NCBI RefSeq assembly: GCF_900106695.1
Contig: NZ_FNMZ01000005.1
Span: forward strand, 186,001-250,000
Source of the DNA: Albimonas donghaensis
GTDB lineage: Bacteria > Pseudomonadota > Alphaproteobacteria > Rhodobacterales > Rhodobacteraceae
Reading direction: 5' to 3'
Length of the DNA stretch: 64,000 nt
The translations under genes were made by a program, and so were the position numbers. Shown here in pieces: positions 1 to 64,000 of this stretch (positions within the stretch are counted from its first letter, which is position 1; each line of letters starts with the position of its first letter). The notes under the pieces were generated by a model. The model had not been told where the DNA came from and ran no database searches. It saw only the letters and a program-made list of their open reading frames with translations.

Positions 1-1
1 C

Positions 2-1219
2 GGAGCCAAGAGCGGGCCGGACTACATCGACCCCCGCTTCCATCAGGCCGCCGCGGGCCGCCCCTCGATCAATCTCGACGCCTGGGCGATGCCGGCCGGC
101 GAACTGCGCGCCCGCGCCGCCGACCATGCCGCCGCCCAGCAGGCCCGGATCCTCGTCGTGGAAGGCGCCATGGGCGCGCTGGACGGCGCGGCGCCGGACG
201 GACGCGGCTCCGCCGCCGAGCTGGCCGAGGCGCTGGCCCTCCCCGTCCTGCTGGTCATCGACGCGGCCCGCTCCGCCCAGTCCGCCGCCCTGCCGCTCGC
301 CGGCCTGCGCGCCCTGCGCCCCGGCCTGCGCATCGCCGGCGCCGTGCTCAACCGCACCGGCTCCCCCCGCCACGCCGACATGGCCGCCCGCGCGGTGGAG
401 GCCGCCGGCTTCGCCTGTTTCGGCGCCCTGCCCCGGCGCGACGCCCTCGCCCTGCCGTCGCGCCATCTCGGGCTCGTGCAGGCCGCCGAGCACCCGGACC
501 TCGAAGCCTTTCTCGACGCCGCCGCCGAGGCGCTCTCCGCCGCGCTCGACCTGCCCCGCCTGCTCGCCGCCGCCGGCCCCCTCGCCCCGCCCGACCCCGA
601 TGAGCCCCCCCGTCGCCTGCCCCCGCCCGGCGCCCGCATCGCGCTGGCCCGCGACGCGGCCTTCGCCTTCGCCTACCCGCACCAGCTCGCCGACTGGCGC
701 GCGCAGGGGGCCGAGATCCGCCCGTTCTCGCCGCTGGCCGACGAGGCCCCCGCCCCCGACGCCGACGCCGTGTTCCTGCCCGGCGGCTACCCGGAGCTGC
801 ACGCCCCCCGCCTCGCCGCCGCCGACCGTTTCCGCGCCGGCATGCGCGCCGCCGCCGCCCGGGGCGCGCGCGTCTGGGGGGAATGCGGGGGCTACATGAC
901 GCTGGGCGAGGGTCTGATCGACGCCGAGGGCGCCCGCCACGCGATGCTCGGCCTGCTGCCGCTGGAAACTTCCTTCGCCGCACGCCGCCTGACGCTGGGC
1001 TACCGACGCCTGCGCGCGCGCGAGGGGCTCGGCTGGCCGGCGGCGTCCGGCGAGCGGCTCTCGGCGCACGAGTTCCACTACGCCTCGATCCTGCGCGAGG
1101 GCGACGCCCCGCGGGTCTTCGACGCGACCGACGCCGCCGCCGCCCCGCTGCCCGCCATGGGGCTGCGCGTGGGGCGCGTGGCGGGCAGCTTCGCCCACCT
1201 GATCGGCCCCGGGCGCTAG
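2..1219 (+). CDS. cobB: Cobyrinic acid a,c-diamide synthase CobB (5' truncated)
   Basis: This is the C-terminal 405 residues of CobB, an ATP- and glutamine-dependent enzyme that amidates the a and c side chains of (hydrogeno)byrinic acid. The frame is open from base 2, so the true start lies left of the window. The visible N-terminal part contains the GPDYIDPRFH motif of the CobB/CbiA ATPase domain, followed by a DAWAMP segment. The second half is a class I glutamine amidotransferase domain with the nucleophile motif WGECGGYM and a conserved AHEFHYAS segment near the end. It converges on the minus-strand cob genes, so it belongs to the same locus but to a separate transcript entering from the left. 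Recognition is firm; only the missing 5' end limits it. Confidence 0.93.
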   Translation, partial: GAKSGPDYIDPRFHQAAAGRPSINLDAWAMPAGELRARAADHAAAQQARILVVEGAMGALDGAAPDGRGSAAELAEALALPVLLVIDAARSAQSAALPLAGLRALRPGLRIAGAVLNRTGSPRHADMAARAVEAAGFACFGALPRRDALALPSRHLGLVQAAEHPDLEAFLDAAAEALSAALDLPRLLAAAGPLAPPDPDEPPRRLPPPGARIALARDAAFAFAYPHQLADWRAQGAEIRPFSPLADEAPAPDADAVFLPGGYPELHAPRLAAADRFRAGMRAAAARGARVWGECGGYMTLGEGLIDAEGARHAMLGLLPLETSFAARRLTLGYRRLRAREGLGWPAASGERLSAHEFHYASILREGDAPRVFDATDAAAAPLPAMGLRVGRVAGSFAHLIGPGR

Positions 1220-1314
1220 CGGGCCGCGCCGGATCGGCGGGCCGGCGGGGCGGGATACGGACCAGGCCGGGGGGCGCGCCCCCTGTCCTTGCCCGCGCGG
1301 ATGCGAAGCGGACC

Positions 1315-1353
1315 GGTGCGGGGCGCCGCCTTTCGGCCGGCGCGCCCCGCACC
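1315..1353. terminator. Hairpin between convergent cobB and cobM
   Basis: The arms GGTGCGGGGCGC (1315-1326) and GCGCCCCGCACC (1342-1353) form a 12-bp stem in the gap between two convergent genes, so it could end transcription from both sides. There is no T-run, so it is not a classical intrinsic terminator. A second palindrome, GGGGGCGCGCCCCC, lies just upstream. Confidence 0.5.
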
Positions 1354-1468
1354 GCATGTCACGGGAATGCGCCGTGCGAGCATTCGCGCTTCTTGTCCCG
1401 GTCGGACCGGCGCTCCCAGGTCATCGTCGGGGCGCCCGGCGCGGCGGGCGCCCGCGCCCGCTCCCGGC

Positions 1469-2236
1469 TCAGCCCGCCCGGCGCTTCGGGCGCAGCACAT
1501 GGGGATGGGCGCCGTCATAAAGCGCGCTGTCGCGGAACTCGGCCTCGCCCAGCACCCGGCCCACGAAGATCAGCGCGGTGCGGGTCAGCTTGGCCTTGCG
1601 CACCTTCTCGCGGATATCGCCCAGCGTGCCATGCAGAAACGCCTCGTCCGGCCAGCCCACCCGGTAGGCCACCGCCACCGGGCAGTCCGCGCCATAGAGC
1701 GGGATCAGCCGCCGCTCGATCTCGCGCAGGTTCCGGATCGACAGATGCAGCGCCAGCGTCGCGCCGGATTTCCCCAGCGTCTCCAGGTCCTCGCCCTCCG
1801 GCATGCCCGAGGCCTTTCCAGCGGTCCGCGTCACGATCAGCGTCTGCGAGATCTCGGGCAGGGTCAGCTCCTTGCCCATCGCCGCCGCCGCCGCCGCGAA
1901 GGCCGGCACGCCCGGCGTGATCTCCCAGGGGATGCCGGCCGCGTCCAGCCGCCGGATCTGCTCGGCGATGGCGCCGTAAAGCGACGGGTCGCCGGAATGC
2001 ACCCGGGCCACGTCCTGCCCGGCGGCATGGGCGGCCTCGATCTCGGCCAGGATCTCGTCCAGCGTCATCGGCGCGGTGTCGCGCACCCGCGCCCCCTCGG
2101 GCGCCCCCTCCACCACCGCCGGCGGCACCAGCGAGCCCGCATAGAGGCAGACCGGGCAGGAGGCGATAAGCCTCTGGCCCCGCACGGTGATCAGCTCCGG
2201 GTCGCCGGGGCCGGCCCCGATGAAATGCACGGTCAT
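1469..2236 (-). CDS. cobM: Precorrin-4 C11-methyltransferase CobM
   Basis: This 255-residue SAM-dependent methyltransferase methylates C11 of precorrin-4 (or its cobalt form) during corrin ring synthesis. The N-terminus carries the tetrapyrrole methylase signature FIGAGPGDPELIT, and the second conserved segment RVHSGDPSLYGAI follows near residue 80. Length is normal for the CobM/CbiF family. The ATG at 2236 is preceded by an AGAGGA ribosome site. It is the last gene of the minus-strand cob series, separated from the upstream cbiG-cobJ gene by about 190 bases that hold a palindromic repeat. It faces cobB. Neighbouring CbiG and CbiX domains leave open whether its natural substrate contains cobalt. 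Confidence 0.93.
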   Translation of the reverse strand: MTVHFIGAGPGDPELITVRGQRLIASCPVCLYAGSLVPPAVVEGAPEGARVRDTAPMTLDEILAEIEAAHAAGQDVARVHSGDPSLYGAIAEQIRRLDAAGIPWEITPGVPAFAAAAAAMGKELTLPEISQTLIVTRTAGKASGMPEGEDLETLGKSGATLALHLSIRNLREIERRLIPLYGADCPVAVAYRVGWPDEAFLHGTLGDIREKVRKAKLTRTALIFVGRVLGEAEFRDSALYDGAHPHVLRPKRRAG

Positions 2237-2340
2237 CGCGCGTCCTCTTCTGGTTTCCTCCCGGGCCTTCAGGGGCCGGGGGTCGATGTGCGCGCCCGCG
2301 TCCCGCCGGAAACGGTTCCGCCGGGCGCCTGCCGGGCCGC

Positions 2341-2389
2341 GCGGCGCGGGCGCCCGGGTCGGGGACGGGCGGGCCGGTCGGCGCGCCGC
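2341..2389 (+). repeat. Palindromic intergenic element, copy A
   Basis: Arms GCGGCGCG (2341-2348) and CGCGCCGC (2382-2389) enclose a 33-base interior beginning GGCGCCCGGG; the 3' arm is followed by TCCCG as in several other copies. It sits between cbiG-cobJ and cobM. See the family finding. Confidence 0.7.
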
Positions 2390-2426
2390 TCCCGTCCCCG
2401 CCGTGCTCGCGCCGCGCGGGGCGACG

Positions 2427-4277
2427 TCACTCCGCCGCGGCGGGCGCGTCGATCCGCCTGGCGTAGCCGCGGGGCGTATAGAGCCTGCGCCCCTCGGCCC
2501 CCGCCCCGCGGTCGCCGGTCTCGAAGGCCCGGCTGCGCGAGGCGCCGACCAGCACCACGGTCATCATGTCGACCTCGTCGGTCCTCAGCCCCGCCAGCGT
2601 GCGTCGCCTGAGCGCCTCCTCCGGCCGCCCGAGGCTCCGGGCCAGCAGCACCGGCGTATCCGCGGGCCGATGCGCCAGCAGGATGTCGCGGGCGCGGTCC
2701 AGCAGCTCCCGGCGCCGGCGCGAGACAGGGTTGTAGAAGGCGATCACGAAATCCCCCTCCGCCGCCGCCTTCAGCCGTTTGAGGATGTCCTCGCGCGGGG
2801 TCAGCAGGTCCGACAGCGAGATCGCGCAGAAATCATGCCCCAGCAGCGCCCCCGCCCGGGCCGAGGCCGCCTGCAACGCCGAAACCCCGGGCGCGTTCAC
2901 CACCTCGACCCGACGGGCGGCGGCGGAGACCCCGGATCTATGCGTTTCCCGATCCAGAAGCTCCATAACCAATGCGCCCATGGCATAGATCCCGGCGTCG
3001 CCCGAGCAGATCAGGGCCACGTTCCGCCCCTCTCCGGCGCGTTCCAGCGCGTGGCGGCAGCGGGCCTCCTCCTCGCCCAGCGCGAAGTCGGCGCGGGGCT
3101 TGCCGGCGGCCAGCGGGCCCAGCAGGTCGATATAGAGCCCGTAGCCGATCAGTTCGTCGGCCTCCGCGATCAGGCGCGAAGCCTCGGGCGTGCGCCAGTC
3201 CGCCGCCCCCGGCCCGATGCCCACGACCGAGAGCCGCCCGCGACGCGCGCCCGCAGCCCCCGGCGCCGTCCCGATCTCCGCCGCCGCGCAGGTGGCCATG
3301 GCGGTCTTGGCCTTGGGCGCGACCAGCCGCCCGTCGGGCCCCGCGGCGGCCAGCGCCGCGCCCTCGGCGACGCCATGGCAGCCGGTTTCGGCGAACACCA
3401 CTTCGGACGGGGTTCGCAGGCGCCCCGCCTCGGCCTCCAGCTCCGCGGCGGGATGGAACCGCGCCGGCACGCCCAGATCGGCGGCGAGCGCGTGGACCGC
3501 GGCCTCATCCGCCTTCAGGTCGATGGACCGGACCGAGGCGACTTCCCAGGCCGATAGCCCGGCCTCCGCCAGCGTGCGCCGGGCGAGCCCGATCAGCTCC
3601 TCCGGCGGACAGCCCCGCGCGCAGCCGACGCCCAGCGCGATGCGCGCGCGCCGCCAGATCAGCGGGACGGCGCCCTCGACCGTCAGCACCACCGGGGCGC
3701 CCGGCTCGGATGGCGCGGGGGCGCGGGTCACCCGGTCGCCCAGCGGGGCCAGCCAGTCGGCCTTTCCCGACAGGCGCGCGGGGCGGCCCGCCAGCAGCCC
3801 GGCCATGGCGGGCTTCGCGTCCTCGGGGTTTTCCAGGCGCCAGCCCGCGGGCGGCTCGTCCAGCGCCACGCCGAGGCTCACGTCCCCCGCCGTGGTCACC
3901 GCCGCGACCCCGCCCAGCGCCTGCGCCAGCGTGCGGGCCAGCGCGTTGGCGCCGCGATGCCCGCCCAGCAGCGGCACGGCGGCCGCGCCGTCCTCGGCCA
4001 GCGCCACCACCGCGGGTTCCGTCCGCTTGTCGCCGATCAGCGGCGCCAGCGCCCGGATCACGATCCCCGCGGCCATCACCGCCACGATGGGGGTTCCGGA
4101 GGCGAAGAGCCCGCGCAGGCTCGCCGCCACGCCGTCGCCCGCGGCCTCCGGCCCCGCCGCCCCGCAGGGCGCCGCGCGTCCGCCGACCGCCGCCGCCGCC
4201 GCGCGCGCCGCCACCTCCGCCGAGGGCGAGAACCACACCACCGCCGGGACCCGGCCCGCCATTTCCGTCGCGCTCAC
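2427..4277 (-). CDS. cobJ: CbiG-CobJ fusion (cobalt-precorrin-5A hydrolase-like / precorrin-3B C17-methyltransferase)
   Basis: Two enzymes are joined in one chain of 616 residues. Residues about 62-335 are a full CbiG: the N-terminal part (AAGIVIRALAPLIGDKR), a middle segment (PAGWRLENPED) and the C-terminal CobE/CbiG domain (ALGVGCARGCPPEEL, AETGCHGVAEGAA). CbiG opens the lactone and removes acetaldehyde in the anaerobic route. Residues about 348-585 are CobJ/CbiH, the ring-contracting C17-methyltransferase, with VVGIGPG, CSGDAGIYAMG and FYNPVSRRR. I place the start at the GTG at 4277 because GAGGGGAG lies just upstream; an in-frame ATG at 4325 would add 16 residues without a better ribosome site. 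Gaps on both sides hold palindromic repeats, so coupling to cobI is loose. Confidence 0.9.
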   Translation of the reverse strand: MSATEMAGRVPAVVWFSPSAEVAARAAAAAVGGRAAPCGAAGPEAAGDGVAASLRGLFASGTPIVAVMAAGIVIRALAPLIGDKRTEPAVVALAEDGAAAVPLLGGHRGANALARTLAQALGGVAAVTTAGDVSLGVALDEPPAGWRLENPEDAKPAMAGLLAGRPARLSGKADWLAPLGDRVTRAPAPSEPGAPVVLTVEGAVPLIWRRARIALGVGCARGCPPEELIGLARRTLAEAGLSAWEVASVRSIDLKADEAAVHALAADLGVPARFHPAAELEAEAGRLRTPSEVVFAETGCHGVAEGAALAAAGPDGRLVAPKAKTAMATCAAAEIGTAPGAAGARRGRLSVVGIGPGAADWRTPEASRLIAEADELIGYGLYIDLLGPLAAGKPRADFALGEEEARCRHALERAGEGRNVALICSGDAGIYAMGALVMELLDRETHRSGVSAAARRVEVVNAPGVSALQAASARAGALLGHDFCAISLSDLLTPREDILKRLKAAAEGDFVIAFYNPVSRRRRELLDRARDILLAHRPADTPVLLARSLGRPEEALRRRTLAGLRTDEVDMMTVVLVGASRSRAFETGDRGAGAEGRRLYTPRGYARRIDAPAAAE

Positions 4278-4343
4278 AGCACGTCTCCCCTCTTGCAAAC
4301 GTCGCCGGTCCGCGTCCGTCGCCACCCGCGCCCCGGCCCCCGC

Positions 4344-4391
4344 GCGGCGCGGGCGCCCCGGCGGCCAGGGGCGCGCGGGCCGACGCGCCGC
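4344..4391 (+). repeat. Palindromic intergenic element, copy B
   Basis: Arms GCGGCGCG (4344-4351) and CGCGCCGC (4384-4391), total 48 bases, with interior GGCGCCCCGG and GCGCGCGGGCCGA segments that match copies A, C and D. It lies in the gap between cobI and the cbiG-cobJ gene and overlaps only the weaker upstream start option of the latter. Confidence 0.7.
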
Positions 4392-4397
4392 TCCCCC

Positions 4398-5156
4398 TCA
4401 GCCGACATGCGCGTCGGTCCCCGGCACCAGGATCATCGAAAAATACGGCGCCTCCGCCGGCGCCTCCGCCAGCGGCGCCACCACCTGCCCCTTCAGCGTC
4501 GCGTGGCCCACATAGACGGCGCGGCGCGCCAGTCCCTCGGCTTCCAGCAGCGCCCTCAGCCGGGGCAGCCGGCGTCCGACCTTGAGGATCGCCGCCCCGC
4601 CGCCCGCGGCGGTCATCACCCTGAGCCGCGCCGCCAGCTCCGCCTCCGGCATCGTCCCCGGCAGCACCGCCAGGCCCGCGTCCCGCGCCGCCAGGGGCCG
4701 TCCCGCCACCGCCGCCGAGGCGGTCAACGCGCTGACGCCCGGCGCCACCTGCGTGCGGAACCGCCCGGAAAGCCGCGCGAAAAGATACATGAAGGAGCCG
4801 TAGAAGAACGGGTCCCCCTCGCACAGCACCGCCACGTCCAGCCCGGCTTCGAGCCGCGCCGCGATCACCGCCGCCGCCCGGTCGTAGACCGCCTGCGCCG
4901 GCGCGCGGGCCGCCCGCATGGGGATCACGATGGGGATTTCCTCGACCCCCACGGGGATCGAGCCGGCGGCGATGGACCGCGCGAAGCTCTCGCCATGGTC
5001 CGGGGCCGGGTAGGCGATCACCGGGCAGGACCGGATCAGCCGATCGGCCTTCAGGGTCATCAGCTCCGGATCGCCGGGGCCGAGGCCCAGCCCGTGGAGC
5101 GTGCCGTGCGAGGGGTCGGGGACGGAAACGGGAACGGGATCGGGGGCGCCGCTCAT
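4398..5156 (-). CDS. cobI: Precorrin-2 C20-methyltransferase CobI
   Basis: This 252-residue SAM methyltransferase adds the C20 methyl group to precorrin-2 or its cobalt form. The signature GLGLGPGDPELMT is near residue 25, followed by LCEGDPFFYGSF and the PGVSALTASAA segment typical of CobI/CbiL. The ATG at 5156 overlaps the cobL stop codon by four bases (ATGA), which fixes the start and implies translational coupling; in-frame codons further upstream lie inside cobL and can be ignored. Downstream it is followed by a repeat-bearing gap before cbiG-cobJ. Identification is confident. Confidence 0.93.
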   Translation of the reverse strand: MSGAPDPVPVSVPDPSHGTLHGLGLGPGDPELMTLKADRLIRSCPVIAYPAPDHGESFARSIAAGSIPVGVEEIPIVIPMRAARAPAQAVYDRAAAVIAARLEAGLDVAVLCEGDPFFYGSFMYLFARLSGRFRTQVAPGVSALTASAAVAGRPLAARDAGLAVLPGTMPEAELAARLRVMTAAGGGAAILKVGRRLPRLRALLEAEGLARRAVYVGHATLKGQVVAPLAEAPAEAPYFSMILVPGTDAHVG

Positions 5157-6436
5157 GTTTCGAGGCTCCATTGCGTGACGTCCATGGAGGGGCGCCAGCC
5201 GGTGCGCGTTCCGACCGGGGCGGCGCGGCTGATCGAGATGCGGGTCAGGTCTCCGCCCAACCGGCCATGGAGCGCGAGCAGCAGCGCCTCGCTTTCCAGC
5301 GTCACGGCGTTGGCGACCAGACGGCCGCGCGGACGCAGGGCGGCGCGGGCGGCGTCGACCGCGGCCTCGCTCAGCCCCCCGCCGAGGAACACCGCGTCGG
5401 GCGCCGGCAGGCCGGCGAGCGCGTCGGGGGCGGTCCCCTCGCGGATCTCCAGCCCCGGCGTCCCCAGGCGGCGGGCGTTGGCGGCGGCCAGCGCGCGGCG
5501 GTCGGCGCGGGGCTCGATCCCCACCGCCCGGGCGCCGCGGGCGGCCCGCATCCACTCCACCGCGACCGAGCCGCAGCCGCAGCCCACATCCCAAAGCATC
5601 CCGCCCGGCAGGGGGGCGAGGCGGGCCAGCGTCATCGCCCGCACCTCGCGCTTGGTCATCACCCCGTCATGGGCGAAGAGGTCGTCCGCCAGCCCCGGCA
5701 CCGCCGGCGCCAGCCGCGCCTCCGGCCCCGCGACGCACGCCACCGCCAGGGTGGTCAGGCCGGGATGCGGCGGCAGCCGCCCCTCGCCCCAGGCATGGGC
5801 GGGGGCTTCGGTCCAGGCCTCCTTCGGTCCGTTGACATGGGAAAGCGCGCGCAGGGGGCTCGCGCCATAGCCGTCCTCGACCAGCAGGGCCCCGACCTCG
5901 GCCGCGGTCTCGGGCCCCGACGCGAGGATCAGCAGCCGCGCGCCCGGCTGGACATGGGGCCGGATGGCGACCGCATCGCGGCCATGCACGGTGAGCGGCG
6001 TGCAGGATTCGAACCGCCATCCCAAGCGCGCGGCGGCGAGCTGGAAGGCGGAGAGCTGCGGGTGGATGACCGCGTCGGGGAAGGCCTCGGCCAGCCGCGC
6101 GCCGGCGGAGAACCAGAGCGGGTCGCCGGTGACCAGCACCACGGTGCGGCGGCCTTCGAAGCCCGCGATGCGCTCGACGAGGGCGTTGAAGGGGGAGGGC
6201 CAGCGGATGCGCTCGACCGCGGGGCGGGCGGATGAGGCGTCGGGCGCGCCGGCGCCGGCCCAGCCGACCTCGCCCCGCGCCGCGGCGGCGGCCAGCGCCT
6301 CGTCCGAGGCCAGGGCGTGATGCCGGGCGCCGCCGACGATGACCTCGGCCGCGCCCAGCGCCGCGCGGGTGTCGGGGGAGAGCCCGGCGAGCCCGTCCTC
6401 CCCGATGCCGATGATCTGAAGCCAGAGTTCCGTCAT
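5153..6436 (-). CDS. cobL: Precorrin-6Y C5,15-methyltransferase (decarboxylating) CobL
   Basis: This bifunctional enzyme of 427 residues equals CbiE plus CbiT. It methylates C5 and C15 and removes the acetate carboxyl at C12. The N-terminal half is a tetrapyrrole methylase (IIGIGEDGLAGLSP, VTGDPLWFSAGARL). From about residue 260 the CbiT-type domain begins with MTKREVRAMTLARL and the SAM-binding loop WDVGCGCGSVAVEW. Length is normal for the fused CobL of proteobacteria. It overlaps cobH upstream and cobI downstream by four bases each, so all three are very probably co-translated. Confidence 0.94.
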   Translation of the reverse strand: MTELWLQIIGIGEDGLAGLSPDTRAALGAAEVIVGGARHHALASDEALAAAAARGEVGWAGAGAPDASSARPAVERIRWPSPFNALVERIAGFEGRRTVVLVTGDPLWFSAGARLAEAFPDAVIHPQLSAFQLAAARLGWRFESCTPLTVHGRDAVAIRPHVQPGARLLILASGPETAAEVGALLVEDGYGASPLRALSHVNGPKEAWTEAPAHAWGEGRLPPHPGLTTLAVACVAGPEARLAPAVPGLADDLFAHDGVMTKREVRAMTLARLAPLPGGMLWDVGCGCGSVAVEWMRAARGARAVGIEPRADRRALAAANARRLGTPGLEIREGTAPDALAGLPAPDAVFLGGGLSEAAVDAARAALRPRGRLVANAVTLESEALLLALHGRLGGDLTRISISRAAPVGTRTGWRPSMDVTQWSLET

Positions 6437-8109
6437 GTCGGGTCCTTCCCGTCGGGCGCCCCCGGCAGCGCCAGCCCGTCGCCGCGCAGCCCCAGCGTCA
6501 ACGCGTTGACCGCCGCCGCGGCGATGGCGGAGCCGCCCATGCGGCCGTGCAGCGTGGCGAAGGGAACGCCGCGCGGGTCCGCCGCCAGCGCCGCCTTGCT
6601 CTCGGCCGCGCCGACGAAGCCCACCGGAAAGCCGAGGATGGCGGCGGGGCGGGGGGCGCCTTCGTCGATCAGCTCCAGCAGGCGGAACAGCGCCGTGGGG
6701 GCGTTGCCGATGGCGATGACCGCCCCGCCCATGCGCGGGGCCAGAAGCTCCATCGCCGCGGCGGAGCGGGTGTTGGCGATCGCCGCCGCCCGCGACGCGC
6801 AGTCGGGATGGGCGAGGGCGGTCAGCACCTCGACCCCCGCGGGCAGCCCGCGCCGGATGATCCCGTGCGCCACCATGGCCGCGTCGCAGATCACCGGAGC
6901 GCCGGCGGCCAGCGCCGCCCGCCCGGCCGCCATCACGTCGGGCGAGGCCTCCAGCCCGTCCGCCGCCTCCACCTGCCCGCAGGCGTGGACCACGCGCACC
7001 GCCAGTTCGGCGAGGTCGGGGGGGAAGCGGTCCAGCCGCGCCTCTGCCCGCACGATGGCGAAGCTTTTCGCGTAGATCCGGGCTGGGTCGCGTTCGTAGC
7101 CGGCGCGGGCGGCGTGGCGGCGCAGGGCCGGCGCGTGGCCGAGGCCGAGGATCCAGCCCTCCTCCGTCTCCGCCGCGCGGCGCTGGGGATCGGTCAGGCC
7201 CTCGGGCGCCGCGAAGAGGGCGTCGAGCCCTCCGGCGCGGTCGAGCCCCGCCAGCGCCTCCGCCATCGCGCGGACCTGGCCGGCATCCTTGACGGGCGCG
7301 TCGGGATGAGGGGGGAGGAGCGAGGGGTAGATCTCTGCGAACACCGCCTCGCCCGGCGCGCAGGGGGCGGGGGCGAAGCCAGTCTCGAAGGGCCAGATGC
7401 GGACGCGGCCGGCAAGGCGGGGATGGGCGCGAAGGCGTTCCAGCGCCGCGATGCCGGTGATGGCCTGCCCGCCGACCGAGCCGGCGCCGTTCAGTTGCCA
7501 GACCGTCTTGGGCCGCGCGCCCAGCGCCGACGCCGCGGTCTCGGCCAGCCGGTGCTCGGCATGGGGGAAGTGGACGGGGCGCCGGGCGGGCAGGTCGGGG
7601 CGGGCGGGGCCGTTGGGATGGCCCCAGAACGCCCCGCCCCGCCGGTTCAGCCGGGCGGCGAGCTCGAAGCGGTCGTTGGCGTTGTCGGGCGCGTCGGAGA
7701 GGCCGCCGAAAAGCCCCTCCCAGACCGCGCGCCAGCCGGGGCGGCCGAAGATGCGGGCGGCGGCGCCCTCGGGCCAGCCGAAGGGGAAGTCGAAGCCGGC
7801 CAGCACCCGCTCGCCCGCGTCGAGCCGCTGGCCCAGCAGCTCGGCCAGCCGGTCGAGCGCGGCGGCGCGGGTGGGCGGATTCTCCGGGGCGGGGGCGGAC
7901 GCGTCATCGGGACGGCGACAGGCGATCCAGATGCTGTTCGCGCCCCGCGCGGGTTTCGCCGCCGCCGACCAGTCCACCGCGATCACCGCATCGAAGCGGG
8001 TCGCGGCCGGGCGCCCGGCCGGACCAGGGGTCGGGAGGCGGGCCGGGTCGGGGGCCGGGTCGGGGGCCGCGATCGGCGCCGGCGTCGGGACCGCGGCGGA
8101 CTGGCTCAC
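6433..8109 (-). CDS. cobH: RNase H-like (DUF429-like) domain fused to precorrin-8X methylmutase CobH
   Basis: The C-terminal part (about residues 334-545 of 558) is CobH/CbiC, which moves the C11 methyl group to C12 to give hydrogenobyrinic acid; the catalytic histidine is in DAAMVAHGIIRR (His415). The N-terminal 320 residues are an extra domain: VIAVDWSAA (Asp46), AGFDFPFGWP (Asp107) and FAEIYPSLLP (Glu259) resemble the spaced acidic residues of DUF429/RNase H-fold proteins. Its role in B12 synthesis is unknown to me. The first 36 residues are Pro/Ala-rich. The GTG start at 8109 overlaps the cbiX stop by four bases (GTGA). CobH alone is about 210 residues, so the fusion is the notable point. 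The CobH assignment is secure; the N-terminal fold is an inference. Confidence 0.88.
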   Translation of the reverse strand: MSQSAAVPTPAPIAAPDPAPDPARLPTPGPAGRPAATRFDAVIAVDWSAAAKPARGANSIWIACRRPDDASAPAPENPPTRAAALDRLAELLGQRLDAGERVLAGFDFPFGWPEGAAARIFGRPGWRAVWEGLFGGLSDAPDNANDRFELAARLNRRGGAFWGHPNGPARPDLPARRPVHFPHAEHRLAETAASALGARPKTVWQLNGAGSVGGQAITGIAALERLRAHPRLAGRVRIWPFETGFAPAPCAPGEAVFAEIYPSLLPPHPDAPVKDAGQVRAMAEALAGLDRAGGLDALFAAPEGLTDPQRRAAETEEGWILGLGHAPALRRHAARAGYERDPARIYAKSFAIVRAEARLDRFPPDLAELAVRVVHACGQVEAADGLEASPDVMAAGRAALAAGAPVICDAAMVAHGIIRRGLPAGVEVLTALAHPDCASRAAAIANTRSAAAMELLAPRMGGAVIAIGNAPTALFRLLELIDEGAPRPAAILGFPVGFVGAAESKAALAADPRGVPFATLHGRMGGSAIAAAAVNALTLGLRGDGLALPGAPDGKDPT

Positions 8110-9377
8110 TCGGGCGCCTTCAGGTGCTTGCGGACGCTCTCCGGCCCCAGCGGGTGATCCGCATGGGGATAGGGCGCGTGGTGATGGTCGTCCCCATGCC
8201 CATGCCCATGCCCGTGCCCATGCCCGTGCCCATGCCCGTGCCCGTGAGCATGGTCATGCGGGTGGTCGTGGGAATGGCCATGATCGTGCGGGTGCGCATG
8301 ATCGTGAGCCCCCCCATGCGAATGCCCCCCCACACCCTCCAGCCGGCAGGCGCCGGTGCAGAACGTGTCGCACAGCCCGCAATCCTCCACATTCGAGCCG
8401 GGGGCCGAGGCGCCCTGCCCCTCCACATGGTGATGGTGGCTCTCCTGCGGGGCGCCGATCTCGGCCTCGAAGCCCAGCACCTGCGCGCGATACTTGCACA
8501 TCCCGCAATTCATCGCGGCGGGACCGTCGAGCAGTTCCGTGACCCGCTCGGCGAAGGTCTCGATCACCAGGTCGTGGTCGTTGAGATAGCCGGCCTTGGC
8601 GAACTGGATGTCGGGATGCGCCGCGGCCACCAGGTCGGCGAAACCGTAGATGCGGTCGATCAGGATGCCGGTGAACAGGAAATAGGGGAACACGACGATG
8701 CGCTTGTAGCCGAGCCGCGCGGCGTGTTCGAGCGCGGGTTCCACCAGCGGGAAGGTGACGCCGGAATAGCCGACCTCGCACCAGCCGAAGCCCATCCCCT
8801 CCCACAGCAGCCGCGCGATCTTGGAGACGTTGCCGTTGGCGTCCGGGTCCGAGGCGCCGCGACCGATGACCACGAGGCAGGTGTCGTGGCGCGCGACCGG
8901 GCCATGGGCGGCGTCGGCTTCGGCCACGGCGGTCTCGATGCGGGAGGCGGCGGCGCGGACCATGCGCGGGTCGACGCCGAGCTCGCGCCCGTAGTCCACC
9001 CGGATGCCGTGGCGGGCGGCGTAGGTGTTGAGCACGGTGGGAATGTCGTTCTTGGCATGCATGGCGGCGAAGAGCATGCCGGGGACGGCGAGGATGCGGT
9101 TGCAGCCGGCCTCGCGCAGGCGGTCGAGCCCGTCGCGGATCACCGGGTTGGCGAATTCGAGATAGCCGTAATCCACCGGCCATTCGGGAGGCAGCAGGGC
9201 CGGGAGTTTCCGGGCCAGCACCGCGAACTGGTCCACCGCGGCCTGGGAGCGGGAGCCGTGGCCGCAGATCATCACGCCGATCTTCTCGGCGGCGGGGGCC
9301 GCGGGATCGCGCAGCGCGGGCGCGGCGTCGGCGCCGGCGGCGCCCTCGCGGCGGGATTGCTGGGGGGTGTTGGTCAT
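8106..9377 (-). CDS. cbiX: Sirohydrochlorin cobaltochelatase CbiX, long form with Cys motifs and His-rich tail
   Basis: CbiX inserts cobalt into sirohydrochlorin at the entry to the early-cobalt B12 route. The 423-residue chain has the chelatase motif MICGHGSR (His40), a second histidine in AAMHAKND (His107), and the internal repeat with IGRGASDPDANGNVSKIAR. After the catalytic part come MNCGMC (residues 289-294), the MXCXXC iron-sulfur motif known from Bacillus-type long CbiX, then a further cysteine group C333, C336, C340, C344, and a tail from about residue 352 consisting mostly of His-Gly and His-Asp repeats, probably metal binding. The ATG at 9377 has a GGAAGG site upstream. It heads the minus-strand cob operon; no clear B12 riboswitch was found ahead of it. 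Confidence 0.92.
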   Translation of the reverse strand: MTNTPQQSRREGAAGADAAPALRDPAAPAAEKIGVMICGHGSRSQAAVDQFAVLARKLPALLPPEWPVDYGYLEFANPVIRDGLDRLREAGCNRILAVPGMLFAAMHAKNDIPTVLNTYAARHGIRVDYGRELGVDPRMVRAAASRIETAVAEADAAHGPVARHDTCLVVIGRGASDPDANGNVSKIARLLWEGMGFGWCEVGYSGVTFPLVEPALEHAARLGYKRIVVFPYFLFTGILIDRIYGFADLVAAAHPDIQFAKAGYLNDHDLVIETFAERVTELLDGPAAMNCGMCKYRAQVLGFEAEIGAPQESHHHHVEGQGASAPGSNVEDCGLCDTFCTGACRLEGVGGHSHGGAHDHAHPHDHGHSHDHPHDHAHGHGHGHGHGHGHGHGHGDDHHHAPYPHADHPLGPESVRKHLKAPE

Positions 9378-9732
9378 CACGCGTCCTTCCCGCCTGGCTC
9401 GGACGACGCGCGCGGACCCGACGGGCGCGGGCCCTTGGCCGGGCTCGACGCTCCCTCGACGACGGAGCCTCGCGCCCCCGGGATGGGTCGGCGGTCGGAT
9501 CCTTCCGGTCAGCCTCGCGGCGTCGTCAGTGGGGGCGAGGGGTAGCAGGGGCGAACGGGCCGGGCAAGGCGGGAGGCGACGGGTCGCGGGCGGGAGACGC
9601 CCGGGCCGGGGATCGGGCGGGGCGGCTCCGCGCGGGCCGGGAGCGGCGCGTCGACCCGGACGAGAGCGGCGCCGGCGCGCCCGCGCCGCGCGGCGCCCGC
9701 GAGAAGGCGGCGCCGGCCCCAGGCCGCAAGGC

Positions 9733-9882
9733 CGCGCCCGGTCCATCCGCGCCCGGTCCATCCGCGCCCGGTCCATCCGCGCCCGGTCCATCCGCGCCCG
9801 GTCCATCCGCGCCCGGTCCATCCGCGCCCGGTCCATCCGCGCCCGGTCCATCCGCGCCCGGTCCATCCGCGCCCGGTCCATC
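9733..9882. repeat. Perfect 15-bp tandem repeat, 10 copies
   Basis: Ten identical copies of CGCGCCCGGTCCATC occupy exactly 150 bases, followed by a partial eleventh unit. They lie upstream of cbiX in the divergent promoter region. Identity of all copies suggests recent expansion, so copy number probably varies between strains. The unit length is a multiple of three, which keeps spurious reading frames open on both strands. Confidence 0.95.
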
Positions 9883-9898
9883 CGCGCCACGCTGGCGC

Positions 9899-9945
9899 GC
9901 GGCGCGGGCGCCCGGGGGCCACCGGCGCGCGGGTGATCGCGCCGC
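9899..9945 (+). repeat. Palindromic intergenic element, copy C
   Basis: Arms GCGGCGCG (9899-9906) and CGCGCCGC (9938-9945), 47 bases in total, interior GGCGCCCGGG then ACCGGCGCGCGGGTGAT, followed by TCCCG. It directly abuts the 15-bp tandem array. Confidence 0.75.
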
Positions 9946-9973
9946 TCCCGACCCCGGAATTCCGCGGGTCCGG

Positions 9974-10002
9974 TTGACAGCGGCGCGCGCGCCCCGACAT
10001 CA
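9974..10002 (+). promoter_or_regulatory. Candidate selO promoter
   Basis: A perfect TTGACA -35 hexamer at 9974-9979 stands 17 bases before the weak -10 candidate ACATCA (9997-10002). selO begins 48 bases further on, with a GAGGAG ribosome site at about 10039. Confidence 0.35.
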
Positions 10003-10050
10003 GAGGGGAACCCCCCGCGCCCCCGCCGGCGCGATCCCGAGGAGATTCCG

Positions 10051-11619
10051 ATGGCCCCCGCCTCCGACCTCGCCCCCACCGAAGCCCGCGCCGTCGCCCC
10101 GGCCGGCGACGCCGAGACCGCGCCGCTCGCCGCGCAGGCCGCCGACATCCGCTTCGACAATGTCTACGCCCGCCTGCCCGAGGCGTTTCACGCCCGCGTC
10201 GCCCCGGCGCGCTTCCCGGCCCCGGCGATCGCCGCGCTGAACCCCGCGCTGGCCGAGACGCTGGGGATCTCACCCGACTTCCTCGCCTCGCCCGAGGGGG
10301 TCGCCTTTCTCGCCGGTCAGGACCTGCCCGACGCGGCCGACCCGCTCGCCATGGCCTATGCCGGCCACCAGTTCGGCGGCTGGGTCCCGCAGCTCGGCGA
10401 CGGGCGGGCGGTGCTGCTGGGCGAGGTCGTGGGGCGCGACGGGATCCGGCGCGACCTGCAGATCAAGGGCGCCGGGCGCACGCCGTTCTCCCGCGGGGGG
10501 GACGGGCGGGCGGCGCTGGGGCCGGTGCTGCGCGAATATCTCGTGTCCGAGGCCATGCATGCCCTTGGCGTCCCCACCACCCGCGCGCTGGCCGCGCTGG
10601 TGACCGGCGAGACCGTGGCCCGCGAGACCGAGCTGCCCGGCGCCGCCCTCCTGCGCGTCGCGCGCGGCCATGTCCGGGTCGGGACCTTCCAGTTCTTCTA
10701 TGCGCGCGAGAATCTCGACGCGCTGCGCCGGCTGACCGACCTGGTGATCGCCCGCAACCACCCCGAGGCGGCGGAGGCGGAGCGCCCGGCGCTGGCGCTC
10801 CTCCAGGCCGTCGTCGCGGGACAGGCGGCGCTGATCGCGCGGTGGACGAGCCTCGGCTTCATCCATGGCGTGATGAACACCGACAACATGTCGGCGGCCT
10901 GCGAGACCATCGACTACGGCCCCTGCGCCTTCATGGAGGCCTATCATCCGAACACGGTCTATTCCTCGATCGACCAGTTCGGGCGCTACGCCTATGCGAA
11001 CCAGCCGCGGATCGCGCAGTGGAACCTGGCGCAGCTGGCGCAATGCCTGCTGCCGCTGATCGATGCGGACCAGGAGGCGGCGCTGCCCGACGCCCAGGCC
11101 GCCGTGGACGCCTTCGCCGAGACCTACGAGGCCGAGCGCCTGGCCCGCTTCCGCGACAAGCTGGGGCTGGAGGAGGCCCGCCCCGAGGACGCCGCCCTGG
11201 TCGAGGACCTGCTGGAGGCGATGGCAGAGGGCGAGGCGGATTTCACCCTGACCTTCCGCGGTCTCTGCGCCCTGCCCGATGCGGGCGGACCGGAGACCGA
11301 CGCGGCCGTGCGCGCTCTCTTCAAGCGCCCCGAGCCCTTCGACGCCTGGGCTCGCGCCTGGCGGTCGCGGCTCGCCGCCGAACCCCGGCCCGAGGCCGAG
11401 CGGCAGGCGGCCCAGCGCGCGGCCAACCCGGCCTTCATCCCGCGCAACCACCGGGTGGAGGAGGCGATCGCGGCCGCCGCGACCTCCGGCGACCTCGCCC
11501 CGTTCGCGCGGCTGCTGACCGCCATCACCCGGCCTTTCGAGGACCAGCCCGAGCGCGCCGACCTGATGGCCCCCGCCCGGCCGGAGGAAGCCGTGACCCG
11601 CACCTTCTGCGGCACCTGA
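10051..11619 (+). CDS. selO: Protein adenylyltransferase SelO (YdiU/UPF0061 family)
   Basis: SelO is a pseudokinase-fold enzyme that transfers AMP to protein hydroxyl groups and is linked to redox stress. The 522-residue sequence shows [19 protein letters not shown] near residue 103, the nucleotide-binding lysine context [18 protein letters not shown] (Lys139), [10 protein letters not shown] (about 272-281) and [13 protein letters not shown]. The C-terminus ends Phe-Cys-Gly-Thr, with cysteine at the third-last position, where some eukaryotic SelO proteins have selenocysteine. Length is normal. The ATG at 10051 has GAGGAG eight bases upstream. It is monocistronic and divergent from cbiX; no functional link to B12 is implied by position alone. 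Confidence 0.95.
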
Positions 11620-11637
11620 ACCTTCCGCGTCGCGCAG

Positions 11638-11684
11638 GCGCCGCGTCCCGGACCCGCCAGGCCGCGCCGGCGCGCTCGCGGCGC
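11638..11684 (-). repeat. Palindromic intergenic element, copy D (inverted)
   Basis: Arms GCGCCGCG (11638-11645) and CGCGGCGC (11677-11684), 47 bases. Read on the minus strand its interior AGCGCGCCGGCGCGGCC matches the copy at 60277 (AGCGCTCCGGCGCAGCC). It begins 19 bases after the selO stop and may also act as a transcript-end hairpin. Confidence 0.7.
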
Positions 11685-11809
11685 GCTGAACCGGGGGCGC
11701 GTGCGTCGGGGCGCGCCGGCTGCGAGCACGGGTGAACAAAGGAGCGCCGACGGAATGACCGGGCGGAGAGAGGGGCGTCAGGGCGGGGCGACGCGTCGCG
11801 CGCCAGCGC

Positions 11810-11850
11810 GGGCGCGAGGGCCGGCCGGACGCCCGGCCTTCCTCGCGCCC
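11810..11850 (-). terminator. Strong hairpin after the small secreted-protein gene
   Basis: GGGCGCGAGG (11810-11819) pairs with CCTCGCGCCC (11841-11850), with further pairing of CCGG-rich bases inside. It lies just downstream of the minus-strand gene ending at 11873. It lacks a T-tail. Confidence 0.5.
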
Positions 11851-11872
11851 CGGCCCACCCCGCCCCCGCCGC

Positions 11873-12418
11873 CTATTGCGGGATCGGCCCGGCGGTCAGG
11901 AACCGGCCGTTGCGCCAGATCGCGGCCTCGTAGCAGACTTCCGGCGTGGCGGCGCCGCAGATGTCGCCCTCGCGCATCATCATCAGCACCCTGTCGGGCC
12001 CCCACTCCACCAGCCGCCAGTCCAGCGCCCGCCAGGTGGTGGTCGCGACCCCCTCATGCACCTGCAACGGGCAGGCGTCGGTGGCGCAATAGAGCTGATG
12101 GACGGTCGAGCAGGAGAAGAAGCGGAAATCCACGATCATCTCCGGTTCGCGGTCCCCGGTCAGGTCGATCTCGGTGACCGCCCCCGGCGCGAGCGAGAAC
12201 ACGCCGTCATAGCGCGCGCATTCCGCGGCGGCGATCTTCTGCTGCCGGGCCAGCTTCTCGGGGCCGGTCAGCGGCTCGGCCGGCGCCGCCGGGTCGGAGG
12301 CCTGGGCGAGGGCGGGCGCCGCCGCCAGGCACAAGACGAGCGCCCCCGCCAGGCCGCGCCCCCCGCCGGCGGAAACCGGCCGCCGGCGCCCTGATCGCCG
12401 ATCTCGCGCGTCGCGCAT
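11873..12418 (-). CDS. Small secreted protein of unknown function
   Basis: I do not recognise the family. The 181-residue product has an Arg-rich start, a hydrophobic stretch (LAGALVLCLAAAPALA) and an AQA-type signal peptidase site near residue 40, so it is probably periplasmic. The mature part contains five cysteines (ECARYDG, FSCSTVHQLYCATDACPLQ, DICG, EVCYEA), suggesting disulfides. The segment VTEIDLTGDREPEMIVDF resembles a single FG-GAP-like or calcium-binding beta motif, but this is weak. The ATG at 12418 is preceded by GGAGG. It lies downstream of the CoA hydrolase gene with a 47-base gap and may be co-transcribed with it. Confidence 0.75.
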   Translation of the reverse strand: MRDARDRRSGRRRPVSAGGGRGLAGALVLCLAAAPALAQASDPAAPAEPLTGPEKLARQQKIAAAECARYDGVFSLAPGAVTEIDLTGDREPEMIVDFRFFSCSTVHQLYCATDACPLQVHEGVATTTWRALDWRLVEWGPDRVLMMMREGDICGAATPEVCYEAAIWRNGRFLTAGPIPQ

Positions 12419-12465
12419 CGCTCCATCCTCCCGCTCCGGCCTCCCGCTCCGGCCGGCGCCGGGGC

Positions 12466-13728
12466 TCACATGGCCCGGCGCATCGCGTCCCAGTCATTGG
12501 CCAGCCCGTCGCGGAACTCGGGCGCGGCGATGGCGATCAGCGCCTCCGCCGTCGCGTCGATCCCCAGCCAGCGCAGATCCGCGACGCCGTATTCGGTGAC
12601 CACGATATCCCGGTCCCCGCGCGGCAGCGAGACCACGCCCGACGGCTCCAGCCGCGGCACGATCCGGCTCTCGGTCCCGCGCCTTGCGGTGGCGGGCAGC
12701 GCGATCACCGCGCGCCCCCCGTCCGAGGCCCGCGCCCCGCGCTGGAAATCCGCCGAACCGCCATGGCCCGAGATCTGCCGTCCGCCCAGCATCTCCGAGG
12801 TGGTCTGGCCCATCAGGTCCACGGTCAGCCCGGAATTGATCGACACGAAGCGGGGGATGGCGGCGATGGTGGGGTGGTGATGGGTGACGCGCACCGCCTC
12901 CCACCGGATCCGCGGATCATGGGCGACGCGGGAATAGAGGTCCTCGGACCCGATGATGGTGCCGGTGGTGATCCCGCGGGAGAAGACGTCCTCCTCCAGC
13001 CGGTCCTTGAAGGGCTCGATGATCAGGCCGGCGTGATAGCCGAGGTCCCGGTGGCCCTCCAGCGCTTCCATCACCGCCGCCGCGGCCTTGCCGATGCCGA
13101 CCTGCACCGTGTCGCCCGGCCCGATCATGCCGGCGATGGTGGCGGCGACCTTTTTCAGGTCGTCGGGCAGGCGGCCGGCGTCGTAGGTGGGCAGCGGGGT
13201 CGCGGCCTCGGTCAGCATGGCGAAGCGCGAGACGGGGATGCGCGGCGCGCCCGGGGGGACCGGCATGGCGGGATTGATTTCCCCCACCACGGTCTTCGCG
13301 CCGTCCAGCATGGCCTGGTCGAAATCGCAGGCGATGCCGGCGGTGACGAAGCCGTCCTGCGGCGGCGAGACCTGCATGATCGCCCCGGTCAGCCCCGCGG
13401 GGCCCGACAGCCAGCGGTCCAGGTGCCAGTAGTTGAGGGACAGGAACTCGACCCGCTTCGCCTCGAACCCGGCGCGCAGGGCGGGGTTGACGAAGACCAC
13501 GGAGGCGGAGGCGTCGGGCACGCCCTCGGACGGGTCGAAGTCGTTGACGCCGGGCAGCCAGGCCCCGGTGAAGCGCAGGCCGCGGCCAAGCTCGGGGTCC
13601 GCGGCGAGGGCCGCGAGGGCGCCGCGGGGCTCTCCGCCCGCGCCGGCGAGGCAGACCCGGTCTCCGGGGCCGAACAGCGACCAGGCGTCGGCGGGCGGGC
13701 GGGCCGAGACGGCGGGGGCGGTGGGCAT
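12466..13728 (-). CDS. Acetyl-CoA hydrolase/transferase family protein
   Basis: This 420-residue protein belongs to the family of acetyl-CoA hydrolases, succinyl-CoA:acetate CoA-transferases and 4-hydroxybutyrate CoA-transferases, which use an active-site glutamate to move CoA between acids. Family features are the glycine-rich VQVGIGKAAAAVMEAL segment, SINSGLTVDLMGQTTSE, ISGHGGSADFQRGA, and the C-terminal VTEYGVADLRWLG motif. The substrate cannot be told from sequence. The ATG at 13728 has GAGGAG eight bases upstream. The 648-base gap on its upstream side separates it from the divergent HisD-family gene. Confidence 0.88.
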   Translation of the reverse strand: MPTAPAVSARPPADAWSLFGPGDRVCLAGAGGEPRGALAALAADPELGRGLRFTGAWLPGVNDFDPSEGVPDASASVVFVNPALRAGFEAKRVEFLSLNYWHLDRWLSGPAGLTGAIMQVSPPQDGFVTAGIACDFDQAMLDGAKTVVGEINPAMPVPPGAPRIPVSRFAMLTEAATPLPTYDAGRLPDDLKKVAATIAGMIGPGDTVQVGIGKAAAAVMEALEGHRDLGYHAGLIIEPFKDRLEEDVFSRGITTGTIIGSEDLYSRVAHDPRIRWEAVRVTHHHPTIAAIPRFVSINSGLTVDLMGQTTSEMLGGRQISGHGGSADFQRGARASDGGRAVIALPATARRGTESRIVPRLEPSGVVSLPRGDRDIVVTEYGVADLRWLGIDATAEALIAIAAPEFRDGLANDWDAMRRAM

Positions 13729-13800
13729 CGGCGGGGCTCCTCGGGTCGGCTTCTGGGTTGGCGCGGACGCTAGGCGATGCGGGGCGCTTTGGCGAGATGC

Positions 13801-13842
13801 GGGGCGGGGAAGACGGGGCGGGGAAACCGGGGCGGGGAAACC
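13801..13842. repeat. 14-bp tandem repeat, 3 copies
   Basis: The unit GGGGCGGGGAAACC occurs twice perfectly and once as GGGGCGGGGAAGAC, directly adjoining, in the gap between the CoA hydrolase and HisD-family genes. Confidence 0.85.
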
Positions 13843-14151
13843 GGGACGAGGCGGGGCGAGGCGGAGGACGAGGGAAGGGCGCGGGATGGGGCCCCCGCGC
13901 CCGCTTCCCCGGCCCCCCGCACCCGCTTCCCCGGCCCTCGGCCCGCGCCGCCCCGCCCCGCCCCGCCGAGGGCGCCAGCCGGGCGGCCCCGCCGAGCACA
14001 AGCAGCGCCGCGCATCGCCGCCCTGCCGCGCGTCGCCCCCGCGCGCGGCGATGCCCCGGGCTCGCGCGCCTCCGCCTCCCCTTCCTCGGCCTCGGTCCCT
14101 TCCCGACCGTCGCCGCTCTCGCCCCTCCGCCACGCTCGCCGTCCTCGCCAC

Positions 14152-14199
14152 GCGCCGCGGGCGCTCCGGCGCAACCGGGCGCGCGGGTCGACGCGGCGC
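14152..14199 (+). repeat. Palindromic intergenic element, copy E
   Basis: Arms GCGCCGCG (14152-14159) and CGCGGCGC (14192-14199), 48 bases. The interior GGCGCTCCGGCGCAACC and GGGCGCGCGGGTCGA closely matches other copies, while the arm sequence differs from copies A-C in a compensated way. Confidence 0.75.
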
Positions 14200-14279
14200 C
14201 CCCCTCTCCGCTCTCCCCGTCACCACCCCGTCCCCGCTCTCCCCATCCCCGCTCTTCCCGTCTCCGCTCGCCCTGCCGC

Positions 14280-14308
14280 TTGACCCCGCGCCCCCGGCCC
14301 GCGAAACC
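14280..14308 (+). promoter_or_regulatory. Candidate promoter of the HisD-family gene
   Basis: TTGACC (14280-14285) is followed after 17 bases by GAAACC (14303-14308); the start codon is 69 bases downstream. The same arrangement TTGAC-N17-GAA occurs before hmuS and the LysR gene. The -10 match to the standard consensus is poor. Confidence 0.3.
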
Positions 14309-14376
14309 CGATGGCAAGACGCGCGCCCCGCGCGCCAGCAGCCCCGCGCCCCGCGCGCGCCAGCAGGGAGAACCAC

Positions 14377-15663
14377 ATGGCCAGATGGCTCAAGCAGGCC
14401 CGCTCCGCCGAGGCCCGCGCCGAGGACGCCTCGAAGGTCCGCGCCACGGTCGAGGCCGCGCTCGCCGACATCTCCGCCCGCGGCGACGCCGCGGTGCGCG
14501 AGATGTCCGGGAAATTCGACGGCTGGACCCCCGAGTCCTTCCGCCTGTCGGACGCCGAGATCCAGGCCTGCATCGACCGGCTCTCCCCCCGGGACGTGGA
14601 GGACATCCGCTACGCCCAGGCCCAGGTCCGCGCCTTCGCCCAGGCCCAGCGCGACGCCCTGCAAGACGTGGAGGTGGAGATCCAGCCCGGCGTGATCCTC
14701 GGCCACCGCAACATCCCGGTGAACGCGGTCGGCTGCTACGTGCCCGGCGGCAAATATCCCATGGTCGCCTCGGCCCACATGTCGGTGGTCACCGCCAAGG
14801 TGGCGGGCGTGCCCCGCATCGTGACCTGCGCGCCGCCCTACAAGGGCAGGCCGGCCGACGCCATCGTCGCCGCCCAGGCGCTGGCCGGCGCGGACGAGAT
14901 CCACGTGCTCGGCGGCATCCAGGCCGTGGGCGCCATGGCGCTGGGGACCGAGACCATCGCCCCCACGGACATGCTGGTGGGCCCCGGCAACGCCTTCGTG
15001 GCCGAGGCCAAGCGCCAGCTTTACGGCCGCGTGGGCATCGACCTGTTCGCCGGCCCGACCGAGACCCTGATCCTCGCCGACGAGACCGTGGACGGAGAGC
15101 TCTGCGCCGCCGACCTGCTGGGCCAGGCGGAGCACGGCCCGACCTCGCCCGCCGTGCTGGTCACGACTTCGGAGAAGCTGGCCCGCGAGACCATGGCCGA
15201 GGTCGAGCGCCAGCTCGCCGTCCTGCCCACCGGCGAGACCGCCGGCGCCGCCTGGCGCGACTACGGCGAGGTGATCGTGGTCGAGGACCTGGCGGAGATG
15301 GCGCAGGTCGCCGACGCCATCGCCTCGGAGCATGTGCAGGTGATGACCTCGGATGACGATTATTTCCTGCGGACCATGACCAATTACGGCGCCCTGTTCC
15401 TCGGGCCGCGGACCAACGTGGCTTATGGCGACAAGGTCATCGGCACCAACCACACGCTGCCCACCCTGAAGGCGGCGCGCTACACGGGCGGGCTGTGGGT
15501 CGGAAAATTCCTCAAGACCTGCACCTGGCAAAAGGTGCTGACCGACGAGGCCTCGGCCCGGGTCGGCGAGGTCTGCTCGCGCCTCTGCGCGCTGGAAGGC
15601 TTCGCGGGGCACAAGGAGCAGGCCGATATCCGCGTGCGCCGCTATGGCGGGCGCAACGGCTGA
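14377..15663 (+). CDS. hisD: Histidinol dehydrogenase family protein (HpsN-like branch)
   Basis: HisD oxidises histidinol to histidine with NAD and zinc. The 428-residue protein keeps the family's catalytic features: GQAEHG (zinc ligands), ASEHVQVM (Glu-His pair), GDKVIGTNH (Asp), and a late His in [12 protein letters not shown]. However, segments such as [20 protein letters not shown] and [16 protein letters not shown] are closer, as I remember them, to sulfopropanediol dehydrogenase HpsN than to biosynthetic HisD, whose end reads like ARFSSPLSVLDF. No other his genes are nearby. I therefore keep the family call firm and the substrate open; the gene symbol follows family convention. The ATG at 14377 has GGGAG six bases upstream; the in-frame ATG at 14311 has no ribosome site. 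Confidence 0.85.
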
Positions 15664-15691
15664 GCCGGACGGCCGGGCGGAAGCGGAGGGA

Positions 15692-15740
15692 GGCGGCGCC
15701 CCGACCCAGGCGCCGTCTTCGCCCGGGCGCCGGCGCCGCC
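15692..15740 (-). repeat. Palindromic intergenic element, copy F (inverted)
   Basis: Arms GGCGGCGCC (15692-15700) and GGCGCCGCC (15732-15740), 49 bases, with GGCGCCCGGGCG in the minus-strand interior. It carries a third arm variant of the family and lies 28 bases after the HisD-family stop codon. Confidence 0.6.
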
Positions 15741-15810
15741 GTCGGGCCGGGCGCGCGCGGAGCCGTGTCCTCCTCCGCCGGCCCGCCCGGGACCTCGCGG
15801 CCCGCGCCCC

Positions 15811-15863
15811 CCGGTTCAGCGCCCCGGTTCGGCGCCCCTGGTTCCGCGCCCCGGTTCAGCGCG
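15811..15863. repeat. 13-14 bp degenerate tandem repeat, about 4 copies
   Basis: The string CCGGTTCAGCGCC recurs with small changes (CCGGTTCGGCGCC, TGGTTCCGCGCC, CCGGTTCAGCG) up to the edge of a palindromic element, in the gap between the HisD-family gene and purU. Confidence 0.75.
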
Positions 15864-15907
15864 CCGCGGGCGCCCGGGGTTCCGCCCGCGCGGCCTCGAC
15901 GCGGCGC
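15861..15907 (+). repeat. Palindromic intergenic element, copy G
   Basis: Arms GCGCCGCG (15861-15868) and CGCGGCGC (15900-15907), 47 bases, interior beginning GGCGCCCGGGG. It is the second copy in the same 405-base gap; the remaining bases up to purU show nothing else recognisable. Confidence 0.75.
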
Positions 15908-16068
15908 CCGGCGCGCCTCCCGCCCGATCCGCCCTTGCGCAGGTCGCGAACCGGCGCGAAAACGCCGCGACCGGACGCGGGGCGGGTCACGCGACGTGAC
16001 CATGATCCGCCCCAGCGCCGACCCCAAGCGAGTCCCCCAGCGAGGCGCGCGCCGATGAGGAGCCTGAG

Positions 16069-16986
16069 ATGATCGAAACCGCGCCCCCGCCCCGCGCCGC
16101 CGCCTCGCCCGCGACCGCCCCGGGCGGCCCCGAGGAGCATACCTGCATCCTCAACCTGAGCTGCGACGACAAGCCGGGGATCGTGGCCGCGGTGACCACC
16201 GAGCTCGCCGCGCTGGGGGCCAACATCTCCGAGTCCAACCAGTTCTGGGACCCGCTCACCAACCGCTTCTTCATGCGCATCGCCTTCCGGGTCCCCGCCC
16301 GGCTGAGCATCGAGGACGTGGACCGCGCCCTGCGCCCCGCCGTCGACCGCTACGAGATGCGCATCGCCCTGACCGACCAGGCCCGCAAGCCGCGCATCAT
16401 CATCATGGTCTCGAAATTCGACCACGCCATGCAGCATCTGCTCTACCAGATCCGGGTGGGCTGGCTGGACGCGGAGGTGGTCGCCATCGTCTCCAACCAC
16501 GAGACCTGCCGCGCCGACGCCGAGCGCGAGGGCGTGCCCTATCGCCACTGGCCCGTGACCAAGGAGACCAAGCTCGATCAGGAAGCCCGCCTGCTGGATC
16601 TCGCGCAGGAGAGCGGGGCGGATCTGGTGATCCTCGCGCGCTACATGCAGGTGCTGTCGGACGGGCTCAGCAAGCGGCTCTACGGCAAGGTCATCAACAT
16701 CCACCACTCGTTCCTGCCCAGCTTCAAGGGCGCCAAGCCCTACCACCAGGCGTTCGAGCGCGGGGTGAAGCTGATCGGGGCGACGGCGCATTACGTGACG
16801 CCGGACCTGGACGAGGGCCCGATCATCGAGCAGGAGACCCAGCGCGTCACCCACGCCATGTCGGCCGAGGATTTCGTGGCCGCGGGCCGCGACGTGGAAA
16901 GCCGGGTGCTGGCGCAGGCGGTGAAGGCGCATCTGGAGCGGCGGGTCATGCTCAACGGTCACAAGACGGTGGTGTTCCAGAAGTAA
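16069..16986 (+). CDS. purU: Formyltetrahydrofolate deformylase PurU
   Basis: PurU hydrolyses 10-formyl-tetrahydrofolate to formate and tetrahydrofolate, balancing one-carbon pools. The 305-residue protein has an N-terminal ACT domain (CILNLSCDDKPGIVAAVTTE, about 25-100) and a C-terminal formyltransferase-fold domain with VINIHHSFLPSFKGAKPY and IGATAHYVTPDLDEGPII, which hold the catalytic His and Asp. The first 20 residues are a Pro/Ala-rich extension. The ATG at 16069 has GAGGAG upstream. It is flanked on both sides by gaps with palindromic elements and appears to be transcribed alone. Confidence 0.95.
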   Translation: MIETAPPPRAAASPATAPGGPEEHTCILNLSCDDKPGIVAAVTTELAALGANISESNQFWDPLTNRFFMRIAFRVPARLSIEDVDRALRPAVDRYEMRIALTDQARKPRIIIMVSKFDHAMQHLLYQIRVGWLDAEVVAIVSNHETCRADAEREGVPYRHWPVTKETKLDQEARLLDLAQESGADLVILARYMQVLSDGLSKRLYGKVINIHHSFLPSFKGAKPYHQAFERGVKLIGATAHYVTPDLDEGPIIEQETQRVTHAMSAEDFVAAGRDVESRVLAQAVKAHLERRVMLNGHKTVVFQK

Positions 16987-17022
16987 GCGGCCGGCGCCGG
17001 CGCGCCGCTTGCCCGCGAGGGC

Positions 17023-17070
17023 GCGGCGCGACGACCCTTGCGCCCAGCCGCGCCCGGGCGCCCGCGCCGC
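17023..17070 (-). repeat. Palindromic intergenic element, copy H (inverted)
   Basis: Arms GCGGCGCG (17023-17030) and CGCGCCGC (17063-17070), 48 bases. On the minus strand the interior begins GGCGCCCGGGCGCGGC, matching the copy at 9899. It starts 37 bases after the purU stop. Confidence 0.75.
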
Positions 17071-17353
17071 GGGGAACCCGGACGAGGGCGGCGACGTCTC
17101 CCCGCCTCGATCCGGGGCGCTGTTCGGAGGCGCTGACCGTGAGCTCATGCTCTCCCCGGCCCCCCCCCGCGCCTGGCCCCCGGTTCCGCCGGCGCCCGCC
17201 AGCCGATCCTGCCGCCGGGCCCCCCACGGGACGGCTCGTCCCCGGACAGCCCCGCGCCAGCGATGCGCGACCCGACAAGCCCGATCGCCGCCGGCCTCAC
17301 GTCACCCGCCGCCTCCACCGGCGCCCGTCGCCACAAGGCGCCCCCGCCGCCCC

Positions 17354-17399
17354 GCGCCGCGGGCGAGCGCGGGCCGCAAGCGGACCCTCGACGCGGCGC
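17354..17399 (+). repeat. Palindromic intergenic element, copy I
   Basis: Arms GCGCCGCG (17354-17361) and CGCGGCGC (17392-17399), 46 bases. The interior is more diverged than in most copies, but arm length, spacing and the CTCGA before the 3' arm agree with the family. Confidence 0.6.
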
Positions 17400-17442
17400 C
17401 CGCGCGAAGCCCGCCCCGTCGCGCGCCCGGCCCGGCGGCGCC

Positions 17443-17448
17443 TTGACA
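17443..17448 (+). promoter_or_regulatory. Candidate -35 element of the SDR gene
   Basis: A perfect TTGACA followed by GCGG, the same ten bases as in the selO promoter candidate, lies 68 bases before the SDR start. No convincing -10 hexamer is visible 16-18 bases downstream. Confidence 0.3.
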
Positions 17449-17515
17449 GCGGACGCTTCGCCCGGCCTCTCTCGGTCTCCGCCCCCCACCGTCCCCAACC
17501 GACCCGGAGACCGCC

Positions 17516-18280
17516 ATGGCCGCGCCCCAGACCCCCTCCTTCCGCCTTGACGGCCGCCGCGCCGTGGTCACCGGGGCCGGGCGCGGCATCGGGCTCGCCT
17601 GCGCCCACGCGCTCGCCCAGGCGGGGGCCGAGGTCACGCTGCTCGCCCGCACCCTGCCGGAGATCGAGGCCGTCGCCGACGCCATCCGCGCCGAGGGCGG
17701 AAGCGCCGAGGCCGTGGCGCTCGACGTCTCCGACCTCGCCGCCCTGCGCGGGTTCTTCGAGACCGCCGCCCCCTTCCACATCCTCGTCAACAACGCCGGG
17801 ACCGCCCGCCATTCCGCCTTCCTCGACACCGAGCCCGAGGATTTCGACCTGGTGATGGGCCTCAACGTGCGCGCCGCCTATTTCGCCGCCCAGGCCGCGG
17901 CCCGACGCATGGCGGAGGCGGGGATCGCCGGCTCGATCATCAACATCTCGTCCCAGATGGGCCATGTGGGTGGGCCGGAGCGCGCGCTCTACTGCGCTTC
18001 CAAACACGCGATGGAGGGCTTCACCAAGGCCATGGCCATCGACCTGGCGGGGACCGGGATCCGGGCCAACACGCTCTGCCCCACCTTCATCGAAACCCCG
18101 ATGACCGCGCCCTTCTTCGAGAAACCCGCCTTCCGGGAATTCGTGAAGGCCTCGATCCCCCGCGGGACCGTGGGCACGCTGGAGGAGCTGATGGGCGCGG
18201 TGGTGTTCCTCGCCTCCGACGCCTCGACGCTGTTCACCGGCTCGGCGCTGATGGCCGACGGGGGCTGGACCGCGCGCTGA
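17516..18280 (+). CDS. Short-chain dehydrogenase/reductase (SDR) oxidoreductase
   Basis: This classical SDR has 254 residues and uses NAD(P) to oxidise or reduce an alcohol/carbonyl of unknown identity. The Rossmann loop VVTGAGRGIGLACAHAL is at about 18-34, NNAG near residue 90, the catalytic Ser in IINISSQMGH, and YCASKHAMEG carries the Tyr-Lys pair. The C-terminal GSALMADGGWTAR is the usual ending. The family resembles gluconate-5-dehydrogenase-like and 2-keto-3-deoxy-type SDRs, but substrate cannot be assigned. It lies after purU with its own putative promoter and ends at a hairpin shared with the convergent arsenite transporter gene. Confidence 0.85.
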   Translation: MAAPQTPSFRLDGRRAVVTGAGRGIGLACAHALAQAGAEVTLLARTLPEIEAVADAIRAEGGSAEAVALDVSDLAALRGFFETAAPFHILVNNAGTARHSAFLDTEPEDFDLVMGLNVRAAYFAAQAAARRMAEAGIAGSIINISSQMGHVGGPERALYCASKHAMEGFTKAMAIDLAGTGIRANTLCPTFIETPMTAPFFEKPAFREFVKASIPRGTVGTLEELMGAVVFLASDASTLFTGSALMADGGWTAR

Positions 18281-18289
18281 GGGGAGGGC

Positions 18290-18323
18290 GGGGGGAGGGA
18301 CGCGCCCTCCCTCCCCCTGCCCT
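18290..18323. terminator. Hairpin between convergent SDR and acr3 genes
   Basis: GGGAGGG and CCCTCCC flank the loop ACGCG, and further G/C strings allow alternative pairing. It fills the 46-base space between two convergent stop codons, so it probably serves both transcripts. Confidence 0.5.
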
Positions 18324-18326
18324 GTG

Positions 18327-19406
18327 TCAGCCCTTGCCGGCCTCGGCGGCGGGGAACCAGCCGCGGGTGCGGTTGGCGAAGGCCACCAGCGACAGCATCA
18401 CCGGCACCTCCACCAGCACCCCGACCACGGTGGCGAGCGCGGCGCCCGAGCCGAGGCCGAACAGGCTGATCGCCACCGCCACCGCCAGCTCGAAGAAGTT
18501 CGAGGTGCCGATCAGCGCGCAGGGGGCCGCGACCTCGAACGGGACGCGCAGGGCGCGGGCGGCGAGATAGGCGACGAAGAAGATCCCGTAGGACTGGATC
18601 AGCAGCGGCGTGGCGATCAGCCCGATGGCCAGCGGCCGGTCGAGGATCACGCCCCCCTGGAAGCCGAAGAGCAGCGTCACCGTCAGCAGCAGCCCCGCGA
18701 CCGAGGCCGGGCGCGCGCGCTCCTGGAACCGGGCCACCTCCGCCGCGCCGCCGCGCGCCGTCAGCCGGCGCCGCATCGCGATGCCGGCCACCAGCGGCGC
18801 CGCCACATAAAGGCCCACCGACAGCAGCAGCGTCCCCCAGGGGACCACGATGTTCCCCACGCCCAGCAGGAAGGCCACGATGGGGGCGAAGGCGAAGACC
18901 ATGATCACGTCGTTGACGCTGACCTGGACCAGCGTGTAGGCGGCGTCGCCCCGGGTCAGGTTGGACCACACGAAGACCATCGCCGTGCAGGGGGCCGCGC
19001 CCAGCAGGATCAGGCCGGCCAGCCATTCCCGCCCCTCGGCCGGGTCGATCCAGGCGGCGAAGACGTGCTGGAAGAACAGCACCCCCAGCGCGGCCATGGT
19101 GAAGGGCTTGATCAGCCAGTTCACCACCAGCGTGATCGCCAGCCCCTTGGGCCGCCGCCCCGCCTGGGCGATCGAGCCGAAATCCACCCCCACCATCATC
19201 GGCCAGACCATCGCCCAGATCAGCACCGCCACCGGCAGGTTGACCTTCGCCACCTCCCAGCCCGCGAGGGTCTGGAACAGGCCGGGCGCGAGTTCCCCCA
19301 ACGCCAGCCCCGCCGCCATGGCCAGCGCCACCCAGAGCGACAGCCATTTCTCGAACAGCCCCAGCCCGCCGGGGGCGGGCGCGGGTTTGGACGAAGAGAG
19401 GGTCAT
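18327..19406 (-). CDS. acr3: Arsenite efflux transporter, ACR3 family
   Basis: This inner-membrane carrier of 359 residues exports As(III). It has about ten hydrophobic segments, beginning [18 protein letters not shown], and the ACR3 motif [15 protein letters not shown] around residue 140 that holds the essential cysteine. [14 protein letters not shown] in the second half is also typical. Length is normal. It follows arsR by 67 bases on the same strand and forms a two-gene arsRB-type operon. No arsC or arsH was seen nearby. The ATG at 19406 has AAGGAA upstream. Confidence 0.93.
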
Positions 19407-19473
19407 GCGAAGCGTTCCTTGAAGCTGTGGGGGAGAGAGGCGCGGGAAGCGATGCGATGCGCGGCGCCGCGCG

Positions 19474-19869
19474 TCAGGGCGCGCCGCGGAGGTCGTCGAA
19501 CAGCGGCCGGCAAAGCTCGGGCCGGCCGCCGCAGCAGTCCTGAACGAGGAAGCCCACCAGCCGCCGCAGCCCGTCGAGATCGGCGAAATAGCGGATGGTC
19601 CGCCCCTCCCGCCGGTTCCGGGCCAGCCCCGCCTGCACGAGGATCGCGAGATTGGGCGACAGCGTGTTGGGCCGCACCTCCAGCCGTGCGGCGATGTCTC
19701 CGGCCGGCAGGCCCTCGGGCCCCGCTTCGATCAGCAGGCGCAGCGCGTCGAGCCGCGTGGCCTGCGACAGCGCCGCGAAGGCCGCGAGCGCCGTCGCGGC
19801 GTCCGAGCCGGGGTCGGAGGCCGCGCCGGAAGGCGCGTCGGGGGGAGGAGGCGATTCAGATAGTTCCAT
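19474..19869 (-). CDS. arsR: ArsR-family arsenic-responsive repressor
   Basis: This 131-residue winged-helix repressor is expected to leave its operator when As(III) binds. After a Pro/Ser-rich N-terminal stretch, the helix-turn-helix core runs [43 protein letters not shown], and the wing [11 protein letters not shown]. The C-terminal cluster [10 protein letters not shown] gives Cys112, Cys113 and Cys120, an arrangement similar to the C-terminal As site described for Acidithiobacillus ferrooxidans ArsR. The ATG at 19869 lies inside an inverted repeat and has no Shine-Dalgarno site; a promoter candidate would start transcription almost on the ATG, so the mRNA may be leaderless. Confidence 0.92.
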
Positions 19870-19887
19870 AACTCAGGAAGTATGGAA
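19864..19887. promoter_or_regulatory. Probable ArsR operator
   Basis: TTCCATA (19864-19870) and TATGGAA (19881-19887) form a perfect 7-bp inverted repeat with a 10-base spacer. It covers the arsR start codon and the putative -10 region, an ideal place for autorepression. Confidence 0.7.
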
Positions 19888-19905
19888 ATATCACCCCGCA
19901 CGCAA
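19877..19905 (-). promoter_or_regulatory. Candidate arsR promoter
   Basis: On the minus strand TTGCGT (19905-19900) precedes TACTTC (19882-19877) with a 17-base spacer. The ATG begins 7 bases after the -10, which predicts a leaderless or nearly leaderless transcript. Confidence 0.45.
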
Positions 19906-19933
19906 CCCCCGCGGCGGCGCTGCGACGCAAAGG

Positions 19934-19964
19934 AAAAGCCCCGGCCGGGGCGGCGCGGGGCTTT
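19934..19964 (-). terminator. Terminator of the polysaccharide gene block
   Basis: On the minus strand AAAGCCCC pairs with GGGGCTTTT around a GC-rich loop and is followed by T residues. It lies between the stop of the pyruvyl transferase gene and the arsR promoter. Confidence 0.65.
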
Positions 19965-20016
19965 CGCATTTCGCGGTCGATGGCGGGCCGCCCGAAGCGG
20001 CGGCCGGGCGCCGCCT

Positions 20017-21132
20017 TCAGGCGAGGCGGCTGACGAACCCGTTCTCGGCGTAGAAGGCCTTGAGCTCGGTGTAGCAGGTCTCGAACCGGGCGTTGGTCTC
20101 GTCCCAGTCGTGGTCCAGCATCACGTCGATCGGGTCTTCCCACTCATCCGCCACGTCGCGGGAGGGGAGGTTGTAGATGTCGCAGAACTCCTTCAGGCGG
20201 GAGTCGTAGGTGTAGTAGAAGCAGGGAGAGCCCTGCAGCAGCGCCACCATGTTGCCGTGGAAGCGGAAGCCGATGATGGCGTCCAGATCGCGGGCCTTGG
20301 ACAGCCATTCCTCGATGGAGCGCACCGAGACCATGCGCGCGATCAGGTCATAGGCGCTCATCAGATCGTCGCCCTGGATCTGGGCGAGGATCTTCTCGGC
20401 GCTCTCCAGCCGTTCGTCGAAGGGCAGGCGGCGGTCGGCGACGTTGTACTCGGTCAGCACGCCCTGTTCGAACAGCGACACCGAGGAGGCGTTGTTGACC
20501 GCGTGGTCGATGCACACCGCATGCATGCGGCGGGCGGAGACCGGGTCGGCGCAGAAGATGTTGCGCATCAGGCCGGTATGCAGGGAGATGCCCAGCCGGC
20601 GCTCGGGCCGCGACAGCATCTCGGGCACGTCCACCCGCGGGCAGTCGCCCAGGTAGAACAGCGACGGGCAGCCGGTGATGCGGATGTTCTCGCCGCCCAG
20701 CTTCTCGACCACCGCGGCGGAGAACTCGCCGCGCACCGAGATGCTCTCGGACTTCTCGTTGAGGCGGGCGATGAACTCGCGGGCGCCGTCGAGATCGTCC
20801 ACGAAGTCGAGGTCCAGCGTCGGATTCTGCGCGCCCAGCCCCACGATGGCCAGCGGCGCGTCGATGCTGTCGAGCGTCTGGTTGGCCTCGTGGAAGTTGA
20901 AATTCCTGTGGATGTAGGTCGAGCCGCGGACGATCGCGCGGTTCACCTTCGTCTTGAGGTCATAGCCGAAGCCGACCCGATCGGTCGCGCCCAGGTCCAG
21001 CTCGCGGATGATCGCGGCGCAGACCAGCATATCCCCGTAATTGGGGCGCCAGGCGGCGGTGCGCATGTCCGGCCAGGAGGTCAGGTTCTCCTTCTCGGAG
21101 TGATTGAAGTGAACCAGTGCGGTATCGGCCAA
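20017..21132 (-). CDS. Polysaccharide pyruvyl transferase family protein
   Basis: Proteins of this family (CsaB/ExoV/WcaK type) transfer pyruvate ketals from phosphoenolpyruvate to sugars of surface polysaccharides. In the 371-residue product the family pattern is seen in PNYGDMLVCAAIIREL near the start, ISVRGEFSAAVVEKLGG, ITGCPSLF, and DAIIGFRFHGNMVALLQGSPCFYYTYDSRLKEFCD. I choose the TTG at 21132 because GGGAGGT lies seven bases upstream; ATG codons further upstream in frame have no ribosome site and are Arg/Pro-rich. It is the last gene of the minus-strand polysaccharide block and is followed by a terminator. The sugar acceptor is unknown. Confidence 0.8.
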   Translation of the reverse strand: MADTALVHFNHSEKENLTSWPDMRTAAWRPNYGDMLVCAAIIRELDLGATDRVGFGYDLKTKVNRAIVRGSTYIHRNFNFHEANQTLDSIDAPLAIVGLGAQNPTLDLDFVDDLDGAREFIARLNEKSESISVRGEFSAAVVEKLGGENIRITGCPSLFYLGDCPRVDVPEMLSRPERRLGISLHTGLMRNIFCADPVSARRMHAVCIDHAVNNASSVSLFEQGVLTEYNVADRRLPFDERLESAEKILAQIQGDDLMSAYDLIARMVSVRSIEEWLSKARDLDAIIGFRFHGNMVALLQGSPCFYYTYDSRLKEFCDIYNLPSRDVADEWEDPIDVMLDHDWDETNARFETCYTELKAFYAENGFVSRLA

Positions 21133-21313
21133 CTTCGGACCTCCCAGGCTGACCGCGCGGCGGAGCGAGGCTCCCTCCCGGCGCTGCGGTCCTTTCGGCG
21201 CATGCCGGCGTCGCGGGGTCCGGGGGCGAGGGCGCGGGCCGCTTCGTCCCCGGCGTTCGACGGCCGGCGGCGGTGGGCGTAACACGCGCCGGGGGGCTTC
21301 TCAAGCGGGCGAG

Positions 21314-21334
21314 GCGATGCCGCGGCCGCATCGC
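21314..21334 (-). terminator. Hairpin downstream of the 475-residue unknown gene
   Basis: GCGATGC (21314-21320) and GCATCGC (21328-21334) form a 7-bp stem around CGCGGCC. The rest of the 295-base gap between the two minus-strand genes holds only GC-rich low-complexity DNA, including a CCCCCG run at 21403-21425. Confidence 0.4.
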
Positions 21335-21427
21335 GGCGCCGCTGGTCCGGACGATCCGCGCCGCGCGCCGCCCCGCCCGAGGCCGCGCCCGAGACGGCGC
21401 CCCTGCCCCCGCCCCCGCCCCCGCCCG

Positions 21428-22855
21428 TCAGTCGGCCGTATGAAGACGGAAGGCGCGGAACAGCGCCCAGCAGGTATCCGAGGGCTCCCCCCGCGCGATC
21501 GAGGTGGCGAGGATCAGGTCGACCTCCCCGGTGATCGGCTTGTCCCACCAGGCATGCGCCTCGCCCCACTGCCGGGGGCCCAGGGTGATCCAGTCGCCGA
21601 TCACGTCCATCGGGTCGCGGGCCGAGCTGTCGGAGGACGGCGCCGCGCCCAGCGCGAAGTTGATCGCCGGCGCGTGCGGGTTCTGCACGTTGACCATGGC
21701 GTCGACGCCCACGAGGTTCTCGACCGCCACCTTCTTGATGACCCCGAAGGTGCAGCCCTTGGCGGGGGGATGCACGAGGATCGCGTTCTCCTTGGGCCAG
21801 AACTTCACGCCGGGGGAGCCGTCTTCGGATTCGGTCAGCAGGCGGCGCGGGCGCGGGGCGTCCCTGGGCATCAGCAGGCTCGCGCCCGTGGCGCCCTCCG
21901 GCTCTCCCATCAGGCGCGGCAGGCGGGCGCCGGGCGTCCCGCGATAGGCGCGCAGGGCCAGCGGCGCGTCGGCGAGCGGGGCGCCGTCGGGGCCGGCGGC
22001 CCGCAGCCGTTCCGCGGGGGCCGCCGGGCCCAGCGCGAACCATACGCCGCCCTTTTCGCCCCTGGGGTCGAGCTCGATCACCAGTTCGGCGTCGCGGCTG
22101 GCGACCTCGACCGCCGTGCCGAAGTTGAACCGGGTCCAGCCCGTCTTCAGCCCGGCGCAGGCGATGGGGTCGGTCCGGGCGAAGACCGTGCCGTTGCGGT
22201 CGCGCAGCATCAGCCGCAGGGTCTGGGCGCCCTTGGCGCGGTTGTTGAGGATGTTGAGATCCACCGCCACCAGGCCGCGCAGGTCCGACGGGATGTGCTG
22301 GACGACCGCGCGCGCGCGGCTCTGTTCCAGCACCAGCGGCATGCCGGTCGCGGGGATCGAGGCGACGGTGGAGAAATTCGGGGCGCCGAGCGCATAGGCG
22401 AAGCTCTCCAGCTCCGCGAAGGCGCTTTGCAGGGTCTCGGTCTCCTCGCGCAGCAGGGCCGCGGCGGCGCGGGACTGGGCGGCGTCGCGGCGGGCGGTGG
22501 CGGCGCGTTCCAGCAGGGTCCCGGTCAGCCAGCGGTCGAATTCGGGGCCGAAGGGGGCGTCGCCTTCGTAGACCGGGATCGCGAGCTTGTCGGCCCAGTC
22601 GCGGGCCCGCTTGACCGCCGGACCGCGGGCGCCGGGGGGCAGCAGCAGGGCGGCGATGTCCTCGTCGCCCGCGAGCGCGTCGCCTTCGGAGGCGGGCTCG
22701 GCGCCGCTTTCGGAGGCGGGCGTTTCGCCCATCAGCCGGTCGAGCGCATCGACCCAGGCTTCGACCGAGGCCCGCCGCAAGGGCGCCGCGAGCCCGGTGA
22801 GCGCCGCGTCGTCAAGCGCCCGGGGCGCCAGGATCAGGGGAGCGGTGAGGGTCAT
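21428..22855 (-). CDS. Unknown protein of the polysaccharide block
   Basis: I do not recognise a named family. The 475-residue product has no signal peptide or membrane segment. Residues about 105-155 are an Ala/Arg/Glu-rich helix, probably a short coiled coil (RAATARRDAAQSRAAAALLR). The remainder looks beta-rich, with patterns such as VVQHIPSDLRGLVAVDLNILN, GWTRFNFGTAVEV and WITLGPRQWGEAHAWW that suggest jelly-roll or lectin-like sheets. An acidic Ser/Glu-rich linker covers residues 44-66. It sits between the GT2-GT4 glycosyltransferase gene and the pyruvyl transferase gene, so a role in surface glycan binding or assembly is plausible but only inferred. The ATG at 22855 has GAGGAG eleven bases upstream. 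Confidence 0.7.
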   Translation of the reverse strand: MTLTAPLILAPRALDDAALTGLAAPLRRASVEAWVDALDRLMGETPASESGAEPASEGDALAGDEDIAALLLPPGARGPAVKRARDWADKLAIPVYEGDAPFGPEFDRWLTGTLLERAATARRDAAQSRAAAALLREETETLQSAFAELESFAYALGAPNFSTVASIPATGMPLVLEQSRARAVVQHIPSDLRGLVAVDLNILNNRAKGAQTLRLMLRDRNGTVFARTDPIACAGLKTGWTRFNFGTAVEVASRDAELVIELDPRGEKGGVWFALGPAAPAERLRAAGPDGAPLADAPLALRAYRGTPGARLPRLMGEPEGATGASLLMPRDAPRPRRLLTESEDGSPGVKFWPKENAILVHPPAKGCTFGVIKKVAVENLVGVDAMVNVQNPHAPAINFALGAAPSSDSSARDPMDVIGDWITLGPRQWGEAHAWWDKPITGEVDLILATSIARGEPSDTCWALFRAFRLHTAD

Positions 22856-23012
22856 TTCGGGCGCGTCTCCTCGTTGGAGGCGCCCCGGCCGCCCAGGGCC
22901 GAGGCGAGGGGCCCGGCGGGCGCGAAGGCGCAGGCCGCGGGGCGATGGGAATGGGAATGGGAACGGGGCCGCCGGGCGAGCGCGAGGGCGAGGGCGGCGG
23001 GGGGCGCGACGC

Positions 23013-25916
23013 TCATGCTCCGGCCTCCTTCTTCGCGCGGGCGGCGACATGGGCGTTGACCCGCGCGATCAGGGGCGCCGCGACGCGGTCCCAGCTGTGA
23101 TCGCCGGCGGCGGCGGTTTCGGACATCCGCGCCAGCTCCGCCCGGTCGGCGGAAAGCCGCGCCAGATGCGCGACCGTCTCCGCCACGCAGCCCCTCTGCG
23201 TCACGACGAAGCCGTCCCCCCCCTCCACGATGCGCTCGCTCACCTGGCCGGCATCCGCGGCGATGGGCACGGTCCCGACCCGCTGCGCCTCGACGATGGT
23301 CAGGGGCAGGCCCTCGTAGCGCGAGGGCAGCACGATCACGTCGGCCCAGGCGAAATGCTCGGTCAGGCCCTCGGGGGTGGAGGTGGCGGGGCGGATGTCG
23401 ACCAGATCCTCGATCTCCGCCAGCTCTCCCGGTCCGTTGGAGAGCACGGGCTTGCCGACCACCCGCCAGTCCATGTCGATCCTGCGATCGGCCATCTCCT
23501 CGACGATGGCGACCAGCCGGTCCACGCCCTTCTGCGGGTCGAAGCGGCCGATGAACAGCGCGCGCAGCGGGCGGTCTGCGGGCAGCGCGCGCCGGGCCTC
23601 CAGCGCCGCGATCCGGCGGTCCTCGGCGATCGGGTAGCCGGCGGCGTTGGGCAGCGCCAGCACCTTGCGCGCGGGCACGCCGCGGGCGGTCAGCCAGCCG
23701 CGCAGCCCCTCGGAACAGGTCAGCAGCAGGTCGGCGGCGGCCTCATAGGCCAGCGCGATCACCGGGCCGCCCTCGATCCGCCCGTAGACGGTGCGGTTGA
23801 GCAGATGCTCGTAGAAGGCGGTCAGCACGCCGTGGCCGCGCAGTTCGCCCAGCAGGGTGGTGACCACGGTCGGGTGGCACAGGATCACCGCGTCATAGCC
23901 CGCCAGCAGCCCCACGAGGTCCGGCGAGCCCGGCGGCGTGTTGGGCATCCGCGTGCCGAGATAGAGCGCGTCGCCGACCGAGCCGGGATGCTCGACCCCG
24001 CCCCAGAACACCTCCTCATAGGCGTCTTCGAGGTCGGGCAGCGGCTGGATCGGCCGCGTGCCCACCACGCAGAGCGCGGTGGAGAGCCCGGCCCGGCGCA
24101 TGGCGGCGGCGACCTGGGCGGTCACGCGCTCCACCCCGCCGAATTCGGCGATGTTGAGCAGGAAGCACACCCGCGGCCGGTCGCCCTTCAGCGCGGGATA
24201 CAGCACCCCGGTCCCCGCCGCCTTGCGCGCCACCCGCGCGGAGTTGGAGCGCCGCTGCGTCCACGCTCCGCGCCAGTCGGGCTTGAGCCCGAGGCTCCCC
24301 CGGAACGGCCGGCGGGCCAGCGAGGCGAGGCGTTCGCGTAGCCGCTCCACCGGATCGGAGACCTTCTGCGGCGGGGTCCAGTCAGGCAGCGACAGGCTGC
24401 GCGAGGACTGGTTCCCGAGCAGGCCGGGCATGGACTCGGGAAAGCGCAGCGCGCGTTCCGCCACTTCGATCGACACGGCGGCGAGGCCGGGGCCGGTCGC
24501 CTCCGCGTCCTCGACCAGGCTCAGGTGATCGGAGCCGGGGCCAAGCGGGGTCGGGCGCACGCGCAGCACCGCCAGGGCGGCGCCCTGCTCCAGCCGCCGC
24601 TCCAGGTCCCAGAAGGCGAAGCGCAGCATGCCGGCCCGGTCCAGCGCCGCCAGCGCCGCGGGGTCGGCGGCCACCCAGAAGGCGCCCGCGCCGACATGGT
24701 GCGGCGCGTTCAGCGCCCCCCAGACCTGGCTGGCGAAGGCCACTTCGTCGAGCCGCTGCGGCTCGGCCCTAGGGTCGGTGAAGGCCAGCGTGTCGGGCTC
24801 GCCGGCCGTGAACAGGCGGTAGCGCGGGGCCTCCGCGTGTTCCAGCGCCAGCGCGCCGCGGCCGGAATAGATCCAGCGGTGTTTTCGACGCATATAGGAA
24901 CGAATCTCGGAATCGTCCCGATGCGAGCCCGCCAGCATGCTCTCAGGCCGCTTGCGATAGCGGAATGCGGGCGCGTCCATCGGCGCGCCGCGAAAGCCCT
25001 TGCCGGCGGCGGTCAGCCAGAAATCCCAGTCCTCGTAGCCCAGCTTCATGGATTCGTCGAAGCGCAGGCCGGCGTCGAACACCCGCCGGCGCACCAGCGA
25101 GCCCGCCTCGCAGGTATTGGCGGCGGAGTGGAACAGGACCGAATAGGGGCCGCCGTTCGACGTGCAGCCGTCCAGGCCGAAGAAGTCGAATTCGGGGTAG
25201 AACCAGTCGCTCGCCGGATCGCGGTCCAGCATCGCGGAGAAGGCGCGCATGGCCATGCGGTCGAGCCGGTTGTCGGCGTCGAGCAGGAACAGCGCCTCGA
25301 TCTCGGGCGCGTTGGCCAGCAGCCAGCGGATGCCGGTGTTGCGCGCCGCCGAGAGCCCGCCGTTGGGGCGATGGACGACGGAGATCCTGTCCGGGTGCGC
25401 CTCGGCCCAGGAACGCAGGGCGAGCGCGGTCTGCGGGTCCGGGCAGCCGTCGTTGACGATGACGATGCGGGCCGCGCCGGGGCCGTCCTGGTCGAGCGCG
25501 GAGCGGATGGCTTCATCCACCAGCACCGCATGCCGGAAGACCGGGATCACCACGCCGATGGCGCGCTGCGGAGCGGGTTCGGCGGGCGCGGGCTCGGGCC
25601 GCCGGCGACGGAGGCCGGCACTGGGGGCGGCACTGGGGGCGGGGCGCGCCGCGGGTTCGGATGCGGGCGCGGCCTCGGCCGCCCCGGATCCCATGTCCGG
25701 GCGGAACGGGGCGGGTTTCGCGTCAGGCGTCGGCTTGCCGGGGACGCGGGCCCTGGCGGGAGCCGAGTCGGAGCCGGGCCCGGAGTCGGAGGCGGGCGCC
25801 GGTTCGGAGGCGGGCGCCGGTTCGGAGGCGGGCGCGTCCTCCTTGCCGTCACGCTTGCCGCGCAGCCAGCGCAGGCCGGTGACGCCGCCGATCAGGTCCC
25901 TGGGATCACGCGCCAT
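23013..25916 (-). CDS. Two-domain glycosyltransferase (GT2 plus GT4)
   Basis: This 967-residue protein carries two glycosyltransferases. After a repetitive Ala/Ser/Pro/Glu linker (about 25-115), a GT2 family domain begins with IGVVIPVFRHAVLVDEAIRS and contains VIVNDGCPD, RPNGGLSAARNTGI, LLDADNRLD and GYEDWDFWL. The second half (from about 590) is a GT4-type domain of GT-B fold: FLLNIAEFGGVERVTAQVA, LFIGRFDPQKGVDRL, and the donor-site motif VIVLPSRYEGLPLTIVEAQRVG. It therefore may add two sugars in succession during surface polysaccharide synthesis. The start at 25916 overlaps the end of the upstream gene by 11 bases. Sugars and linkages cannot be inferred. Confidence 0.88.
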   Translation of the reverse strand: MARDPRDLIGGVTGLRWLRGKRDGKEDAPASEPAPASEPAPASDSGPGSDSAPARARVPGKPTPDAKPAPFRPDMGSGAAEAAPASEPAARPAPSAAPSAGLRRRRPEPAPAEPAPQRAIGVVIPVFRHAVLVDEAIRSALDQDGPGAARIVIVNDGCPDPQTALALRSWAEAHPDRISVVHRPNGGLSAARNTGIRWLLANAPEIEALFLLDADNRLDRMAMRAFSAMLDRDPASDWFYPEFDFFGLDGCTSNGGPYSVLFHSAANTCEAGSLVRRRVFDAGLRFDESMKLGYEDWDFWLTAAGKGFRGAPMDAPAFRYRKRPESMLAGSHRDDSEIRSYMRRKHRWIYSGRGALALEHAEAPRYRLFTAGEPDTLAFTDPRAEPQRLDEVAFASQVWGALNAPHHVGAGAFWVAADPAALAALDRAGMLRFAFWDLERRLEQGAALAVLRVRPTPLGPGSDHLSLVEDAEATGPGLAAVSIEVAERALRFPESMPGLLGNQSSRSLSLPDWTPPQKVSDPVERLRERLASLARRPFRGSLGLKPDWRGAWTQRRSNSARVARKAAGTGVLYPALKGDRPRVCFLLNIAEFGGVERVTAQVAAAMRRAGLSTALCVVGTRPIQPLPDLEDAYEEVFWGGVEHPGSVGDALYLGTRMPNTPPGSPDLVGLLAGYDAVILCHPTVVTTLLGELRGHGVLTAFYEHLLNRTVYGRIEGGPVIALAYEAAADLLLTCSEGLRGWLTARGVPARKVLALPNAAGYPIAEDRRIAALEARRALPADRPLRALFIGRFDPQKGVDRLVAIVEEMADRRIDMDWRVVGKPVLSNGPGELAEIEDLVDIRPATSTPEGLTEHFAWADVIVLPSRYEGLPLTIVEAQRVGTVPIAADAGQVSERIVEGGDGFVVTQRGCVAETVAHLARLSADRAELARMSETAAAGDHSWDRVAAPLIARVNAHVAARAKKEAGA

Positions 25917-28200
25917 GCCGCGGGCCTCCCTGACCGCGCGGACCGAGCCTGCGCCCGATCCAGGCTTTCACGTTGCGGGTCGCGGCCCCGATCGCCGGAC
26001 CCTGCCCGGCGTCGCGCTTCCCCGCCGGCGCGCTTGCGCCGTCGCCCCCATCTCGCATCTGTCCGGTCCGTTCTCGCCGCCGTGACGGCGCGTCAAGCAT
26101 ACCCAGTCGTCCGCCTGCGTAGCTCTCGGGAGAGCTGCGCCCGGAGGCCGCCATGCGGGCCAGCGCCAGCCCGCTCCCGCGCCATCGGAGGCGGCTGACG
26201 GCGAGACCATCATAGCGCCGCCCGTCGGGCAAGCCCGGTCGCAGCGGCCCGGACGGAGTAACGCAGGCCGACAGCGCCCGATGCGTCAGCCACGCCGCGG
26301 TGACGCGCGCCAGGTCGCCTTCCGCCTGCGCGGGCTCATCCGGAAGGGTCGGGGCGTCGGACGGAACGCCGCCTCGGGCGGCGACGGCCGACATCGCCCG
26401 CGCCAGCGCCGCGGCGGCGTCGGGCGCGGATCCGGCCAGCCCCAGCCGCACCGCCGGCGCCCCGCGGCCGGTGCAGATCACCGGCTTGCCCAGCAGGCCG
26501 GCGACCAGTCCGGCCCGCGCGCTGTGGCAGATCACGGCGTCGATCCCCGCCGGGGGGATCTCCCCGGCCGGCAGCCAGTGGATATTGGGGGCCGCGAAGC
26601 GCGGCCGGGCGCGGGCGCGGGGATCGGGCAGCGCCAGAAGCTCCGCCTCCGGATACGCCGCCGCGGCGGCGTCGAGCCCGGCGACGAAGCGCGCGTAGCT
26701 CTGGGCATCGGCGCCGGTCCGGGCGCCGTGAAGATCGGCCTGCGCCTGCAGCGGCACGAGGATGCGCGGGCCCGGCCCGGCGCGGTCCGGCAGGGCGACG
26801 GCCTCGGCCCGCGCGGCGAGCTCCGCGAGAAGGGCGGCGGCGGCGGCGAGCTCCGCCTCCGAGAAGGCGTCGGCCGCCACCGCCGGCGCGTCGAAGCCCG
26901 GCGCCCGGTCCAGCATGTCCGGCGCATAGGCCAGCGTGCCCGGCAGGGGGCCGAACTGCGCGACCGCGACCTCGACCCCGGCGGCGCGGGCGGTTTCGAT
27001 CAGCGGGCGGAAGGGGGCGTGGGCCTCGGCGTCGGGGTTGAAGACCAGCAGCAGGTCGAACGCCTCCGCCCGCAACCCCGCCTCGGCCCGCGCCAGCGCC
27101 TCCGGCTCCGCCCCGCGCAGGGCCTCCAGCCGGTAGCCTAGCAGGCGGAAGGGCAGGAACGCGTCCCGGTGCAGGGGCGAAAGGCATACGCACAACGCCC
27201 GGCGCGGCCGCGGCAGGTGATCGACCGCGACCAGCCCGGCGCGGTCCTCCAGATAGGCGCCGAAAGCCTCGGCCAGACGCTCGCGCTTGTGGTCGTTCTC
27301 CGACATCCAGCCGTCGGCGGAGGCCGGGTCGGCGGTGGGGTGATGCAGGTGGAAGGCGCGCAGGCCGGTCAGCTCCGTCGGCAGCGCGAGCGCTTCGAGG
27401 AAACGCCGGTGCCCGGCATAGGGCTTGGGCGCGAAGAAGCCGGGGCGGAGCGGGCCCCAGCCGTTGTTCTCCAGCCGCTCGGGCGGGGCGATCCAGCCGG
27501 AGACGAGCCCGGCGCGGGTCAGGAACTCGAAATCCTCGGAGCCATGGCCGCGGAAGCGTTCGTCATAGCCGCCGACCAGTTCGAAGAAATCCCGGTGGAT
27601 GAGGAACACGTTGGAATAGGGGGCGGCGAAGGCGATGTCGCTGTCGCCGCCGAAGGGCCGGTGGGTGGCGTCGAAGGCCAGCCGGTCGAGAAAACGGCCC
27701 GGGTCGGGCGCGGCCTGCAGCGCCGCGGTGGCGGGTTCGGACAGGTGCCAGGCGGGCAGGTTCAGCATCCCGTCAATGCGGTCGCGCAGGTCCAGCGCCT
27801 CGATCAGCTCCTGGATCCGCAGGAAATCGCGCGGGCGCAGGAAGAAGTCGATATCGGTGATCAGGCGCAGGGCCGGGCCCTCCGCCCGCATCCCGGCGTT
27901 GCGCGCGGCGGCGAGCGAGAAGGCGCCGAAATCCTCGACCCGCGTGACCGCGAAGCCGTGGCGGGCGCAGGTCCGGGCGAGCCGCCCGGCGAAGGGCTCG
28001 CGCGAGCCGAAATCGACCACCCGCACCGGGGGGAGCGCGTCATACCAGCCCGCCATCCGCTCCAGCCGCTCCAGCGCCCAGGGGTTCCCCTCATGCAGGC
28101 GCAGGGCGAGCACGATGCCGAAATCGAAGCGCGGGGCCTGGGCGCCGGATGTCGCGGCGACGCGGGCGGCGGGGTCGGGGTCGAAACGGGGGCTGTCCAT
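25906..28200 (-). CDS. Large glycosyltransferase-like protein, probable GT2-type plus capsule-synthesis-like domain
   Basis: The first 330 residues resemble GT-A fold transferases: FGIVLALRLHEGNPWALERL, VVDFGSREPFAGRLART, LITDIDFFLRPRDFLRI (an acidic D-x-D in the donor site) and GGYDERFRGHGSEDFEFLTRAGL. The middle and C-terminal part (about 350-650) has a Rossmann-like pattern, LCVCLSPLHRDAFLPFRLLGYR, ILVPLQAQADLHGA, INWLP-type spacing and VICHSARAGLVAGLLGKPVICTG, which recalls KpsC/KpsS-like capsule enzymes; this second assignment is tentative. The last 80 residues are Arg/Gly-rich and probably disordered. I use the ATG at 28200; an upstream in-frame ATG at 28290 is less likely. It is the first gene of the block and overlaps the next by 11 bases. 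Confidence 0.7.
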   Translation of the reverse strand: MDSPRFDPDPAARVAATSGAQAPRFDFGIVLALRLHEGNPWALERLERMAGWYDALPPVRVVDFGSREPFAGRLARTCARHGFAVTRVEDFGAFSLAAARNAGMRAEGPALRLITDIDFFLRPRDFLRIQELIEALDLRDRIDGMLNLPAWHLSEPATAALQAAPDPGRFLDRLAFDATHRPFGGDSDIAFAAPYSNVFLIHRDFFELVGGYDERFRGHGSEDFEFLTRAGLVSGWIAPPERLENNGWGPLRPGFFAPKPYAGHRRFLEALALPTELTGLRAFHLHHPTADPASADGWMSENDHKRERLAEAFGAYLEDRAGLVAVDHLPRPRRALCVCLSPLHRDAFLPFRLLGYRLEALRGAEPEALARAEAGLRAEAFDLLLVFNPDAEAHAPFRPLIETARAAGVEVAVAQFGPLPGTLAYAPDMLDRAPGFDAPAVAADAFSEAELAAAAALLAELAARAEAVALPDRAGPGPRILVPLQAQADLHGARTGADAQSYARFVAGLDAAAAAYPEAELLALPDPRARARPRFAAPNIHWLPAGEIPPAGIDAVICHSARAGLVAGLLGKPVICTGRGAPAVRLGLAGSAPDAAAALARAMSAVAARGGVPSDAPTLPDEPAQAEGDLARVTAAWLTHRALSACVTPSGPLRPGLPDGRRYDGLAVSRLRWRGSGLALARMAASGRSSPESYAGGRLGMLDAPSRRRERTGQMRDGGDGASAPAGKRDAGQGPAIGAATRNVKAWIGRRLGPRGQGGPRHGA

Positions 28201-28341
28201 GGCGCCTGCTCGGTTGCGGCGCGCCGACGGGGGACGGGGAGAATGCGGCGCCGCCCCCCGCATAGAACATGCCGCCGGCCTTCGCCACAAGCGGCGCGCG
28301 CCTCCCCGGCGCTTCCCCTGCGCTTCCCCGTCTCGCGGGCG

Positions 28342-29868
28342 TCAGGCGCCCGAGAACCGCTCCACCAGCAGGAATTTCTGCACCTTGCCGGTGGGCGTGC
28401 GGGGAAGCGGGTCCTGCTCGAGGATGAAGCGCTTGGGGACCTTGAACCCGGCCAGCGCGGCCCGGCAATGCGCGTCCAGCGCCGCGGGGGCGGCCGTGCC
28501 GATGATCAGCGCGGTCACGGATTCGCCCCAGAGCGGGTCGGGCAGGCCGAAGACGGCGCAGTCCTCCACCCCTTCGGCGCGCAGCAGCGTCTCCTCGACC
28601 TCCGCCGCGTGGACGTTCTGGCCGCCGGTGACGATCATGTCCTTCCGCCGCCCGTGGATGAACAGGTAGCCGTCGGCGTCCAGCGCGCCGAGATCGCCGG
28701 TATGCACCCAGCCGTCGCGGAACGTCTCAGTGGTCTTCTCGGCGTTCTGGAAATAGCCGCTGGCCGCGCCCGGAGAGCGGCCGAGGATCTCCCCCGTCTC
28801 GCCCGGCGGCAGATCGCGCCCGGCCTCGTCCACCACCCGCAGTTCCGAGAACAGGAGCGGGCGGCCGACGGAGCCCGGAGCCCGCGCCCGGTCCTCGGGC
28901 GTGGAGGCGACGAGGGCGCCGGTCTCCTGCATCCCGTAATATTCGTAGACCCGCCCGCACAGCCTGGCCTCGGTCGCGGCCCGGATCGGCTCGGGCAGGA
29001 TGGCGCCGGCGAAGACGATGCCGCGCAGGGAGGGCAGATCGGCGGTCCCGGCGCCGCGTTTCTCCTGCTCGGCCAGCATCATCGCGGCCATGGTGGGCAC
29101 GAGATTGAGGATCGTCACCCCGTGCCGGGCGATGAGATCGAGCGCGGCGCCCGCCTCGAAATTGGCCAGCACGTTGGGGATGCGGTGGAGGATCGCGGCG
29201 GCGATCCAGGCGAAGCCGACGCGCCCGAAGGCGGGGAAGACGGTCATCGTCACGTCGTGCCGGGACAGGTCGAAGGCCCGGAACATCGGATCGAGGGTCA
29301 CGTTGTTGTACTGGGTCAGCAGATAGGCCTTGGGCAGGCCGGTCGTGCCGGAGGTGAGGTTGAAATATTGCGGATCGTCCTCCTCGATCTCCACCGCCGG
29401 GGGCGTGGCGGGGGCGGCGTCGAGCAGGGGTTCGTAGCCGATCTCGCCGGGGCCGGGCGCGCCGTCGATGCGCACGGTCAGGCGGCGGGGGGTCGCGAAC
29501 CGGGCGACTTCGGGCGCGAAGCGGTCCTCGTAGACCAGACCCGTGGCGCCCATGGCGGCGATCAGCGCGTCCATCTCCGGCGCTGCGAGCCGATAGTTGA
29601 GCGGCACGCCCACGATCCCCGCGCGGGCCAGGGCGAAGTAGAGCTCCACGATCTCGGCCCGGTTGGAGACGAGGAAGGCCACCACGTCGCCCTTGCGGAA
29701 CCCCTGCGCGGCGAGCGCGTTGGCGAGCCGGTTGGCGCGGGCGTCGAGGTCCCCGAAGGAAAAGGTCCGCCCGGTGCCGGCGCAGATCGTGGCCGGGGCG
29801 TCGGGGCTGTGGATGGCGGCGTGGGCGAGCATGGCGCCGACGACCATCTTGCCGATGGAGCGTTGCAT
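28342..29868 (-). CDS. AMP-dependent acyl-CoA synthetase/ligase
   Basis: This 508-residue adenylate-forming enzyme activates a carboxylic acid, probably a fatty or aromatic acid, as acyl-AMP and then acyl-CoA. The P-loop-like motif is NLTSGTTGLPKAYL (about 165-178); YYGMQETG, GWVHTGDLGALDADGYL and HGRRKDMIVTGGQNVHAAEVEE follow; PRTPTGKVQK supplies the C-terminal catalytic lysine. Length and order are standard for the FadD/long-chain ligase group. The ATG at 29868 has GGGAG upstream. The gene is divergent from the hmu operon across a repeat-containing gap. Substrate is unknown. Confidence 0.9.
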   Translation of the reverse strand: MQRSIGKMVVGAMLAHAAIHSPDAPATICAGTGRTFSFGDLDARANRLANALAAQGFRKGDVVAFLVSNRAEIVELYFALARAGIVGVPLNYRLAAPEMDALIAAMGATGLVYEDRFAPEVARFATPRRLTVRIDGAPGPGEIGYEPLLDAAPATPPAVEIEEDDPQYFNLTSGTTGLPKAYLLTQYNNVTLDPMFRAFDLSRHDVTMTVFPAFGRVGFAWIAAAILHRIPNVLANFEAGAALDLIARHGVTILNLVPTMAAMMLAEQEKRGAGTADLPSLRGIVFAGAILPEPIRAATEARLCGRVYEYYGMQETGALVASTPEDRARAPGSVGRPLLFSELRVVDEAGRDLPPGETGEILGRSPGAASGYFQNAEKTTETFRDGWVHTGDLGALDADGYLFIHGRRKDMIVTGGQNVHAAEVEETLLRAEGVEDCAVFGLPDPLWGESVTALIIGTAAPAALDAHCRAALAGFKVPKRFILEQDPLPRTPTGKVQKFLLVERFSGA

Positions 29869-29940
29869 GGTCCGGTCTCCCTTTTGTCGGGCGTCGCGCG
29901 CGCCCGTTGTCATTGTCTTCCCCACCCCTCGCGGGGCGTC

Positions 29941-30055
29941 GTCGGCGCTGCGCCGCGCCACGGGGAACCGCCGGCGCTGCGCCGCGCCACGGGGAGCCGT
30001 CGGCCCTGCGTCGCGCCACGGGGAGCCGTCGGCCCTGCGTCGCGCGCGGGAAGCC
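29941..30055. repeat. 29-bp tandem repeat, about 4 copies
   Basis: Three full 29-bp units (29941-29969, 29970-29998, 29999-30027) and a slightly shorter fourth (to 30055) share GTCGGCGCTGCGCCGCGCCA followed by CGGGGAACC, with drift of a few bases between units. They fill the middle of the 445-base gap between the acyl-CoA ligase gene and hmuS; the remainder of the gap carries only a promoter candidate. Confidence 0.9.
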
Positions 30056-30193
30056 GTCGGGGGCTCGGGCGGCAGGCTGGCGGATCGCGCGGGCCTTGTC
30101 TTGCGTCGCGCCCGGTCGCCCGGCGCGTGCGCGGGGACCGGGGCCCTGCGTCCGGCGCTCCCCTTTCCTGCGCGGGGATCTCCGCCGACGCGC

Positions 30194-30222
30194 TTGACGC
30201 GGCCCCGCGGACGGGCGAATAC
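30194..30222 (+). promoter_or_regulatory. Candidate hmu operon promoter
   Basis: TTGACG (30194-30199), a 17-base spacer and GAATAC (30217-30222) lie about 90 bases before the favoured hmuS start. The -10 is weak against the standard consensus but similar to those before the LysR and HisD-family genes. Confidence 0.35.
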
Positions 30223-30313
30223 CGAGCATCCCCGCGCCCCAGCCCGCCGCCCGGTCCCGCGATTATCCAACCGCATGACTGGCCGCGCCCTTCCCGGCGC
30301 CGGGAGGCTTTCC

Positions 30314-31459
30314 TTGTCCCTGACCGAATCCACGGCGCCCGTCGGCGCGCGCTTCGATCCCGCCGCGCTCGACTATCCGGCGCTGCTCGCCGCCATGACC
30401 CCGCCGGCCGGCGCCGGCGCCGACGCCGCCTCGGGGCCGCCGCCCCGCGCCCGCGATCTCGCCGCCCGGCTGGGCGTGCCCGAGGCCGCCTTGCTCGAAG
30501 CCCGGCGCGGAACCGGCGAGACCCGGCGCCTCGCCCGTCCCGACGCGCCCGAGGGCTTCGGCCGCGCGCTGGCCGCGCTGGAGCCCGCCGGCGACGTCAT
30601 GGCCCTGACCCGCAACGAGGCCTGCGTCCACGAACGTCACGGGACCTATCGCGGCCTGTCCTTCCACGGCGCGACCGGGCTGGCGCTGGGGGAGATCGAC
30701 CTGCGCCTGTTCCTGGGCCGCTGGGCCTTCGGCTACGCGGTGGCGGAGGAGACGCGGTCGGGCCCGCGGCGCAGCCTCCAGTTCTTCGACGCGGCGGGCG
30801 TGGCGATCCACAAGATCTACGCCACCGCCGCCACCGACATGGCCGCCTTCGAGAGCGTGGCGGCGGCCTTCGCCGACCCCGACGCCGCCCCCGCCGTCTT
30901 CGCCCCGCCGGCGCCGCCCGCGGCCGCCACCCCCGACGCGGAGATCGACGCGGCGTCCCTGCGCGCCGGCTGGGCGGGAATGGGCGACATCCACGAATTC
31001 CACGGCCTGCTGCGCGACCACAAGGCCAGCGTCTTCCAGGCCATGAAGCTCGCCGGCCCGGCGCTGGCGCGGGAGGTTCCGGCCTCCGCCCTGCGCGCGA
31101 CGCTGGAGGGGGCGGCGGAAACCGGCCAGCCGATCATGGTCTTCGCGGCCAATCCCGGCTGCGTGCAGATCCATACCGGCCCGGTGGAGCGGATCAAGGT
31201 GATGGGGCCGTGGGTCAACGTGCTCGACCCCCGCTTCAACCTGCACCTGCGCGAGGACATGATCGCGCGGGCCTGGATTTCGCGCAAACCGACCGATACC
31301 GGCGAGGTGCATTCGCTGGAGCTGTTCGACGCCGACGGAGAGCGGATCGCGCAGCTGTTCGGCGCCCGCAAGCCGGGCCAGAACGAGCGGGCGGACTGGC
31401 GCGCCCTGCTGGCGAAGGTCGCGGGCCCCGTCGGCATGCCCGAAGGCGCGCCGGCATGA
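30314..31459 (+). CDS. hmuS: Heme-handling protein HmuS/ChuS family
   Basis: HmuS-type proteins bind, traffic or degrade heme in the cytoplasm. The 381-residue product consists of two related halves: LTRNEACVHERHGTYRGL with LRLFLGRWAFGYAV in the first, and WAGMGDIHEFHGLLRDHKAS with IMVFAANPGCVQIHTGPVERI and WVNVLDPRFNLHLREDMIARAWISRKPT in the second, the most conserved stretch of the family. I prefer the TTG start at 30314 because GGGAGG stands six bases before it; the in-frame ATG at 30275 lacks a ribosome site and would add 13 residues. It is the first gene of hmuSTUV and overlaps hmuT by four bases. Confidence 0.9.
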   Translation: MSLTESTAPVGARFDPAALDYPALLAAMTPPAGAGADAASGPPPRARDLAARLGVPEAALLEARRGTGETRRLARPDAPEGFGRALAALEPAGDVMALTRNEACVHERHGTYRGLSFHGATGLALGEIDLRLFLGRWAFGYAVAEETRSGPRRSLQFFDAAGVAIHKIYATAATDMAAFESVAAAFADPDAAPAVFAPPAPPAAATPDAEIDAASLRAGWAGMGDIHEFHGLLRDHKASVFQAMKLAGPALAREVPASALRATLEGAAETGQPIMVFAANPGCVQIHTGPVERIKVMGPWVNVLDPRFNLHLREDMIARAWISRKPTDTGEVHSLELFDADGERIAQLFGARKPGQNERADWRALLAKVAGPVGMPEGAPA

Positions 31460-32355
31460 GCGCGCCGCGCGCCCCGCTGAGCCGCCGCCAATGGCTCGTC
31501 GGCGCCGGGGGGCTGGCGCTGCTGGCGCTCGTCCCGGGCGGGCGGGCGCGGGCGCAGGCCCCCGGCCGGGTGATCGTCGCGGGCGGCGACCTCACGGAAA
31601 TCGCCTTCGCGCTGGGGGCCGGGGACCAGGTGGTCGGGGTCGACAGCACCTCCGCCTACCCCGAGGCCGCCGCCGTCCTGCCCCAGGTCGGCTACCTGCG
31701 CCGGCTGGCGCCCGAGGGGCTGCTGTCGCTCGCGCCCGACCTGCTGATCGCCGCCCCGGACGCCGGCCCGCCCGCCGCGCTGGAGGCGCTGTCCGCCGCC
31801 GGCGTGCAGGTGGAGACGGGGCCGGAGGGCGACGACGTATCGGTCGTGCCGCGCAAGATCGCCTTCATGGGACGGCTGCTGGGCCGGGAGGCGGAGGCCG
31901 AGGCGCTGGCGGCGGATTTCTCCGCCCGCATGGCGCGGCTGGAGGCGTCGCTGGAGGGGATCGAGGACCGTCCCGGCGTGCTCTGCCTGCTGAGCGCCGG
32001 GCGCGGTGCGCCGCTGGCCGCGGGGACCGGAACCTCCGCCGCGGCGGTGATCGCGCTGGCGCGGGGGCGCAATGCGGTGACCGGCTATGAAGGCTACCGG
32101 CCGCTGTCCGCCGAAGCCGCCATCGCCGCGGCGCCCGAGGTGCTGCTGCTGCCCGCCCATGCCGCCCGCGCGATGGGCGGGGCGGAGGCCGCGCTGGCCC
32201 TGCCCGAGCTCGCCGCCACGCCCGCGGGGATCGCGGGGCGGGCGGTGGTGATGGACGGCATGGCGCTGCTGGGCTTCGGATTGCGCACGCCCGAGGCCGT
32301 CGCCGAGCTGGCCCGCGCCCTGCATCCGGATCAGGCCGCCGGGATCGCGGGATGA
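31456..32355 (+). CDS. hmuT: Periplasmic heme-binding protein HmuT
   Basis: HmuT is the periplasmic binding protein that hands heme to the HmuUV transporter. The 299-residue precursor starts with SRRQWLVGAGGLALLALVP, a twin-arginine-like signal ending in ARAQA near residue 34. The mature protein has the class III binding protein pattern: VIVAGGDLTEIAFALGAGDQVVGVDSTSAYP, LSLAPDLLIAAPDAGP, and the late PEVLLLPAHAARAMGG. It overlaps hmuS and hmuU by four bases each, so the operon is translationally coupled. A cobalamin-binding BtuF-like alternative is less likely next to hmuS. Confidence 0.88.
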   Translation: MSAPRAPLSRRQWLVGAGGLALLALVPGGRARAQAPGRVIVAGGDLTEIAFALGAGDQVVGVDSTSAYPEAAAVLPQVGYLRRLAPEGLLSLAPDLLIAAPDAGPPAALEALSAAGVQVETGPEGDDVSVVPRKIAFMGRLLGREAEAEALAADFSARMARLEASLEGIEDRPGVLCLLSAGRGAPLAAGTGTSAAAVIALARGRNAVTGYEGYRPLSAEAAIAAAPEVLLLPAHAARAMGGAEAALALPELAATPAGIAGRAVVMDGMALLGFGLRTPEAVAELARALHPDQAAGIAG

Positions 32356-33464
32356 GCCTGGCGCCGGCCCCCGATACGCGCCGGGGCTCGCGCCCGGGGC
32401 CCCGCCCGGATGCCCGCGCCCCGGCGCGCGGGGGCCGGCCGTCGCGCGCGGCGCTGGCGCTGCCGGCCCTGGCGGCGGCGGCGGTCGGGCTGGCGCTGGC
32501 GGAACTGGTCTACGGGCCGGTGCATCTTTCGCTCGCCCGGATCTGGGCGGTGGCGCAGGGTCAGGGCGATGCGGCGGCGGAGGCGATCCTGATGCGCATC
32601 CGCCTGCCCCGTCTGGGCCTGGGGATCGCGGCGGGGGCGGCGCTGGCGCTGTCGGGCGCGGCCCTGCAGGGGATCCTGCGCAATCCGCTGGCCGATCCGG
32701 GGCTGATCGGCGTCACCGGCGGCGCCGCGGCCGCGGCGGTGACCATGATCGTGCTGGGCGGCGGCGTGATCGCGGCCCTGCCCGGTTTTCTCGTCCCCTG
32801 GGCCCTGCCGCTCGCGGCCTTCGCCGGCGCCGCGGCCGTCACCGCGTTCGTCTTCGCGGCGGCGCGGCGCGGGGGCGCGACCTCGGTCGCCACGCTGATC
32901 CTCGCGGGCGTCGCGGTGAACGCCATCGCCTTCGCGGTGATCGGCGCGCTGAGCTTCGTGTCCGACGACCAGCAATTGCGCGAACTGACCTTCTGGAATC
33001 TCGGCGGGCTGGGCGGCGCCGCCCCCGGCCCCATCGGCGTGGCGGCCGCGGCCGCCGCCGCCGCCGGCGTGGGGCTGATGCGGCTCGCCCGCGGGCTCGA
33101 CCTGATGCAGCTGGGCGAGCGGGCGGCCTTCCATGCCGGGCTGGACGTGGAGCGCGCCAAATTCGCCGCCGCCGCCTGGTCGGCGCTGGCGGTGGGGGCG
33201 GTGACCGCCGCCGCCGGGCCCATCGGCTTCGTCGGGCTGGTCGGGCCGCATCTGGCGCGCCTGCTGGTCGGCCCCGGCCATGCCCGCCTGCTGCCGGCCT
33301 CCGCGCTCTGCGGCGTGGCGCTGGTGCTGGCCGCGGACCTGGCGGTGCGCACCGCGGTCCCGCCCGCCGAGCCGCCCATCGGCCTCGCCACCAGCCTGAT
33401 CGGCGGGCCGTTCTTCCTGTGGCTGCTGCTGCGCCGCCTGCGGCGCGAGGGGCCCGATGCCTGA
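32352..33464 (+). CDS. hmuU: Heme ABC transporter permease HmuU
   Basis: This FecCD/BtuC-family inner-membrane permease has 370 residues and about ten membrane segments. The family marks are RLPRLGLGIAAGAALALSGAALQGILRNPLADPGLIGVTGGA after the second segment and GPIGFVGLVGPHLARLLVG near the C-terminal third. The first 35 residues are Arg/Pro-rich and cytoplasmic. It overlaps hmuT by four bases and is followed eight bases later by hmuV. In this context its substrate should be heme; sequence alone would also allow a siderophore or cobalamin. Confidence 0.9.
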   Translation: MSLAPAPDTRRGSRPGPRPDARAPARGGRPSRAALALPALAAAAVGLALAELVYGPVHLSLARIWAVAQGQGDAAAEAILMRIRLPRLGLGIAAGAALALSGAALQGILRNPLADPGLIGVTGGAAAAAVTMIVLGGGVIAALPGFLVPWALPLAAFAGAAAVTAFVFAAARRGGATSVATLILAGVAVNAIAFAVIGALSFVSDDQQLRELTFWNLGGLGGAAPGPIGVAAAAAAAAGVGLMRLARGLDLMQLGERAAFHAGLDVERAKFAAAAWSALAVGAVTAAAGPIGFVGLVGPHLARLLVGPGHARLLPASALCGVALVLAADLAVRTAVPPAEPPIGLATSLIGGPFFLWLLLRRLRREGPDA

Positions 33465-33472
33465 GACCCGAC

Positions 33473-34270
33473 ATGCTTGAAGCCCGCGACCTGACGATCC
33501 GCCGCCGCGGGCGCCTCGCGCTCGACGCCGTGACGCTGGCGCTGGCGCCGGGCGAGGTGCTGGCGGTCTGCGGGCCCAACGGCGCCGGCAAGTCGACGCT
33601 GTGGTCGGCGCTGGCCGGAGACCTCGCCCCCGATGCGGGCGCCTGCCTGATCGACGGCGACCCGGTGCGCGCCCTGCCCGCCGCCGAGCTCGCCCGCCGC
33701 CGCGCGGCGCTGGAGCAGGCGCCCTCCCTCTCCTCCGGCTTCACGGCGCGGGAACTGGCGGGGCTGGGCCTGATTTCACGGCGCACGCCCCCCGCCGAGG
33801 CCGCGGCCCGCGTCGCCCGCGCGCTCGCCGCCGCGGGGCTGGCGGGGATGGAGGACCGGCAGGCCTCGGAACTGTCGGGAGGGGAGCGCGCCCGCGCCCA
33901 TTTCGCCCGCGCGCTGGTGCAGGTGGAAAGCGGGCGCGAGGCGCCGGGCGCCGTGCCGGGCGGGCGTTACCTGCTGCTGGACGAGCCGACCGCCGCGCTG
34001 GACCTTGCGCGCCAGGCGCAGGCCATGCGGCTGGCGCGGCGGGCGGCGGCGGAGGGGACGGGGGTGCTGGCGGTGCTGCACGACCTCAACCTGGCCGCGG
34101 CCTTCGCCGACCGCATCGCGCTGCTGGGCGCCGGGCGGCTGGTGATCTGCGCCGCGCCGGAGGCGGCGCTGGAGAGCGCCCGGCTCAGCGCGCTTTACGG
34201 CGCCCCGATCCGGGTGGAGCGCGCGGCCTCGGGCCGGCCGGTGGTCATCCCCGACCTCGCCCGCGCCTGA
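33473..34270 (+). CDS. hmuV: Heme ABC transporter ATPase HmuV
   Basis: HmuV powers heme import through HmuU. The 265-residue ATPase has Walker A CGPNGAGKST (33-42), the signature ELSGGERARAHFARAL, Walker B YLLLDEPTAALD and the switch histidine in AVLHDLN. As in other HmuV proteins there is an insert between signature and Walker B (ESGREAPGAVPGG). The ATG at 33473 follows the hmuU stop by eight bases. It ends the operon, converging on the TonB-dependent receptor; a G/C-rich inverted stretch at about 34270-34308 may terminate both. Confidence 0.92.
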   Translation: MLEARDLTIRRRGRLALDAVTLALAPGEVLAVCGPNGAGKSTLWSALAGDLAPDAGACLIDGDPVRALPAAELARRRAALEQAPSLSSGFTARELAGLGLISRRTPPAEAAARVARALAAAGLAGMEDRQASELSGGERARAHFARALVQVESGREAPGAVPGGRYLLLDEPTAALDLARQAQAMRLARRAAAEGTGVLAVLHDLNLAAAFADRIALLGAGRLVICAAPEAALESARLSALYGAPIRVERAASGRPVVIPDLARA

Positions 34271-34308
34271 GGGCGGAGGGGAGGGGACGAAACCGCCCCC
34301 GCCCTCCC

Positions 34309-36543
34309 TCAGAACGCCATCCGCAGGGACAGAAGGAACGTCCGCCCCGGCGCCGGGTAGGCGGTGGACCCCAGCGGGTCCACATAGGCCTGATCGGTGA
34401 TGTTGGTGACCGAGGCGGTCAACTGCGCCACCTCGTTCAGCCGCACCGAGGCCCAGGCGTCGAAGATGGTGCTCTGCTCGATCTCGTAGCCCGAATAGAT
34501 GTCCGAGGCGCCGCCCGTGTGCAGCACCCGGCCGCCGATGCTGACCCGATCGTCCCAGAACCGCGCCTGGGCGGTGAAGCTGAGCCGCACCGGCGGGGGC
34601 GAGGACAGCGCGGCGTCGCTGTCCCGCCAGTCGGTGGTCGAATCCCATGGCCGCGCGTCGTAGCGCCCGTCGAAATCGGTGTCCGTCACCTCGAGGCTCA
34701 ACCCGAAATCATAACGCCCGAAGCCGTAGGCGCCCGAGACTTCGAGCCCCTGGGTATTGGCCTCGCCGTCCACGTTCACATAGCCGGTGTAGGTTTGCAG
34801 ACCGTTCCCGAAGTCCCCGTAGACGGTTTCGGAGGAGATGTAGTCGCGGACCTCGCGGTGGTAGACCGTGGCCGTGATCCGCCCCCGGTCATCGGCGAAC
34901 AGCAGGCCGTCGCGTTCGGCCGACACGCCGGCCTCGACGGTGCGCGAGCGTTCGGGCTTCAGGTTGGGGTTGGGCGCGAAATACAGCGCGAAGCCGATAT
35001 GGGAGCCGCCGAACACCGCTTCGGGCAGGGTCGCGGGGCGCCAGCCCTCGGAATAGTCGGCGAAAAGCTCGATCCCCGGCGCCGGCAGGAAGGACACCCC
35101 GAAGGACGGCAGGATCGCCGTCCCGTCCTGGTCCACGGGCGCGTCCGCGTAGCCGGTCCCGTCCCAGAGGCTCGCGGTCCCCGACATGGCGTAGCCGTCG
35201 AGCCGGAGCCCCGCGCGCACCCGCATCCAGTCGGTCGGGCTGAGCACGCCGCGGGCGAAGACCCCGCCCACCTGCCGGTCGCCCTCGGGGTTGGAGCCGG
35301 AGAACCAGACCCCGTCGGGATCGTCGGACGCGGTCTCGGCCAGGGCCACGGTGGAGGTGGCGTCGGAAAAGGCCTCGGCCCCGAAGGCGAGGTCGAGCGC
35401 GCCCAGCGGGGTGGCGACCTCCAGCCGCTCGGTGAGCGAGCCGCCGAAAGTGTCCAGCGCGTAGTCCACCGCGAAGCCGTCATAGGAGGTCCGGGCCGGG
35501 CGGATCTGGGCGTTCTCCACCCCGTTCCACCACAGCAGAGCCTCGAATTCATCCGTGCGCCCGGCCGGCGTCCAGTCGAAACGGGCGGTGGCGGTGCGCG
35601 AGGTCGTCTCCTGGCTGTCGACCACCCCGGCGGAGGACGTGTCGAAATCCGCGCTGTAGTCGAGATAGGAGAGCGTCAGTTTCGTGTCCGGAGTGGGGAC
35701 GAAGATCAGCTTGCCCAGCGCCGAGGCGGTGGTGGAGCCGGAGAAGGCCACGCCCTCGTCCGCGTCGTAGACCCGGGTCGGCGACTGGCGCACCACGCCG
35801 GCCTGCCCCACGTCATAGGCGCCCAGCCGGTGGCGGCTGTAGGCGAGCACGCCCGACACGCGGTCCGAGGGGCGGAAGGCCAGCGCGCCCATGCCGTCGA
35901 AATACGCCCCGTTGGTCCCGGTCCCGAGCGCGCCCTCGCCCCCCCATGCGTCGCCGGGGTCGAGCAGGTCGCCCGGCTCCAGCGTGCGGAAATTGACCGA
36001 ACCGGCCAGCGCCCCCGCCCCCCCGACATCGGCGGAGACCGACTTGTCGAGCTCGATGGCGCGCAGGAGGTTGGGGTCCACATAGGCCAGCGCCGAGGAC
36101 CCGTGCCCCGATTGCTGGAAATTCTGGCGGGCGCCGTCGATCATGGTGGTGACGCGGGTGCGGTCCTGCAGGCCGCGGACATTGACGGTGACGCCGGGAT
36201 TGGTGGGGTCCTGGACCACATCGGCGCCGGCGACTTCGTCCAGCAGGCCGGTGGCCCCGCGGGGACCGGCGCGACGGATCCGCTCGGGGCCGATCTCCTC
36301 GGTCGAGACCGGGGCCAGCGGGTCCGCCGCGGCCCCCGCCTCGACCGAAATCGCGTCCAGCTCCAGCGGCGCGGTCCCGGCGGCGAGCCCCGCCATGGGC
36401 GTCGGAGCCTGCGTCATGGGCGCGTCCGCCACGGGCGCGCCCGTCTTGGCCGTGTCCGTGTTGGGCGCGCCCGTCTGCTGGGCCAGCGCGCCGGTCGCGT
36501 GAAGCGCCGCGACAAGCGCCGCGGCCGATCTGTATCGAGCCAT
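34309..36543 (-). CDS. hmuR: TonB-dependent outer-membrane heme receptor
   Basis: This 744-residue protein is a TonB-dependent receptor of the hemoglobin/heme group. It has a signal peptide (AAALVAALHATGALAQ), a TonB-box-like LDAISVEAG, a plug domain (GVTVNVRGLQDRTRVTTMIDGARQ, DVGGAGALAGSVNFRT) and a 22-strand type barrel. The segment ALYFAPNPNLKPERSRTVEAG is the usual receptor motif, and the chain ends in phenylalanine, as outer-membrane barrels do. The ATG at 36543 has GGGGGATGAG upstream. It converges with hmuV and is divergent from the HasA-like gene, so it is a good candidate partner for heme or for that protein. Ligand is inferred from context; the symbol follows HmuR usage. Confidence 0.87.
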   Translation of the reverse strand: MARYRSAAALVAALHATGALAQQTGAPNTDTAKTGAPVADAPMTQAPTPMAGLAAGTAPLELDAISVEAGAAADPLAPVSTEEIGPERIRRAGPRGATGLLDEVAGADVVQDPTNPGVTVNVRGLQDRTRVTTMIDGARQNFQQSGHGSSALAYVDPNLLRAIELDKSVSADVGGAGALAGSVNFRTLEPGDLLDPGDAWGGEGALGTGTNGAYFDGMGALAFRPSDRVSGVLAYSRHRLGAYDVGQAGVVRQSPTRVYDADEGVAFSGSTTASALGKLIFVPTPDTKLTLSYLDYSADFDTSSAGVVDSQETTSRTATARFDWTPAGRTDEFEALLWWNGVENAQIRPARTSYDGFAVDYALDTFGGSLTERLEVATPLGALDLAFGAEAFSDATSTVALAETASDDPDGVWFSGSNPEGDRQVGGVFARGVLSPTDWMRVRAGLRLDGYAMSGTASLWDGTGYADAPVDQDGTAILPSFGVSFLPAPGIELFADYSEGWRPATLPEAVFGGSHIGFALYFAPNPNLKPERSRTVEAGVSAERDGLLFADDRGRITATVYHREVRDYISSETVYGDFGNGLQTYTGYVNVDGEANTQGLEVSGAYGFGRYDFGLSLEVTDTDFDGRYDARPWDSTTDWRDSDAALSSPPPVRLSFTAQARFWDDRVSIGGRVLHTGGASDIYSGYEIEQSTIFDAWASVRLNEVAQLTASVTNITDQAYVDPLGSTAYPAPGRTFLLSLRMAF

Positions 36544-36710
36544 CTCATCCCCCGGGTCGGTTCGTCTGCCTGTCCGGAGACGCCGGCGCGCGATGCGGCG
36601 CGGGGCGCTGGGATGGGTGGATGTTTCGGGCTGAACGCCAGCCCACGGCTCGCTTTTCCCCTGCTTTCCGAAGGCCGTCAACCATGCCGCAAGGTCGGTG
36701 ACGGAAATAG

Positions 36711-36727
36711 TTGACAGAATTGCTTGG
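36711..36727 (+). promoter_or_regulatory. Candidate operator/promoter between receptor and HasA-like genes
   Basis: TTGACAGAATTGCTTGG lies in an unusually AT-rich patch of the 433-base divergent gap. A similar string occurs before exbB (41111). It may be an iron-responsive site or a -35 element. The rest of the gap shows nothing clear. Confidence 0.35.
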
Positions 36728-36976
36728 ATTTCCTTAGGTGCGCTCGCCAGGCGCATCGCTCCGCCGGCCTCCGCCTTCGTTCCGGCCCCGTCGCCTCGCG
36801 CGTCCGGGCCCGGCGGGCGCAGGCCGCGGGGCCGTCGCACGCCCAGCACGCGGACCCTCCGCGCCGGGATCGACGCCCCCGGCCGGCGCCTCTCCGCCTC
36901 CCCTTCCGATCATCCATCCGAGACGCGCATCCGCGCGTCCCCGCCCATGCGCCGGCGCCGCCGGCCGGAGGACCCC

Positions 36977-37894
36977 ATGACCACGCTGATCAAGAGCCAC
37001 ACCGCGACCGCCGCCGATTTCGAGGCCTATCTCGACGCCTTCGACACGGAGTTCACCCTCACCGGCTTCGGCGCCTTCTCCGACGCCGCGACCTTCACCG
37101 GCGACTACATGGGCGGCGCTTCGGGCATCACCGACGTCGCGGTCGAAGGCGAGCAGGCGTTCGCGGTGCGCGGCGCGCTGGAATACGACTTCGCCACCCA
37201 CCGGCTGGGCGGAACCTCCACCGGCGTCGAGTTCGGGACCGGCGGCGCGCAGGACGCCTCCAGCGGCGCCCTGACCTTCTCGGAGCTGGAATTCTCCGTG
37301 ACCTTCGGCGAGGAGATGACCGACGGCGACGCGGTGCGCGAACTGCTGGTCGACCTGATGGGCAACGGCGGCGAGGATGACGGCGCCACCAGCACCCTGC
37401 GCGACATCATCGACGCCGATTCCGTCAAGTTCCGCGGCAATGTCGGCGACGACGTGTTCGTGGCGGGCGCCCAGGCGGACGAGCTGCTGGGCGGGCGCGG
37501 CGACGACCTGCTGCGCGGCGGCGGCGGCGTCGATCTGTTGAAGGGCAATCGCGGGGCCGATGACCTTTACGGCAACGCCAAGGCCGACGTGCTGAACGGC
37601 GGCGGCGGGGCGGACCTGCTGGTCGGCGGGCGCGGCAAGGACGATCTGACCGGCGGCAAGGGCGCGGACACGTTCCTCTTCACCGGCAAGTACGGCCGCG
37701 ACACGGTCGAGGATTTCGGCCGCGGCCGCGACGTGCTGGCCTTCGCCTCCGACGACGTGGCGGATTTCGACGCGGCGATGGGCCTCGCCCGTCAGCGCGG
37801 CGACGACGTGGTGATCGACACCGATGACGGGCTGGTGCGGCTGCTCGACACCGATCTCGACAGCCTCACGGCGAACGATTTCGACTTCGTCTGA
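36977..37894 (+). CDS. HasA-like hemophore domain with C-terminal RTX calcium-binding repeats
   Basis: The first about 155 residues resemble HasA, the secreted heme-binding protein. The match includes FEAYLDAFDTEF, FTGDYMGGASG, AFAVRGALEYDFATHRLGGTS, LTFSELEFSVTFGEE and VRELLVDLMGNG. Tyr70 (LEYDF) and His75 (THRLGG) fit the heme-ligand tyrosine and its partner histidine of Serratia HasA (Tyr75, His83); no counterpart of His32 is seen. Residues about 160-245 are RTX nonapeptides (GGRGDDLL, GGGGADLL, GGKGADTF) that form a calcium beta-roll and usually mark type I secretion. There is no N-terminal signal peptide. The ATG at 36977 has GGAGG upstream. It is flanked by the heme receptor and tonB genes. 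The RTX call is certain; HasA homology is from remembered motifs. No secretion genes are present in the window. Confidence 0.8.
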   Translation: MTTLIKSHTATAADFEAYLDAFDTEFTLTGFGAFSDAATFTGDYMGGASGITDVAVEGEQAFAVRGALEYDFATHRLGGTSTGVEFGTGGAQDASSGALTFSELEFSVTFGEEMTDGDAVRELLVDLMGNGGEDDGATSTLRDIIDADSVKFRGNVGDDVFVAGAQADELLGGRGDDLLRGGGGVDLLKGNRGADDLYGNAKADVLNGGGGADLLVGGRGKDDLTGGKGADTFLFTGKYGRDTVEDFGRGRDVLAFASDDVADFDAAMGLARQRGDDVVIDTDDGLVRLLDTDLDSLTANDFDFV

Positions 37895-37930
37895 ACGCCG
37901 GGTCCGAAGGCCGGGCGATCCGGATGCGAA

Positions 37931-37956
37931 GGGGGCCCTGCGGGGCCCCCTTTTTT
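37931..37956 (+). terminator. Intrinsic terminator of the HasA-like gene
   Basis: GGGGGCCC and GGGCCCCC enclose a 4-base loop and are followed by six T residues, a textbook rho-independent terminator, 36 bases after the stop codon. Confidence 0.95.
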
Positions 37957-37981
37957 CATGCGCGGACGGGTCCGGCGAGGA

Positions 37982-39115
37982 TCAGCGCAGCTGGAACGAC
38001 ACCGGGATGACGAAGGCGAAGCTTTCGCCGGCCAGCGCCTCGGGCGGGGACGGGTAGCGGCCCACGGCGCGCACGGCGGCCAGCGCCGCGTCGTCCAGCG
38101 CCGCGGCGCCCGAGCCGCCCTCGACCCGCGCCGCCACCAGCCGGCCGGAGCGGTCGAGGGTCATCAGCACGCGGGTCACGCCCTGGGTCCCGCGCCGGCG
38201 GGCGGCGCCGGGATAGGTCTTGCGCCGCTCGATCTCGGCGCGGATGCGGGCGCCCCATTGCTGGATGAGCGACCGGCGCAGGCCCGGATCCTGCGCGGTC
38301 CCGCCGCCGGTCCGGGCGGCGCCCGCCTTGCCCTCGCCCGCCGCGGCGTTCGGCGCGCCCGGCGCGCGCCCGTCGCCGCCCCCGCCCGAGGCCGCGCGGG
38401 TCGCGGGGGCGGGATCGGGTTCCGGCTTGGCGGCCGGTTCCGGGGCGGGCTTGGGGGCCGGTTTCGGATCCGGCTTCGGCGCGGCCCTGGAGGGCGGCGG
38501 CGGACGGCGCGCCGGCGCGGCCGCGGCCGCGGGGGCGCTGGCCGTGGCGGTCTCCGGTTCGGGTTCGGGTTGGGGCTCGGGCTGCGCCTCCGGTTCCGGC
38601 TGAGGCTGAGGCTCGGGCTCAGGTTCGGGCGGGGGCGCCGGCGTCGCCATGTCGAAGGAGGGCGCCGGGTTGGAGGTCGGCGCCGGCGGCGGCGTCTCGG
38701 CCCGCGGCGCGGGGGCGACCGGATCGGCGGGCGCCATGTCCTGCGGCACGGACGGCGCGTCGGGGGACGCGTCGGGAGGCGGAGGCGCCGCGTCGGGGCG
38801 CATCATGGCGAGCTCCTGCGGCGTCTCCGGCGTGGCGGGAGAACTCGGCGCGTCCGGGGCCTCGGCCACTTCCGGCGGCGCGTCCCATTGCGCGATCAGC
38901 GCGGCCAGGTCGTCGGTGGGGGCGGTGATCTCCCCCGCCGCGCCCGATCCGCCCTCGCCGCCCCCGGCGGAGCCGCCCCCGCCGCCGCCGCTGCTCGGCC
39001 CCAGCAGCGCCAGCGCCGCGCCCGCGCCATGCAGGCCCAGCGACAGCAGCGCCACGGCCGAGACCTCGACCGCCCGCCGCGCCGCCCATCCTCGCCTGCG
39101 CCGCATCCCGCTCAT
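37982..39115 (-). CDS. tonB: TonB-family energy transducer
   Basis: TonB spans the periplasm and passes proton-motive energy from ExbB/ExbD to outer-membrane receptors. The 377-residue protein has one N-terminal membrane anchor (about 16-38), a long Pro/Glu/Ala-rich spacer with PEPEPQPQPEPEAQ-type repeats, and a C-terminal TonB domain: YPGAARRRGTQGVTRVLMTLDRSGRL and YPSPPEALAGESFAFVIPVSFQLR. The ATG at 39115 overlaps the stop of the upstream exbD by four bases, which rules out the earlier in-frame codons. It ends the exbB-exbD-exbD-tonB operon. Placement beside the heme receptor and HasA-like gene suggests a dedicated rather than general TonB. Confidence 0.88.
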   Translation of the reverse strand: MSGMRRRRGWAARRAVEVSAVALLSLGLHGAGAALALLGPSSGGGGGGSAGGGEGGSGAAGEITAPTDDLAALIAQWDAPPEVAEAPDAPSSPATPETPQELAMMRPDAAPPPPDASPDAPSVPQDMAPADPVAPAPRAETPPPAPTSNPAPSFDMATPAPPPEPEPEPQPQPEPEAQPEPQPEPEPETATASAPAAAAAPARRPPPPSRAAPKPDPKPAPKPAPEPAAKPEPDPAPATRAASGGGGDGRAPGAPNAAAGEGKAGAARTGGGTAQDPGLRRSLIQQWGARIRAEIERRKTYPGAARRRGTQGVTRVLMTLDRSGRLVAARVEGGSGAAALDDAALAAVRAVGRYPSPPEALAGESFAFVIPVSFQLR

Positions 39116-39519
39116 CGCGCCAGCTTCAGCGCCAGCCGCGCGGTATCCACGCCAAGCTCGCGCAGCCGCGCCACCAGGGCGGCCAGCTTCGCGCCTTCGA
39201 GCCCGGCATCGGCCCGGATCTCCAGCGGCTCGGCGCCCGGGCCAGCCCCGGCGCGCGCCTCGGCCAGCGCCGCCAGCGCCGCGTCCCCCTCCAGCCCGTT
39301 CCAGGCGAGGCGACCGTCGGCGGCGACGTTCAGCGGCGCCTCCAGCACCGGGGTTTCGGGGGCCTCGGCGGCGCCGGAGACCGGCGGCGCGACCTCGAAC
39401 GGCGAGGGCCGGACCAGCGTCGCGGTCATCATGAAGAAGCACAGCAGCAGGAACACCACGTTGATCATGGCGACCACGGGCTCTGCGGTGGCGCGGCGGG
39501 GCGGGGGGCCGAGATCCAT
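39112..39519 (-). CDS. exbD: ExbD/TolR family protein, first paralog
   Basis: ExbD is the single-span proton-channel partner of ExbB. This 135-residue copy has one membrane helix (MINVVFLLLCFFMMTATLV, about 18-36). In the usual ExbD helix, I/L-D-V is conserved, the Asp being essential for proton flow; here the aligned residue is Asn (INVVFLLL). The periplasmic part ends with the ExbD/TolR fold. It overlaps tonB by four bases and lies ten bases after the second exbD. The missing Asp suggests that it is not fully equivalent to its neighbour. Confidence 0.85.
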   Translation of the reverse strand: MDLGPPPRRATAEPVVAMINVVFLLLCFFMMTATLVRPSPFEVAPPVSGAAEAPETPVLEAPLNVAADGRLAWNGLEGDAALAALAEARAGAGPGAEPLEIRADAGLEGAKLAALVARLRELGVDTARLALKLAR

Positions 39520-39529
39520 GGAACGGCTC

Positions 39530-39916
39530 CTATTCCGCCAGCGCGATGCGCCGGGCGCCGGCGGCGCGGATCAGGTCCATCGCCTCGGTCAGCCGCTGCA
39601 GGTCGGCGCCGTCGCGGGCGCGCACCACCACCACCGCGTCAGGGCCGGGAAGAAGCGCCGCCAGCCGCTCGGTCAGGGCGGCGGGGTCGAGCGCCACGCC
39701 GTTGAGCCGGAAGCCGTCGGGCCGCGCCTCGACCAGACGGGGCGCGCCCTCGTAGCCGCCCCCGCCGGAACCGGCGGCGGAGATCGGGACCGCGCCCTCG
39801 ACCCCGAAACGGGAGGCGAGCATGAAGAACACCAGCAGCAGGAACACCACGTCGATCATCGGGGTCAGCCCGATGCGGCGGCGTCGCGGCGCCGCGGCGG
39901 TCGCCAGCAGGGCCAT
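39530..39916 (-). CDS. exbD: ExbD/TolR family protein, second paralog
   Basis: This 128-residue ExbD has the standard pattern: Arg-rich cytoplasmic start, PMIDVVFLLLVFFMLAS with the conserved Asp at the start of the membrane helix, and a periplasmic domain ending AMDLIRAAGARRIALAE. It lies three bases after exbB. With the adjacent Asn variant it may form a hetero-ExbD complex on one ExbB ring, as known for some systems with two ExbD-like subunits; this pairing is inferred. Confidence 0.9.
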   Translation of the reverse strand: MALLATAAAPRRRRIGLTPMIDVVFLLLVFFMLASRFGVEGAVPISAAGSGGGGYEGAPRLVEARPDGFRLNGVALDPAALTERLAALLPGPDAVVVVRARDGADLQRLTEAMDLIRAAGARRIALAE

Positions 39917-39919
39917 GGC

Positions 39920-40978
39920 TCAGGCCGCCCGCCAGGCGGCGGCGTCGTCGGCGGCGGCGGGGGCCTCCGGGGGCGCGCCCGGCGCGGAGACCGCGGCCCG
40001 CGCGGCGGGGGCGGAGGGGGGGCGGGCGAAAATGTCGGCGCCCAGCGCTTCGAGGTCATGGCGCAGGCGCTCGGCGGCCGCGTCGAAGCCGCTCAGCGCC
40101 GCGGTCACCGGGATCGCCACGGCCATGCCCAGCGCGGTGGTCAGCAGCGCCTGCCAGATGCCGCCCGCCAGCACCGCGGGATCGGCGCCGCCGCCGGCCT
40201 CCTGCAACTGGCGGAACGCCTCGATCATGCCGAGCACGGTGCCCAGCAGGCCCAGCAGCGGCGCCACGGTGGCGATCAGCTCCAGCGCGCGGGAGCCGGA
40301 CTGGACCGCGTGCAGGGTCTCGCGGCCCTGGCGGGCGGCGGCCTCGCGGGCATGGGGCTCGGACAGGCCGTCGCGGATCTGGGCGCGCAGGGCGGCGGCG
40401 GCGAAGCGGGCGCGGGCGCCGCGTCCGGCCTCGGCGACGGCGAGCGCCTCGTCCGGGCGGCCGGCGTCGAGCAGGTCGACCGCCCGCGCCGCCTGGCCGC
40501 GCGACCAGGCGCCGAGACGCGCCATGCGCCACAGCTTCCACAGGATCACCGCCAGCGCGACGACCGAGAGCCCGGCGATGACCATGCCCGCGGGCCCGCC
40601 CTTGTCGGCGAGATCGGCGAGCAGGGAGGCGGCCTCCTGCGCCTGCGCGGGGGGGAGGACGGCGGACAGCGCCTCGGTCAGTTCCGAGGGCGGAAGGGGC
40701 GTGTCGGCGGCGGGCGCGGTCGGGTCGAGCCCAGGCGCCGAAGTCGCGGCCCCTGCGGGCGCGTCCGCGGGCGCCCCTGCGGTGGCGGACGGGTCCGCGG
40801 CGGGGGCGGCGGCCTGCGGCGCCTCCGCGGGCGCCCCCACCGGCGCCGAGGGCGCGGCGGCTTCGGGCGCGGGGGGCGCGGCGGGAGCCTGGGGCGCGGC
40901 GGGGACGGTCCCGGCGGAAGGATCGGTCGCGGAAGGGGCGACGTCATTCTGGGCGACGGTCACGGCCTGGTCTGTCAT
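39920..40978 (-). CDS. exbB: ExbB/TolQ family proton channel protein with long periplasmic extension
   Basis: ExbB forms the pentameric inner-membrane channel that drives TonB. Three membrane segments are visible at about 131-150, 232-256 and 275-300, with the conserved ATVAPLLGLLGTVLGMIEAF and GIWQALLTTALGMAVAIPV. The first 125 residues are an Ala/Pro-rich extension beginning MTDQAVTVAQ, seen in some proteobacterial ExbB proteins. No convincing cleavable signal is seen in it. The ATG at 40978 is preceded at 10-11 bases by GAAGAGGA; upstream in-frame codons read through low-complexity DNA. It is the first gene of its operon, separated from the efflux operon by a hairpin and an AT-rich putative promoter. 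Confidence 0.88.
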   Translation of the reverse strand: MTDQAVTVAQNDVAPSATDPSAGTVPAAPQAPAAPPAPEAAAPSAPVGAPAEAPQAAAPAADPSATAGAPADAPAGAATSAPGLDPTAPAADTPLPPSELTEALSAVLPPAQAQEAASLLADLADKGGPAGMVIAGLSVVALAVILWKLWRMARLGAWSRGQAARAVDLLDAGRPDEALAVAEAGRGARARFAAAALRAQIRDGLSEPHAREAAARQGRETLHAVQSGSRALELIATVAPLLGLLGTVLGMIEAFRQLQEAGGGADPAVLAGGIWQALLTTALGMAVAIPVTAALSGFDAAAERLRHDLEALGADIFARPPSAPAARAAVSAPGAPPEAPAAADDAAAWRAA

Positions 40979-41110
40979 CGGGTCGGTCCTCTTCGCGGCG
41001 GCCGCATCCGTCCGGCGAGCGACGGAGGGTTGACGGTCAGGCGGCGGCGGTCGGACGCGCCGCCTGGCCTCGACGCCCGGCGCGGCTCCGTTGCTGCGCA
41101 CCTCTATTCC

Positions 41111-41127
41111 TGACAAATTTACTATGC
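41111..41127 (+). promoter_or_regulatory. Candidate iron-responsive site before exbB
   Basis: TGACAAATTTACTATGC aligns with TGACAGAATTGCTTGG before the HasA-like gene (36712). Both lie in the only AT-rich patches of their gaps and next to TonB/heme genes. The regulator is unknown. Confidence 0.35.
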
Positions 41128-41258
41128 AATAGCCGCCGACGCAGCCGCGCATCTTGGCGCGCCCCCCCTGCCCGCCCGGCCCAGGGCGCCGGCCTCCGGA
41201 TAACGGCACGCCTTTTCATCTGTCGGAACGTCCGGCCAACCCCCGTTTCCCGGGGCGC

Positions 41259-41281
41259 GGCGACCGGGCGCCCCGGTCGCC
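41259..41281 (-). terminator. Hairpin ending the RND efflux operon
   Basis: GGCGACCGGG and CCCGGTCGCC pair over 10 bp with a 3-base loop, nine bases after the stop codon of the outer-membrane lipoprotein gene. No T-tail is present. Confidence 0.6.
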
Positions 41282-41289
41282 CCGCCGGC

Positions 41290-42753
41290 TCAGCTTCCCG
41301 GCCGCGCCCCGGCGCCGGCGCGCGACCCCGCGCCCAGCGCGATCTGCAGCGCCGCCCATTCCTTGGCCGCGTCGTTGACCGCCGAAGCCTGGTTGATCCG
41401 CGCGGTGACCGCCGATCCGTCCGTCACCAGCAGGTCCAGCAGCGTGATCGCCCCCTCGCGGTAATTCACCCGCGCGAGATCCAGCGCCCGCCCATAGGAA
41501 TCCGCGGCCCGGCGCAGGGCCGTGGCCCGGCGGCGATACTGGTCCAGGTTGGACTGCGCCACCTGCACATCCGCCACCGCGTCGACCACCGCCGCGCGCC
41601 AGGCGATCTCGGCCTGGCGGGCGAGCGAGACCTGCGCGTCGCGCGACGCCTCCAGCGCGCCGCGGTTGAACACCGGCAGGCTGAGGGTCGGACCGAAGCT
41701 CCAGCCGCTCGACCCCGCGTTGAGGCTGAGATCCCCGGTCAGGGTGATGGAGGGATAGAGCGCGGCCTCCGCCACGCCGACATCGGCGACGGCGGCGTGC
41801 AGGTCGGCCTCCGCCGCGCGCAGGTCGGGACGGTTGCGCAGCAGGTCGGCGGGAACCCCGATCACCGGATCGCCCGAGGGCGCCCGAAGCTGCGGCGCGC
41901 CGGCCTGCATCCGGGCCAGCAGCGGCCCGGCGGGCGCGTCCAGCAGGGTCGCGATGGCGAAGACATTGGCGTTGAACAGGGCGGCGTAGGCCGGGAGATT
42001 GGCGCGGGCGGTGTCGAGCAGCGCCTCGGCCGTCGCCACGCCGTACTCGGTGGCGGCCCCGGCCTCCAGCTGGCGGCGGGTGATGTCCACCGTCTCCTGC
42101 CGCGACGCGATGGCGGCGCGGGTCAGGGCCAGCGCCGCCTGGTTGAACCGCGCGTCGGAATAGGCGGCGACCAGCTCGGCCAGCCAGGCGAGGCGGGCGG
42201 TCTCGACGTCCGCCAGCCCGGAGTCGAGGCTCGCCTCCGCGCTCTCCCTGCCCCGCCGGATGCCGCCGAAGAGGTCGACGACCAGCGCCGCCCCCAGCGC
42301 GCCGGCGCCGGTCCCGGTGGTCGAAACCTCGTCCCCGCCGGAGCGGAGCGCCGAGGCGTCCAGACCGCCGTCCAGCGCCGCGTTGATCCCGGTGGCGCGG
42401 AGGTTGGCGCGGGCCTGGGCGATGCGCTCGCGCGCCGCGGCCTCGGTCAGGTTGGCGCCGACGCCGGCGACGACCAGCGATTCCAGCATCGGGTCGCCGT
42501 AGTCGAGCCACCAGGCCCGGCCGATGACGGGCGTCGGGGCGGAGACGGCCCCCGCAGCCTGGTCCTCCGCCGCCAGGTCCTTCGCCAAGGGATCGACGAA
42601 GGCCGGCGACAGGTCGGCTTCGGGCGCCGCGAAATCCGGCCCCACCGGGGCGCAGGCGACGAGCGCCGCGGCGGCGCCGGCCGCGACCAGCCCCCCCCGC
42701 CATGCGGAACGAACGGGGCGCCGGGCGCCGGCGAAGATCACGGGCGCGGTCAT
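41290..42753 (-). CDS. Outer-membrane efflux lipoprotein (NodT/OprM type)
   Basis: This 487-residue factor forms the outer-membrane channel of the tripartite efflux pump. It has a lipoprotein signal with lipobox LVAC (Cys34), then CAPVGPDFAAPEA, the common start of NodT-family proteins. The two repeats of outer-membrane factors are visible in RAWWLDYGDPMLESLVVAG to LLDTARANLPAYAALFNANVFAIATLLD and in GVPADLLRNRPDLRAAEADLHAAVADVGVAEAALYPSI onward. The ATG at 42753 overlaps the pump gene stop by four bases. It is the last gene of the operon. Confidence 0.92.
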   Translation of the reverse strand: MTAPVIFAGARRPVRSAWRGGLVAAGAAAALVACAPVGPDFAAPEADLSPAFVDPLAKDLAAEDQAAGAVSAPTPVIGRAWWLDYGDPMLESLVVAGVGANLTEAAARERIAQARANLRATGINAALDGGLDASALRSGGDEVSTTGTGAGALGAALVVDLFGGIRRGRESAEASLDSGLADVETARLAWLAELVAAYSDARFNQAALALTRAAIASRQETVDITRRQLEAGAATEYGVATAEALLDTARANLPAYAALFNANVFAIATLLDAPAGPLLARMQAGAPQLRAPSGDPVIGVPADLLRNRPDLRAAEADLHAAVADVGVAEAALYPSITLTGDLSLNAGSSGWSFGPTLSLPVFNRGALEASRDAQVSLARQAEIAWRAAVVDAVADVQVAQSNLDQYRRRATALRRAADSYGRALDLARVNYREGAITLLDLLVTDGSAVTARINQASAVNDAAKEWAALQIALGAGSRAGAGARPGS

Positions 42754-45700
42754 GTCCGGCTCTCCCTGCGATGAAAGATCGTGGCGGCGCGCATCACCGC
42801 CACGTAGAGCACCGGGGCCATCACCACCCCGACCAGGGTGGAGGCGATGATCCCCCCAAGCATCCCGATCCCGATGGAACGCTGCGCCGCCGCCCCCGCG
42901 CCCGAGGCGATCGCCAGCGGCAGGATGCCCAGCATGAAGGCCAGCGAGGTCATCAGGATCGGCCGCAGCCGCTGGCGGGCGGCGGAGACCGTGGCCTCCA
43001 CCAGCTCCATCCCCTGGGCCTGAAGGGCCTTGGCGAATTCGACGATCAGGATGGCGTTGCGCGCGGCCAGCCCGATCGTGGTCAGCAGCCCCACCTTGAA
43101 ATAGACGTCGTTGGACTGACCGAAATGGAGGGCCGTCGCCAGCGCCCCCAGCACGCCCACCGGCACCGCCAGCATCACCGCCAGCGGCGCGGTCCAGCTT
43201 TCGTAAAGCGCGGCGAGGCACAGGAACACCACGATGGCCGAGAGCGTGTAGAGCAACGGCTCCTGGTTCCCCGACAGCCGCTCCTGGTAGCTGATCCCGG
43301 TCCACTCGGCGCCGTAGCCGCCGGGCAGCGCCGCGGTCAGCTCCTCCATCGCGTCCATGGCGTCGCCGGAACTGATCCCGGGCCCCGAGGCGCCCGAGAT
43401 CTCCAGCGACCGCTGCCCGCCATAGCGTTGCAGGCGCGGGGAGACCTGCTCCCATTCCTGGCTGGAGAAGGCGGCGAAGGGGGCCATCTCTCCGGCGTCG
43501 TTGCGCGCATACCAGCGCCCCAGGTCCTCGGGCTGCATCCGCCATTCCGCGTCGCCCTGCACGATCACCTCGCGCAGACGCGCGCCCAGGGTGAAGTCAT
43601 TGACGTAGCTGCCCGCGAAGACCGTGGACAGGATGTCGTTGACCGAGCTGAGGGAGACCCCGAGCGACTCCGCCTTCTGCTGATCGATGTCGAGCCGCAG
43701 CGCGGTCTTGGTCAGGTTCTCCGCGCCGCGCAGGCTGGCGGCCCGGCCGTCGGCGGCGGCCTGCGCCAGAAGCTCGGCGGCGGCCGCGTTCATCGCCGCG
43801 GTCCCCTGCCCGCCCTGGTCCACGAACTGCATGCTGAAGCCGGCGGTGTTGCCGAGCCCCTGGATGGCGGGCGGCTGGATCACGATGATCTGCCCGGCCC
43901 GGTCATTGGCGAAGCGCATGTTGGCCCGCAGCGCCACCGAGGCCGCGTCGATCCCCGGCCGCTCCGCGTAGTCCTTCAGCTTCACGAACATCATCGCCGC
44001 GTTCTGGCCGGAGCCCGAAAAGCCGAAGCCCAGGGCGGTGAAGGCCGAATCCACCGCGTCCGCCTCCTCGGTCAGCATGTAGGTCTCGACCCGGCGGGCG
44101 GCCTCCTCGGTCTGGGCGGTCACCGCGCCTTCGGGCAGCGAGAACTGGACCATCAGCACGCCCTGATCTTCCTGCGGCAGGAAGGAGGTCGGCAGATCCC
44201 GGTAGAGCGCCGCGGCGCCCGCGCCGACCAGCCCCAGCACCAGCAGCATGCGGAAGGGGCGGGTCGAGAACCGCGCCACGCCCCCCGCATAGCCGCCGGT
44301 CAGCCGGCCGAGCCCCGCGTTGAACCAGCGCGCCGGGGCGAAGCGCGCGGGCCCGTGTCCGGGGCGCAGCAGCGACGCGCACATGGCCGGCGTCAGGATC
44401 AGCGCCACCAGCAGCGACAGGAACATGGCCGAGATGATGGTGACCGAGAACTGCCGGTAGATCACCCCGGTCGAGCCCGACATGAAGGCCATGGGCAGGA
44501 ACACCGCCGAAAGCACCAGCACGATGCCGACCAGCGCGGAGGAGATCTCGCCCATGCTCTTCTCGGTGGCCTCGACGGGGCCCAGCCCCTCCTCCTCCAT
44601 CACGCGTTCGACGTTCTCGACCACCACGATGGCGTCGTCCACCAGCAGGCCGATGGCCAGCACCAGCGCGAACATGGTCAGCGTGTTGATCGACATGTCG
44701 AGCGCGGCGAGCACGCCGAACGTGCCCAGAAGCACGATGGGCACCGCGATGGTGGGGATCAGCGTCGCCCGCCAGCTCTGCAGGAAGACGAAGATCACCA
44801 GGAAGACCAGCACGATGGCCTCGGCGAGCGTGTGGTAGACCTGCTCGATCGACTGTTCGACGAAGGGCGAGGTGTCGTAGGGATAGACCAGCTCCACCCC
44901 CTCGGGCAGCGTCGCGGTCAGTTTCTCCGCCTCCGCGCGCACCGCGTCGGCGGTGTCCACCGCGTTGGCCCCGGTCGCGAGGTTGACGCCGAAGCCCGCG
45001 GCCGGATGCCCGCTGAACCTGGCGAAGGAGCCGTAGCTCTCGGCCGCGATCTCCACCCGCGCCACGTCCCCGAGGAACACCGAGGAGCCGTCCTCGTTCG
45101 CCACCAGCAGGATCCGTTCGAATTCCTGCACGGTGGAAAGCTGCGACTGCGCGGTCAGCGAGAAGGTGACCTGCTGGCCCCGCGTCGTCGGCTGGTCGCC
45201 CAGCGCGCCGACGGTGACGTTGGTGTTCTGCGCCGACACCGCGTCGGTCACGTCCGTGGCGGTGAGCTGATACTGGAACAGCCGGTCGGGATCGAGCCAG
45301 ATCCGCATGGCGTATTCGGTGCCCAGGACGTTGATCGACCCCACGCCGTCGACCCGCTTGATCGGGTCGATGAGCAGGCGGTCGAGCATGTCGCCCAGTT
45401 CGACCGAACTGTAGCGGTCGTCCGTCGAGACCAGCGCCCCCACCAGCAGGATCGAGGAGGTCGAGCGGGTCACGCTCACCCCCCGCTGCTGGACCGAGCT
45501 GGGCAGGCTGGATTCGACCAGCTGAAGCTTGTTCTGGACCTGCACCTGCGCGATGTCGGGGTCGATGCTCTCATCGAAGGTCAGCTGGATCGAGGCCGAC
45601 CCCTCCGAGGAGGTCGAGGTCATGTAGAGCAGCCCGTCGAGCCCGGTCAGCCCGTCCTCGATGGGAATGGTGACCGCGTTTTCGACGGTTTCCGCCGACG

Positions 45701-45860
45701 CGCCCGAATAGGTGGCGGAGATGCGGACCGAGGTCGGCGCGACCTCCGGATACTGGGCGATGGGCAGGCCCGACAGGGCGAAGACGCCCGCCAGCATGGT
45801 GACGATCGCCAGCACCCAGGCGAAGACCGGGCGGTGGATGAAGAAATGCGGCAGGCTCAT
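42750..45860 (-). CDS. RND multidrug efflux pump, HAE1 family
   Basis: This AcrB/MexB-like inner-membrane antiporter of 1036 residues exports hydrophobic drugs, dyes or solvents using protons. The start MSLPHFFIHRPVFAWVLAIV is characteristic, twelve membrane segments are arranged in two halves, and the proton relay motif LAIGLLVDDAIVVVENVER has the paired aspartates near residue 400. GFGFSGSGQNAAMMFVKLKDY in the second periplasmic loop is typical of HAE1 pumps. It overlaps the adaptor gene and the outer-membrane gene by four bases each. Regulation by the adjacent TetR protein is likely. Confidence 0.95.
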   Translation of the reverse strand: MSLPHFFIHRPVFAWVLAIVTMLAGVFALSGLPIAQYPEVAPTSVRISATYSGASAETVENAVTIPIEDGLTGLDGLLYMTSTSSEGSASIQLTFDESIDPDIAQVQVQNKLQLVESSLPSSVQQRGVSVTRSTSSILLVGALVSTDDRYSSVELGDMLDRLLIDPIKRVDGVGSINVLGTEYAMRIWLDPDRLFQYQLTATDVTDAVSAQNTNVTVGALGDQPTTRGQQVTFSLTAQSQLSTVQEFERILLVANEDGSSVFLGDVARVEIAAESYGSFARFSGHPAAGFGVNLATGANAVDTADAVRAEAEKLTATLPEGVELVYPYDTSPFVEQSIEQVYHTLAEAIVLVFLVIFVFLQSWRATLIPTIAVPIVLLGTFGVLAALDMSINTLTMFALVLAIGLLVDDAIVVVENVERVMEEEGLGPVEATEKSMGEISSALVGIVLVLSAVFLPMAFMSGSTGVIYRQFSVTIISAMFLSLLVALILTPAMCASLLRPGHGPARFAPARWFNAGLGRLTGGYAGGVARFSTRPFRMLLVLGLVGAGAAALYRDLPTSFLPQEDQGVLMVQFSLPEGAVTAQTEEAARRVETYMLTEEADAVDSAFTALGFGFSGSGQNAAMMFVKLKDYAERPGIDAASVALRANMRFANDRAGQIIVIQPPAIQGLGNTAGFSMQFVDQGGQGTAAMNAAAAELLAQAAADGRAASLRGAENLTKTALRLDIDQQKAESLGVSLSSVNDILSTVFAGSYVNDFTLGARLREVIVQGDAEWRMQPEDLGRWYARNDAGEMAPFAAFSSQEWEQVSPRLQRYGGQRSLEISGASGPGISSGDAMDAMEELTAALPGGYGAEWTGISYQERLSGNQEPLLYTLSAIVVFLCLAALYESWTAPLAVMLAVPVGVLGALATALHFGQSNDVYFKVGLLTTIGLAARNAILIVEFAKALQAQGMELVEATVSAARQRLRPILMTSLAFMLGILPLAIASGAGAAAQRSIGIGMLGGIIASTLVGVVMAPVLYVAVMRAATIFHRRESRT

Positions 45861-47155
45861 TCGGTCGCCGCCTTCGTCGGGGCGTCGGCGGCGTCGTCGT
45901 CGGCGGCGGCGTCCAGGTCGCGGACCATCCCGTCCGCGTCGATCTCCGCCGCCACGGGCGTCACCGCCAGCCCGGCCCGCATGGTCTTGAGACCGTCGAC
46001 GATCAGCAGGTCGCCGTCCTCCAGCCCCTCGGTCACGATCCAGGCGTTGCTCCAGGCGCCCAGCGTGTCCAGCACCTTCAGCCGCGCCGCGCCGTCCTCG
46101 CCCGCGAGATAGGCGGTCAGCCGCCCGTCGTCGCCCATCGAGGCCGCCCGCTGCGGCAGGAGGAACGCCTCGATCCGGCCCAGCTCGACCTCTCCGCGCA
46201 CGAACATGCCGGGCAGGATCCGCCCCTCGGGATTGTCGAAGCGGAAGCGGATCGAGACCGTGCCGGTGGTGGTCGACACCGTGGCGCTGGGGGCCACCAG
46301 CGCGCCGGTCGCCGCGTAAAGCTCGCCGTTCTCCAGCCGGAGGGTGGCGCCCAGTTTCTCATTGGGCGTGAGCACGCCGTCCTCGATCTGGCGGCGGACC
46401 GAGAGGATGCGGGCCGAGGGCTCCAGCATCACCACGTCGACGGGATCGAGCCGCGTGACCGTGGTCATCGCGTCCGACTGCGCCGCGGTCACCAGGTCGC
46501 CGACCGAAACCGAGGAGACCTCGGCCAGCCCGCGGATCGGGGCGGCGACGAGGGTCCAGCCCAGCCGGGTCCGCGCGTATTTCAGGGCGGAGCCGGCGGC
46601 GTTCAGCGTGGCCTTGGCCTGGGCGAGGGCGGAGCGGGCCTCCTCGACCTCGGAGGCGGTGACGCCGGAGCCCTCCAGCTTCACGGCCCGGTCATAGGCG
46701 GCCTGGGCGGTGGGCAGCGCGGCCTCGGCGGAGGCGAGATCGGCCTCGGCGGAGGCGACGTCGGCCTCGTAGCTGGCGGCGTCGAGCCGGTACAGCGGAT
46801 CGCCGACGGACAGCGGCTTGCCGGGATCGAAAAGGATCTCGGTGATCACGCCGTCCACGCGGGGGCGGATGTCCACCTGCTCATAGGCCACGGCCCGGCC
46901 CGGCAGGGTGAACACCCGCGGCACGGATTCCCGGCGCATCTCGATCACGCCGACCTCCATCGGGCCGGACCCGGCGCCCGCGGGCGGTCCGGCCTGGGCC
47001 AGCGCCGGCCCCGCCGGCGCCGCGAGCGTAGCCATCGCGACCGCGGCCGCGGCCAGCAGCGCGCGGCGCGCCGGAATGACATGTGAGAGCGACGCGGGTC
47101 GCTCGGGGCCGCGCCGGGCCTCGGCGGATCGGGCCTCGGCAAGTCGGGTGCGCAT
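45857..47155 (-). CDS. RND efflux periplasmic adaptor (membrane fusion protein)
   Basis: The 432-residue adaptor links pump and outer-membrane channel. A signal sequence (RALLAAAAVAMATLAAPAGPALAQA) is preceded by an Arg-rich stretch of about 28 residues. The mature protein shows the split lipoyl halves (GRAVAYEQVDIRPRVDGVITEILFDPGKPLSVGDPLYRLD and YARTRLGWTLVAAPIRGL), a helical hairpin rich in Ala/Glu (ADVASAEADLASAEAALP) and the beta-barrel domain FRFDNPEGRILPGMFVRGEV. The ATG at 47155 has AAAAGGAG nine bases upstream. It is the first gene of the operon and is divergent from the TetR gene. Confidence 0.92.
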   Translation of the reverse strand: MRTRLAEARSAEARRGPERPASLSHVIPARRALLAAAAVAMATLAAPAGPALAQAGPPAGAGSGPMEVGVIEMRRESVPRVFTLPGRAVAYEQVDIRPRVDGVITEILFDPGKPLSVGDPLYRLDAASYEADVASAEADLASAEAALPTAQAAYDRAVKLEGSGVTASEVEEARSALAQAKATLNAAGSALKYARTRLGWTLVAAPIRGLAEVSSVSVGDLVTAAQSDAMTTVTRLDPVDVVMLEPSARILSVRRQIEDGVLTPNEKLGATLRLENGELYAATGALVAPSATVSTTTGTVSIRFRFDNPEGRILPGMFVRGEVELGRIEAFLLPQRAASMGDDGRLTAYLAGEDGAARLKVLDTLGAWSNAWIVTEGLEDGDLLIVDGLKTMRAGLAVTPVAAEIDADGMVRDLDAAADDDAADAPTKAATE

Positions 47156-47250
47156 GGTTCGGGCTCCTTTTGACGTCGCGCGGAACCTCGCCCTCCCTCG
47201 TCGCCCGTCCGACGGGCGCCGAGGGAGGGCGCGGCTTCGCGCGAGTCGAA

Positions 47251-47300
47251 TTGACGTCGCTTGGGCTGCGCTGTAAGCATTTTTTGCAGACTGCGCAACA
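47251..47300. promoter_or_regulatory. Overlapping divergent promoters and TetR operator candidate
   Basis: For tetR, TTGACG (47251-47256) and TAAGCA (47274-47279) are 17 bases apart. On the minus strand TTGCGC (47298-47293) and TACAGC, 17 bases apart, could serve the efflux operon. The inverted repeat TTGCAGACTGCGCAA (47284-47298) overlaps both, a fitting site for the TetR regulator. Confidence 0.5.
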
Positions 47301-47311
47301 AAGGGAACCTG

Positions 47312-47920
47312 ATGTCGACTCTTCGTGAACGCCGCCGCCGCCAGACCGCCCGGGAGCTCCAGGAGACGGCGATCCGCCTTGCGCGGGAGCGGGGCGGTCT
47401 GGACACGGTGACCACCGAGATGATCGCCGCGGAGGCCGGCGTCAGCGTCCGGACGTTCTTCAACTACTTCACGAACAAGGAGGCCGCGGTGGTCGGCGAC
47501 CCGCCGGATTTTCCGCAGGAGGCGGCTGCGCGTTTCGTCGCAGGTCGCGGCGCGCTGTCGGCGGACCTCAAGACCCTGATGCAGGCCCATTTCGCGCGCA
47601 TGGCGTTCTCGCCCGCGCTGCTGCGCGAGTTGCTGGCGCTGACCCATGCGCATCCGAAGGTGCGTCGGGTGCATGACGGGATGCTGCGCGACCTGCGCGA
47701 CCGGCTCGCGGGGTTGATCGAAGAACGGCTTTCGTCCCGCGATCCGTGGACGGTCGCGCTGCTGGCCACCCTGACGCTGGAGGCGGGACGGCTGGCGCTG
47801 GACGCGTGGAAGGACGGGGAGGCGGCGGAACTGGGCCCGGCGCTGGACCGCGCCTGGGACACGCTGACGGAGGTCGCCTCGCTGGTCGCCCCCGCCGATC
47901 CGGGGGCGCCGGGCGGCTGA
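47312..47920 (+). CDS. TetR/AcrR-family transcriptional repressor
   Basis: This 202-residue regulator has an N-terminal helix-turn-helix domain: LRERRRRQTARELQETAIRLARERG then VTTEMIAAEAGVSVRTFFNYFTNKEAAV, the TetR signature. The C-terminal ligand domain has an Arg/Leu-rich helical pattern without recognised specificity. The ATG at 47312 has AAGGGA nine bases upstream; the in-frame ATG at 47261 would lie inside the promoter. It is divergent from the RND operon and most likely represses it and itself until a pump substrate binds. A strong hairpin follows the gene. Confidence 0.9.
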   Translation: MSTLRERRRRQTARELQETAIRLARERGGLDTVTTEMIAAEAGVSVRTFFNYFTNKEAAVVGDPPDFPQEAAARFVAGRGALSADLKTLMQAHFARMAFSPALLRELLALTHAHPKVRRVHDGMLRDLRDRLAGLIEERLSSRDPWTVALLATLTLEAGRLALDAWKDGEAAELGPALDRAWDTLTEVASLVAPADPGAPGG

Positions 47921-47940
47921 CCCCTCCCCCCGAACGCGAC

Positions 47941-47969
47941 GGGGCCGGCGCGTTTCCCGCGCCGGCCCC
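47941..47969. terminator. Bidirectional terminator between tetR and ilvD
   Basis: GGGGCCGGCGCG and CGCGCCGGCCCC form a perfect 12-bp stem with loop TTTCC, centred in the gap between two convergent stop codons. Confidence 0.85.
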
Positions 47970-47999
47970 GCCGAAATCGTCTCCCCGAAGGGCGCCCGC

Positions 48000-49850
48000 T
48001 CAGATCTGGCGGACGGCGCCCTTGGCGGCGGAGGTGGTCAGCGCCGCATAGGCCCGCAGCGCCGCCGTCACCTTGCGCTTGCGCGGCTTGGCGGGCGTAT
48101 AGGCCGCGTCGCCGCGGGCCTCCTGCTCGGCCCGACGCTCGGCCAGGATCTCGTCCGACAGGCGCACGGCGATGGTGCGGCCGGGGATGTCGATGTCGAT
48201 CATGTCCCCGTCCTTGACCAGCGCGATGGCCCCGCCCTCGCCGGCCTCCGGCGAGGCGTGGCCGATGGACAGCCCCGAGGTCCCGCCCGAGAACCGCCCG
48301 TCGGTGATCAGCGCGCAGTCCGCCCCCAGCCCCTTCGATTTGAGGTAGGAGGTCGGATACAGCATCTCCTGCATCCCCGGCCCGCCGCGCGGCCCCTCGT
48401 AGCGGATCACCACCACGTCGCCGGCCTTCACCTTGCCGGTGAGGATGGCCGAAACCGCGTCGTCCTGGCTCTCATAGACCTTGGCGGGGCCGGAGAAGAC
48501 CAGGATCGACTCGTCCACGCCCGCCGTCTTCACGATGCAGCCGTCCAGCGCGATGTTGCCCGACAGCACGGCCAGCCCGCCGTCCTGGCTGAACGCGTTC
48601 TCCCGGTCGCGGATCACGCCGTTGGTGCGGTCGAGGTCCAGCTCCTTGCCGTAGTCCTGCCAGCGCTTCTCGGTGGAGAAGGCCTGTTCGGTGCGCACCC
48701 CGCCGGGGGCGGCGGAGAAGAACTTGCGCACGTCATCGGAACTGGTCTTGCGGATGTCCCAGCGGTCGATGGCGTCGCCGATGGTCTTGGCGTGCACGCA
48801 GGGCAGATCCCGGTGCAGCAGGCCGCCGCGGTCGAGCTCGCCCAGGATCGCCATGATGCCGCCCGCGCGGTGCACGTCCTCCATGTGGACGTCGGACTTG
48901 GCCGGCGCGACCTTGCACAGGCAGGGCACCGCGCGCGACAGGCGGTCGATGTCGTCCATGGTGAAGTTCACCTCGCCCTCGATGGCCGCGGCCAGCAGGT
49001 GCAGCACCGTGTTGGTCGAGCCGCCCATGGCGATGTCAAGCGACATGGCGTTCTCGAACGCCTTGAAGCTGGCGATGGAGCGGGGGAGGACGCTGTAGTC
49101 GTCCTGCTCGTAGTGCCGGCGGGTGATGTCGACGATCAGGTGCCCGGCCTCGACGAACAGGCGCTTGCGGTCGGCATGGGTGGCGAGCGTCGAGCCGTTG
49201 CCGGGCAGCGACAGGCCCAGCGCCTCGGTCAGGCAGTTCATCGAGTTCGCGGTGAACATGCCCGAGCACGACCCGCAGGTCGGGCAGGCCGCGGCCTCGA
49301 TCGCGTCGACCTGCGCGTCGGAATACTTGTCGTCGGCGGCGGCGACCATGGCGTCGACGAGATCGAGCGCGACCTCCTTGCCGTCGATCATCACCTTGCC
49401 GGCCTCCATCGGCCCGCCGGAGACGAAGACCACGGGGATGTTGAGGCGCATGGCGGCCATCAGCATGCCGGGGGTGATCTTGTCGCAATTGGAGATGCAG
49501 ACCATGGCGTCGGCGCAGTGGGCGTTGACCATGTATTCGACCGAGTCGGCGATCAGCTCCCGGCTCGGGAGCGAATAGAGCATCCCGTCATGGCCCATGG
49601 CGATGCCGTCATCCACCGCGATGGTGTTGAATTCCTTCGCCACGCCGCCGGCGGCCTCGACCTCGCGCGCCACGAGCTGGCCGAGATCCTTGAGGTGGAC
49701 ATGGCCGGGCACGAACTGGGTGAAGGAGTTGACGATGGCGATGATCGGCTTGCCGAAATCGCCGTCCTTCATGCCCGTCGCGCGCCAGAGGCCACGGGCG
49801 CCGGCCATGTTGCGGCCGTGAGTGGTGGTGCGGGAACGGTAGGCGGGCAT
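48000..49850 (-). CDS. ilvD: Dihydroxy-acid dehydratase IlvD
   Basis: IlvD is an iron-sulfur enzyme of valine, leucine and isoleucine synthesis that dehydrates 2,3-dihydroxy acids to 2-keto acids. The 616-residue protein has the cluster cysteines in [12 protein letters not shown] and [17 protein letters not shown], and the family signature [20 protein letters not shown] near the C-terminus. Length is standard. The start is the ATG at 49850 ([14 protein letters not shown], the usual IlvD beginning); in-frame codons upstream are not conserved. It is transcribed alone. A TTGAAA string about 90 bases upstream may be part of its promoter. Confidence 0.96.
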
Positions 49851-50031
49851 GGGGTCACCTTTCGATAGGGCGGCGGCTGGCGCGCGGCGGCGCGGTTGGC
49901 TTGCGGGCGCGCGCGGGCTCCGAACCGTTGGTGTCGTCCAGACGGCGGAAAGTTTCAATAGCGGCGAGGATTTTTTAGGAAAGTTCCCAGCGATCCCCCC
50001 GCCCGGGAACCGGGTCCGAAACGGGGCGCGA

Positions 50032-50050
50032 CGCCGCCCCGCCGGCGGCG
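50032..50050 (-). terminator. Hairpin ending the polyamine-type transporter operon
   Basis: CGCCGCC and GGCGGCG pair with a 5-base loop immediately after the stop codon of the last gene. A weaker inverted repeat, TTCCC/GGGAA, follows at about 49984-50009. Confidence 0.5.
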
Positions 50051-50051
50051 C

Positions 50052-50876
50052 TCAGGGACAGCTTTCGGCGGTGCGCAGGCGGATCAGGTTGGACAGCTTC
50101 CCCAGGCTCGCGCGGTCGAGCAGGCTGCAGGCGGCGGGACGGCCCTCGCCCGCGCGTTCGCAGAAATCGTAGCCGCCCATGTCGAGGTTCAGCGCCATGA
50201 CCGGGGCGTGGAGGCGCGCCAGCTCCTCCGCCGCGTCGTAGAGGGTCAGGGCGCGCGCCCCGCTCTGCCACAGACCCAGCGCGCCGTCCCCGGTCTGGAA
50301 CAGCACCCGGCGCACGGCGAGGGGCGCGTCCTCCACCGGCCGCAGGTCGAGCGCGCCGTCGCGGATCAGCAGGTGGGATTGCAGAACCGAGGCGCCGGCC
50401 TCCGACGCCGCGTCCAGGAAGGCCCGGCGGCCGTCGAGATCTGTGAGGTCGTGACGCCGCCCCTCCAGCTCGGCGGCGGAGGCCAGCGCGATGCGCGCCG
50501 ATCCGTCGGGGGCGACGATCAGCAGACCGTCCATGCGCCCGAACTCGCGGCTCGCCACATCGCCGTCGCGCAGGAAAACGCCGACGGGCTTGGGGCGATC
50601 GCCCTCGCGCATTCCGGTTCCGGTATAGGCGCCGGTGACGGTCAGCCCGCCGACGGGGGCGTCGTCGAGCCGGGCGGCGTCCTCGGGCAGCAGCAGCAGC
50701 TCCGCCGCGCCGGGGCCGGGACAGGCCGCGCCCAGCAGGCCCGCGCCCTCGGGCAGCGCCGCGGCGCCGAGGCCCCCGGCGCCGCTCAGCGCGCCCAGAA
50801 ATCCTATCGCCAGAATCGGCGAAAGCGCGGCTCGCGCCGCGCCTCCGCGTGGGTCCGGTCGGGGTCCGCCCGCCAT
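50052..50876 (-). CDS. Phosphodiester glycosidase (NAGPA/DUF2233)-like exported protein
   Basis: The 274-residue product has a hydrophobic N-terminal segment (ALSPILAIGFLGALSG) that is probably a signal or anchor. Its second half shows the NAGPA/DUF2233 order: VGVFLRDGDVASREFGRMDGLLIV, LQSHLLIRDG, VRRVLFQTGDGALGLWQSG, LTLYDAAEELARL and ALNLDMGGYDFC, where most family members have NLDGGGS. Family members cleave sugar phosphodiesters, but the substrate here is unknown and the altered LDMGGYDF may affect activity. The start follows the permease stop by three bases, so it is part of the ABC transporter operon, an unusual partner for such a gene. Confidence 0.75.
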   Translation of the reverse strand: MAGGPRPDPRGGAARAALSPILAIGFLGALSGAGGLGAAALPEGAGLLGAACPGPGAAELLLLPEDAARLDDAPVGGLTVTGAYTGTGMREGDRPKPVGVFLRDGDVASREFGRMDGLLIVAPDGSARIALASAAELEGRRHDLTDLDGRRAFLDAASEAGASVLQSHLLIRDGALDLRPVEDAPLAVRRVLFQTGDGALGLWQSGARALTLYDAAEELARLHAPVMALNLDMGGYDFCERAGEGRPAACSLLDRASLGKLSNLIRLRTAESCP

Positions 50877-50879
50877 GGC

Positions 50880-51731
50880 TCAGCCCGGCGACATGCCGCG
50901 CAGCCGCTCGGACCGCCGCCTCAGGATCTCCAGCGTCGCCAGCAGGATGATCGACAGCGTGACCAGAAGCGTCGCGACCGCGAGGATGGTGGGGCTGATC
51001 TGCTCGCGCAGGCCGGTGAACATCTGCCAGGGCAGCGTCTTCTGTCCGGCCGAGCCGAGGAACAGCACCACAACCACCTCGTCGAAGGAAGTGATGAAGG
51101 CGAACAGCCCCCCCGAGATCACGCCCGGCAGGATCAGCGGCATCTGCACCTTGAAGAAGGTGCGCACCGGCCCCGCCCCCATGTTCGCCGCGGCCCGGGT
51201 CAGCGAGCGGTCGAAGCCGACCAGCGTGGCGGTGACGGTGATGATGACGAAGGGCGTGCCCAGCGCGGCATGGGCGAGCACCACGCCGAACCACGTCCCC
51301 TGCAGCCCGACGCGGGAATAGAAGAAATACATCCCCGCCGCCGAGATGATCAGCGGCACGATCATCGGCGAGATCAGGATCGCCATGATCGCGCCCCGGA
51401 ACGGCGCCTTGCCGGAGCTGAGGCCGATGGCCGCCAGCGTGCCCAGCGAGACCGACACCAGCGTCGCCGCCGGCGCGATCGAGAGCGAGTTCCACATGGC
51501 GCTCTGCCAGTCGGAATTGGTGAAGAAGTCCCGGTAGTGCTCGGTCGAATAGGCCGAGGCCTCGAAGGCCAGCATCCCCGGCGTGAAGGTGAAGTAGGGC
51601 AGCGCGTTGAAGCTGAGCGGGATGATCACCATGATCGGGAAGATCAGGAAGAACAGGATCAGCCCGCAGATCACGCGAAAGCTGTAGTACCAGACCCGCT
51701 GAACGGGCGAAGCGTAGGGTTGCAGCGCCAT
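50880..51731 (-). CDS. potC: Polyamine-type ABC transporter permease PotC-like
   Basis: This 283-residue inner-membrane permease has six membrane segments. The cytoplasmic coupling motif for the ATPase is RAAANMGAGPVRTFFKVQMPLILPGVISG (the EAA loop). It is typical of the PotC half of spermidine/putrescine importers. It lies 13 bases after the other permease gene and three bases before the glycosidase-like gene. Exact substrate is not determinable; polyamines, or other amines used by this subfamily, are possible. Confidence 0.87.
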   Translation of the reverse strand: MALQPYASPVQRVWYYSFRVICGLILFFLIFPIMVIIPLSFNALPYFTFTPGMLAFEASAYSTEHYRDFFTNSDWQSAMWNSLSIAPAATLVSVSLGTLAAIGLSSGKAPFRGAIMAILISPMIVPLIISAAGMYFFYSRVGLQGTWFGVVLAHAALGTPFVIITVTATLVGFDRSLTRAAANMGAGPVRTFFKVQMPLILPGVISGGLFAFITSFDEVVVVLFLGSAGQKTLPWQMFTGLREQISPTILAVATLLVTLSIILLATLEILRRRSERLRGMSPG

Positions 51732-51744
51732 GGTCTTCGCCTCC

Positions 51745-53046
51745 TCAGCCCAGTTTCACGTTATCGATGCCGACGATCTTGTCGTAGAGCCAGTACAGCC
51801 CCATCACCAGGATCAGCAGCAGAGACCCCAGCGCCGCCGCCAGACCCCAGTTGAGCGAGGTCGAGATGTGGAAGGCGATGCGGTTGGAGATGAAGGTGCC
51901 CGAGGTGCCCCCGACCAGTTCCGGCGTGATATAGTAGCCGATGGCCAGGATGAACACGAGGATCGCGCCGGCGCCGATGCCCGGGATCGACTGCGGGAAA
52001 TACACCCGCCAGAAGGCGACCCAGTCGTTCGCGCCCATGGACTTGGCGGCGCGCAGATAGCTCGGCGGGATGGTCTTCATCACCGAATAGAGCGGCAGGA
52101 TCATGAAGGGCAGCAGGATGTGGGTCATGGCGATGACCGTGCCGATCTGGTTGTTGATCAGCACCAGCCGCGCCCCGTCGTTGACCAGCCCGATCCAGAC
52201 CAGGATGTCGTTGATCACCCCCTGCTCCTGCAGCAGCACCTTCCAGGCCGAGGTGCGCACCAGCAGCGAGGTCCAGAACGGCAGCAGCACCAGGATCATC
52301 AGGATGTTGGCGGACTTCATCGGCAGGTTGGCCAGCAGCCAGGCCACCGGATAGCCCAGCAGCAGGCACGAACAGGTGATGGTCAGCGACAGGATGATCG
52401 TGCGCCAGAACAGCTTGATATAGATCTGCTGGGTCTCGTCGACGCTCTCCACGCCCTCGGGCGTCAGCTTCATGTCGGCGGCCTGCAGGAAATAGCCCGG
52501 CGTGTAGCGCGCCGAGAAGGTCTTGAGGATCGCCCAGGGCTCGACCGTGGCCCAGTCCTCGTCGATCTTCTCGAACTGCGGCGCCAGCGGCTGGGTGTCG
52601 TCGATGCGGCCGAGGCGGCGGGCGTTGGTCTTGCGGAACAGGGAGGACATCCCCGATTCCTCGTAGTTCAGACGCGACCCGAGCCGGGTGTGGATCTTGG
52701 CCTCGGTGGCGTCCAGCATGTCGGCGTAGAAGGCTTCGAAGACCGGCTCGCCGGGCACGCCGGAGGCCGGATCCCAGTCCTGAAGCTCGACCACCGTGCG
52801 CGGCAGCGTGTCGGCGACGATGTCGTTCTCGACCGAGCGGAACAGCATGTCGGCGATCGGCGCGATGAAGCTGACCATGACGAAGGCCAGCAGCGGCAGG
52901 ATCAGCAGGAAGGCCCGGATGCGCGCGCGCCGTTCGGCGCGGGCGATGGAATTCTTGAGAGGCGTGCCGTCGGCCGACAGCAGCAGGCCCGAGGCGCTGC
53001 GGTTCTCTTCCGGCGCGATCCCGTCGCCCGCCGTCGCGTCAGCCAT
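51745..53046 (-). CDS. potB: Polyamine-type ABC transporter permease PotB-like
   Basis: This 433-residue permease is longer than E. coli PotB because of a periplasmic insert of about 170 residues after the first membrane segment (AFLLILPLLAFVMVSFIAPIADML), a form known among alphaproteobacterial members of the family. The EAA loop is RAAKSMGANDWVAFWRVYFPQSIPGIGAG. The insert contains VVELQDWDPASG and FEKIDEDWATVEPW. It is followed 13 bases later by potC and is separated from the binding protein gene by two stable hairpins. Confidence 0.87.
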   Translation of the reverse strand: MADATAGDGIAPEENRSASGLLLSADGTPLKNSIARAERRARIRAFLLILPLLAFVMVSFIAPIADMLFRSVENDIVADTLPRTVVELQDWDPASGVPGEPVFEAFYADMLDATEAKIHTRLGSRLNYEESGMSSLFRKTNARRLGRIDDTQPLAPQFEKIDEDWATVEPWAILKTFSARYTPGYFLQAADMKLTPEGVESVDETQQIYIKLFWRTIILSLTITCSCLLLGYPVAWLLANLPMKSANILMILVLLPFWTSLLVRTSAWKVLLQEQGVINDILVWIGLVNDGARLVLINNQIGTVIAMTHILLPFMILPLYSVMKTIPPSYLRAAKSMGANDWVAFWRVYFPQSIPGIGAGAILVFILAIGYYITPELVGGTSGTFISNRIAFHISTSLNWGLAAALGSLLLILVMGLYWLYDKIVGIDNVKLG

Positions 53047-53091
53047 GTCGCAAGCCCCCCGCCCGAAATCGGCGTCTGTCTTTCTCGTGGT

Positions 53092-53120
53092 CGAGCGGGC
53101 CGCCGTCCGCGGCCCGCTCG
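53092..53120 (-). terminator. Intercistronic hairpin 2 (binding protein/permease)
   Basis: CGAGCGGGCCGC and GCGGCCCGCTCG form a perfect 12-bp stem with loop CGTCC, between the binding protein and permease genes. Such hairpins usually stabilise the binding-protein mRNA and lower expression of the downstream permeases. Confidence 0.75.
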
Positions 53121-53134
53121 CGCGGCATGTCAGG

Positions 53135-53158
53135 CGGGCCGCGCCGAAGCGCGGTCCG
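53135..53158 (-). terminator. Intercistronic hairpin 1 with TTCG tetraloop
   Basis: On the minus strand CGGACCGCGC, TTCG, GCGCGGCCCG form a stem with a cUUCGg-type loop and one mismatch, six bases after the binding protein stop codon. It acts in tandem with the next hairpin. Confidence 0.75.
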
Positions 53159-53164
53159 ACCGGA

Positions 53165-54301
53165 TCAGTTCAGCAGCCAGGACTGGAACTTGGCGTCCAT
53201 GTCGTCCCGGTAATCCGCCCACCACTCGTAGTTGTAGAGGAAGGTGTTCTTGGAGTTCTCGGGATCGGTCGGCATGTGCGGGGCCATCTCGATGCCCAGT
53301 TCGGCATGCTTGCCGACGAGCGGGGCCGACGACTTGCGGGCCGGACCGTAGGAGATGTAGGCCGCCTGATCCGCCAGACGCTGGGTGTCGGTGGCGAAGT
53401 TCAGGTAGTGCATGACGCGCGCCTTGCGGTCGTCAGGCAGGCCGGCGGGAATGATCCAGCCGTCGAGGTCGAAGACCTGCGCGTCCCAGAGCATGGCGAC
53501 GGGCTGCTTCTGCTCCTCGATCAGGGCGAAGAGACGGCCGTTATAGGTCGAGCCCATCACCACTTCGCCGTCGGCGAGCAGCTGCGGGGTCTCGGCGCCG
53601 GCCGACCACCACACCACCGAGTCCTTGATGGTGGCGAGCTTGGCGAGCGCCTGGGCCTGGCCCTCGTCGGTCTCCAGCACGTCGTAGACGTCTTCCTTGG
53701 CGACGCCGTCGCACAGGAGCGCCCACTCCATGTTGTTGATCGGACGCTTCTCCAGGCTGCGCTTGCCGGGGAAGGCTTCCAGATCGAACACGTCGCAGAT
53801 GTCGTCGGGGGTCTTGCCGCCCCACTCGGCCACGTCGGTGCGGTAGCCGAAGGTGGTGGAGTAGACGATCTGCGGAATGAAGCACTCGGAGACCAGCAGG
53901 TCGCCGAAATCCTCGGAGGCCGTGGTCCCGTCGGGCGCGGCGGCCAGATCGGCGTCGGCGTCGATCTCCATCGCCAGGCCCTCGTCGCACAGGCGCATGG
54001 CGTCGGAAGCGACCACGTCCACGAGATCCCAGGTCACGTTGCCGGCCTCGTCCATGGCGCGCAGCTTGGCCACGGCCTCGGCGGAGGACTCGTCATTGAC
54101 GATCTCGATGCCGGTGAGCTCCTGGTAGGGCTCGTGATAGGCCTTGGCCTGGCTGTTCGAATAGGCGCCGCCCCAGGACACGATGGTCATCGAGTCCGCG
54201 CAGCCCTCGCAGGCGGGAAGCTCCTGAGCGGAGATCGCGCCGGCCGCGGCGGCTGCGGTCATCGCCAGAGCCGTCCCGCCGAGCAGGTTGGTGAGTCTCA
54301 T
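53165..54301 (-). CDS. potD: Periplasmic polyamine-type binding protein PotD-like
   Basis: This 378-residue protein is the extracytoplasmic binding component of the transporter. It has a signal peptide (LLGGTALAMTAAAAAGAISAQ) and a mature start LPACEGCADSMTIVSWGGAYSNSQAKAYHEPY, the usual beginning of the PotD/PotF family. Later marks are WDLVDVVASDAMRLCDEG, EVVMGSTYNGRLFALIEE and GWIIPAG. Cysteines are unusually many (ACEGC, LCDEG, SECFI, DICD, LLCDG), so disulfides are likely. The ATG at 54301 has GGGAGAG upstream. It lies between the ATPase gene and the hairpin pair, so it is probably the most strongly expressed gene of the operon. Confidence 0.9.
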   Translation of the reverse strand: MRLTNLLGGTALAMTAAAAAGAISAQELPACEGCADSMTIVSWGGAYSNSQAKAYHEPYQELTGIEIVNDESSAEAVAKLRAMDEAGNVTWDLVDVVASDAMRLCDEGLAMEIDADADLAAAPDGTTASEDFGDLLVSECFIPQIVYSTTFGYRTDVAEWGGKTPDDICDVFDLEAFPGKRSLEKRPINNMEWALLCDGVAKEDVYDVLETDEGQAQALAKLATIKDSVVWWSAGAETPQLLADGEVVMGSTYNGRLFALIEEQKQPVAMLWDAQVFDLDGWIIPAGLPDDRKARVMHYLNFATDTQRLADQAAYISYGPARKSSAPLVGKHAELGIEMAPHMPTDPENSKNTFLYNYEWWADYRDDMDAKFQSWLLN

Positions 54302-54387
54302 GGGTCTCTCCCGTTGGTGTCGTGTCGGCCCGAAGGCTTGCGTTCACGATACGCGCGCTCGGGCGGAGGCGCGCGTCCGCGGCCGCG

Positions 54388-55482
54388 TCACGCTGCGTCG
54401 AGCGCGCGGCAATCCTCGGCGCGCCAGGTCAATCCGGCGGTTTCGCCGACCCGGAGCTCCGAAACTTCGGCCCCGTTGGGCACCTTGACCACGAAGTCGC
54501 GGTTGCCCAGCACCTCCATCCGCACGCGGATGTGGTCGCCGAGGTAGATCAATTCCTTGACCAGGCCGGTCACGCCCTCTTCGTCGGGCTCGACATTGGC
54601 GTCGAACTCGACCCGCTCGGGGCGCAGCGACAGGCGGGTCTGGGACCCCGGCCCGCCGCAGTTGACCGCCAGCGCCCGGCTCAGGGTGCCGTCGTTGAAA
54701 CGGACCCGCGCGAACCTGCCGTCCACGCTGTCGACGGTGGCGTCGAGCGTGTTGTTCTCGCCGATGAACTGGGCGACGAAGCTGTTGTCGGGCTTTTCGT
54801 AAAGCGTCGGCGGCGGGGCCAGCTGCTGGATCTTGCCGTCGTTGAACACGGCGATCCGGTCCGACATGGTGAGCGCTTCGGACTGGTCATGGGTCACGTA
54901 GACCACGGTGACGCCGAGCTCTTCATGGATGTGCTTGATCTCGAACTGCATCTGCTCGCGCAGCTGCTTGTCGAGCGCGCCCAGCGGCTCGTCCATCAGG
55001 ACCAGCTCGGGGTCGAAGACCAGGGCCCGGGCCACGGCGACGCGCTGCTGCTGTCCGCCCGAAAGCTGGGCCGGCCGGCGACCGCCGAAAGCGCCCATCT
55101 GCACCATGTCCAGCGCGCGCTTGACCTTGGCCTCGATGTCGGCCTTGCCCATCTTGCGCACTTCCAGCGGGAAGGCGAGATTCTCGGCGACGGTCATGTG
55201 CGGGAACAGGGCGTAGTTCTGGAAGACCATGCCGATGCCGCGCTTGTGCGGCGGCACCGAGTTGATCGGCTTGCCATCCAGCCGGATGTCGCCATGGGTG
55301 GCGGTCTCGAATCCGGCGAGCATCATCAGACAGGTCGTCTTGCCCGAGCCCGACGGCCCCAGCATGGTGAGGAACTCGCCCTTACCGATGTTCAGGTTCA
55401 GATCCTTAACGACGAGCGTTTCGCCGTCATAGCTTTTCTGAACGCGTTCGAATTCGACGAAAGCGTCGCTGGATTCGGTCAT
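54388..55482 (-). CDS. potA: Polyamine-type ABC transporter ATPase PotA-like
   Basis: This 364-residue ATPase has Walker [10 protein letters not shown] (42-50), the signature [15 protein letters not shown] (140-154), Walker [13 protein letters not shown] and the switch His in YVTHDQSEA. The C-terminal about 120 residues are the TOBE/OB regulatory domain of the PotA/MalK group ([44 protein letters not shown]). It is the first gene of the operon and lies divergent from the LysR gene over a 261-base control region. The ATG at 55482 has GGGAAG upstream. Confidence 0.93.
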
Positions 55483-55529
55483 TCGGCTTCCCTGTTGTGG
55501 CGCAAGTCCTCTGCCGGGACCCTGTCGCT

Positions 55530-55610
55530 CTTGCGCAAGCTAAACATACGCCCGCCGCGGCGCACAACCCCGCGCTGCGGTTTTCGTCGCATATCGCAGG
55601 GGCATATCGC
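55530..55610. promoter_or_regulatory. Divergent potA/lysR control region
   Basis: A perfect palindrome CTTGCGCAAG (55530-55539) and a direct repeat GCATATCGC (55589-55597 and 55602-55610, 13 bases apart) lie in a comparatively AT-rich stretch. They are candidate sites for the LysR protein. Confidence 0.4.
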
Positions 55611-55683
55611 GGGGCGATCCGGAAAACCTGCACATAACATGAACTTCCCGCAGGGCGGCATGGTCGCAGGCAGGCGGGAATTG

Positions 55684-55712
55684 TTGACGCTGACCGGAAA
55701 TGGACCGAATCT
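55684..55712 (+). promoter_or_regulatory. Candidate lysR-type gene promoter
   Basis: TTGACG (55684-55689), 17-base spacer, GAATCT (55707-55712), 31 bases before the start codon. It resembles the hmuS promoter candidate TTGACG-N17-GAATAC. Confidence 0.4.
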
Positions 55713-55743
55713 CGGGGCTGTTGACCGCGAGGATTGCGCACCG

Positions 55744-56637
55744 ATGGATCGTCTCAGCGAGATGGAGGCCTTCGTGCGCGTCGTGGACCTGGGCGGGTTC
55801 ACCGACGCCGCACGCAAGATGGGCCTGTCGAAATCAGCCGTGTCCAAGCACGTCGCCTCGCTGGAGGATCGGCTTGGCGCGCGCCTTCTGAACCGGACCA
55901 CGCGGCGGGTCTCGCCGACCGAGATCGGGCTGGCCTTCTACGACCGCGCGATCCGGGTGCTGGCGGAGGCCGAGGAGGCCGACGCCATGGTCTCCTCCAT
56001 GCAGGACGCGCCGCGCGGCGAGCTGCGGATCTCGGCGCCGGTGTCCTTCGGCCTGCGCCGGCTGGCCCCGGCGGTGTCGGAGTTCCTGCGGCTTTATCCC
56101 GACATCTCCGTGCACATGGTGCTGGACGACCGCTTCGTGGAGCTGGTGGCGGAGGGCTACGACCTCGCCATCCGCATCGGGGAGCTGCCGGATTCCACGC
56201 TGCGGGCGCGCAAGCTGTCGGATGCGCAGGTGCGGCTGGTGGCCTCGCCGGCCTATCTGGAGGCGCATGGCGAGCCGACCACGCTGCAGGAGCTGTCGGA
56301 CCACCAGCTGCTGCATTACTCGAACCAGAGCTCCGGCAACTACTGGCGCCTTCAGGGGCCGGGGGGGCAGGAGCGGCAGGTGCGGGCCGTGGGCCGGCTG
56401 ACGGTGAACAACGGGGACGCGCTGCGCACGGCGGCGCTGGACGGGCTGGGGGTGGCGTTCCTGCCCGATTTCATCATCGGCGACGGGATGGAGACCGGCG
56501 TGCTGAAGGAGGTGCTGCCCGACACCCGCCGGGCCCCGCTGGGCGTGTTCGCGGTCTATCCCGAGGGCCGGTTCCCGCAGCCCAAGCTGCGCGCCTTCAT
56601 CGATTTCCTGGTCGAGTCGCTCAAGGCCCCAGCCTGA
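55744..56637 (+). CDS. LysR-family transcriptional regulator
   Basis: This 297-residue regulator has the LysR helix-turn-helix at the N-terminus (MEAFVRVVDLGGFTDAARKMGLSKSAVSKHVASLEDRLGARLLNRTTRRVSPTE) and a periplasmic-binding-like effector domain with GELRISAPVSFGLRRLAPAVSEFL, DLAIRIGELPDSTLRARKL and GLGVAFLPDFIIGDGM. It belongs to the large AaeR/DsdC-like group with unknown effectors. The ATG at 55744 follows a GAGGA string. It is divergent from potA and most simply controls that transporter operon. Its stop codon lies within a short tandem repeat. Confidence 0.9.
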   Translation: MDRLSEMEAFVRVVDLGGFTDAARKMGLSKSAVSKHVASLEDRLGARLLNRTTRRVSPTEIGLAFYDRAIRVLAEAEEADAMVSSMQDAPRGELRISAPVSFGLRRLAPAVSEFLRLYPDISVHMVLDDRFVELVAEGYDLAIRIGELPDSTLRARKLSDAQVRLVASPAYLEAHGEPTTLQELSDHQLLHYSNQSSGNYWRLQGPGGQERQVRAVGRLTVNNGDALRTAALDGLGVAFLPDFIIGDGMETGVLKEVLPDTRRAPLGVFAVYPEGRFPQPKLRAFIDFLVESLKAPA

Positions 56638-56665
56638 TCACGACCTGATCGCGGCCTGATCGCGG
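56633..56665. repeat. 11-bp tandem repeat overlapping the lysR-type stop codon
   Basis: CCTGATCACGA is followed by two copies of CCTGATCGCGG. The TGA of the first unit is the stop codon of the LysR gene. Confidence 0.8.
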
Positions 56666-56813
56666 CCCGCGCCCGCCTGACCGAAGCCCGCGCCCGATGT
56701 CGTCGTCGGGACGCGCCGCGACGACCCGCCCGCCCGTCTTCGCGCCTCCGCCCGCGGCGCGGGGCGCGGCCGGCGCCAGGCGGAGACGTCTCCAGCCTCA
56801 CCCCGCTCGCCCC

Positions 56814-56860
56814 GCGCCGCGGGCGCCCGGGCGACACCGGCGCGACGGCGGTCGCGGCGC
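56814..56860 (+). repeat. Palindromic intergenic element, copy J
   Basis: Arms GCGCCGCG (56814-56821) and CGCGGCGC (56853-56860), 47 bases, interior GGCGCCCGGGCGACACCGG. It lies just beyond the stop codon of the minus-strand SDR gene (28 bases) in the gap shared with the LysR gene. Confidence 0.75.
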
Positions 56861-56888
56861 CCCCCCTCGGGCCGGGGCGCGCGGCGGC

Positions 56889-57623
56889 TCAGATGTGCTG
56901 ACCGCCGTTGATCTCGATCTCGACGCCGGTGACATAGCTGCTCTCGGCCGAGCACAGGTAGTAGATTGTGCGCGCCACCTCCTCGGGCTTGCCGAGCCGG
57001 CGCAGGGGCAGCGCCTCGGCCAGCTTGTCGGTGCCGGGGGAGAGGATCGCGGTCTCGATCTCGCCGGGCGCGATGGCGTTCACCCGCACCCCCAGCGGCC
57101 CGAAATCATGCGCCATCTCGCGGGTCAGCGCCGACAGCGCCGCCTTGGAGGTCGCGTAGGCCGCCCCCGCGAAGGGATGCACCCGCGCCCCCGCGATGGA
57201 GGTGACGTTGACGATGGCGCCCTGCGCCGCCGCCAGTTCCACCCGCAGCCCGCGGGCCAGCACCACGGGAGCGAAGAAGTTGACGTGGAACACCTTTCCC
57301 CAGTCCCGCAGGTCGGTGGTCAGGGTCGAGAGCCGCTCCCCCTCCGGTCCCTTGGGCGAGATCCCGGCGTTGTTGACCAGCGCCTCCAGCTTGCCGCCCT
57401 TGAGGCGCGAGCGGATCTCGGCCACCGCCTCCATGGTCGAGGCCGGGTCGCCGAGGTCGATCTGGATATGATCCTCGGGCCCGGCCTCCCACGGGCAGTC
57501 CTCCGGGAACGGGTGGCGGGAGCAGGTGATCACCCGCCACCCGGCCGAGGAGAAGCGCTTGACGGTGGCGTGGCCGATCCCGCGCGAGGCGCCGGTCAGC
57601 AGCAGGGTCTTGCGATCGGGCAT
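56889..57623 (-). CDS. Short-chain dehydrogenase/reductase (SDR)
   Basis: The 244-residue classical SDR has the cofactor loop LLLTGASRGIGHATVKRF, NNAG in ALVNNAGISPKG, the catalytic Ser in IVNVTSIAGARVHPF and Tyr-Lys in YATSKAALSALT. The end YVTGVEIEINGGQHI is the family C-terminus. A position after the first strand bearing SRHPF rather than an acidic residue suggests NADPH preference. The substrate cannot be assigned. It converges with the LysR gene. The ATG at 57623 has AGGA upstream. The 362-base upstream gap contains a low-complexity GGGTCGGGCC stretch (57700-57760) and one possible palindromic element. Confidence 0.85.
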   Translation of the reverse strand: MPDRKTLLLTGASRGIGHATVKRFSSAGWRVITCSRHPFPEDCPWEAGPEDHIQIDLGDPASTMEAVAEIRSRLKGGKLEALVNNAGISPKGPEGERLSTLTTDLRDWGKVFHVNFFAPVVLARGLRVELAAAQGAIVNVTSIAGARVHPFAGAAYATSKAALSALTREMAHDFGPLGVRVNAIAPGEIETAILSPGTDKLAEALPLRRLGKPEEVARTIYYLCSAESSYVTGVEIEINGGQHI

Positions 57624-57799
57624 GGTCCGCGATTCCTGGATGCGCAGCGGGGATGCGCCGCGGGTCTGTGCATGGCGCGCGCGCCGGCCGGTCCGGGGGC
57701 GGGTCGGGCCGGGCCGGGCCCGGGTCGGGCCGGGGTCGGGGCCGGAGTCGGAGTCGGGGCCCGTCCGGATCCCCGAGGTCGGGGCCTGACGGCGGCGCC

Positions 57800-57845
57800 G
57801 CGGCGCCGGAGCGGGCGCGCGTCGCGGTCCACGTTGCGGCGCCGC
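57800..57845. repeat. Possible palindromic element, copy K (diverged)
   Basis: Arms GCGGCGCC (57800-57807) and GGCGCCGC (57838-57845) give the family length of 46 bases and the arm type of the copy at 15692, but the interior matches poorly. Membership is likely rather than certain. Confidence 0.4.
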
Positions 57846-57985
57846 GAAGGCCGGGGCAAGGGGCGCGCCGTCGCGGGGCCCGGGCGCGCCAGCGGGATCG
57901 CAGGGACAGCCCGGACCCGCCCCCTCCGCCCCCCCTTCCCGGCGACCCTGGAACCGGGCGCGGCGGGCGGGAACGCGCCTGCGGA

Positions 57986-58642
57986 TCAGCCCCCGACCAG
58001 GCCGAGCCGCGCCAGCGCCGCGGCCAGCGGCCCATGCATCCGCCAGATCGGATCGGGCCGGGCCGCGACCGCGCAGGTCGGGGTCGGGAGCGGCTCGGCG
58101 ATCACCGGGATCCAGGCGACGAGCGCCGCGGCGGGATCGACGGCCAGGTGCTCGGGGTCCGGCCTCAGCTCCATCGCCTCGGCCAGATCGCGGGCGAGGC
58201 GGCCGTAATGCATCGACGCGCCCTGGGCGCCGTCATGCCCCCCCGCCCGGCCGATCTCCGAGGCCGGCAGGGTCCGGCCCGGCGCCGCGGCATGGGCGAC
58301 GAGCATCGCCAGCCGCCCGTCCTGCGGGTCGACCTGGTCGAGCGCATCGAGAAATTCCTCGACGGAGGCGATGTCGACGGGTTCGGCCAGCCGCCGCGCG
58401 GCGACGAACCCGGCCCGGCGCGCATCGATCCGCGCCCGCAGCGCCGCCAGCACGCCGGCGCGCTGAGCCCCCGTCTCGCAGGCCAGCGCCCGCGGCGCGC
58501 CGTTGCGCCCGGGGCGCGAGGCCTCGCCTACCCAACCCTCTCCGACCCGCGTCACCGACAGCCGCCAGCCGCGATGCGGGACCGGCAGCGCTGCGGCGGA
58601 CCGGTCAGAACGCGGGGTGGACGAAAAGATGAGCGGGACCAT
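57986..58642 (-). CDS. Unknown protein, 218 residues
   Basis: I do not recognise this gene. The product has no signal peptide or membrane segment. The N-terminal part (GWRLSVTRVGEGWVGEASRPG) looks like a beta-hairpin, and the middle has helical segments (RAGVLAALRARIDARRAGFVAARRL, EEFLDALDQVD). A DPEHLAVDPAAALVAWIPVIAEPLPTP stretch follows. The start at 58642 is supported by GGAGG eight bases upstream and by a typical codon pattern. It has its own promoter region with a perfect inverted repeat, so it is probably a regulated single gene. The gene lies between an SDR and pdxH, which gives no functional hint. Confidence 0.7.
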   Translation of the reverse strand: MVPLIFSSTPRSDRSAAALPVPHRGWRLSVTRVGEGWVGEASRPGRNGAPRALACETGAQRAGVLAALRARIDARRAGFVAARRLAEPVDIASVEEFLDALDQVDPQDGRLAMLVAHAAAPGRTLPASEIGRAGGHDGAQGASMHYGRLARDLAEAMELRPDPEHLAVDPAAALVAWIPVIAEPLPTPTCAVAARPDPIWRMHGPLAAALARLGLVGG

Positions 58643-58673
58643 GACGCGGACCTCCGAGCGACGCACTTACTAT

Positions 58674-58691
58674 TATGAACGAATATTCATA
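58674..58691. promoter_or_regulatory. Inverted-repeat operator candidate
   Basis: TATGAA (58674-58679) and TTCATA (58686-58691) are perfect inverted arms with a six-base spacer, in a strikingly AT-rich spot 32 bases upstream of the unknown gene. A -35-like TTTACA lies further up on the minus strand (about 58703-58708). Confidence 0.55.
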
Positions 58692-59121
58692 GGTGGTCGC
58701 GCCTGTAAACAACGTGTCGTTTCGGCACATTCGGTTCGGCGGAGCGAGCGGCGCGGACGCCACAGCGCCCGTCGGGACGCTCGTGAAAGCCCTGGGTCCG
58801 ACTCATGGAGCGCCCGCAACAGGGCGGCGACGAGGCGACGCGGAGGCCATTGCGCGGCGGCGCCGGCGCGGCCTTGGCAATCGGACGGTCTTGGGAGGGG
58901 CTCGGGACGCGCCTGCCCGGGCGAGGCCCGGCGACGGCCGCGCTGGGGCTCGCCCCCCTTGGCGGCGGCGCCGAGGGGGGGCGCAAAGGCCAAGGCGCCC
59001 TGAAGCCGGGACGGGCGCGCGCAGGGCGCGCCCTCCGAAACGCCGCGAAAGCCCACGCGATCAGGGGGCGCGATCAGGGCCCGACCGGATCAAGGCCCGA
59101 CCCGATCAAGGCCCGACCGGA
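58692..59121. other. Intergenic region without recognised genes
   Basis: About 430 bases between the unknown gene and pdxH contain no supported gene on either strand. A GGGCGCGC/GCGCGCCC inverted repeat at about 59013-59033 and the tandem repeat below are the only structures seen. Confidence 0.5.
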
Positions 59122-59127
59122 TCAGGG
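59071..59127. repeat. 15-16 bp tandem repeat overlapping the pdxH stop
   Basis: About 3.5 copies of GATCAAGGCCCGACCG run from 59071 to 59127, with small variations. The last partial unit includes the pdxH stop codon. Confidence 0.8.
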
Positions 59128-59784
59128 ATTGAGGCGGCGCACCGTCCAGCGAGTCGCGTCGGGGTCCTCGCGCCGCCACTGGAAACGGTCATGCAGGCGG
59201 TGGGCGCCGTCGGCCCAGAACTCGATCTCCACCGGCCGGATCCGGAACCCACCCCAGAAGGGCGGCCGCGGCGGATTGATCGGGTGGCGGGCGGCGACCC
59301 TGGCGACCTCGGCCATCAGATGCCCGCGCGAGGACAGCGGACGCGACTGCTCCGACGCCCAGGCGCCCAGGCGCGACTGCAACCCGCGCGAGCGGTAATA
59401 GGCGTCGGCCTTCTCGCCCTCCTCCTTCACCACCAGGCCGCGGGCGCGGACCTGCCGGCGCAGGGACTTCCAGTGCATGACGAATCCGGCCTTGCCGGTG
59501 GCGGACAGCTCCTCGCCCTTGGCCGAGCCGTAGTTGGTGTAGAAGACGAAGGCGCCGCCGGGGGTCTCCGCCGGGCCCTCGATGGCCTTCATCAGCACCA
59601 TGCGCACATTGGGCAGGCCCGAGGCGTCGACGGTGGCGAGCGCCATGGCGGTGGGGTCGTTGACCTCCTCCTTCGCGGCTTCGGCGAGCCATTGGGTGGC
59701 GAGCGCGAAGGGGTCGTCGCCGGCGAACTTGCCCTCGCGGGCTTCGGTCTCGTCGATCTGGAAGGGCGAGGCGAGGACGGTCAT
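59122..59784 (-). CDS. pdxH: Pyridoxamine 5'-phosphate oxidase PdxH
   Basis: PdxH is an FMN enzyme that makes pyridoxal phosphate from pyridoxine or pyridoxamine phosphate. In the 220-residue protein [43 protein letters not shown] holds the FMN-binding start, [15 protein letters not shown] and [16 protein letters not shown] follow, and the C-terminus has [17 protein letters not shown] and HDRFQWRRE. The family usually ends RLNP, as here. I choose the ATG at 59784, with AGGAG nine bases upstream; longer in-frame options are Arg-rich and unlikely. Confidence 0.95.
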
Positions 59785-60229
59785 GGCGGCGCTCCTGCGG
59801 TCGGGGACCGGGAATAGGTCGGCCTGCGGGGGGCCGGGGTCAAGGGGGATGCGCGGGACGAGGCAGGCGCGGAGGGGACGCAGGCGCCGCATCAAGGGCG
59901 CGAGAGCGGCGGCGCGGCGCCCGCGGCGCACGGCCAGGGGGGCGCCCGGCGGCGACCGTCTCCGGGGGGAGACGTGGGGCCGGGATCCGGGGGCCAGCGC
60001 CGCCGCACGGGAGGGGTCGGGGTGGGCACAGGGGGGGGCACGGGGGGGGAGCGGGGCGACGACCGCTCGCCCTCCCGCGGGGCGCGGGCATCCGCGAGGG
60101 GGCCCGCAGCGCCAGGATCGGCGGCGCGCGCCCGGCGCCCGGAGTCATTGCGGGGACCTCTCCGGCGACAGGCGCCCCGGCGCTCCAAGTCCCCGCGCGC
60201 CCGCCGTCGGTCCGACCTGCGGCGACCGC

Positions 60230-60283
60230 GCGGCGCGGGCGGCCCGAGACCTCGACGCCGGCGCCCCCGGCGAAACGCGCCGC
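60230..60283 (+). repeat. Palindromic element, copy L (composite with M)
   Basis: Arms GCGGCGCG (60230-60237) and CGCGCCGC (60276-60283), 54 bases. Its 3' arm overlaps the 5' arm of the next copy, so two elements share one arm and could form alternative hairpins. Confidence 0.5.
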
Positions 60284-60324
60284 GAGCGCTCCGGCGCAGC
60301 CGGGCGGGCGGGCCGTCGCGGCGC
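60277..60324 (+). repeat. Palindromic intergenic element, copy M
   Basis: Arms GCGCCGCG (60277-60284) and CGCGGCGC (60317-60324), 48 bases, interior AGCGCTCCGGCGCAGCC and a TCCCG flank. It lies in the 588-base gap between pdxH and the threonine-dehydratase family gene; the remainder of that gap holds only GC-rich DNA without supported genes. Confidence 0.75.
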
Positions 60325-60372
60325 TCCCGCCCCGCGCCACCCGCATCCCCGACGGGCGGAAGCGCCCCCGCG

Positions 60373-61344
60373 TCACGCCGTCGGCGTCTCCCCCGCCAGC
60401 ACCCGCGCGTATTGGGCCGCGTCGACATTGCCGCCCGACAGGATCACCCCGACCCGACGCCCGCGCATCCGCTCCCGCTCCGCCAACAGCCCGGCGAGCC
60501 CCACGGCCCCGGCGCTCTCAGCCATGTTGTGGGTGTCGGCATGGAGCGCGCGCATCGCCTCGGCCACCTCGTCCTCCGAGACCCGCACGATCCGCGCCGC
60601 CCCCTTCAGCAGCACGTCCAGCGCCTCCTCCGAGGGCGCCCGGCAGGCCACGCCGTCGGCGAAGGTCGGCGCGGTCTCGGTGCCCACCACCCGGCCCGCC
60701 TCGAAGCTCAGCGCATAGGCGGGGGCGGCCTCGGCGACCACGCCCACGATCTCCGTCTTCAGCCCCAGCAGGTCGCGCGCCGTCACCAGACCGCAGGCGC
60801 CGGACCCCATGCCGATGGGCGCGTAGACCGCGTCGAGATCCGGCTGCGCGGTGAAGAATTCCAGCGCATAGGTGGCGACCCCGCGCACCAGCAGGGGATG
60901 GAAGGGGCCGATGGCGTGCAGGCCCTCGTCGGCGGCGACGCGCATCGCCTCGGCGCGGGCGGCCTCGAAATCGTGACCGTGCTCGATGACCTCGGCGCCC
61001 CAGGCGCGGGCGGCGGCGTTCTTCTCGACCGAGTTGCCATGCGGAACCCAGACCTTGACCGGGATGCCATGGGGGCGGGCGGCGAAGGGGATCGACTGGC
61101 CGTGATTGCCCCGCGTGGCGGTGGCGATGCCGGGAGCGCCCCCCGCCCGGGCGAGATCGTCCAGGTAGACCAGCCCGCCGCGCAGCTTGAAGGCGCCGGC
61201 GGGGGTGTGGTTCTCGTGCTTGACCCAGACCTCGGCGCCGGTGCGGGCGGCCAGAAGCGGCCAGGCGAATTGCGGGGTCGGGGGGACGCGGCGGCCCACC
61301 AGTTCGGCGGCGTCGCGGAGCTGGTCCAGGGTGAACAGGGTCAT
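60373..61344 (-). CDS. Threonine dehydratase family PLP enzyme
   Basis: This 323-residue type II PLP enzyme resembles threonine/serine dehydratases and ectoine-pathway EutB proteins. The PLP lysine is in TPAGAFKLRGG (Lys53), the substrate loop in TRGNHGQSIPFAA, the phosphate-binding glycine loop in PIGMGSGACG (about 175-184), and a Ser/Gly near the end in VILSGGNVD. It has no C-terminal ACT domain, so it is of the catabolic, unregulated length. The ATG at 61344 has GGAG upstream. It is divergent from fabI across a 503-base gap. Substrate is not certain. Confidence 0.87.
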   Translation of the reverse strand: MTLFTLDQLRDAAELVGRRVPPTPQFAWPLLAARTGAEVWVKHENHTPAGAFKLRGGLVYLDDLARAGGAPGIATATRGNHGQSIPFAARPHGIPVKVWVPHGNSVEKNAAARAWGAEVIEHGHDFEAARAEAMRVAADEGLHAIGPFHPLLVRGVATYALEFFTAQPDLDAVYAPIGMGSGACGLVTARDLLGLKTEIVGVVAEAAPAYALSFEAGRVVGTETAPTFADGVACRAPSEEALDVLLKGAARIVRVSEDEVAEAMRALHADTHNMAESAGAVGLAGLLAERERMRGRRVGVILSGGNVDAAQYARVLAGETPTA

Positions 61345-61847
61345 GCGGGGGCTCCGGTGGCTGCATCGGCGCGGGGAAGCGGGGCCGCAGCGGGCCCGGC
61401 GCGCCCCGAACCTAGCGGCGGCGCCCTCGACGCGCCAGCGCCGCGGGGGAGGAAGGAGGGGACGGGACGGTCGCCTTGCGCGCGGCCGGCGCCCCGATCC
61501 TCCGCCGCCCCTCCTTCCGCCGGCCGCCGACCGCCGAGACAGGCGCCCCCGCGCCCCAGCGCCCGCTCCCCGCGCCCGGCGCTCGATGCGGAGAGACGGC
61601 CCCCCCGGGCGATCCCCTGGCGACGCCGCGCGGGCGGACGCGCGCCGCCGGCGCCCGGCCGACGCGCGGCTCCCGCCCTGCCCCCCACCCGACCGGCCCC
61701 GATTCCGGTCCGTCCGGCACCTTCCGCCCTCCGGCCTCGCCGCGCCGCGCTGCGACGCATCCTTGATGCCGGCCCGCGGATGTCATAGACGAGCCCTCAT
61801 GCGGAAGGGCCCCGTCGCGGGCCGTGAAACGGGCGGGAGACAACGAT
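61345..61847. other. Divergent region before fabI
   Basis: No gene is supported in this 503-base gap between the dehydratase gene and fabI. It contains one palindromic element; no clear promoter hexamers were found near fabI. Confidence 0.5.
61625..61670 (+). repeat. Palindromic intergenic element, copy N
   Basis: Arms GCCGCGCG (61625-61632) and CGCGCGGC (61663-61670), 46 bases, a further compensated arm type; CGGCCGA before the 3' arm and TCCCG after it match copies A-C. Confidence 0.65.
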
Positions 61848-62675
61848 ATGGGCGGTCTGATGCAGGGCAAGCGCGGCCTGATCATGGGCGTGGCCAACGA
61901 CAAGTCGCTCGCCTGGGGGATCTCCAGGGCCTGCGCCGACCAGGGGGCCGAGCTCGCGTTCTCCTACCAGGGCGAGGCGCTGGCCAAGCGCGTGCGGCCG
62001 CTGGCTGAAAGCGTCGGCTCCGACATGGTGCTGCCCTGCGACGTGACCGACCCGGCCTCGATCGACGCCACCTTCGCCGAGATCGAGGCGAAGTGGGGCA
62101 AGCTGGATTTCCTCGTCCACGCCATCGGCTTCTCCGACAAGTCGGAGCTGCGCGGCCGCTATGTCGACACCAGCCCCGAGAACTTCAAGCTGACCATGGA
62201 CGTCTCGGTCTATTCCTTCACCGCCGTCGCGCAGCGGGCGGAGAAGCTGATGACCGACGGCGGCTCCATGCTGACGCTCACCTATTACGGGGCCGAGCGG
62301 GTGATGCCGCATTACAACGTCATGGGCGTCGCCAAGGCGGCGCTGGAGGCGTCGGTGCGCTACATGGCCATGGATCTCGGGCCGCGGAACATCCGGGTCA
62401 ACGCGATCTCCGCCGGGCCGATCAAGACGCTGGCCGCCTCGGGGATCGGCGATTTCCGCTATATCCTGAAGTGGAACGAGCTGAACTCGCCCCTGCGCCG
62501 CAACGTGACCATCGACGACGTGGGCAAGTCGGGCCTGTATCTGCTGTCCGATCTCGGCTCCGGCGTGACCGGCGAGACCCACCATGTGGACGCCGGGTAT
62601 CATGTGGTCGGCATGAAGGCCGAGGACGCGCCGGATATCGACGTGACCGTGGGCCGGAAGCCGTCCGCGGAGTAA
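61848..62675 (+). CDS. fabI: Enoyl-[acyl-carrier-protein] reductase FabI
   Basis: FabI performs the last reduction in each cycle of fatty acid elongation with NADH. The 275-residue protein has the atypical SDR motif GLIMGVANDKSLAWGI, the pair Tyr146/Tyr156 and Lys163 in TLTYYGAERVMPHYNVMGVAK, which coincides with E. coli numbering, and the end DVTVGRKPSAE. I place the start at the ATG at 61848, with GGGAGA eight bases upstream; an in-frame ATG at 61824 would add eight residues. It ends before a strong terminator. Confidence 0.95.
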   Translation: MGGLMQGKRGLIMGVANDKSLAWGISRACADQGAELAFSYQGEALAKRVRPLAESVGSDMVLPCDVTDPASIDATFAEIEAKWGKLDFLVHAIGFSDKSELRGRYVDTSPENFKLTMDVSVYSFTAVAQRAEKLMTDGGSMLTLTYYGAERVMPHYNVMGVAKAALEASVRYMAMDLGPRNIRVNAISAGPIKTLAASGIGDFRYILKWNELNSPLRRNVTIDDVGKSGLYLLSDLGSGVTGETHHVDAGYHVVGMKAEDAPDIDVTVGRKPSAE

Positions 62676-62749
62676 ACCGCCGCCTTCGGATCGGCCGCGG
62701 TCACGAGGGCGCTTCGCCAGGACCCCAGGTTTCCGGCCGCAGCCGTCAG

Positions 62750-62771
62750 CGCCGCCTTCGGGCGGCGTTTT
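62750..62771 (+). terminator. Intrinsic terminator of fabI with TTCG loop
   Basis: CGCCGCC, TTCG, GGCGGCG, followed by TTTT: a perfect 7-bp stem with a stable tetraloop. It lies 74 bases after fabI. Further on, 62781-62825 may be a degraded palindromic element (CCGCGCGCC / GGCGCGGCGG). Confidence 0.9.
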
Positions 62772-62972
62772 CCGTGGGGCCCGCGCGCCGGGCGCCAGCG
62801 CGGCGGGGCGGAGACGGCGCGGCGGGCGCATCAGCGGGCCGCGAGCGACGGCTCGGACGGCTCGCCCCCCCGCGAGGCCTCCCCCAACCGCAGCCGGAAC
62901 CGCTCTGCGCGCTTGAGCGCCGCCCCCGGCTTCGCTAGGAACGCGCATTCCCCGGCGCAGGAGATCCGCAGC

Positions 62973-63485
62973 ATGAGCCCCACCGACAGCCGTCTTCCCC
63001 ACGAAAAGGGGTTCCATGTGAGCTGGGACCAGATCCACCGCGACAGCCGGGCGCTGGCCTGGCGGCTGGATCACCAGGGCCCCGGCGAGGGCGGGGCCTG
63101 GCGCGCCGTCGTCGCCATCACCCGCGGCGGCATGGTGCCGGCCTGCATCGTGGCGCGCGAGCTGGACCTGCGGGTCGTCGACACGATCTCGGTCAAGTCC
63201 TACGATAACCAATCCCAGACCTCGGCCCAGGTGATCAAGTCGCCGGACGCCGAGCTTATGGGCGACGGTTCGGGCATTCTCGTGGTCGATGACCTGGTGG
63301 ATTCCGGCAAGACGCTGGAGCTGGTGCGCAACCTCTACCCCAAGGCGCATTTCGCCACCGTCTACGCCAAGCCCAAGGGTCGGCCGATGGTGGACACCTT
63401 CATCACCGAGGTCAGCCAGGACACCTGGATCTTCTTCCCCTGGGACATGGCGCTGCAATATGTGGCGCCCTATCGCGGGGTCTGA
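62973..63485 (+). CDS. gpt: Xanthine phosphoribosyltransferase Gpt
   Basis: Gpt salvages xanthine and guanine by joining them to PRPP. The 170-residue protein is close in length to other alphaproteobacterial Gpt enzymes. It starts [32 protein letters not shown], has [20 protein letters not shown] for the base-side loop, and the PRPP-binding motif [14 protein letters not shown]. The C-terminus [20 protein letters not shown] is also conserved. The ATG at 62973 has AGGAG nine bases upstream; earlier in-frame codons are excluded by this. It is separate from fabI by the terminator. Confidence 0.94.
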
Positions 63486-64000
63486 TTCCGCCAGCCCTCA
63501 GGGTCAGGGCATGGGGGCCGGGCATGGAGGCGACCATGGCGGCGGGGCGCGCGACGCGCTTCGCCCCGCCCCCGTCCCGGCCCATTCCGCGGGGGCCGAC
63601 AGGACCGCGAGGCGAGTCCGCGCGCGGCCCGGGTCGGGACAGCGATCCCAACGGGCTGCGGTATTGAATGGTGGGTGACAGGCGCGCGTCTCAGGGTCGA
63701 AATGGGTGCGCGAGGGCGGGGTGCGGGCTCGGAGCCCGTGCCGGGATGCGACGCCGATGCCCCAGCAGCGACGCCGCATCCCGCCCGTATTCCCTTCATC
63801 GACCGAGGGGCGCCCTGTACTCGCTGGCGTCCGCACCCCGGTCCGAACGGGGGAAACGGCGGCCCCGCGAGCTTCCCCATCGCCCGCGGGACCTAAGCCA
63901 TGAAACCAGCTGCACCGCCTTGCCGCCGCGGTGGAGTAAGGTCCTCATGGCGTCCGGTGATGACGAAAGGGTCGGAAAGCCTGCGCTCTCTAACCTGATC
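63486..64000. other. Unassigned right end of the window
   Basis: No gene could be supported in the last 515 bases. Base composition becomes less extreme after about 63640. Short open frames exist on both strands but none shows codon bias, a ribosome site or a known motif. Hairpins CGGGCTC/GAGCCCG (63724-63738) and the one below are visible. It may be the edge of a structured RNA or of a feature continuing past the window. Confidence 0.4.
63743..63782. other. Stem-loop of unknown role
   Basis: GGGATGCG (63743-63750) pairs perfectly with CGCATCCC (63775-63782) and the interior has repeated GACGCCG-like strings. It is not next to a stop codon of a recognised gene. Confidence 0.45.

Follow-up and report, generated by a model that had tools for sequence, protein, structure and literature searches.

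Repeat units in the 64-kb window

The window (the whole 64-kb stretch of Albimonas donghaensis DNA that was analysed) carries, mostly between genes, copies of a repeat whose basic half-unit spans about 87 nt and consists of a 30-nt head, an 8-bp stem with an asymmetric loop, and an outward tail. The units described here rest on matches to two models, R1 and R2. Those at 2306 to 2395 (plus strand; 30-nt head and a hairpin at 2341 to 2389) and 4309 to 4397 (plus; hairpin at 4344 to 4391) each lie between two minus-strand cobalamin genes. A head-to-head pair is formed by the units at 9637 to 9722 (minus; hairpin at 9643 to 9689) and 9866 to 9951 (plus; hairpin at 9899 to 9945). The unit at 11632 to 11717 (minus; hairpin at 11638 to 11684) lies with its tail 13 nt away from the SelO stop codon, and the one at 14118 to 14205 (plus; hairpin at 14152 to 14199), itself an R1 seed, scores highest (65.9 bits) among the 150 genome matches listed for R1. 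The unit at 15687 to 15772 (minus), with the rarer arm GCGGCGCC, is the left member of a pair whose right partner, at 15829 to 15913 (plus; hairpin at 15861 to 15907), has a different arm type. A widely spaced pair is made up of units at 17017 to 17103 (minus; hairpin at 17023 to 17070) and 17319 to 17405 (plus; hairpin at 17354 to 17399).

The units at 56707 to 56795 (minus; hairpin at 56713 to 56760) and 56780 to 56866 (plus; hairpin at 56814 to 56860) have overlapping heads and form a compact 160-bp inverted composite (56707 to 56866) with a palindromic centre, GGAGACGTCTCC, at 56782 to 56793. This composite is predicted to fold into one long hairpin (RNA fold z-score of -4.76 for 56713 to 56860). 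Further units are found at 59878 to 59965 (minus; 37.2 bits with R1, 41 bits with R2), 60243 to 60330 (plus; hairpin at 60277 to 60324) and 61590 to 61676 (plus; arm type GCCGCGCG, hairpin at 61625 to 61670). The window has no match to Rfam RNA families at the gathering score; a single sub-threshold snoRNA match (E of 2.8) in the 14000 to 17500 region lies outside the units.

The first-pass annotation had listed 12 main and 2 weaker hairpins. At all 12 main coordinates an 8-base 5' arm is matched by its perfect reverse complement in the 3' arm of the same copy, and the 12 align as one family, whereas the weaker candidates at 57800 and 60230 match neither model. Both R1 and R2 match all 12 (R2 only weakly at 15829 to 15913, with 27 bits and an E of 0.1), partly by construction, because all 12 were R1 seeds and five (14152, 15692, 17023, 56814 and 60277) were included in the R2 alignment. 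Three window copies, at 9637 to 9691 (minus), 56707 to 56762 (minus) and 59878 to 59931, were absent from that list.

Unit structure and reality of the family

In the clearest copies the head reads GGAGAC...GGCGCCCCCGGTTCC; the loop measures 30 to 33 nt in most copies, and the tail is often TCCC. The element had originally been given a length of 46 to 49 bases, which is too short: among 128 copies, a conserved stretch of 30 nt adjoins the hairpin on the head side, and 0 of 80 nt are conserved past the tail. An inner helix, placed by hand in R1, pairs in only 21.7% of cells, and no inner stem is prominent in the scan of all column pairs; it was rejected, which leaves 4 of the 12 pairs of R1 unsupported.

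Palindromes of this kind could in principle be a product of GC-rich composition, and the arm pairs by themselves are indeed at background level. The window contains 52 clusters of exact 8-bp arm pairs spanning 44 to 52 nt, compared with 27 to 52 in 20 dinucleotide shuffles and 40 to 58 in 20 order-3 Markov sequences. Thus, at 73.9% GC, arm pairs alone are not clearly above chance, and the excess over shuffled sequence on which the first-pass annotation had staked its hairpins is lacking for the arms alone. However, the arms combined with the shared interior give 17 genome matches versus 0 for the reversed pattern, a profile of the 5' half gives 138 matches versus 10 in reversed sequence, and held-out tiles of the host genome (G000) give 14 matches versus 2 in the control, with the own arm complement present in 11 of the 14. 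These reversed-sequence and held-out controls refute a chance origin, which is vanishingly improbable; the family is real. The open-licence literature gave nothing on the motif, or on such elements in the host group, that is attributable to this family, and the passages of PMC12306157 consulted hold nothing on the host group.

Copy number and genomic location

G000 contains at least 150 copies. The genome search lists the best 150 matches, and strong copies, such as the one at position 14076 of L102 (49.4 bits with R1), are missing among them; the actual total must thus lie somewhat higher than 150. Twenty tiles spaced evenly along six large contigs contain 12 copies in 400 kb (E of at most 0.01), or about 150 per 5.01 Mb. 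The first 40 tiles together with the window yielded 148 kept copies in 814 kb, a density inflated by the selection of tiles partly for known copies. These 148 were retained from 176 R1 matches at an E of at most 1; the 28 left out include 6 that score at least 25 bits (L087 9650, L078 3656, L073 1 to 29, which is cut off, L104 2641, L075 17017 and L101 16754). Later analyses of the 148 used cut-offs of 28, 30, 34 or 40 bits.

With genes called by a purpose-made codon-usage script, not a standard gene finder, 145 of the 148 kept copies overlap no called gene by more than 10 bp and are intergenic; neighbour-gene counts omit the 9 of these 145 at a tile edge. In these tiles, chosen partly for copies, gaps of at least 100 bp contain a copy in 26 of 50 convergent, 49 of 225 tandem and 18 of 93 divergent cases, and gaps of 200 to 500 bp in 17 of 23, 30 of 112 and 7 of 54, respectively. 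The median distance of the tail is 29 nt to gene 3' ends (n = 76) and 136.5 nt to 5' ends (n = 60).

The richness of convergent gaps and the proximity of tails to gene 3' ends would suit a selected transcription insulator or terminator, or an mRNA-stabilising hairpin, offsetting scarce T-tract terminators; only 12 of 325 gene ends are followed by a T-run within 150 nt. However, single copies in tandem gaps direct their tails toward a gene 3' end in 14 cases and toward a 5' end in 19; with no favoured orientation, a directional RNA signal is hard to uphold. Further, the copies at 2341 and 4344 sit within a cobalamin gene run, none of the orthologous comparisons described below retains a copy, and promoter avoidance also accounts for the gap bias. 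Such a function is unlikely.

Head-to-head pairs and arm complementarity

Neighbouring copies separated by less than 500 bp (43 cases) are arranged minus-plus in 38 cases (one of them an overlapping, doubtful pair), plus-minus in 4 and plus-plus in 1; none is minus-minus. Partners have the same arm type in 26 of 33 pairs (permuted mean of 15.2 and maximum of 23 in 10,000 permutations), and their loops are no more alike than random ones. The same arrangement is found in G006, a member of another genus, with pairs at L225 16119-/16215+, L228 6215-/6325+ and 2281-/2387+, and L226 870-/982+ (gaps of 41 to 56 nt, 23 to 50 bits). The ancestral unit was most likely a composite of about 160 bp, with two half-units head to head. 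A single recognisable half-unit is present in 55 of the 90 occupied gaps, and a palindromic character clearly above that of the shuffles (by at least 0.07) is seen in only 8 of 15 short spacers.

When copies are sought with the 5' half alone, 125 of the 138 recovered contain the complement of their own arm; as a control for these copies, the arm of another copy is complementary in 53 of 2,760 draws. A scan of all column pairs in 140 aligned copies returns four of the arm pairs as its top four. The compensatory arm changes reported by the first-pass annotation are real, although only three arm types occur with any frequency (84, 38 and 9 of the 140 rows) and two base-pair positions carry 98 of the 107 two-sided changes. 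Among about 1,190 arm cells, helix 1 has 107 two-sided versus 2 one-sided cells; one-sided (wobble) changes are almost absent, and arm switches are mostly from G-C to C-G. A tree of copies built from non-arm columns requires 37 arm-type changes (shuffled mean of 39.1, minimum of 33), so that the arm type is not followed by this tree, though single columns do follow it. Identity to the nearest copy has a median of 0.74 and a maximum of 0.84 (105 copies); there are no young copies.

Replication template switching (quasipalindrome correction) between inverted repeats could keep the arms complementary without selection, and the same process would make the arms of head-to-head partners more uniform. 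According to PMC8794818, such switching can create compensatory arm changes without selection, and mutation patterns in RNA genes fit the mechanism. The dominance of two-sided cells agrees with it, as does the fact that partners have arms, not loops, in common. However, there is no sign of the loop inversion that, according to PMC8604942, accompanies template switching: in 137 of 143 copies the head has its better score on the expected side, and just 2 copies are clearly better on the tail side, both with poor scores. Nor does pairing correction alone predict that few arm sequences persist despite saturated loops. This mechanism might be at work, but on balance it is doubtful as the explanation.

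These data bear on the earlier REP/BIME-like interpretation. They support a dispersed, REP/BIME-like set of intergenic palindromes belonging to this lineage, with stems that are truly paired. Neither the label "RNA-structural" nor "selection on a hairpin" can be derived from them, because there is no orientation preference, wobble changes are almost absent and template switching can yield such arm changes without selection.

Distribution in related genomes

The secure range of the family comprises G000, G001 and G002, which belong to one genus, and G006. G001 tiles contain 8 copies in 400 kb. Of 295 genomes of the bacterial family, 17 were matched at an E of at most 1e-4 (19 candidates scored per genome), G000 and G006 included; the other 15 have 1 to 3 matches each at an E of at most 0.01. 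Among 30 loci examined outside the four secure genomes, 22 overlap a called gene; of the 8 that do not, L252, L263 and L271 resemble, by eye, unrecognised gene starts and L253 a piece of a gene seen elsewhere. None of these outside loci was counted. Three exact pattern matches were seen in viral contigs (24 to 31 bits with R1). A plasmid search with one copy gave no match.

In a small sample of orthologous gaps the sites are not shared: a common copy is present in 0 of 7 comparisons (4 distinct gaps, with matching genes about 75 to 84% identical among the top matches listed). Two cobalamin genes that G000 keeps 190 bp apart, with a copy between them, overlap by 4 bp in both G001 and G002. A further occupied G000 gap measures 343 bp versus 146 bp in G001, and two other occupied gaps show no clear length excess over the relatives. 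Gap length in G000 minus that in the relative ranges from -180 to 197 bp (median of 88) where a copy is present (7 comparisons) and from -198 to 279 bp (median of 17.5) where there is none (32 comparisons).

Relation to known repeats and transposases

ERIC and MITE-like repeats are imperfect intergenic palindromes of 100 to 200 bp without a transposase gene of their own. The composite shares these features, although 55 of 90 occupied gaps here hold only one recognisable half-unit, and to our knowledge the ERIC sequence is unrelated to the family.

REP, BIME and REPIN elements, as characterised in PMC3733652 and PMC3116915, are short intergenic palindromes of limited-range families that form inverted dimers able to fold into long hairpins and favour positions downstream of genes or between convergent ones. 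The present family resembles them in all these respects, and over-represented inverted doublets are common to both. The CGTC-tagged REPs (Di Nocera 2013, PMC3733652) are mostly alphaproteobacterial; the family shares with them the prevalence of head-to-head dimers, stems of 8 to 9 bp and the fact that no dedicated transposase was found. As described there, CGTC REPs have loops of 4 to 5 bases, and nearly all have AT at stem positions one and two; they carry an unpaired CGTC tag and, in most cases, a CCA tail. In contrast, alignments of the present family show G/C arms, a 30- to 33-nt loop and no unpaired CGTC tag.

If a RAYT (REP-associated tyrosine transposase) mobilised the family as a genuine REPIN population, this would account for the intergenic inverted doublets, one of them predicted to fold into one long hairpin, and a RAYT does exist in the genus, in G001. 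The first-pass annotation had pointed to such a gene as a possible partner. However, none scores above the cut-off in G000, G002 or G006 with PF01797 or NF047646 (the best NF047646 score in G000 is 11 bits against a cut-off of 80). This absence rests mainly on NF047646, since PF01797 scored the true RAYT of G001 below its cut-off, and a gene might have been missed because the assemblies are 97 to 99% complete. The RAYT of G001 is flanked by GTAG-tagged GTAGGGCGCATT...AATGCGCC repeats unrelated to the family, and the surrounding 12 kb contain no family copy (best score of 18.4 bits). Unlike GTAG REPs and REPINs, the family has no GTAG consensus beside the stem (tails are TCCC, CTCC, CCGG and the like, and the head side mostly has CGC before the arm), mostly a 30- to 33-nt loop and a 30-nt head. 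Its singlets are as conserved as its doublets (45.1 versus 45.9 bits for 78 unpaired and 66 paired copies; 72% of permutations do not exceed the observed difference). A RAYT-driven population is very improbable.

A genome-wide search of G000, for tyrosine transposases only, found no mobilising enzyme. Widely spaced head-to-head copies enclose 15 genes, and the 11 scanned include no transposase: a Pfam scan of 10 gave 8 ordinary genes and 2 without a match, and 1 further gene was scanned separately.

Interpretation

Taken together, the family, its unit, arrangement, pairing and location, and the non-shared sites in a small sample, are best read as those of a lineage-specific REP/ERIC-like family of intergenic inverted pairs, once copied around, with stems still kept paired; we consider this reading probable. 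Some enzyme would formerly have copied the composites into intergenic gaps, where they might have been tolerated mainly if no promoter was broken, so that convergent gaps and gene 3' ends would have been favoured. The loops would then have drifted while the stems stayed paired, presumably by selection rather than mutation bias.

The pairs might instead be orientation-neutral boundary elements, each forming two hairpins or one cruciform that serves as a bidirectional transcription insulator or a topological barrier, with the four arms kept in step. The setting would be a genome of 74% GC in which T-tract terminators are scarce. Such a role is distinctly improbable.

As a lineage-specific REP/ERIC-like family, these repeats look like a new family of a familiar type of bacterial intergenic repeat. 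They add a large-looped REP-like family for which no RAYT was found, next to a congener in which the RAYT is accompanied by different repeats of its own, and so offer a clean case of palindrome spread and pairing without a dedicated transposase. Since the four arms are matched within a pair and the loops are saturated, selection and template-switch correction could be told apart in close strains.

Recognition of the family

The palindrome family is a dispersed intergenic repeat. The arms described in the first-pass annotation are present at all 12 of its main coordinates in the window (GC content, 73.9%). Counted as exact 8-bp pairs with a span of 44 to 52, arm pairs form 52 clusters in the window versus 40 to 58 in 20 order-3 Markov sequences; being equally common there, arms alone are no proof of a family. 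Unlike the arms, the interior common to the copies does prove it: the arms combined with GGGCGC and TCGA in one strict pattern have 17 matches in the Albimonas donghaensis genome versus none for the reversed pattern. R1, a structure-aware model of the hairpin seeded with 28 copies (14 from the window and 14 from elsewhere in the genome), has at least 150 genomic matches, and R2, a later model spanning 87 positions, recovers the window copies with their heads; matches in the window are partly by construction, because of the R1 seeds and the 6 window copies in the R2 alignment. Copies at 9637, 56707, and 59878, all on the minus strand, had been overlooked in the first pass, whereas its two weak copies (57800 and 60230) do not match the family models.

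Structure of the unit

Across 128 copies, conservation extends over the 30 bases ahead of the hairpin but not over the 80 past the tail, so the half-unit (head, hairpin, and tail) is about 87 nt long. Neighboring copies less than 500 bp apart are minus-plus, i.e., head to head, in 38 of 43 cases, and in the tightest pairs (spacer, 47 to 49 nt) the heads overlap. The window pair 56707-56866 is centered on a perfect palindrome, GGAGACGTCTCC, and its strand is predicted to form a single long hairpin that none of 200 shuffles equals (z-score, -4.76). Of the 15 spacers measuring at most 90 nt, 8 beat their own shuffles in self-complementarity by at least 0.07, and the rest do not; the predicted folds of six single hairpins surpass those of shuffles only slightly (z, -0.82 to -2.74). 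The members of the window pair 9637-/9866+ are separated by a head-to-tail array (9732 to 9881) of the 15-base unit CCGCGCCCGGTCCAT, in about ten copies.

A half-profile search was restricted to the head, the 5' arm, and the start of the loop, leaving the 3' arm unseen. Of the 138 copies it recovers, 125 carry the complement of their own 5' arm, versus 53 of 2,760 draws with other copies' arms, with a mild bias from training copies that came from an arm-aware model. On previously unused tiles, 11 of 14 matches carry their own complement; in the other three, the rest of the unit is absent by eye. Different-arm complements occur there in 60 of 280 draws, apparently from some 3' arms that overlap a second arm type. 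The tiles of the congener G001 give 6 of 9 and 8 of 180, respectively. A scan of all column pairs of a 140-row alignment ranks four arm pairs highest, and 99.5% of helix 1 cells are paired, with 107 two-sided versus 2 one-sided changes, in an alignment fitted to the structure.

The main arm types among these rows are GCGCCGCG (84), GCCGCGCG (38), and GCGGCGCG (9); with so few types, the number of independent arm-change events may be small. GCGCCGCG is also the arm in 27 of the 32 best matches from tiles of the congeners G001 and G002 and of G006, from another genus, and GCCGCGGG/CCCGCGGC at locus L312 of G001 (half-profile score, 15.2) is a possible further matched type. Both members have the same arm type in 26 of 33 head-to-head pairs, a count above all 10,000 permutations; the loops of partners are no more alike than random. 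Template-switch correction, rather than selection, might keep the stems paired, and the present data do not separate the two; we regard such correction as rather unlikely, the absence of loop inversion being a mild counterpoint.

Genomic placement

Of 148 kept copies, 145 do not overlap a called gene. Copies occupy 90 gaps, 55 of them with a single copy, and look clustered along the genome. Convergent gaps are favored (26 of 50, versus 49 of 225 tandem and 18 of 93 divergent). In 42 of the 55 single-copy gaps, the tail is closer to a gene than the head. Single copies point at gene 3' ends in 26 cases and at 5' ends in 29 (tandem gaps, 14 and 19), and this lack of orientation preference speaks against a directional RNA signal. 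Only 12 of 325 sampled gene 3' ends bordering gaps of at least 100 bp have an intrinsic-terminator-like T-run within the next 150 nt.

Between two copy-rich stretches of the window, nearly 39 kb (18000 to 56700) is free of R1 matches scoring at least 25 bits. A direct repeat with a 29-base period (29932 to 30045; three overlapping 56-base matches) lies a short distance upstream of the start called for the minus-strand gene 28342-29868. The 95-base tRNA-Gly (gcc) called by ARAGORN at 38484 to 38578, within a gene predicted on the opposite strand, is probably spurious.

Relatives and the mobilizing enzyme

With 139 candidates scored per genome and a threshold of E ≤ 0.01, R1 detects 85 copies in one congener, 73 in the other, and 17 in G006, where at least one match (L067) is coding and head-to-head pairs are also present. 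In genomes other than these and A. donghaensis, 30 loci were examined, of which 22 are coding. In 40 orthologous gap comparisons, the copy is in A. donghaensis only in 7 (4 distinct gaps), in the relative only in 1, in neither in 32, and in both in none. The cobalamin-gene gap 2236/2427 is 190 bp long with its copy, versus a 4-bp gene overlap in both relatives. Other gaps are less clear (135 bp versus 105 and 315, 529 versus 460 and 441, and 343 versus 146); gap lengths support insertion unevenly.

The first-pass annotation had proposed a comparison with REP-associated tyrosine transposases (RAYTs), which yielded no partner for the family. Genome-wide searches with the Pfam model PF01797 (Y1_Tnp) find nothing in A. 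donghaensis and only a subthreshold match in G001, which NF047646 identifies as a RAYT (187.7 bits; cutoff, 80); NF047646 detects none in A. donghaensis (11 bits against the same cutoff), G002, or G006. Inverted GTAG-tagged REP-like pairs, GTAGGGCGCATT/AATGCGCC, lie on both sides of the G001 gene (L192, 1345 to 2044; G001:C1, about 135.2 to 135.9 kb); they are arranged as in a classical REP element and are unrelated to the palindrome family, which is thus not the cognate of this RAYT.

Active REPIN behavior is very improbable: besides the negative RAYT searches, there are no young copies (nearest-copy identity of at most 0.84 among 105), and doublets are conserved no better than singlets, in contrast to the REPIN doublet conservation described in PMC3116915. 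The first-pass suggestion of a REP/BIME-like family of this lineage is supported; the family is probably an old REP/ERIC-like inverted-pair repeat that spread in the past and is now drifting with its stems paired.
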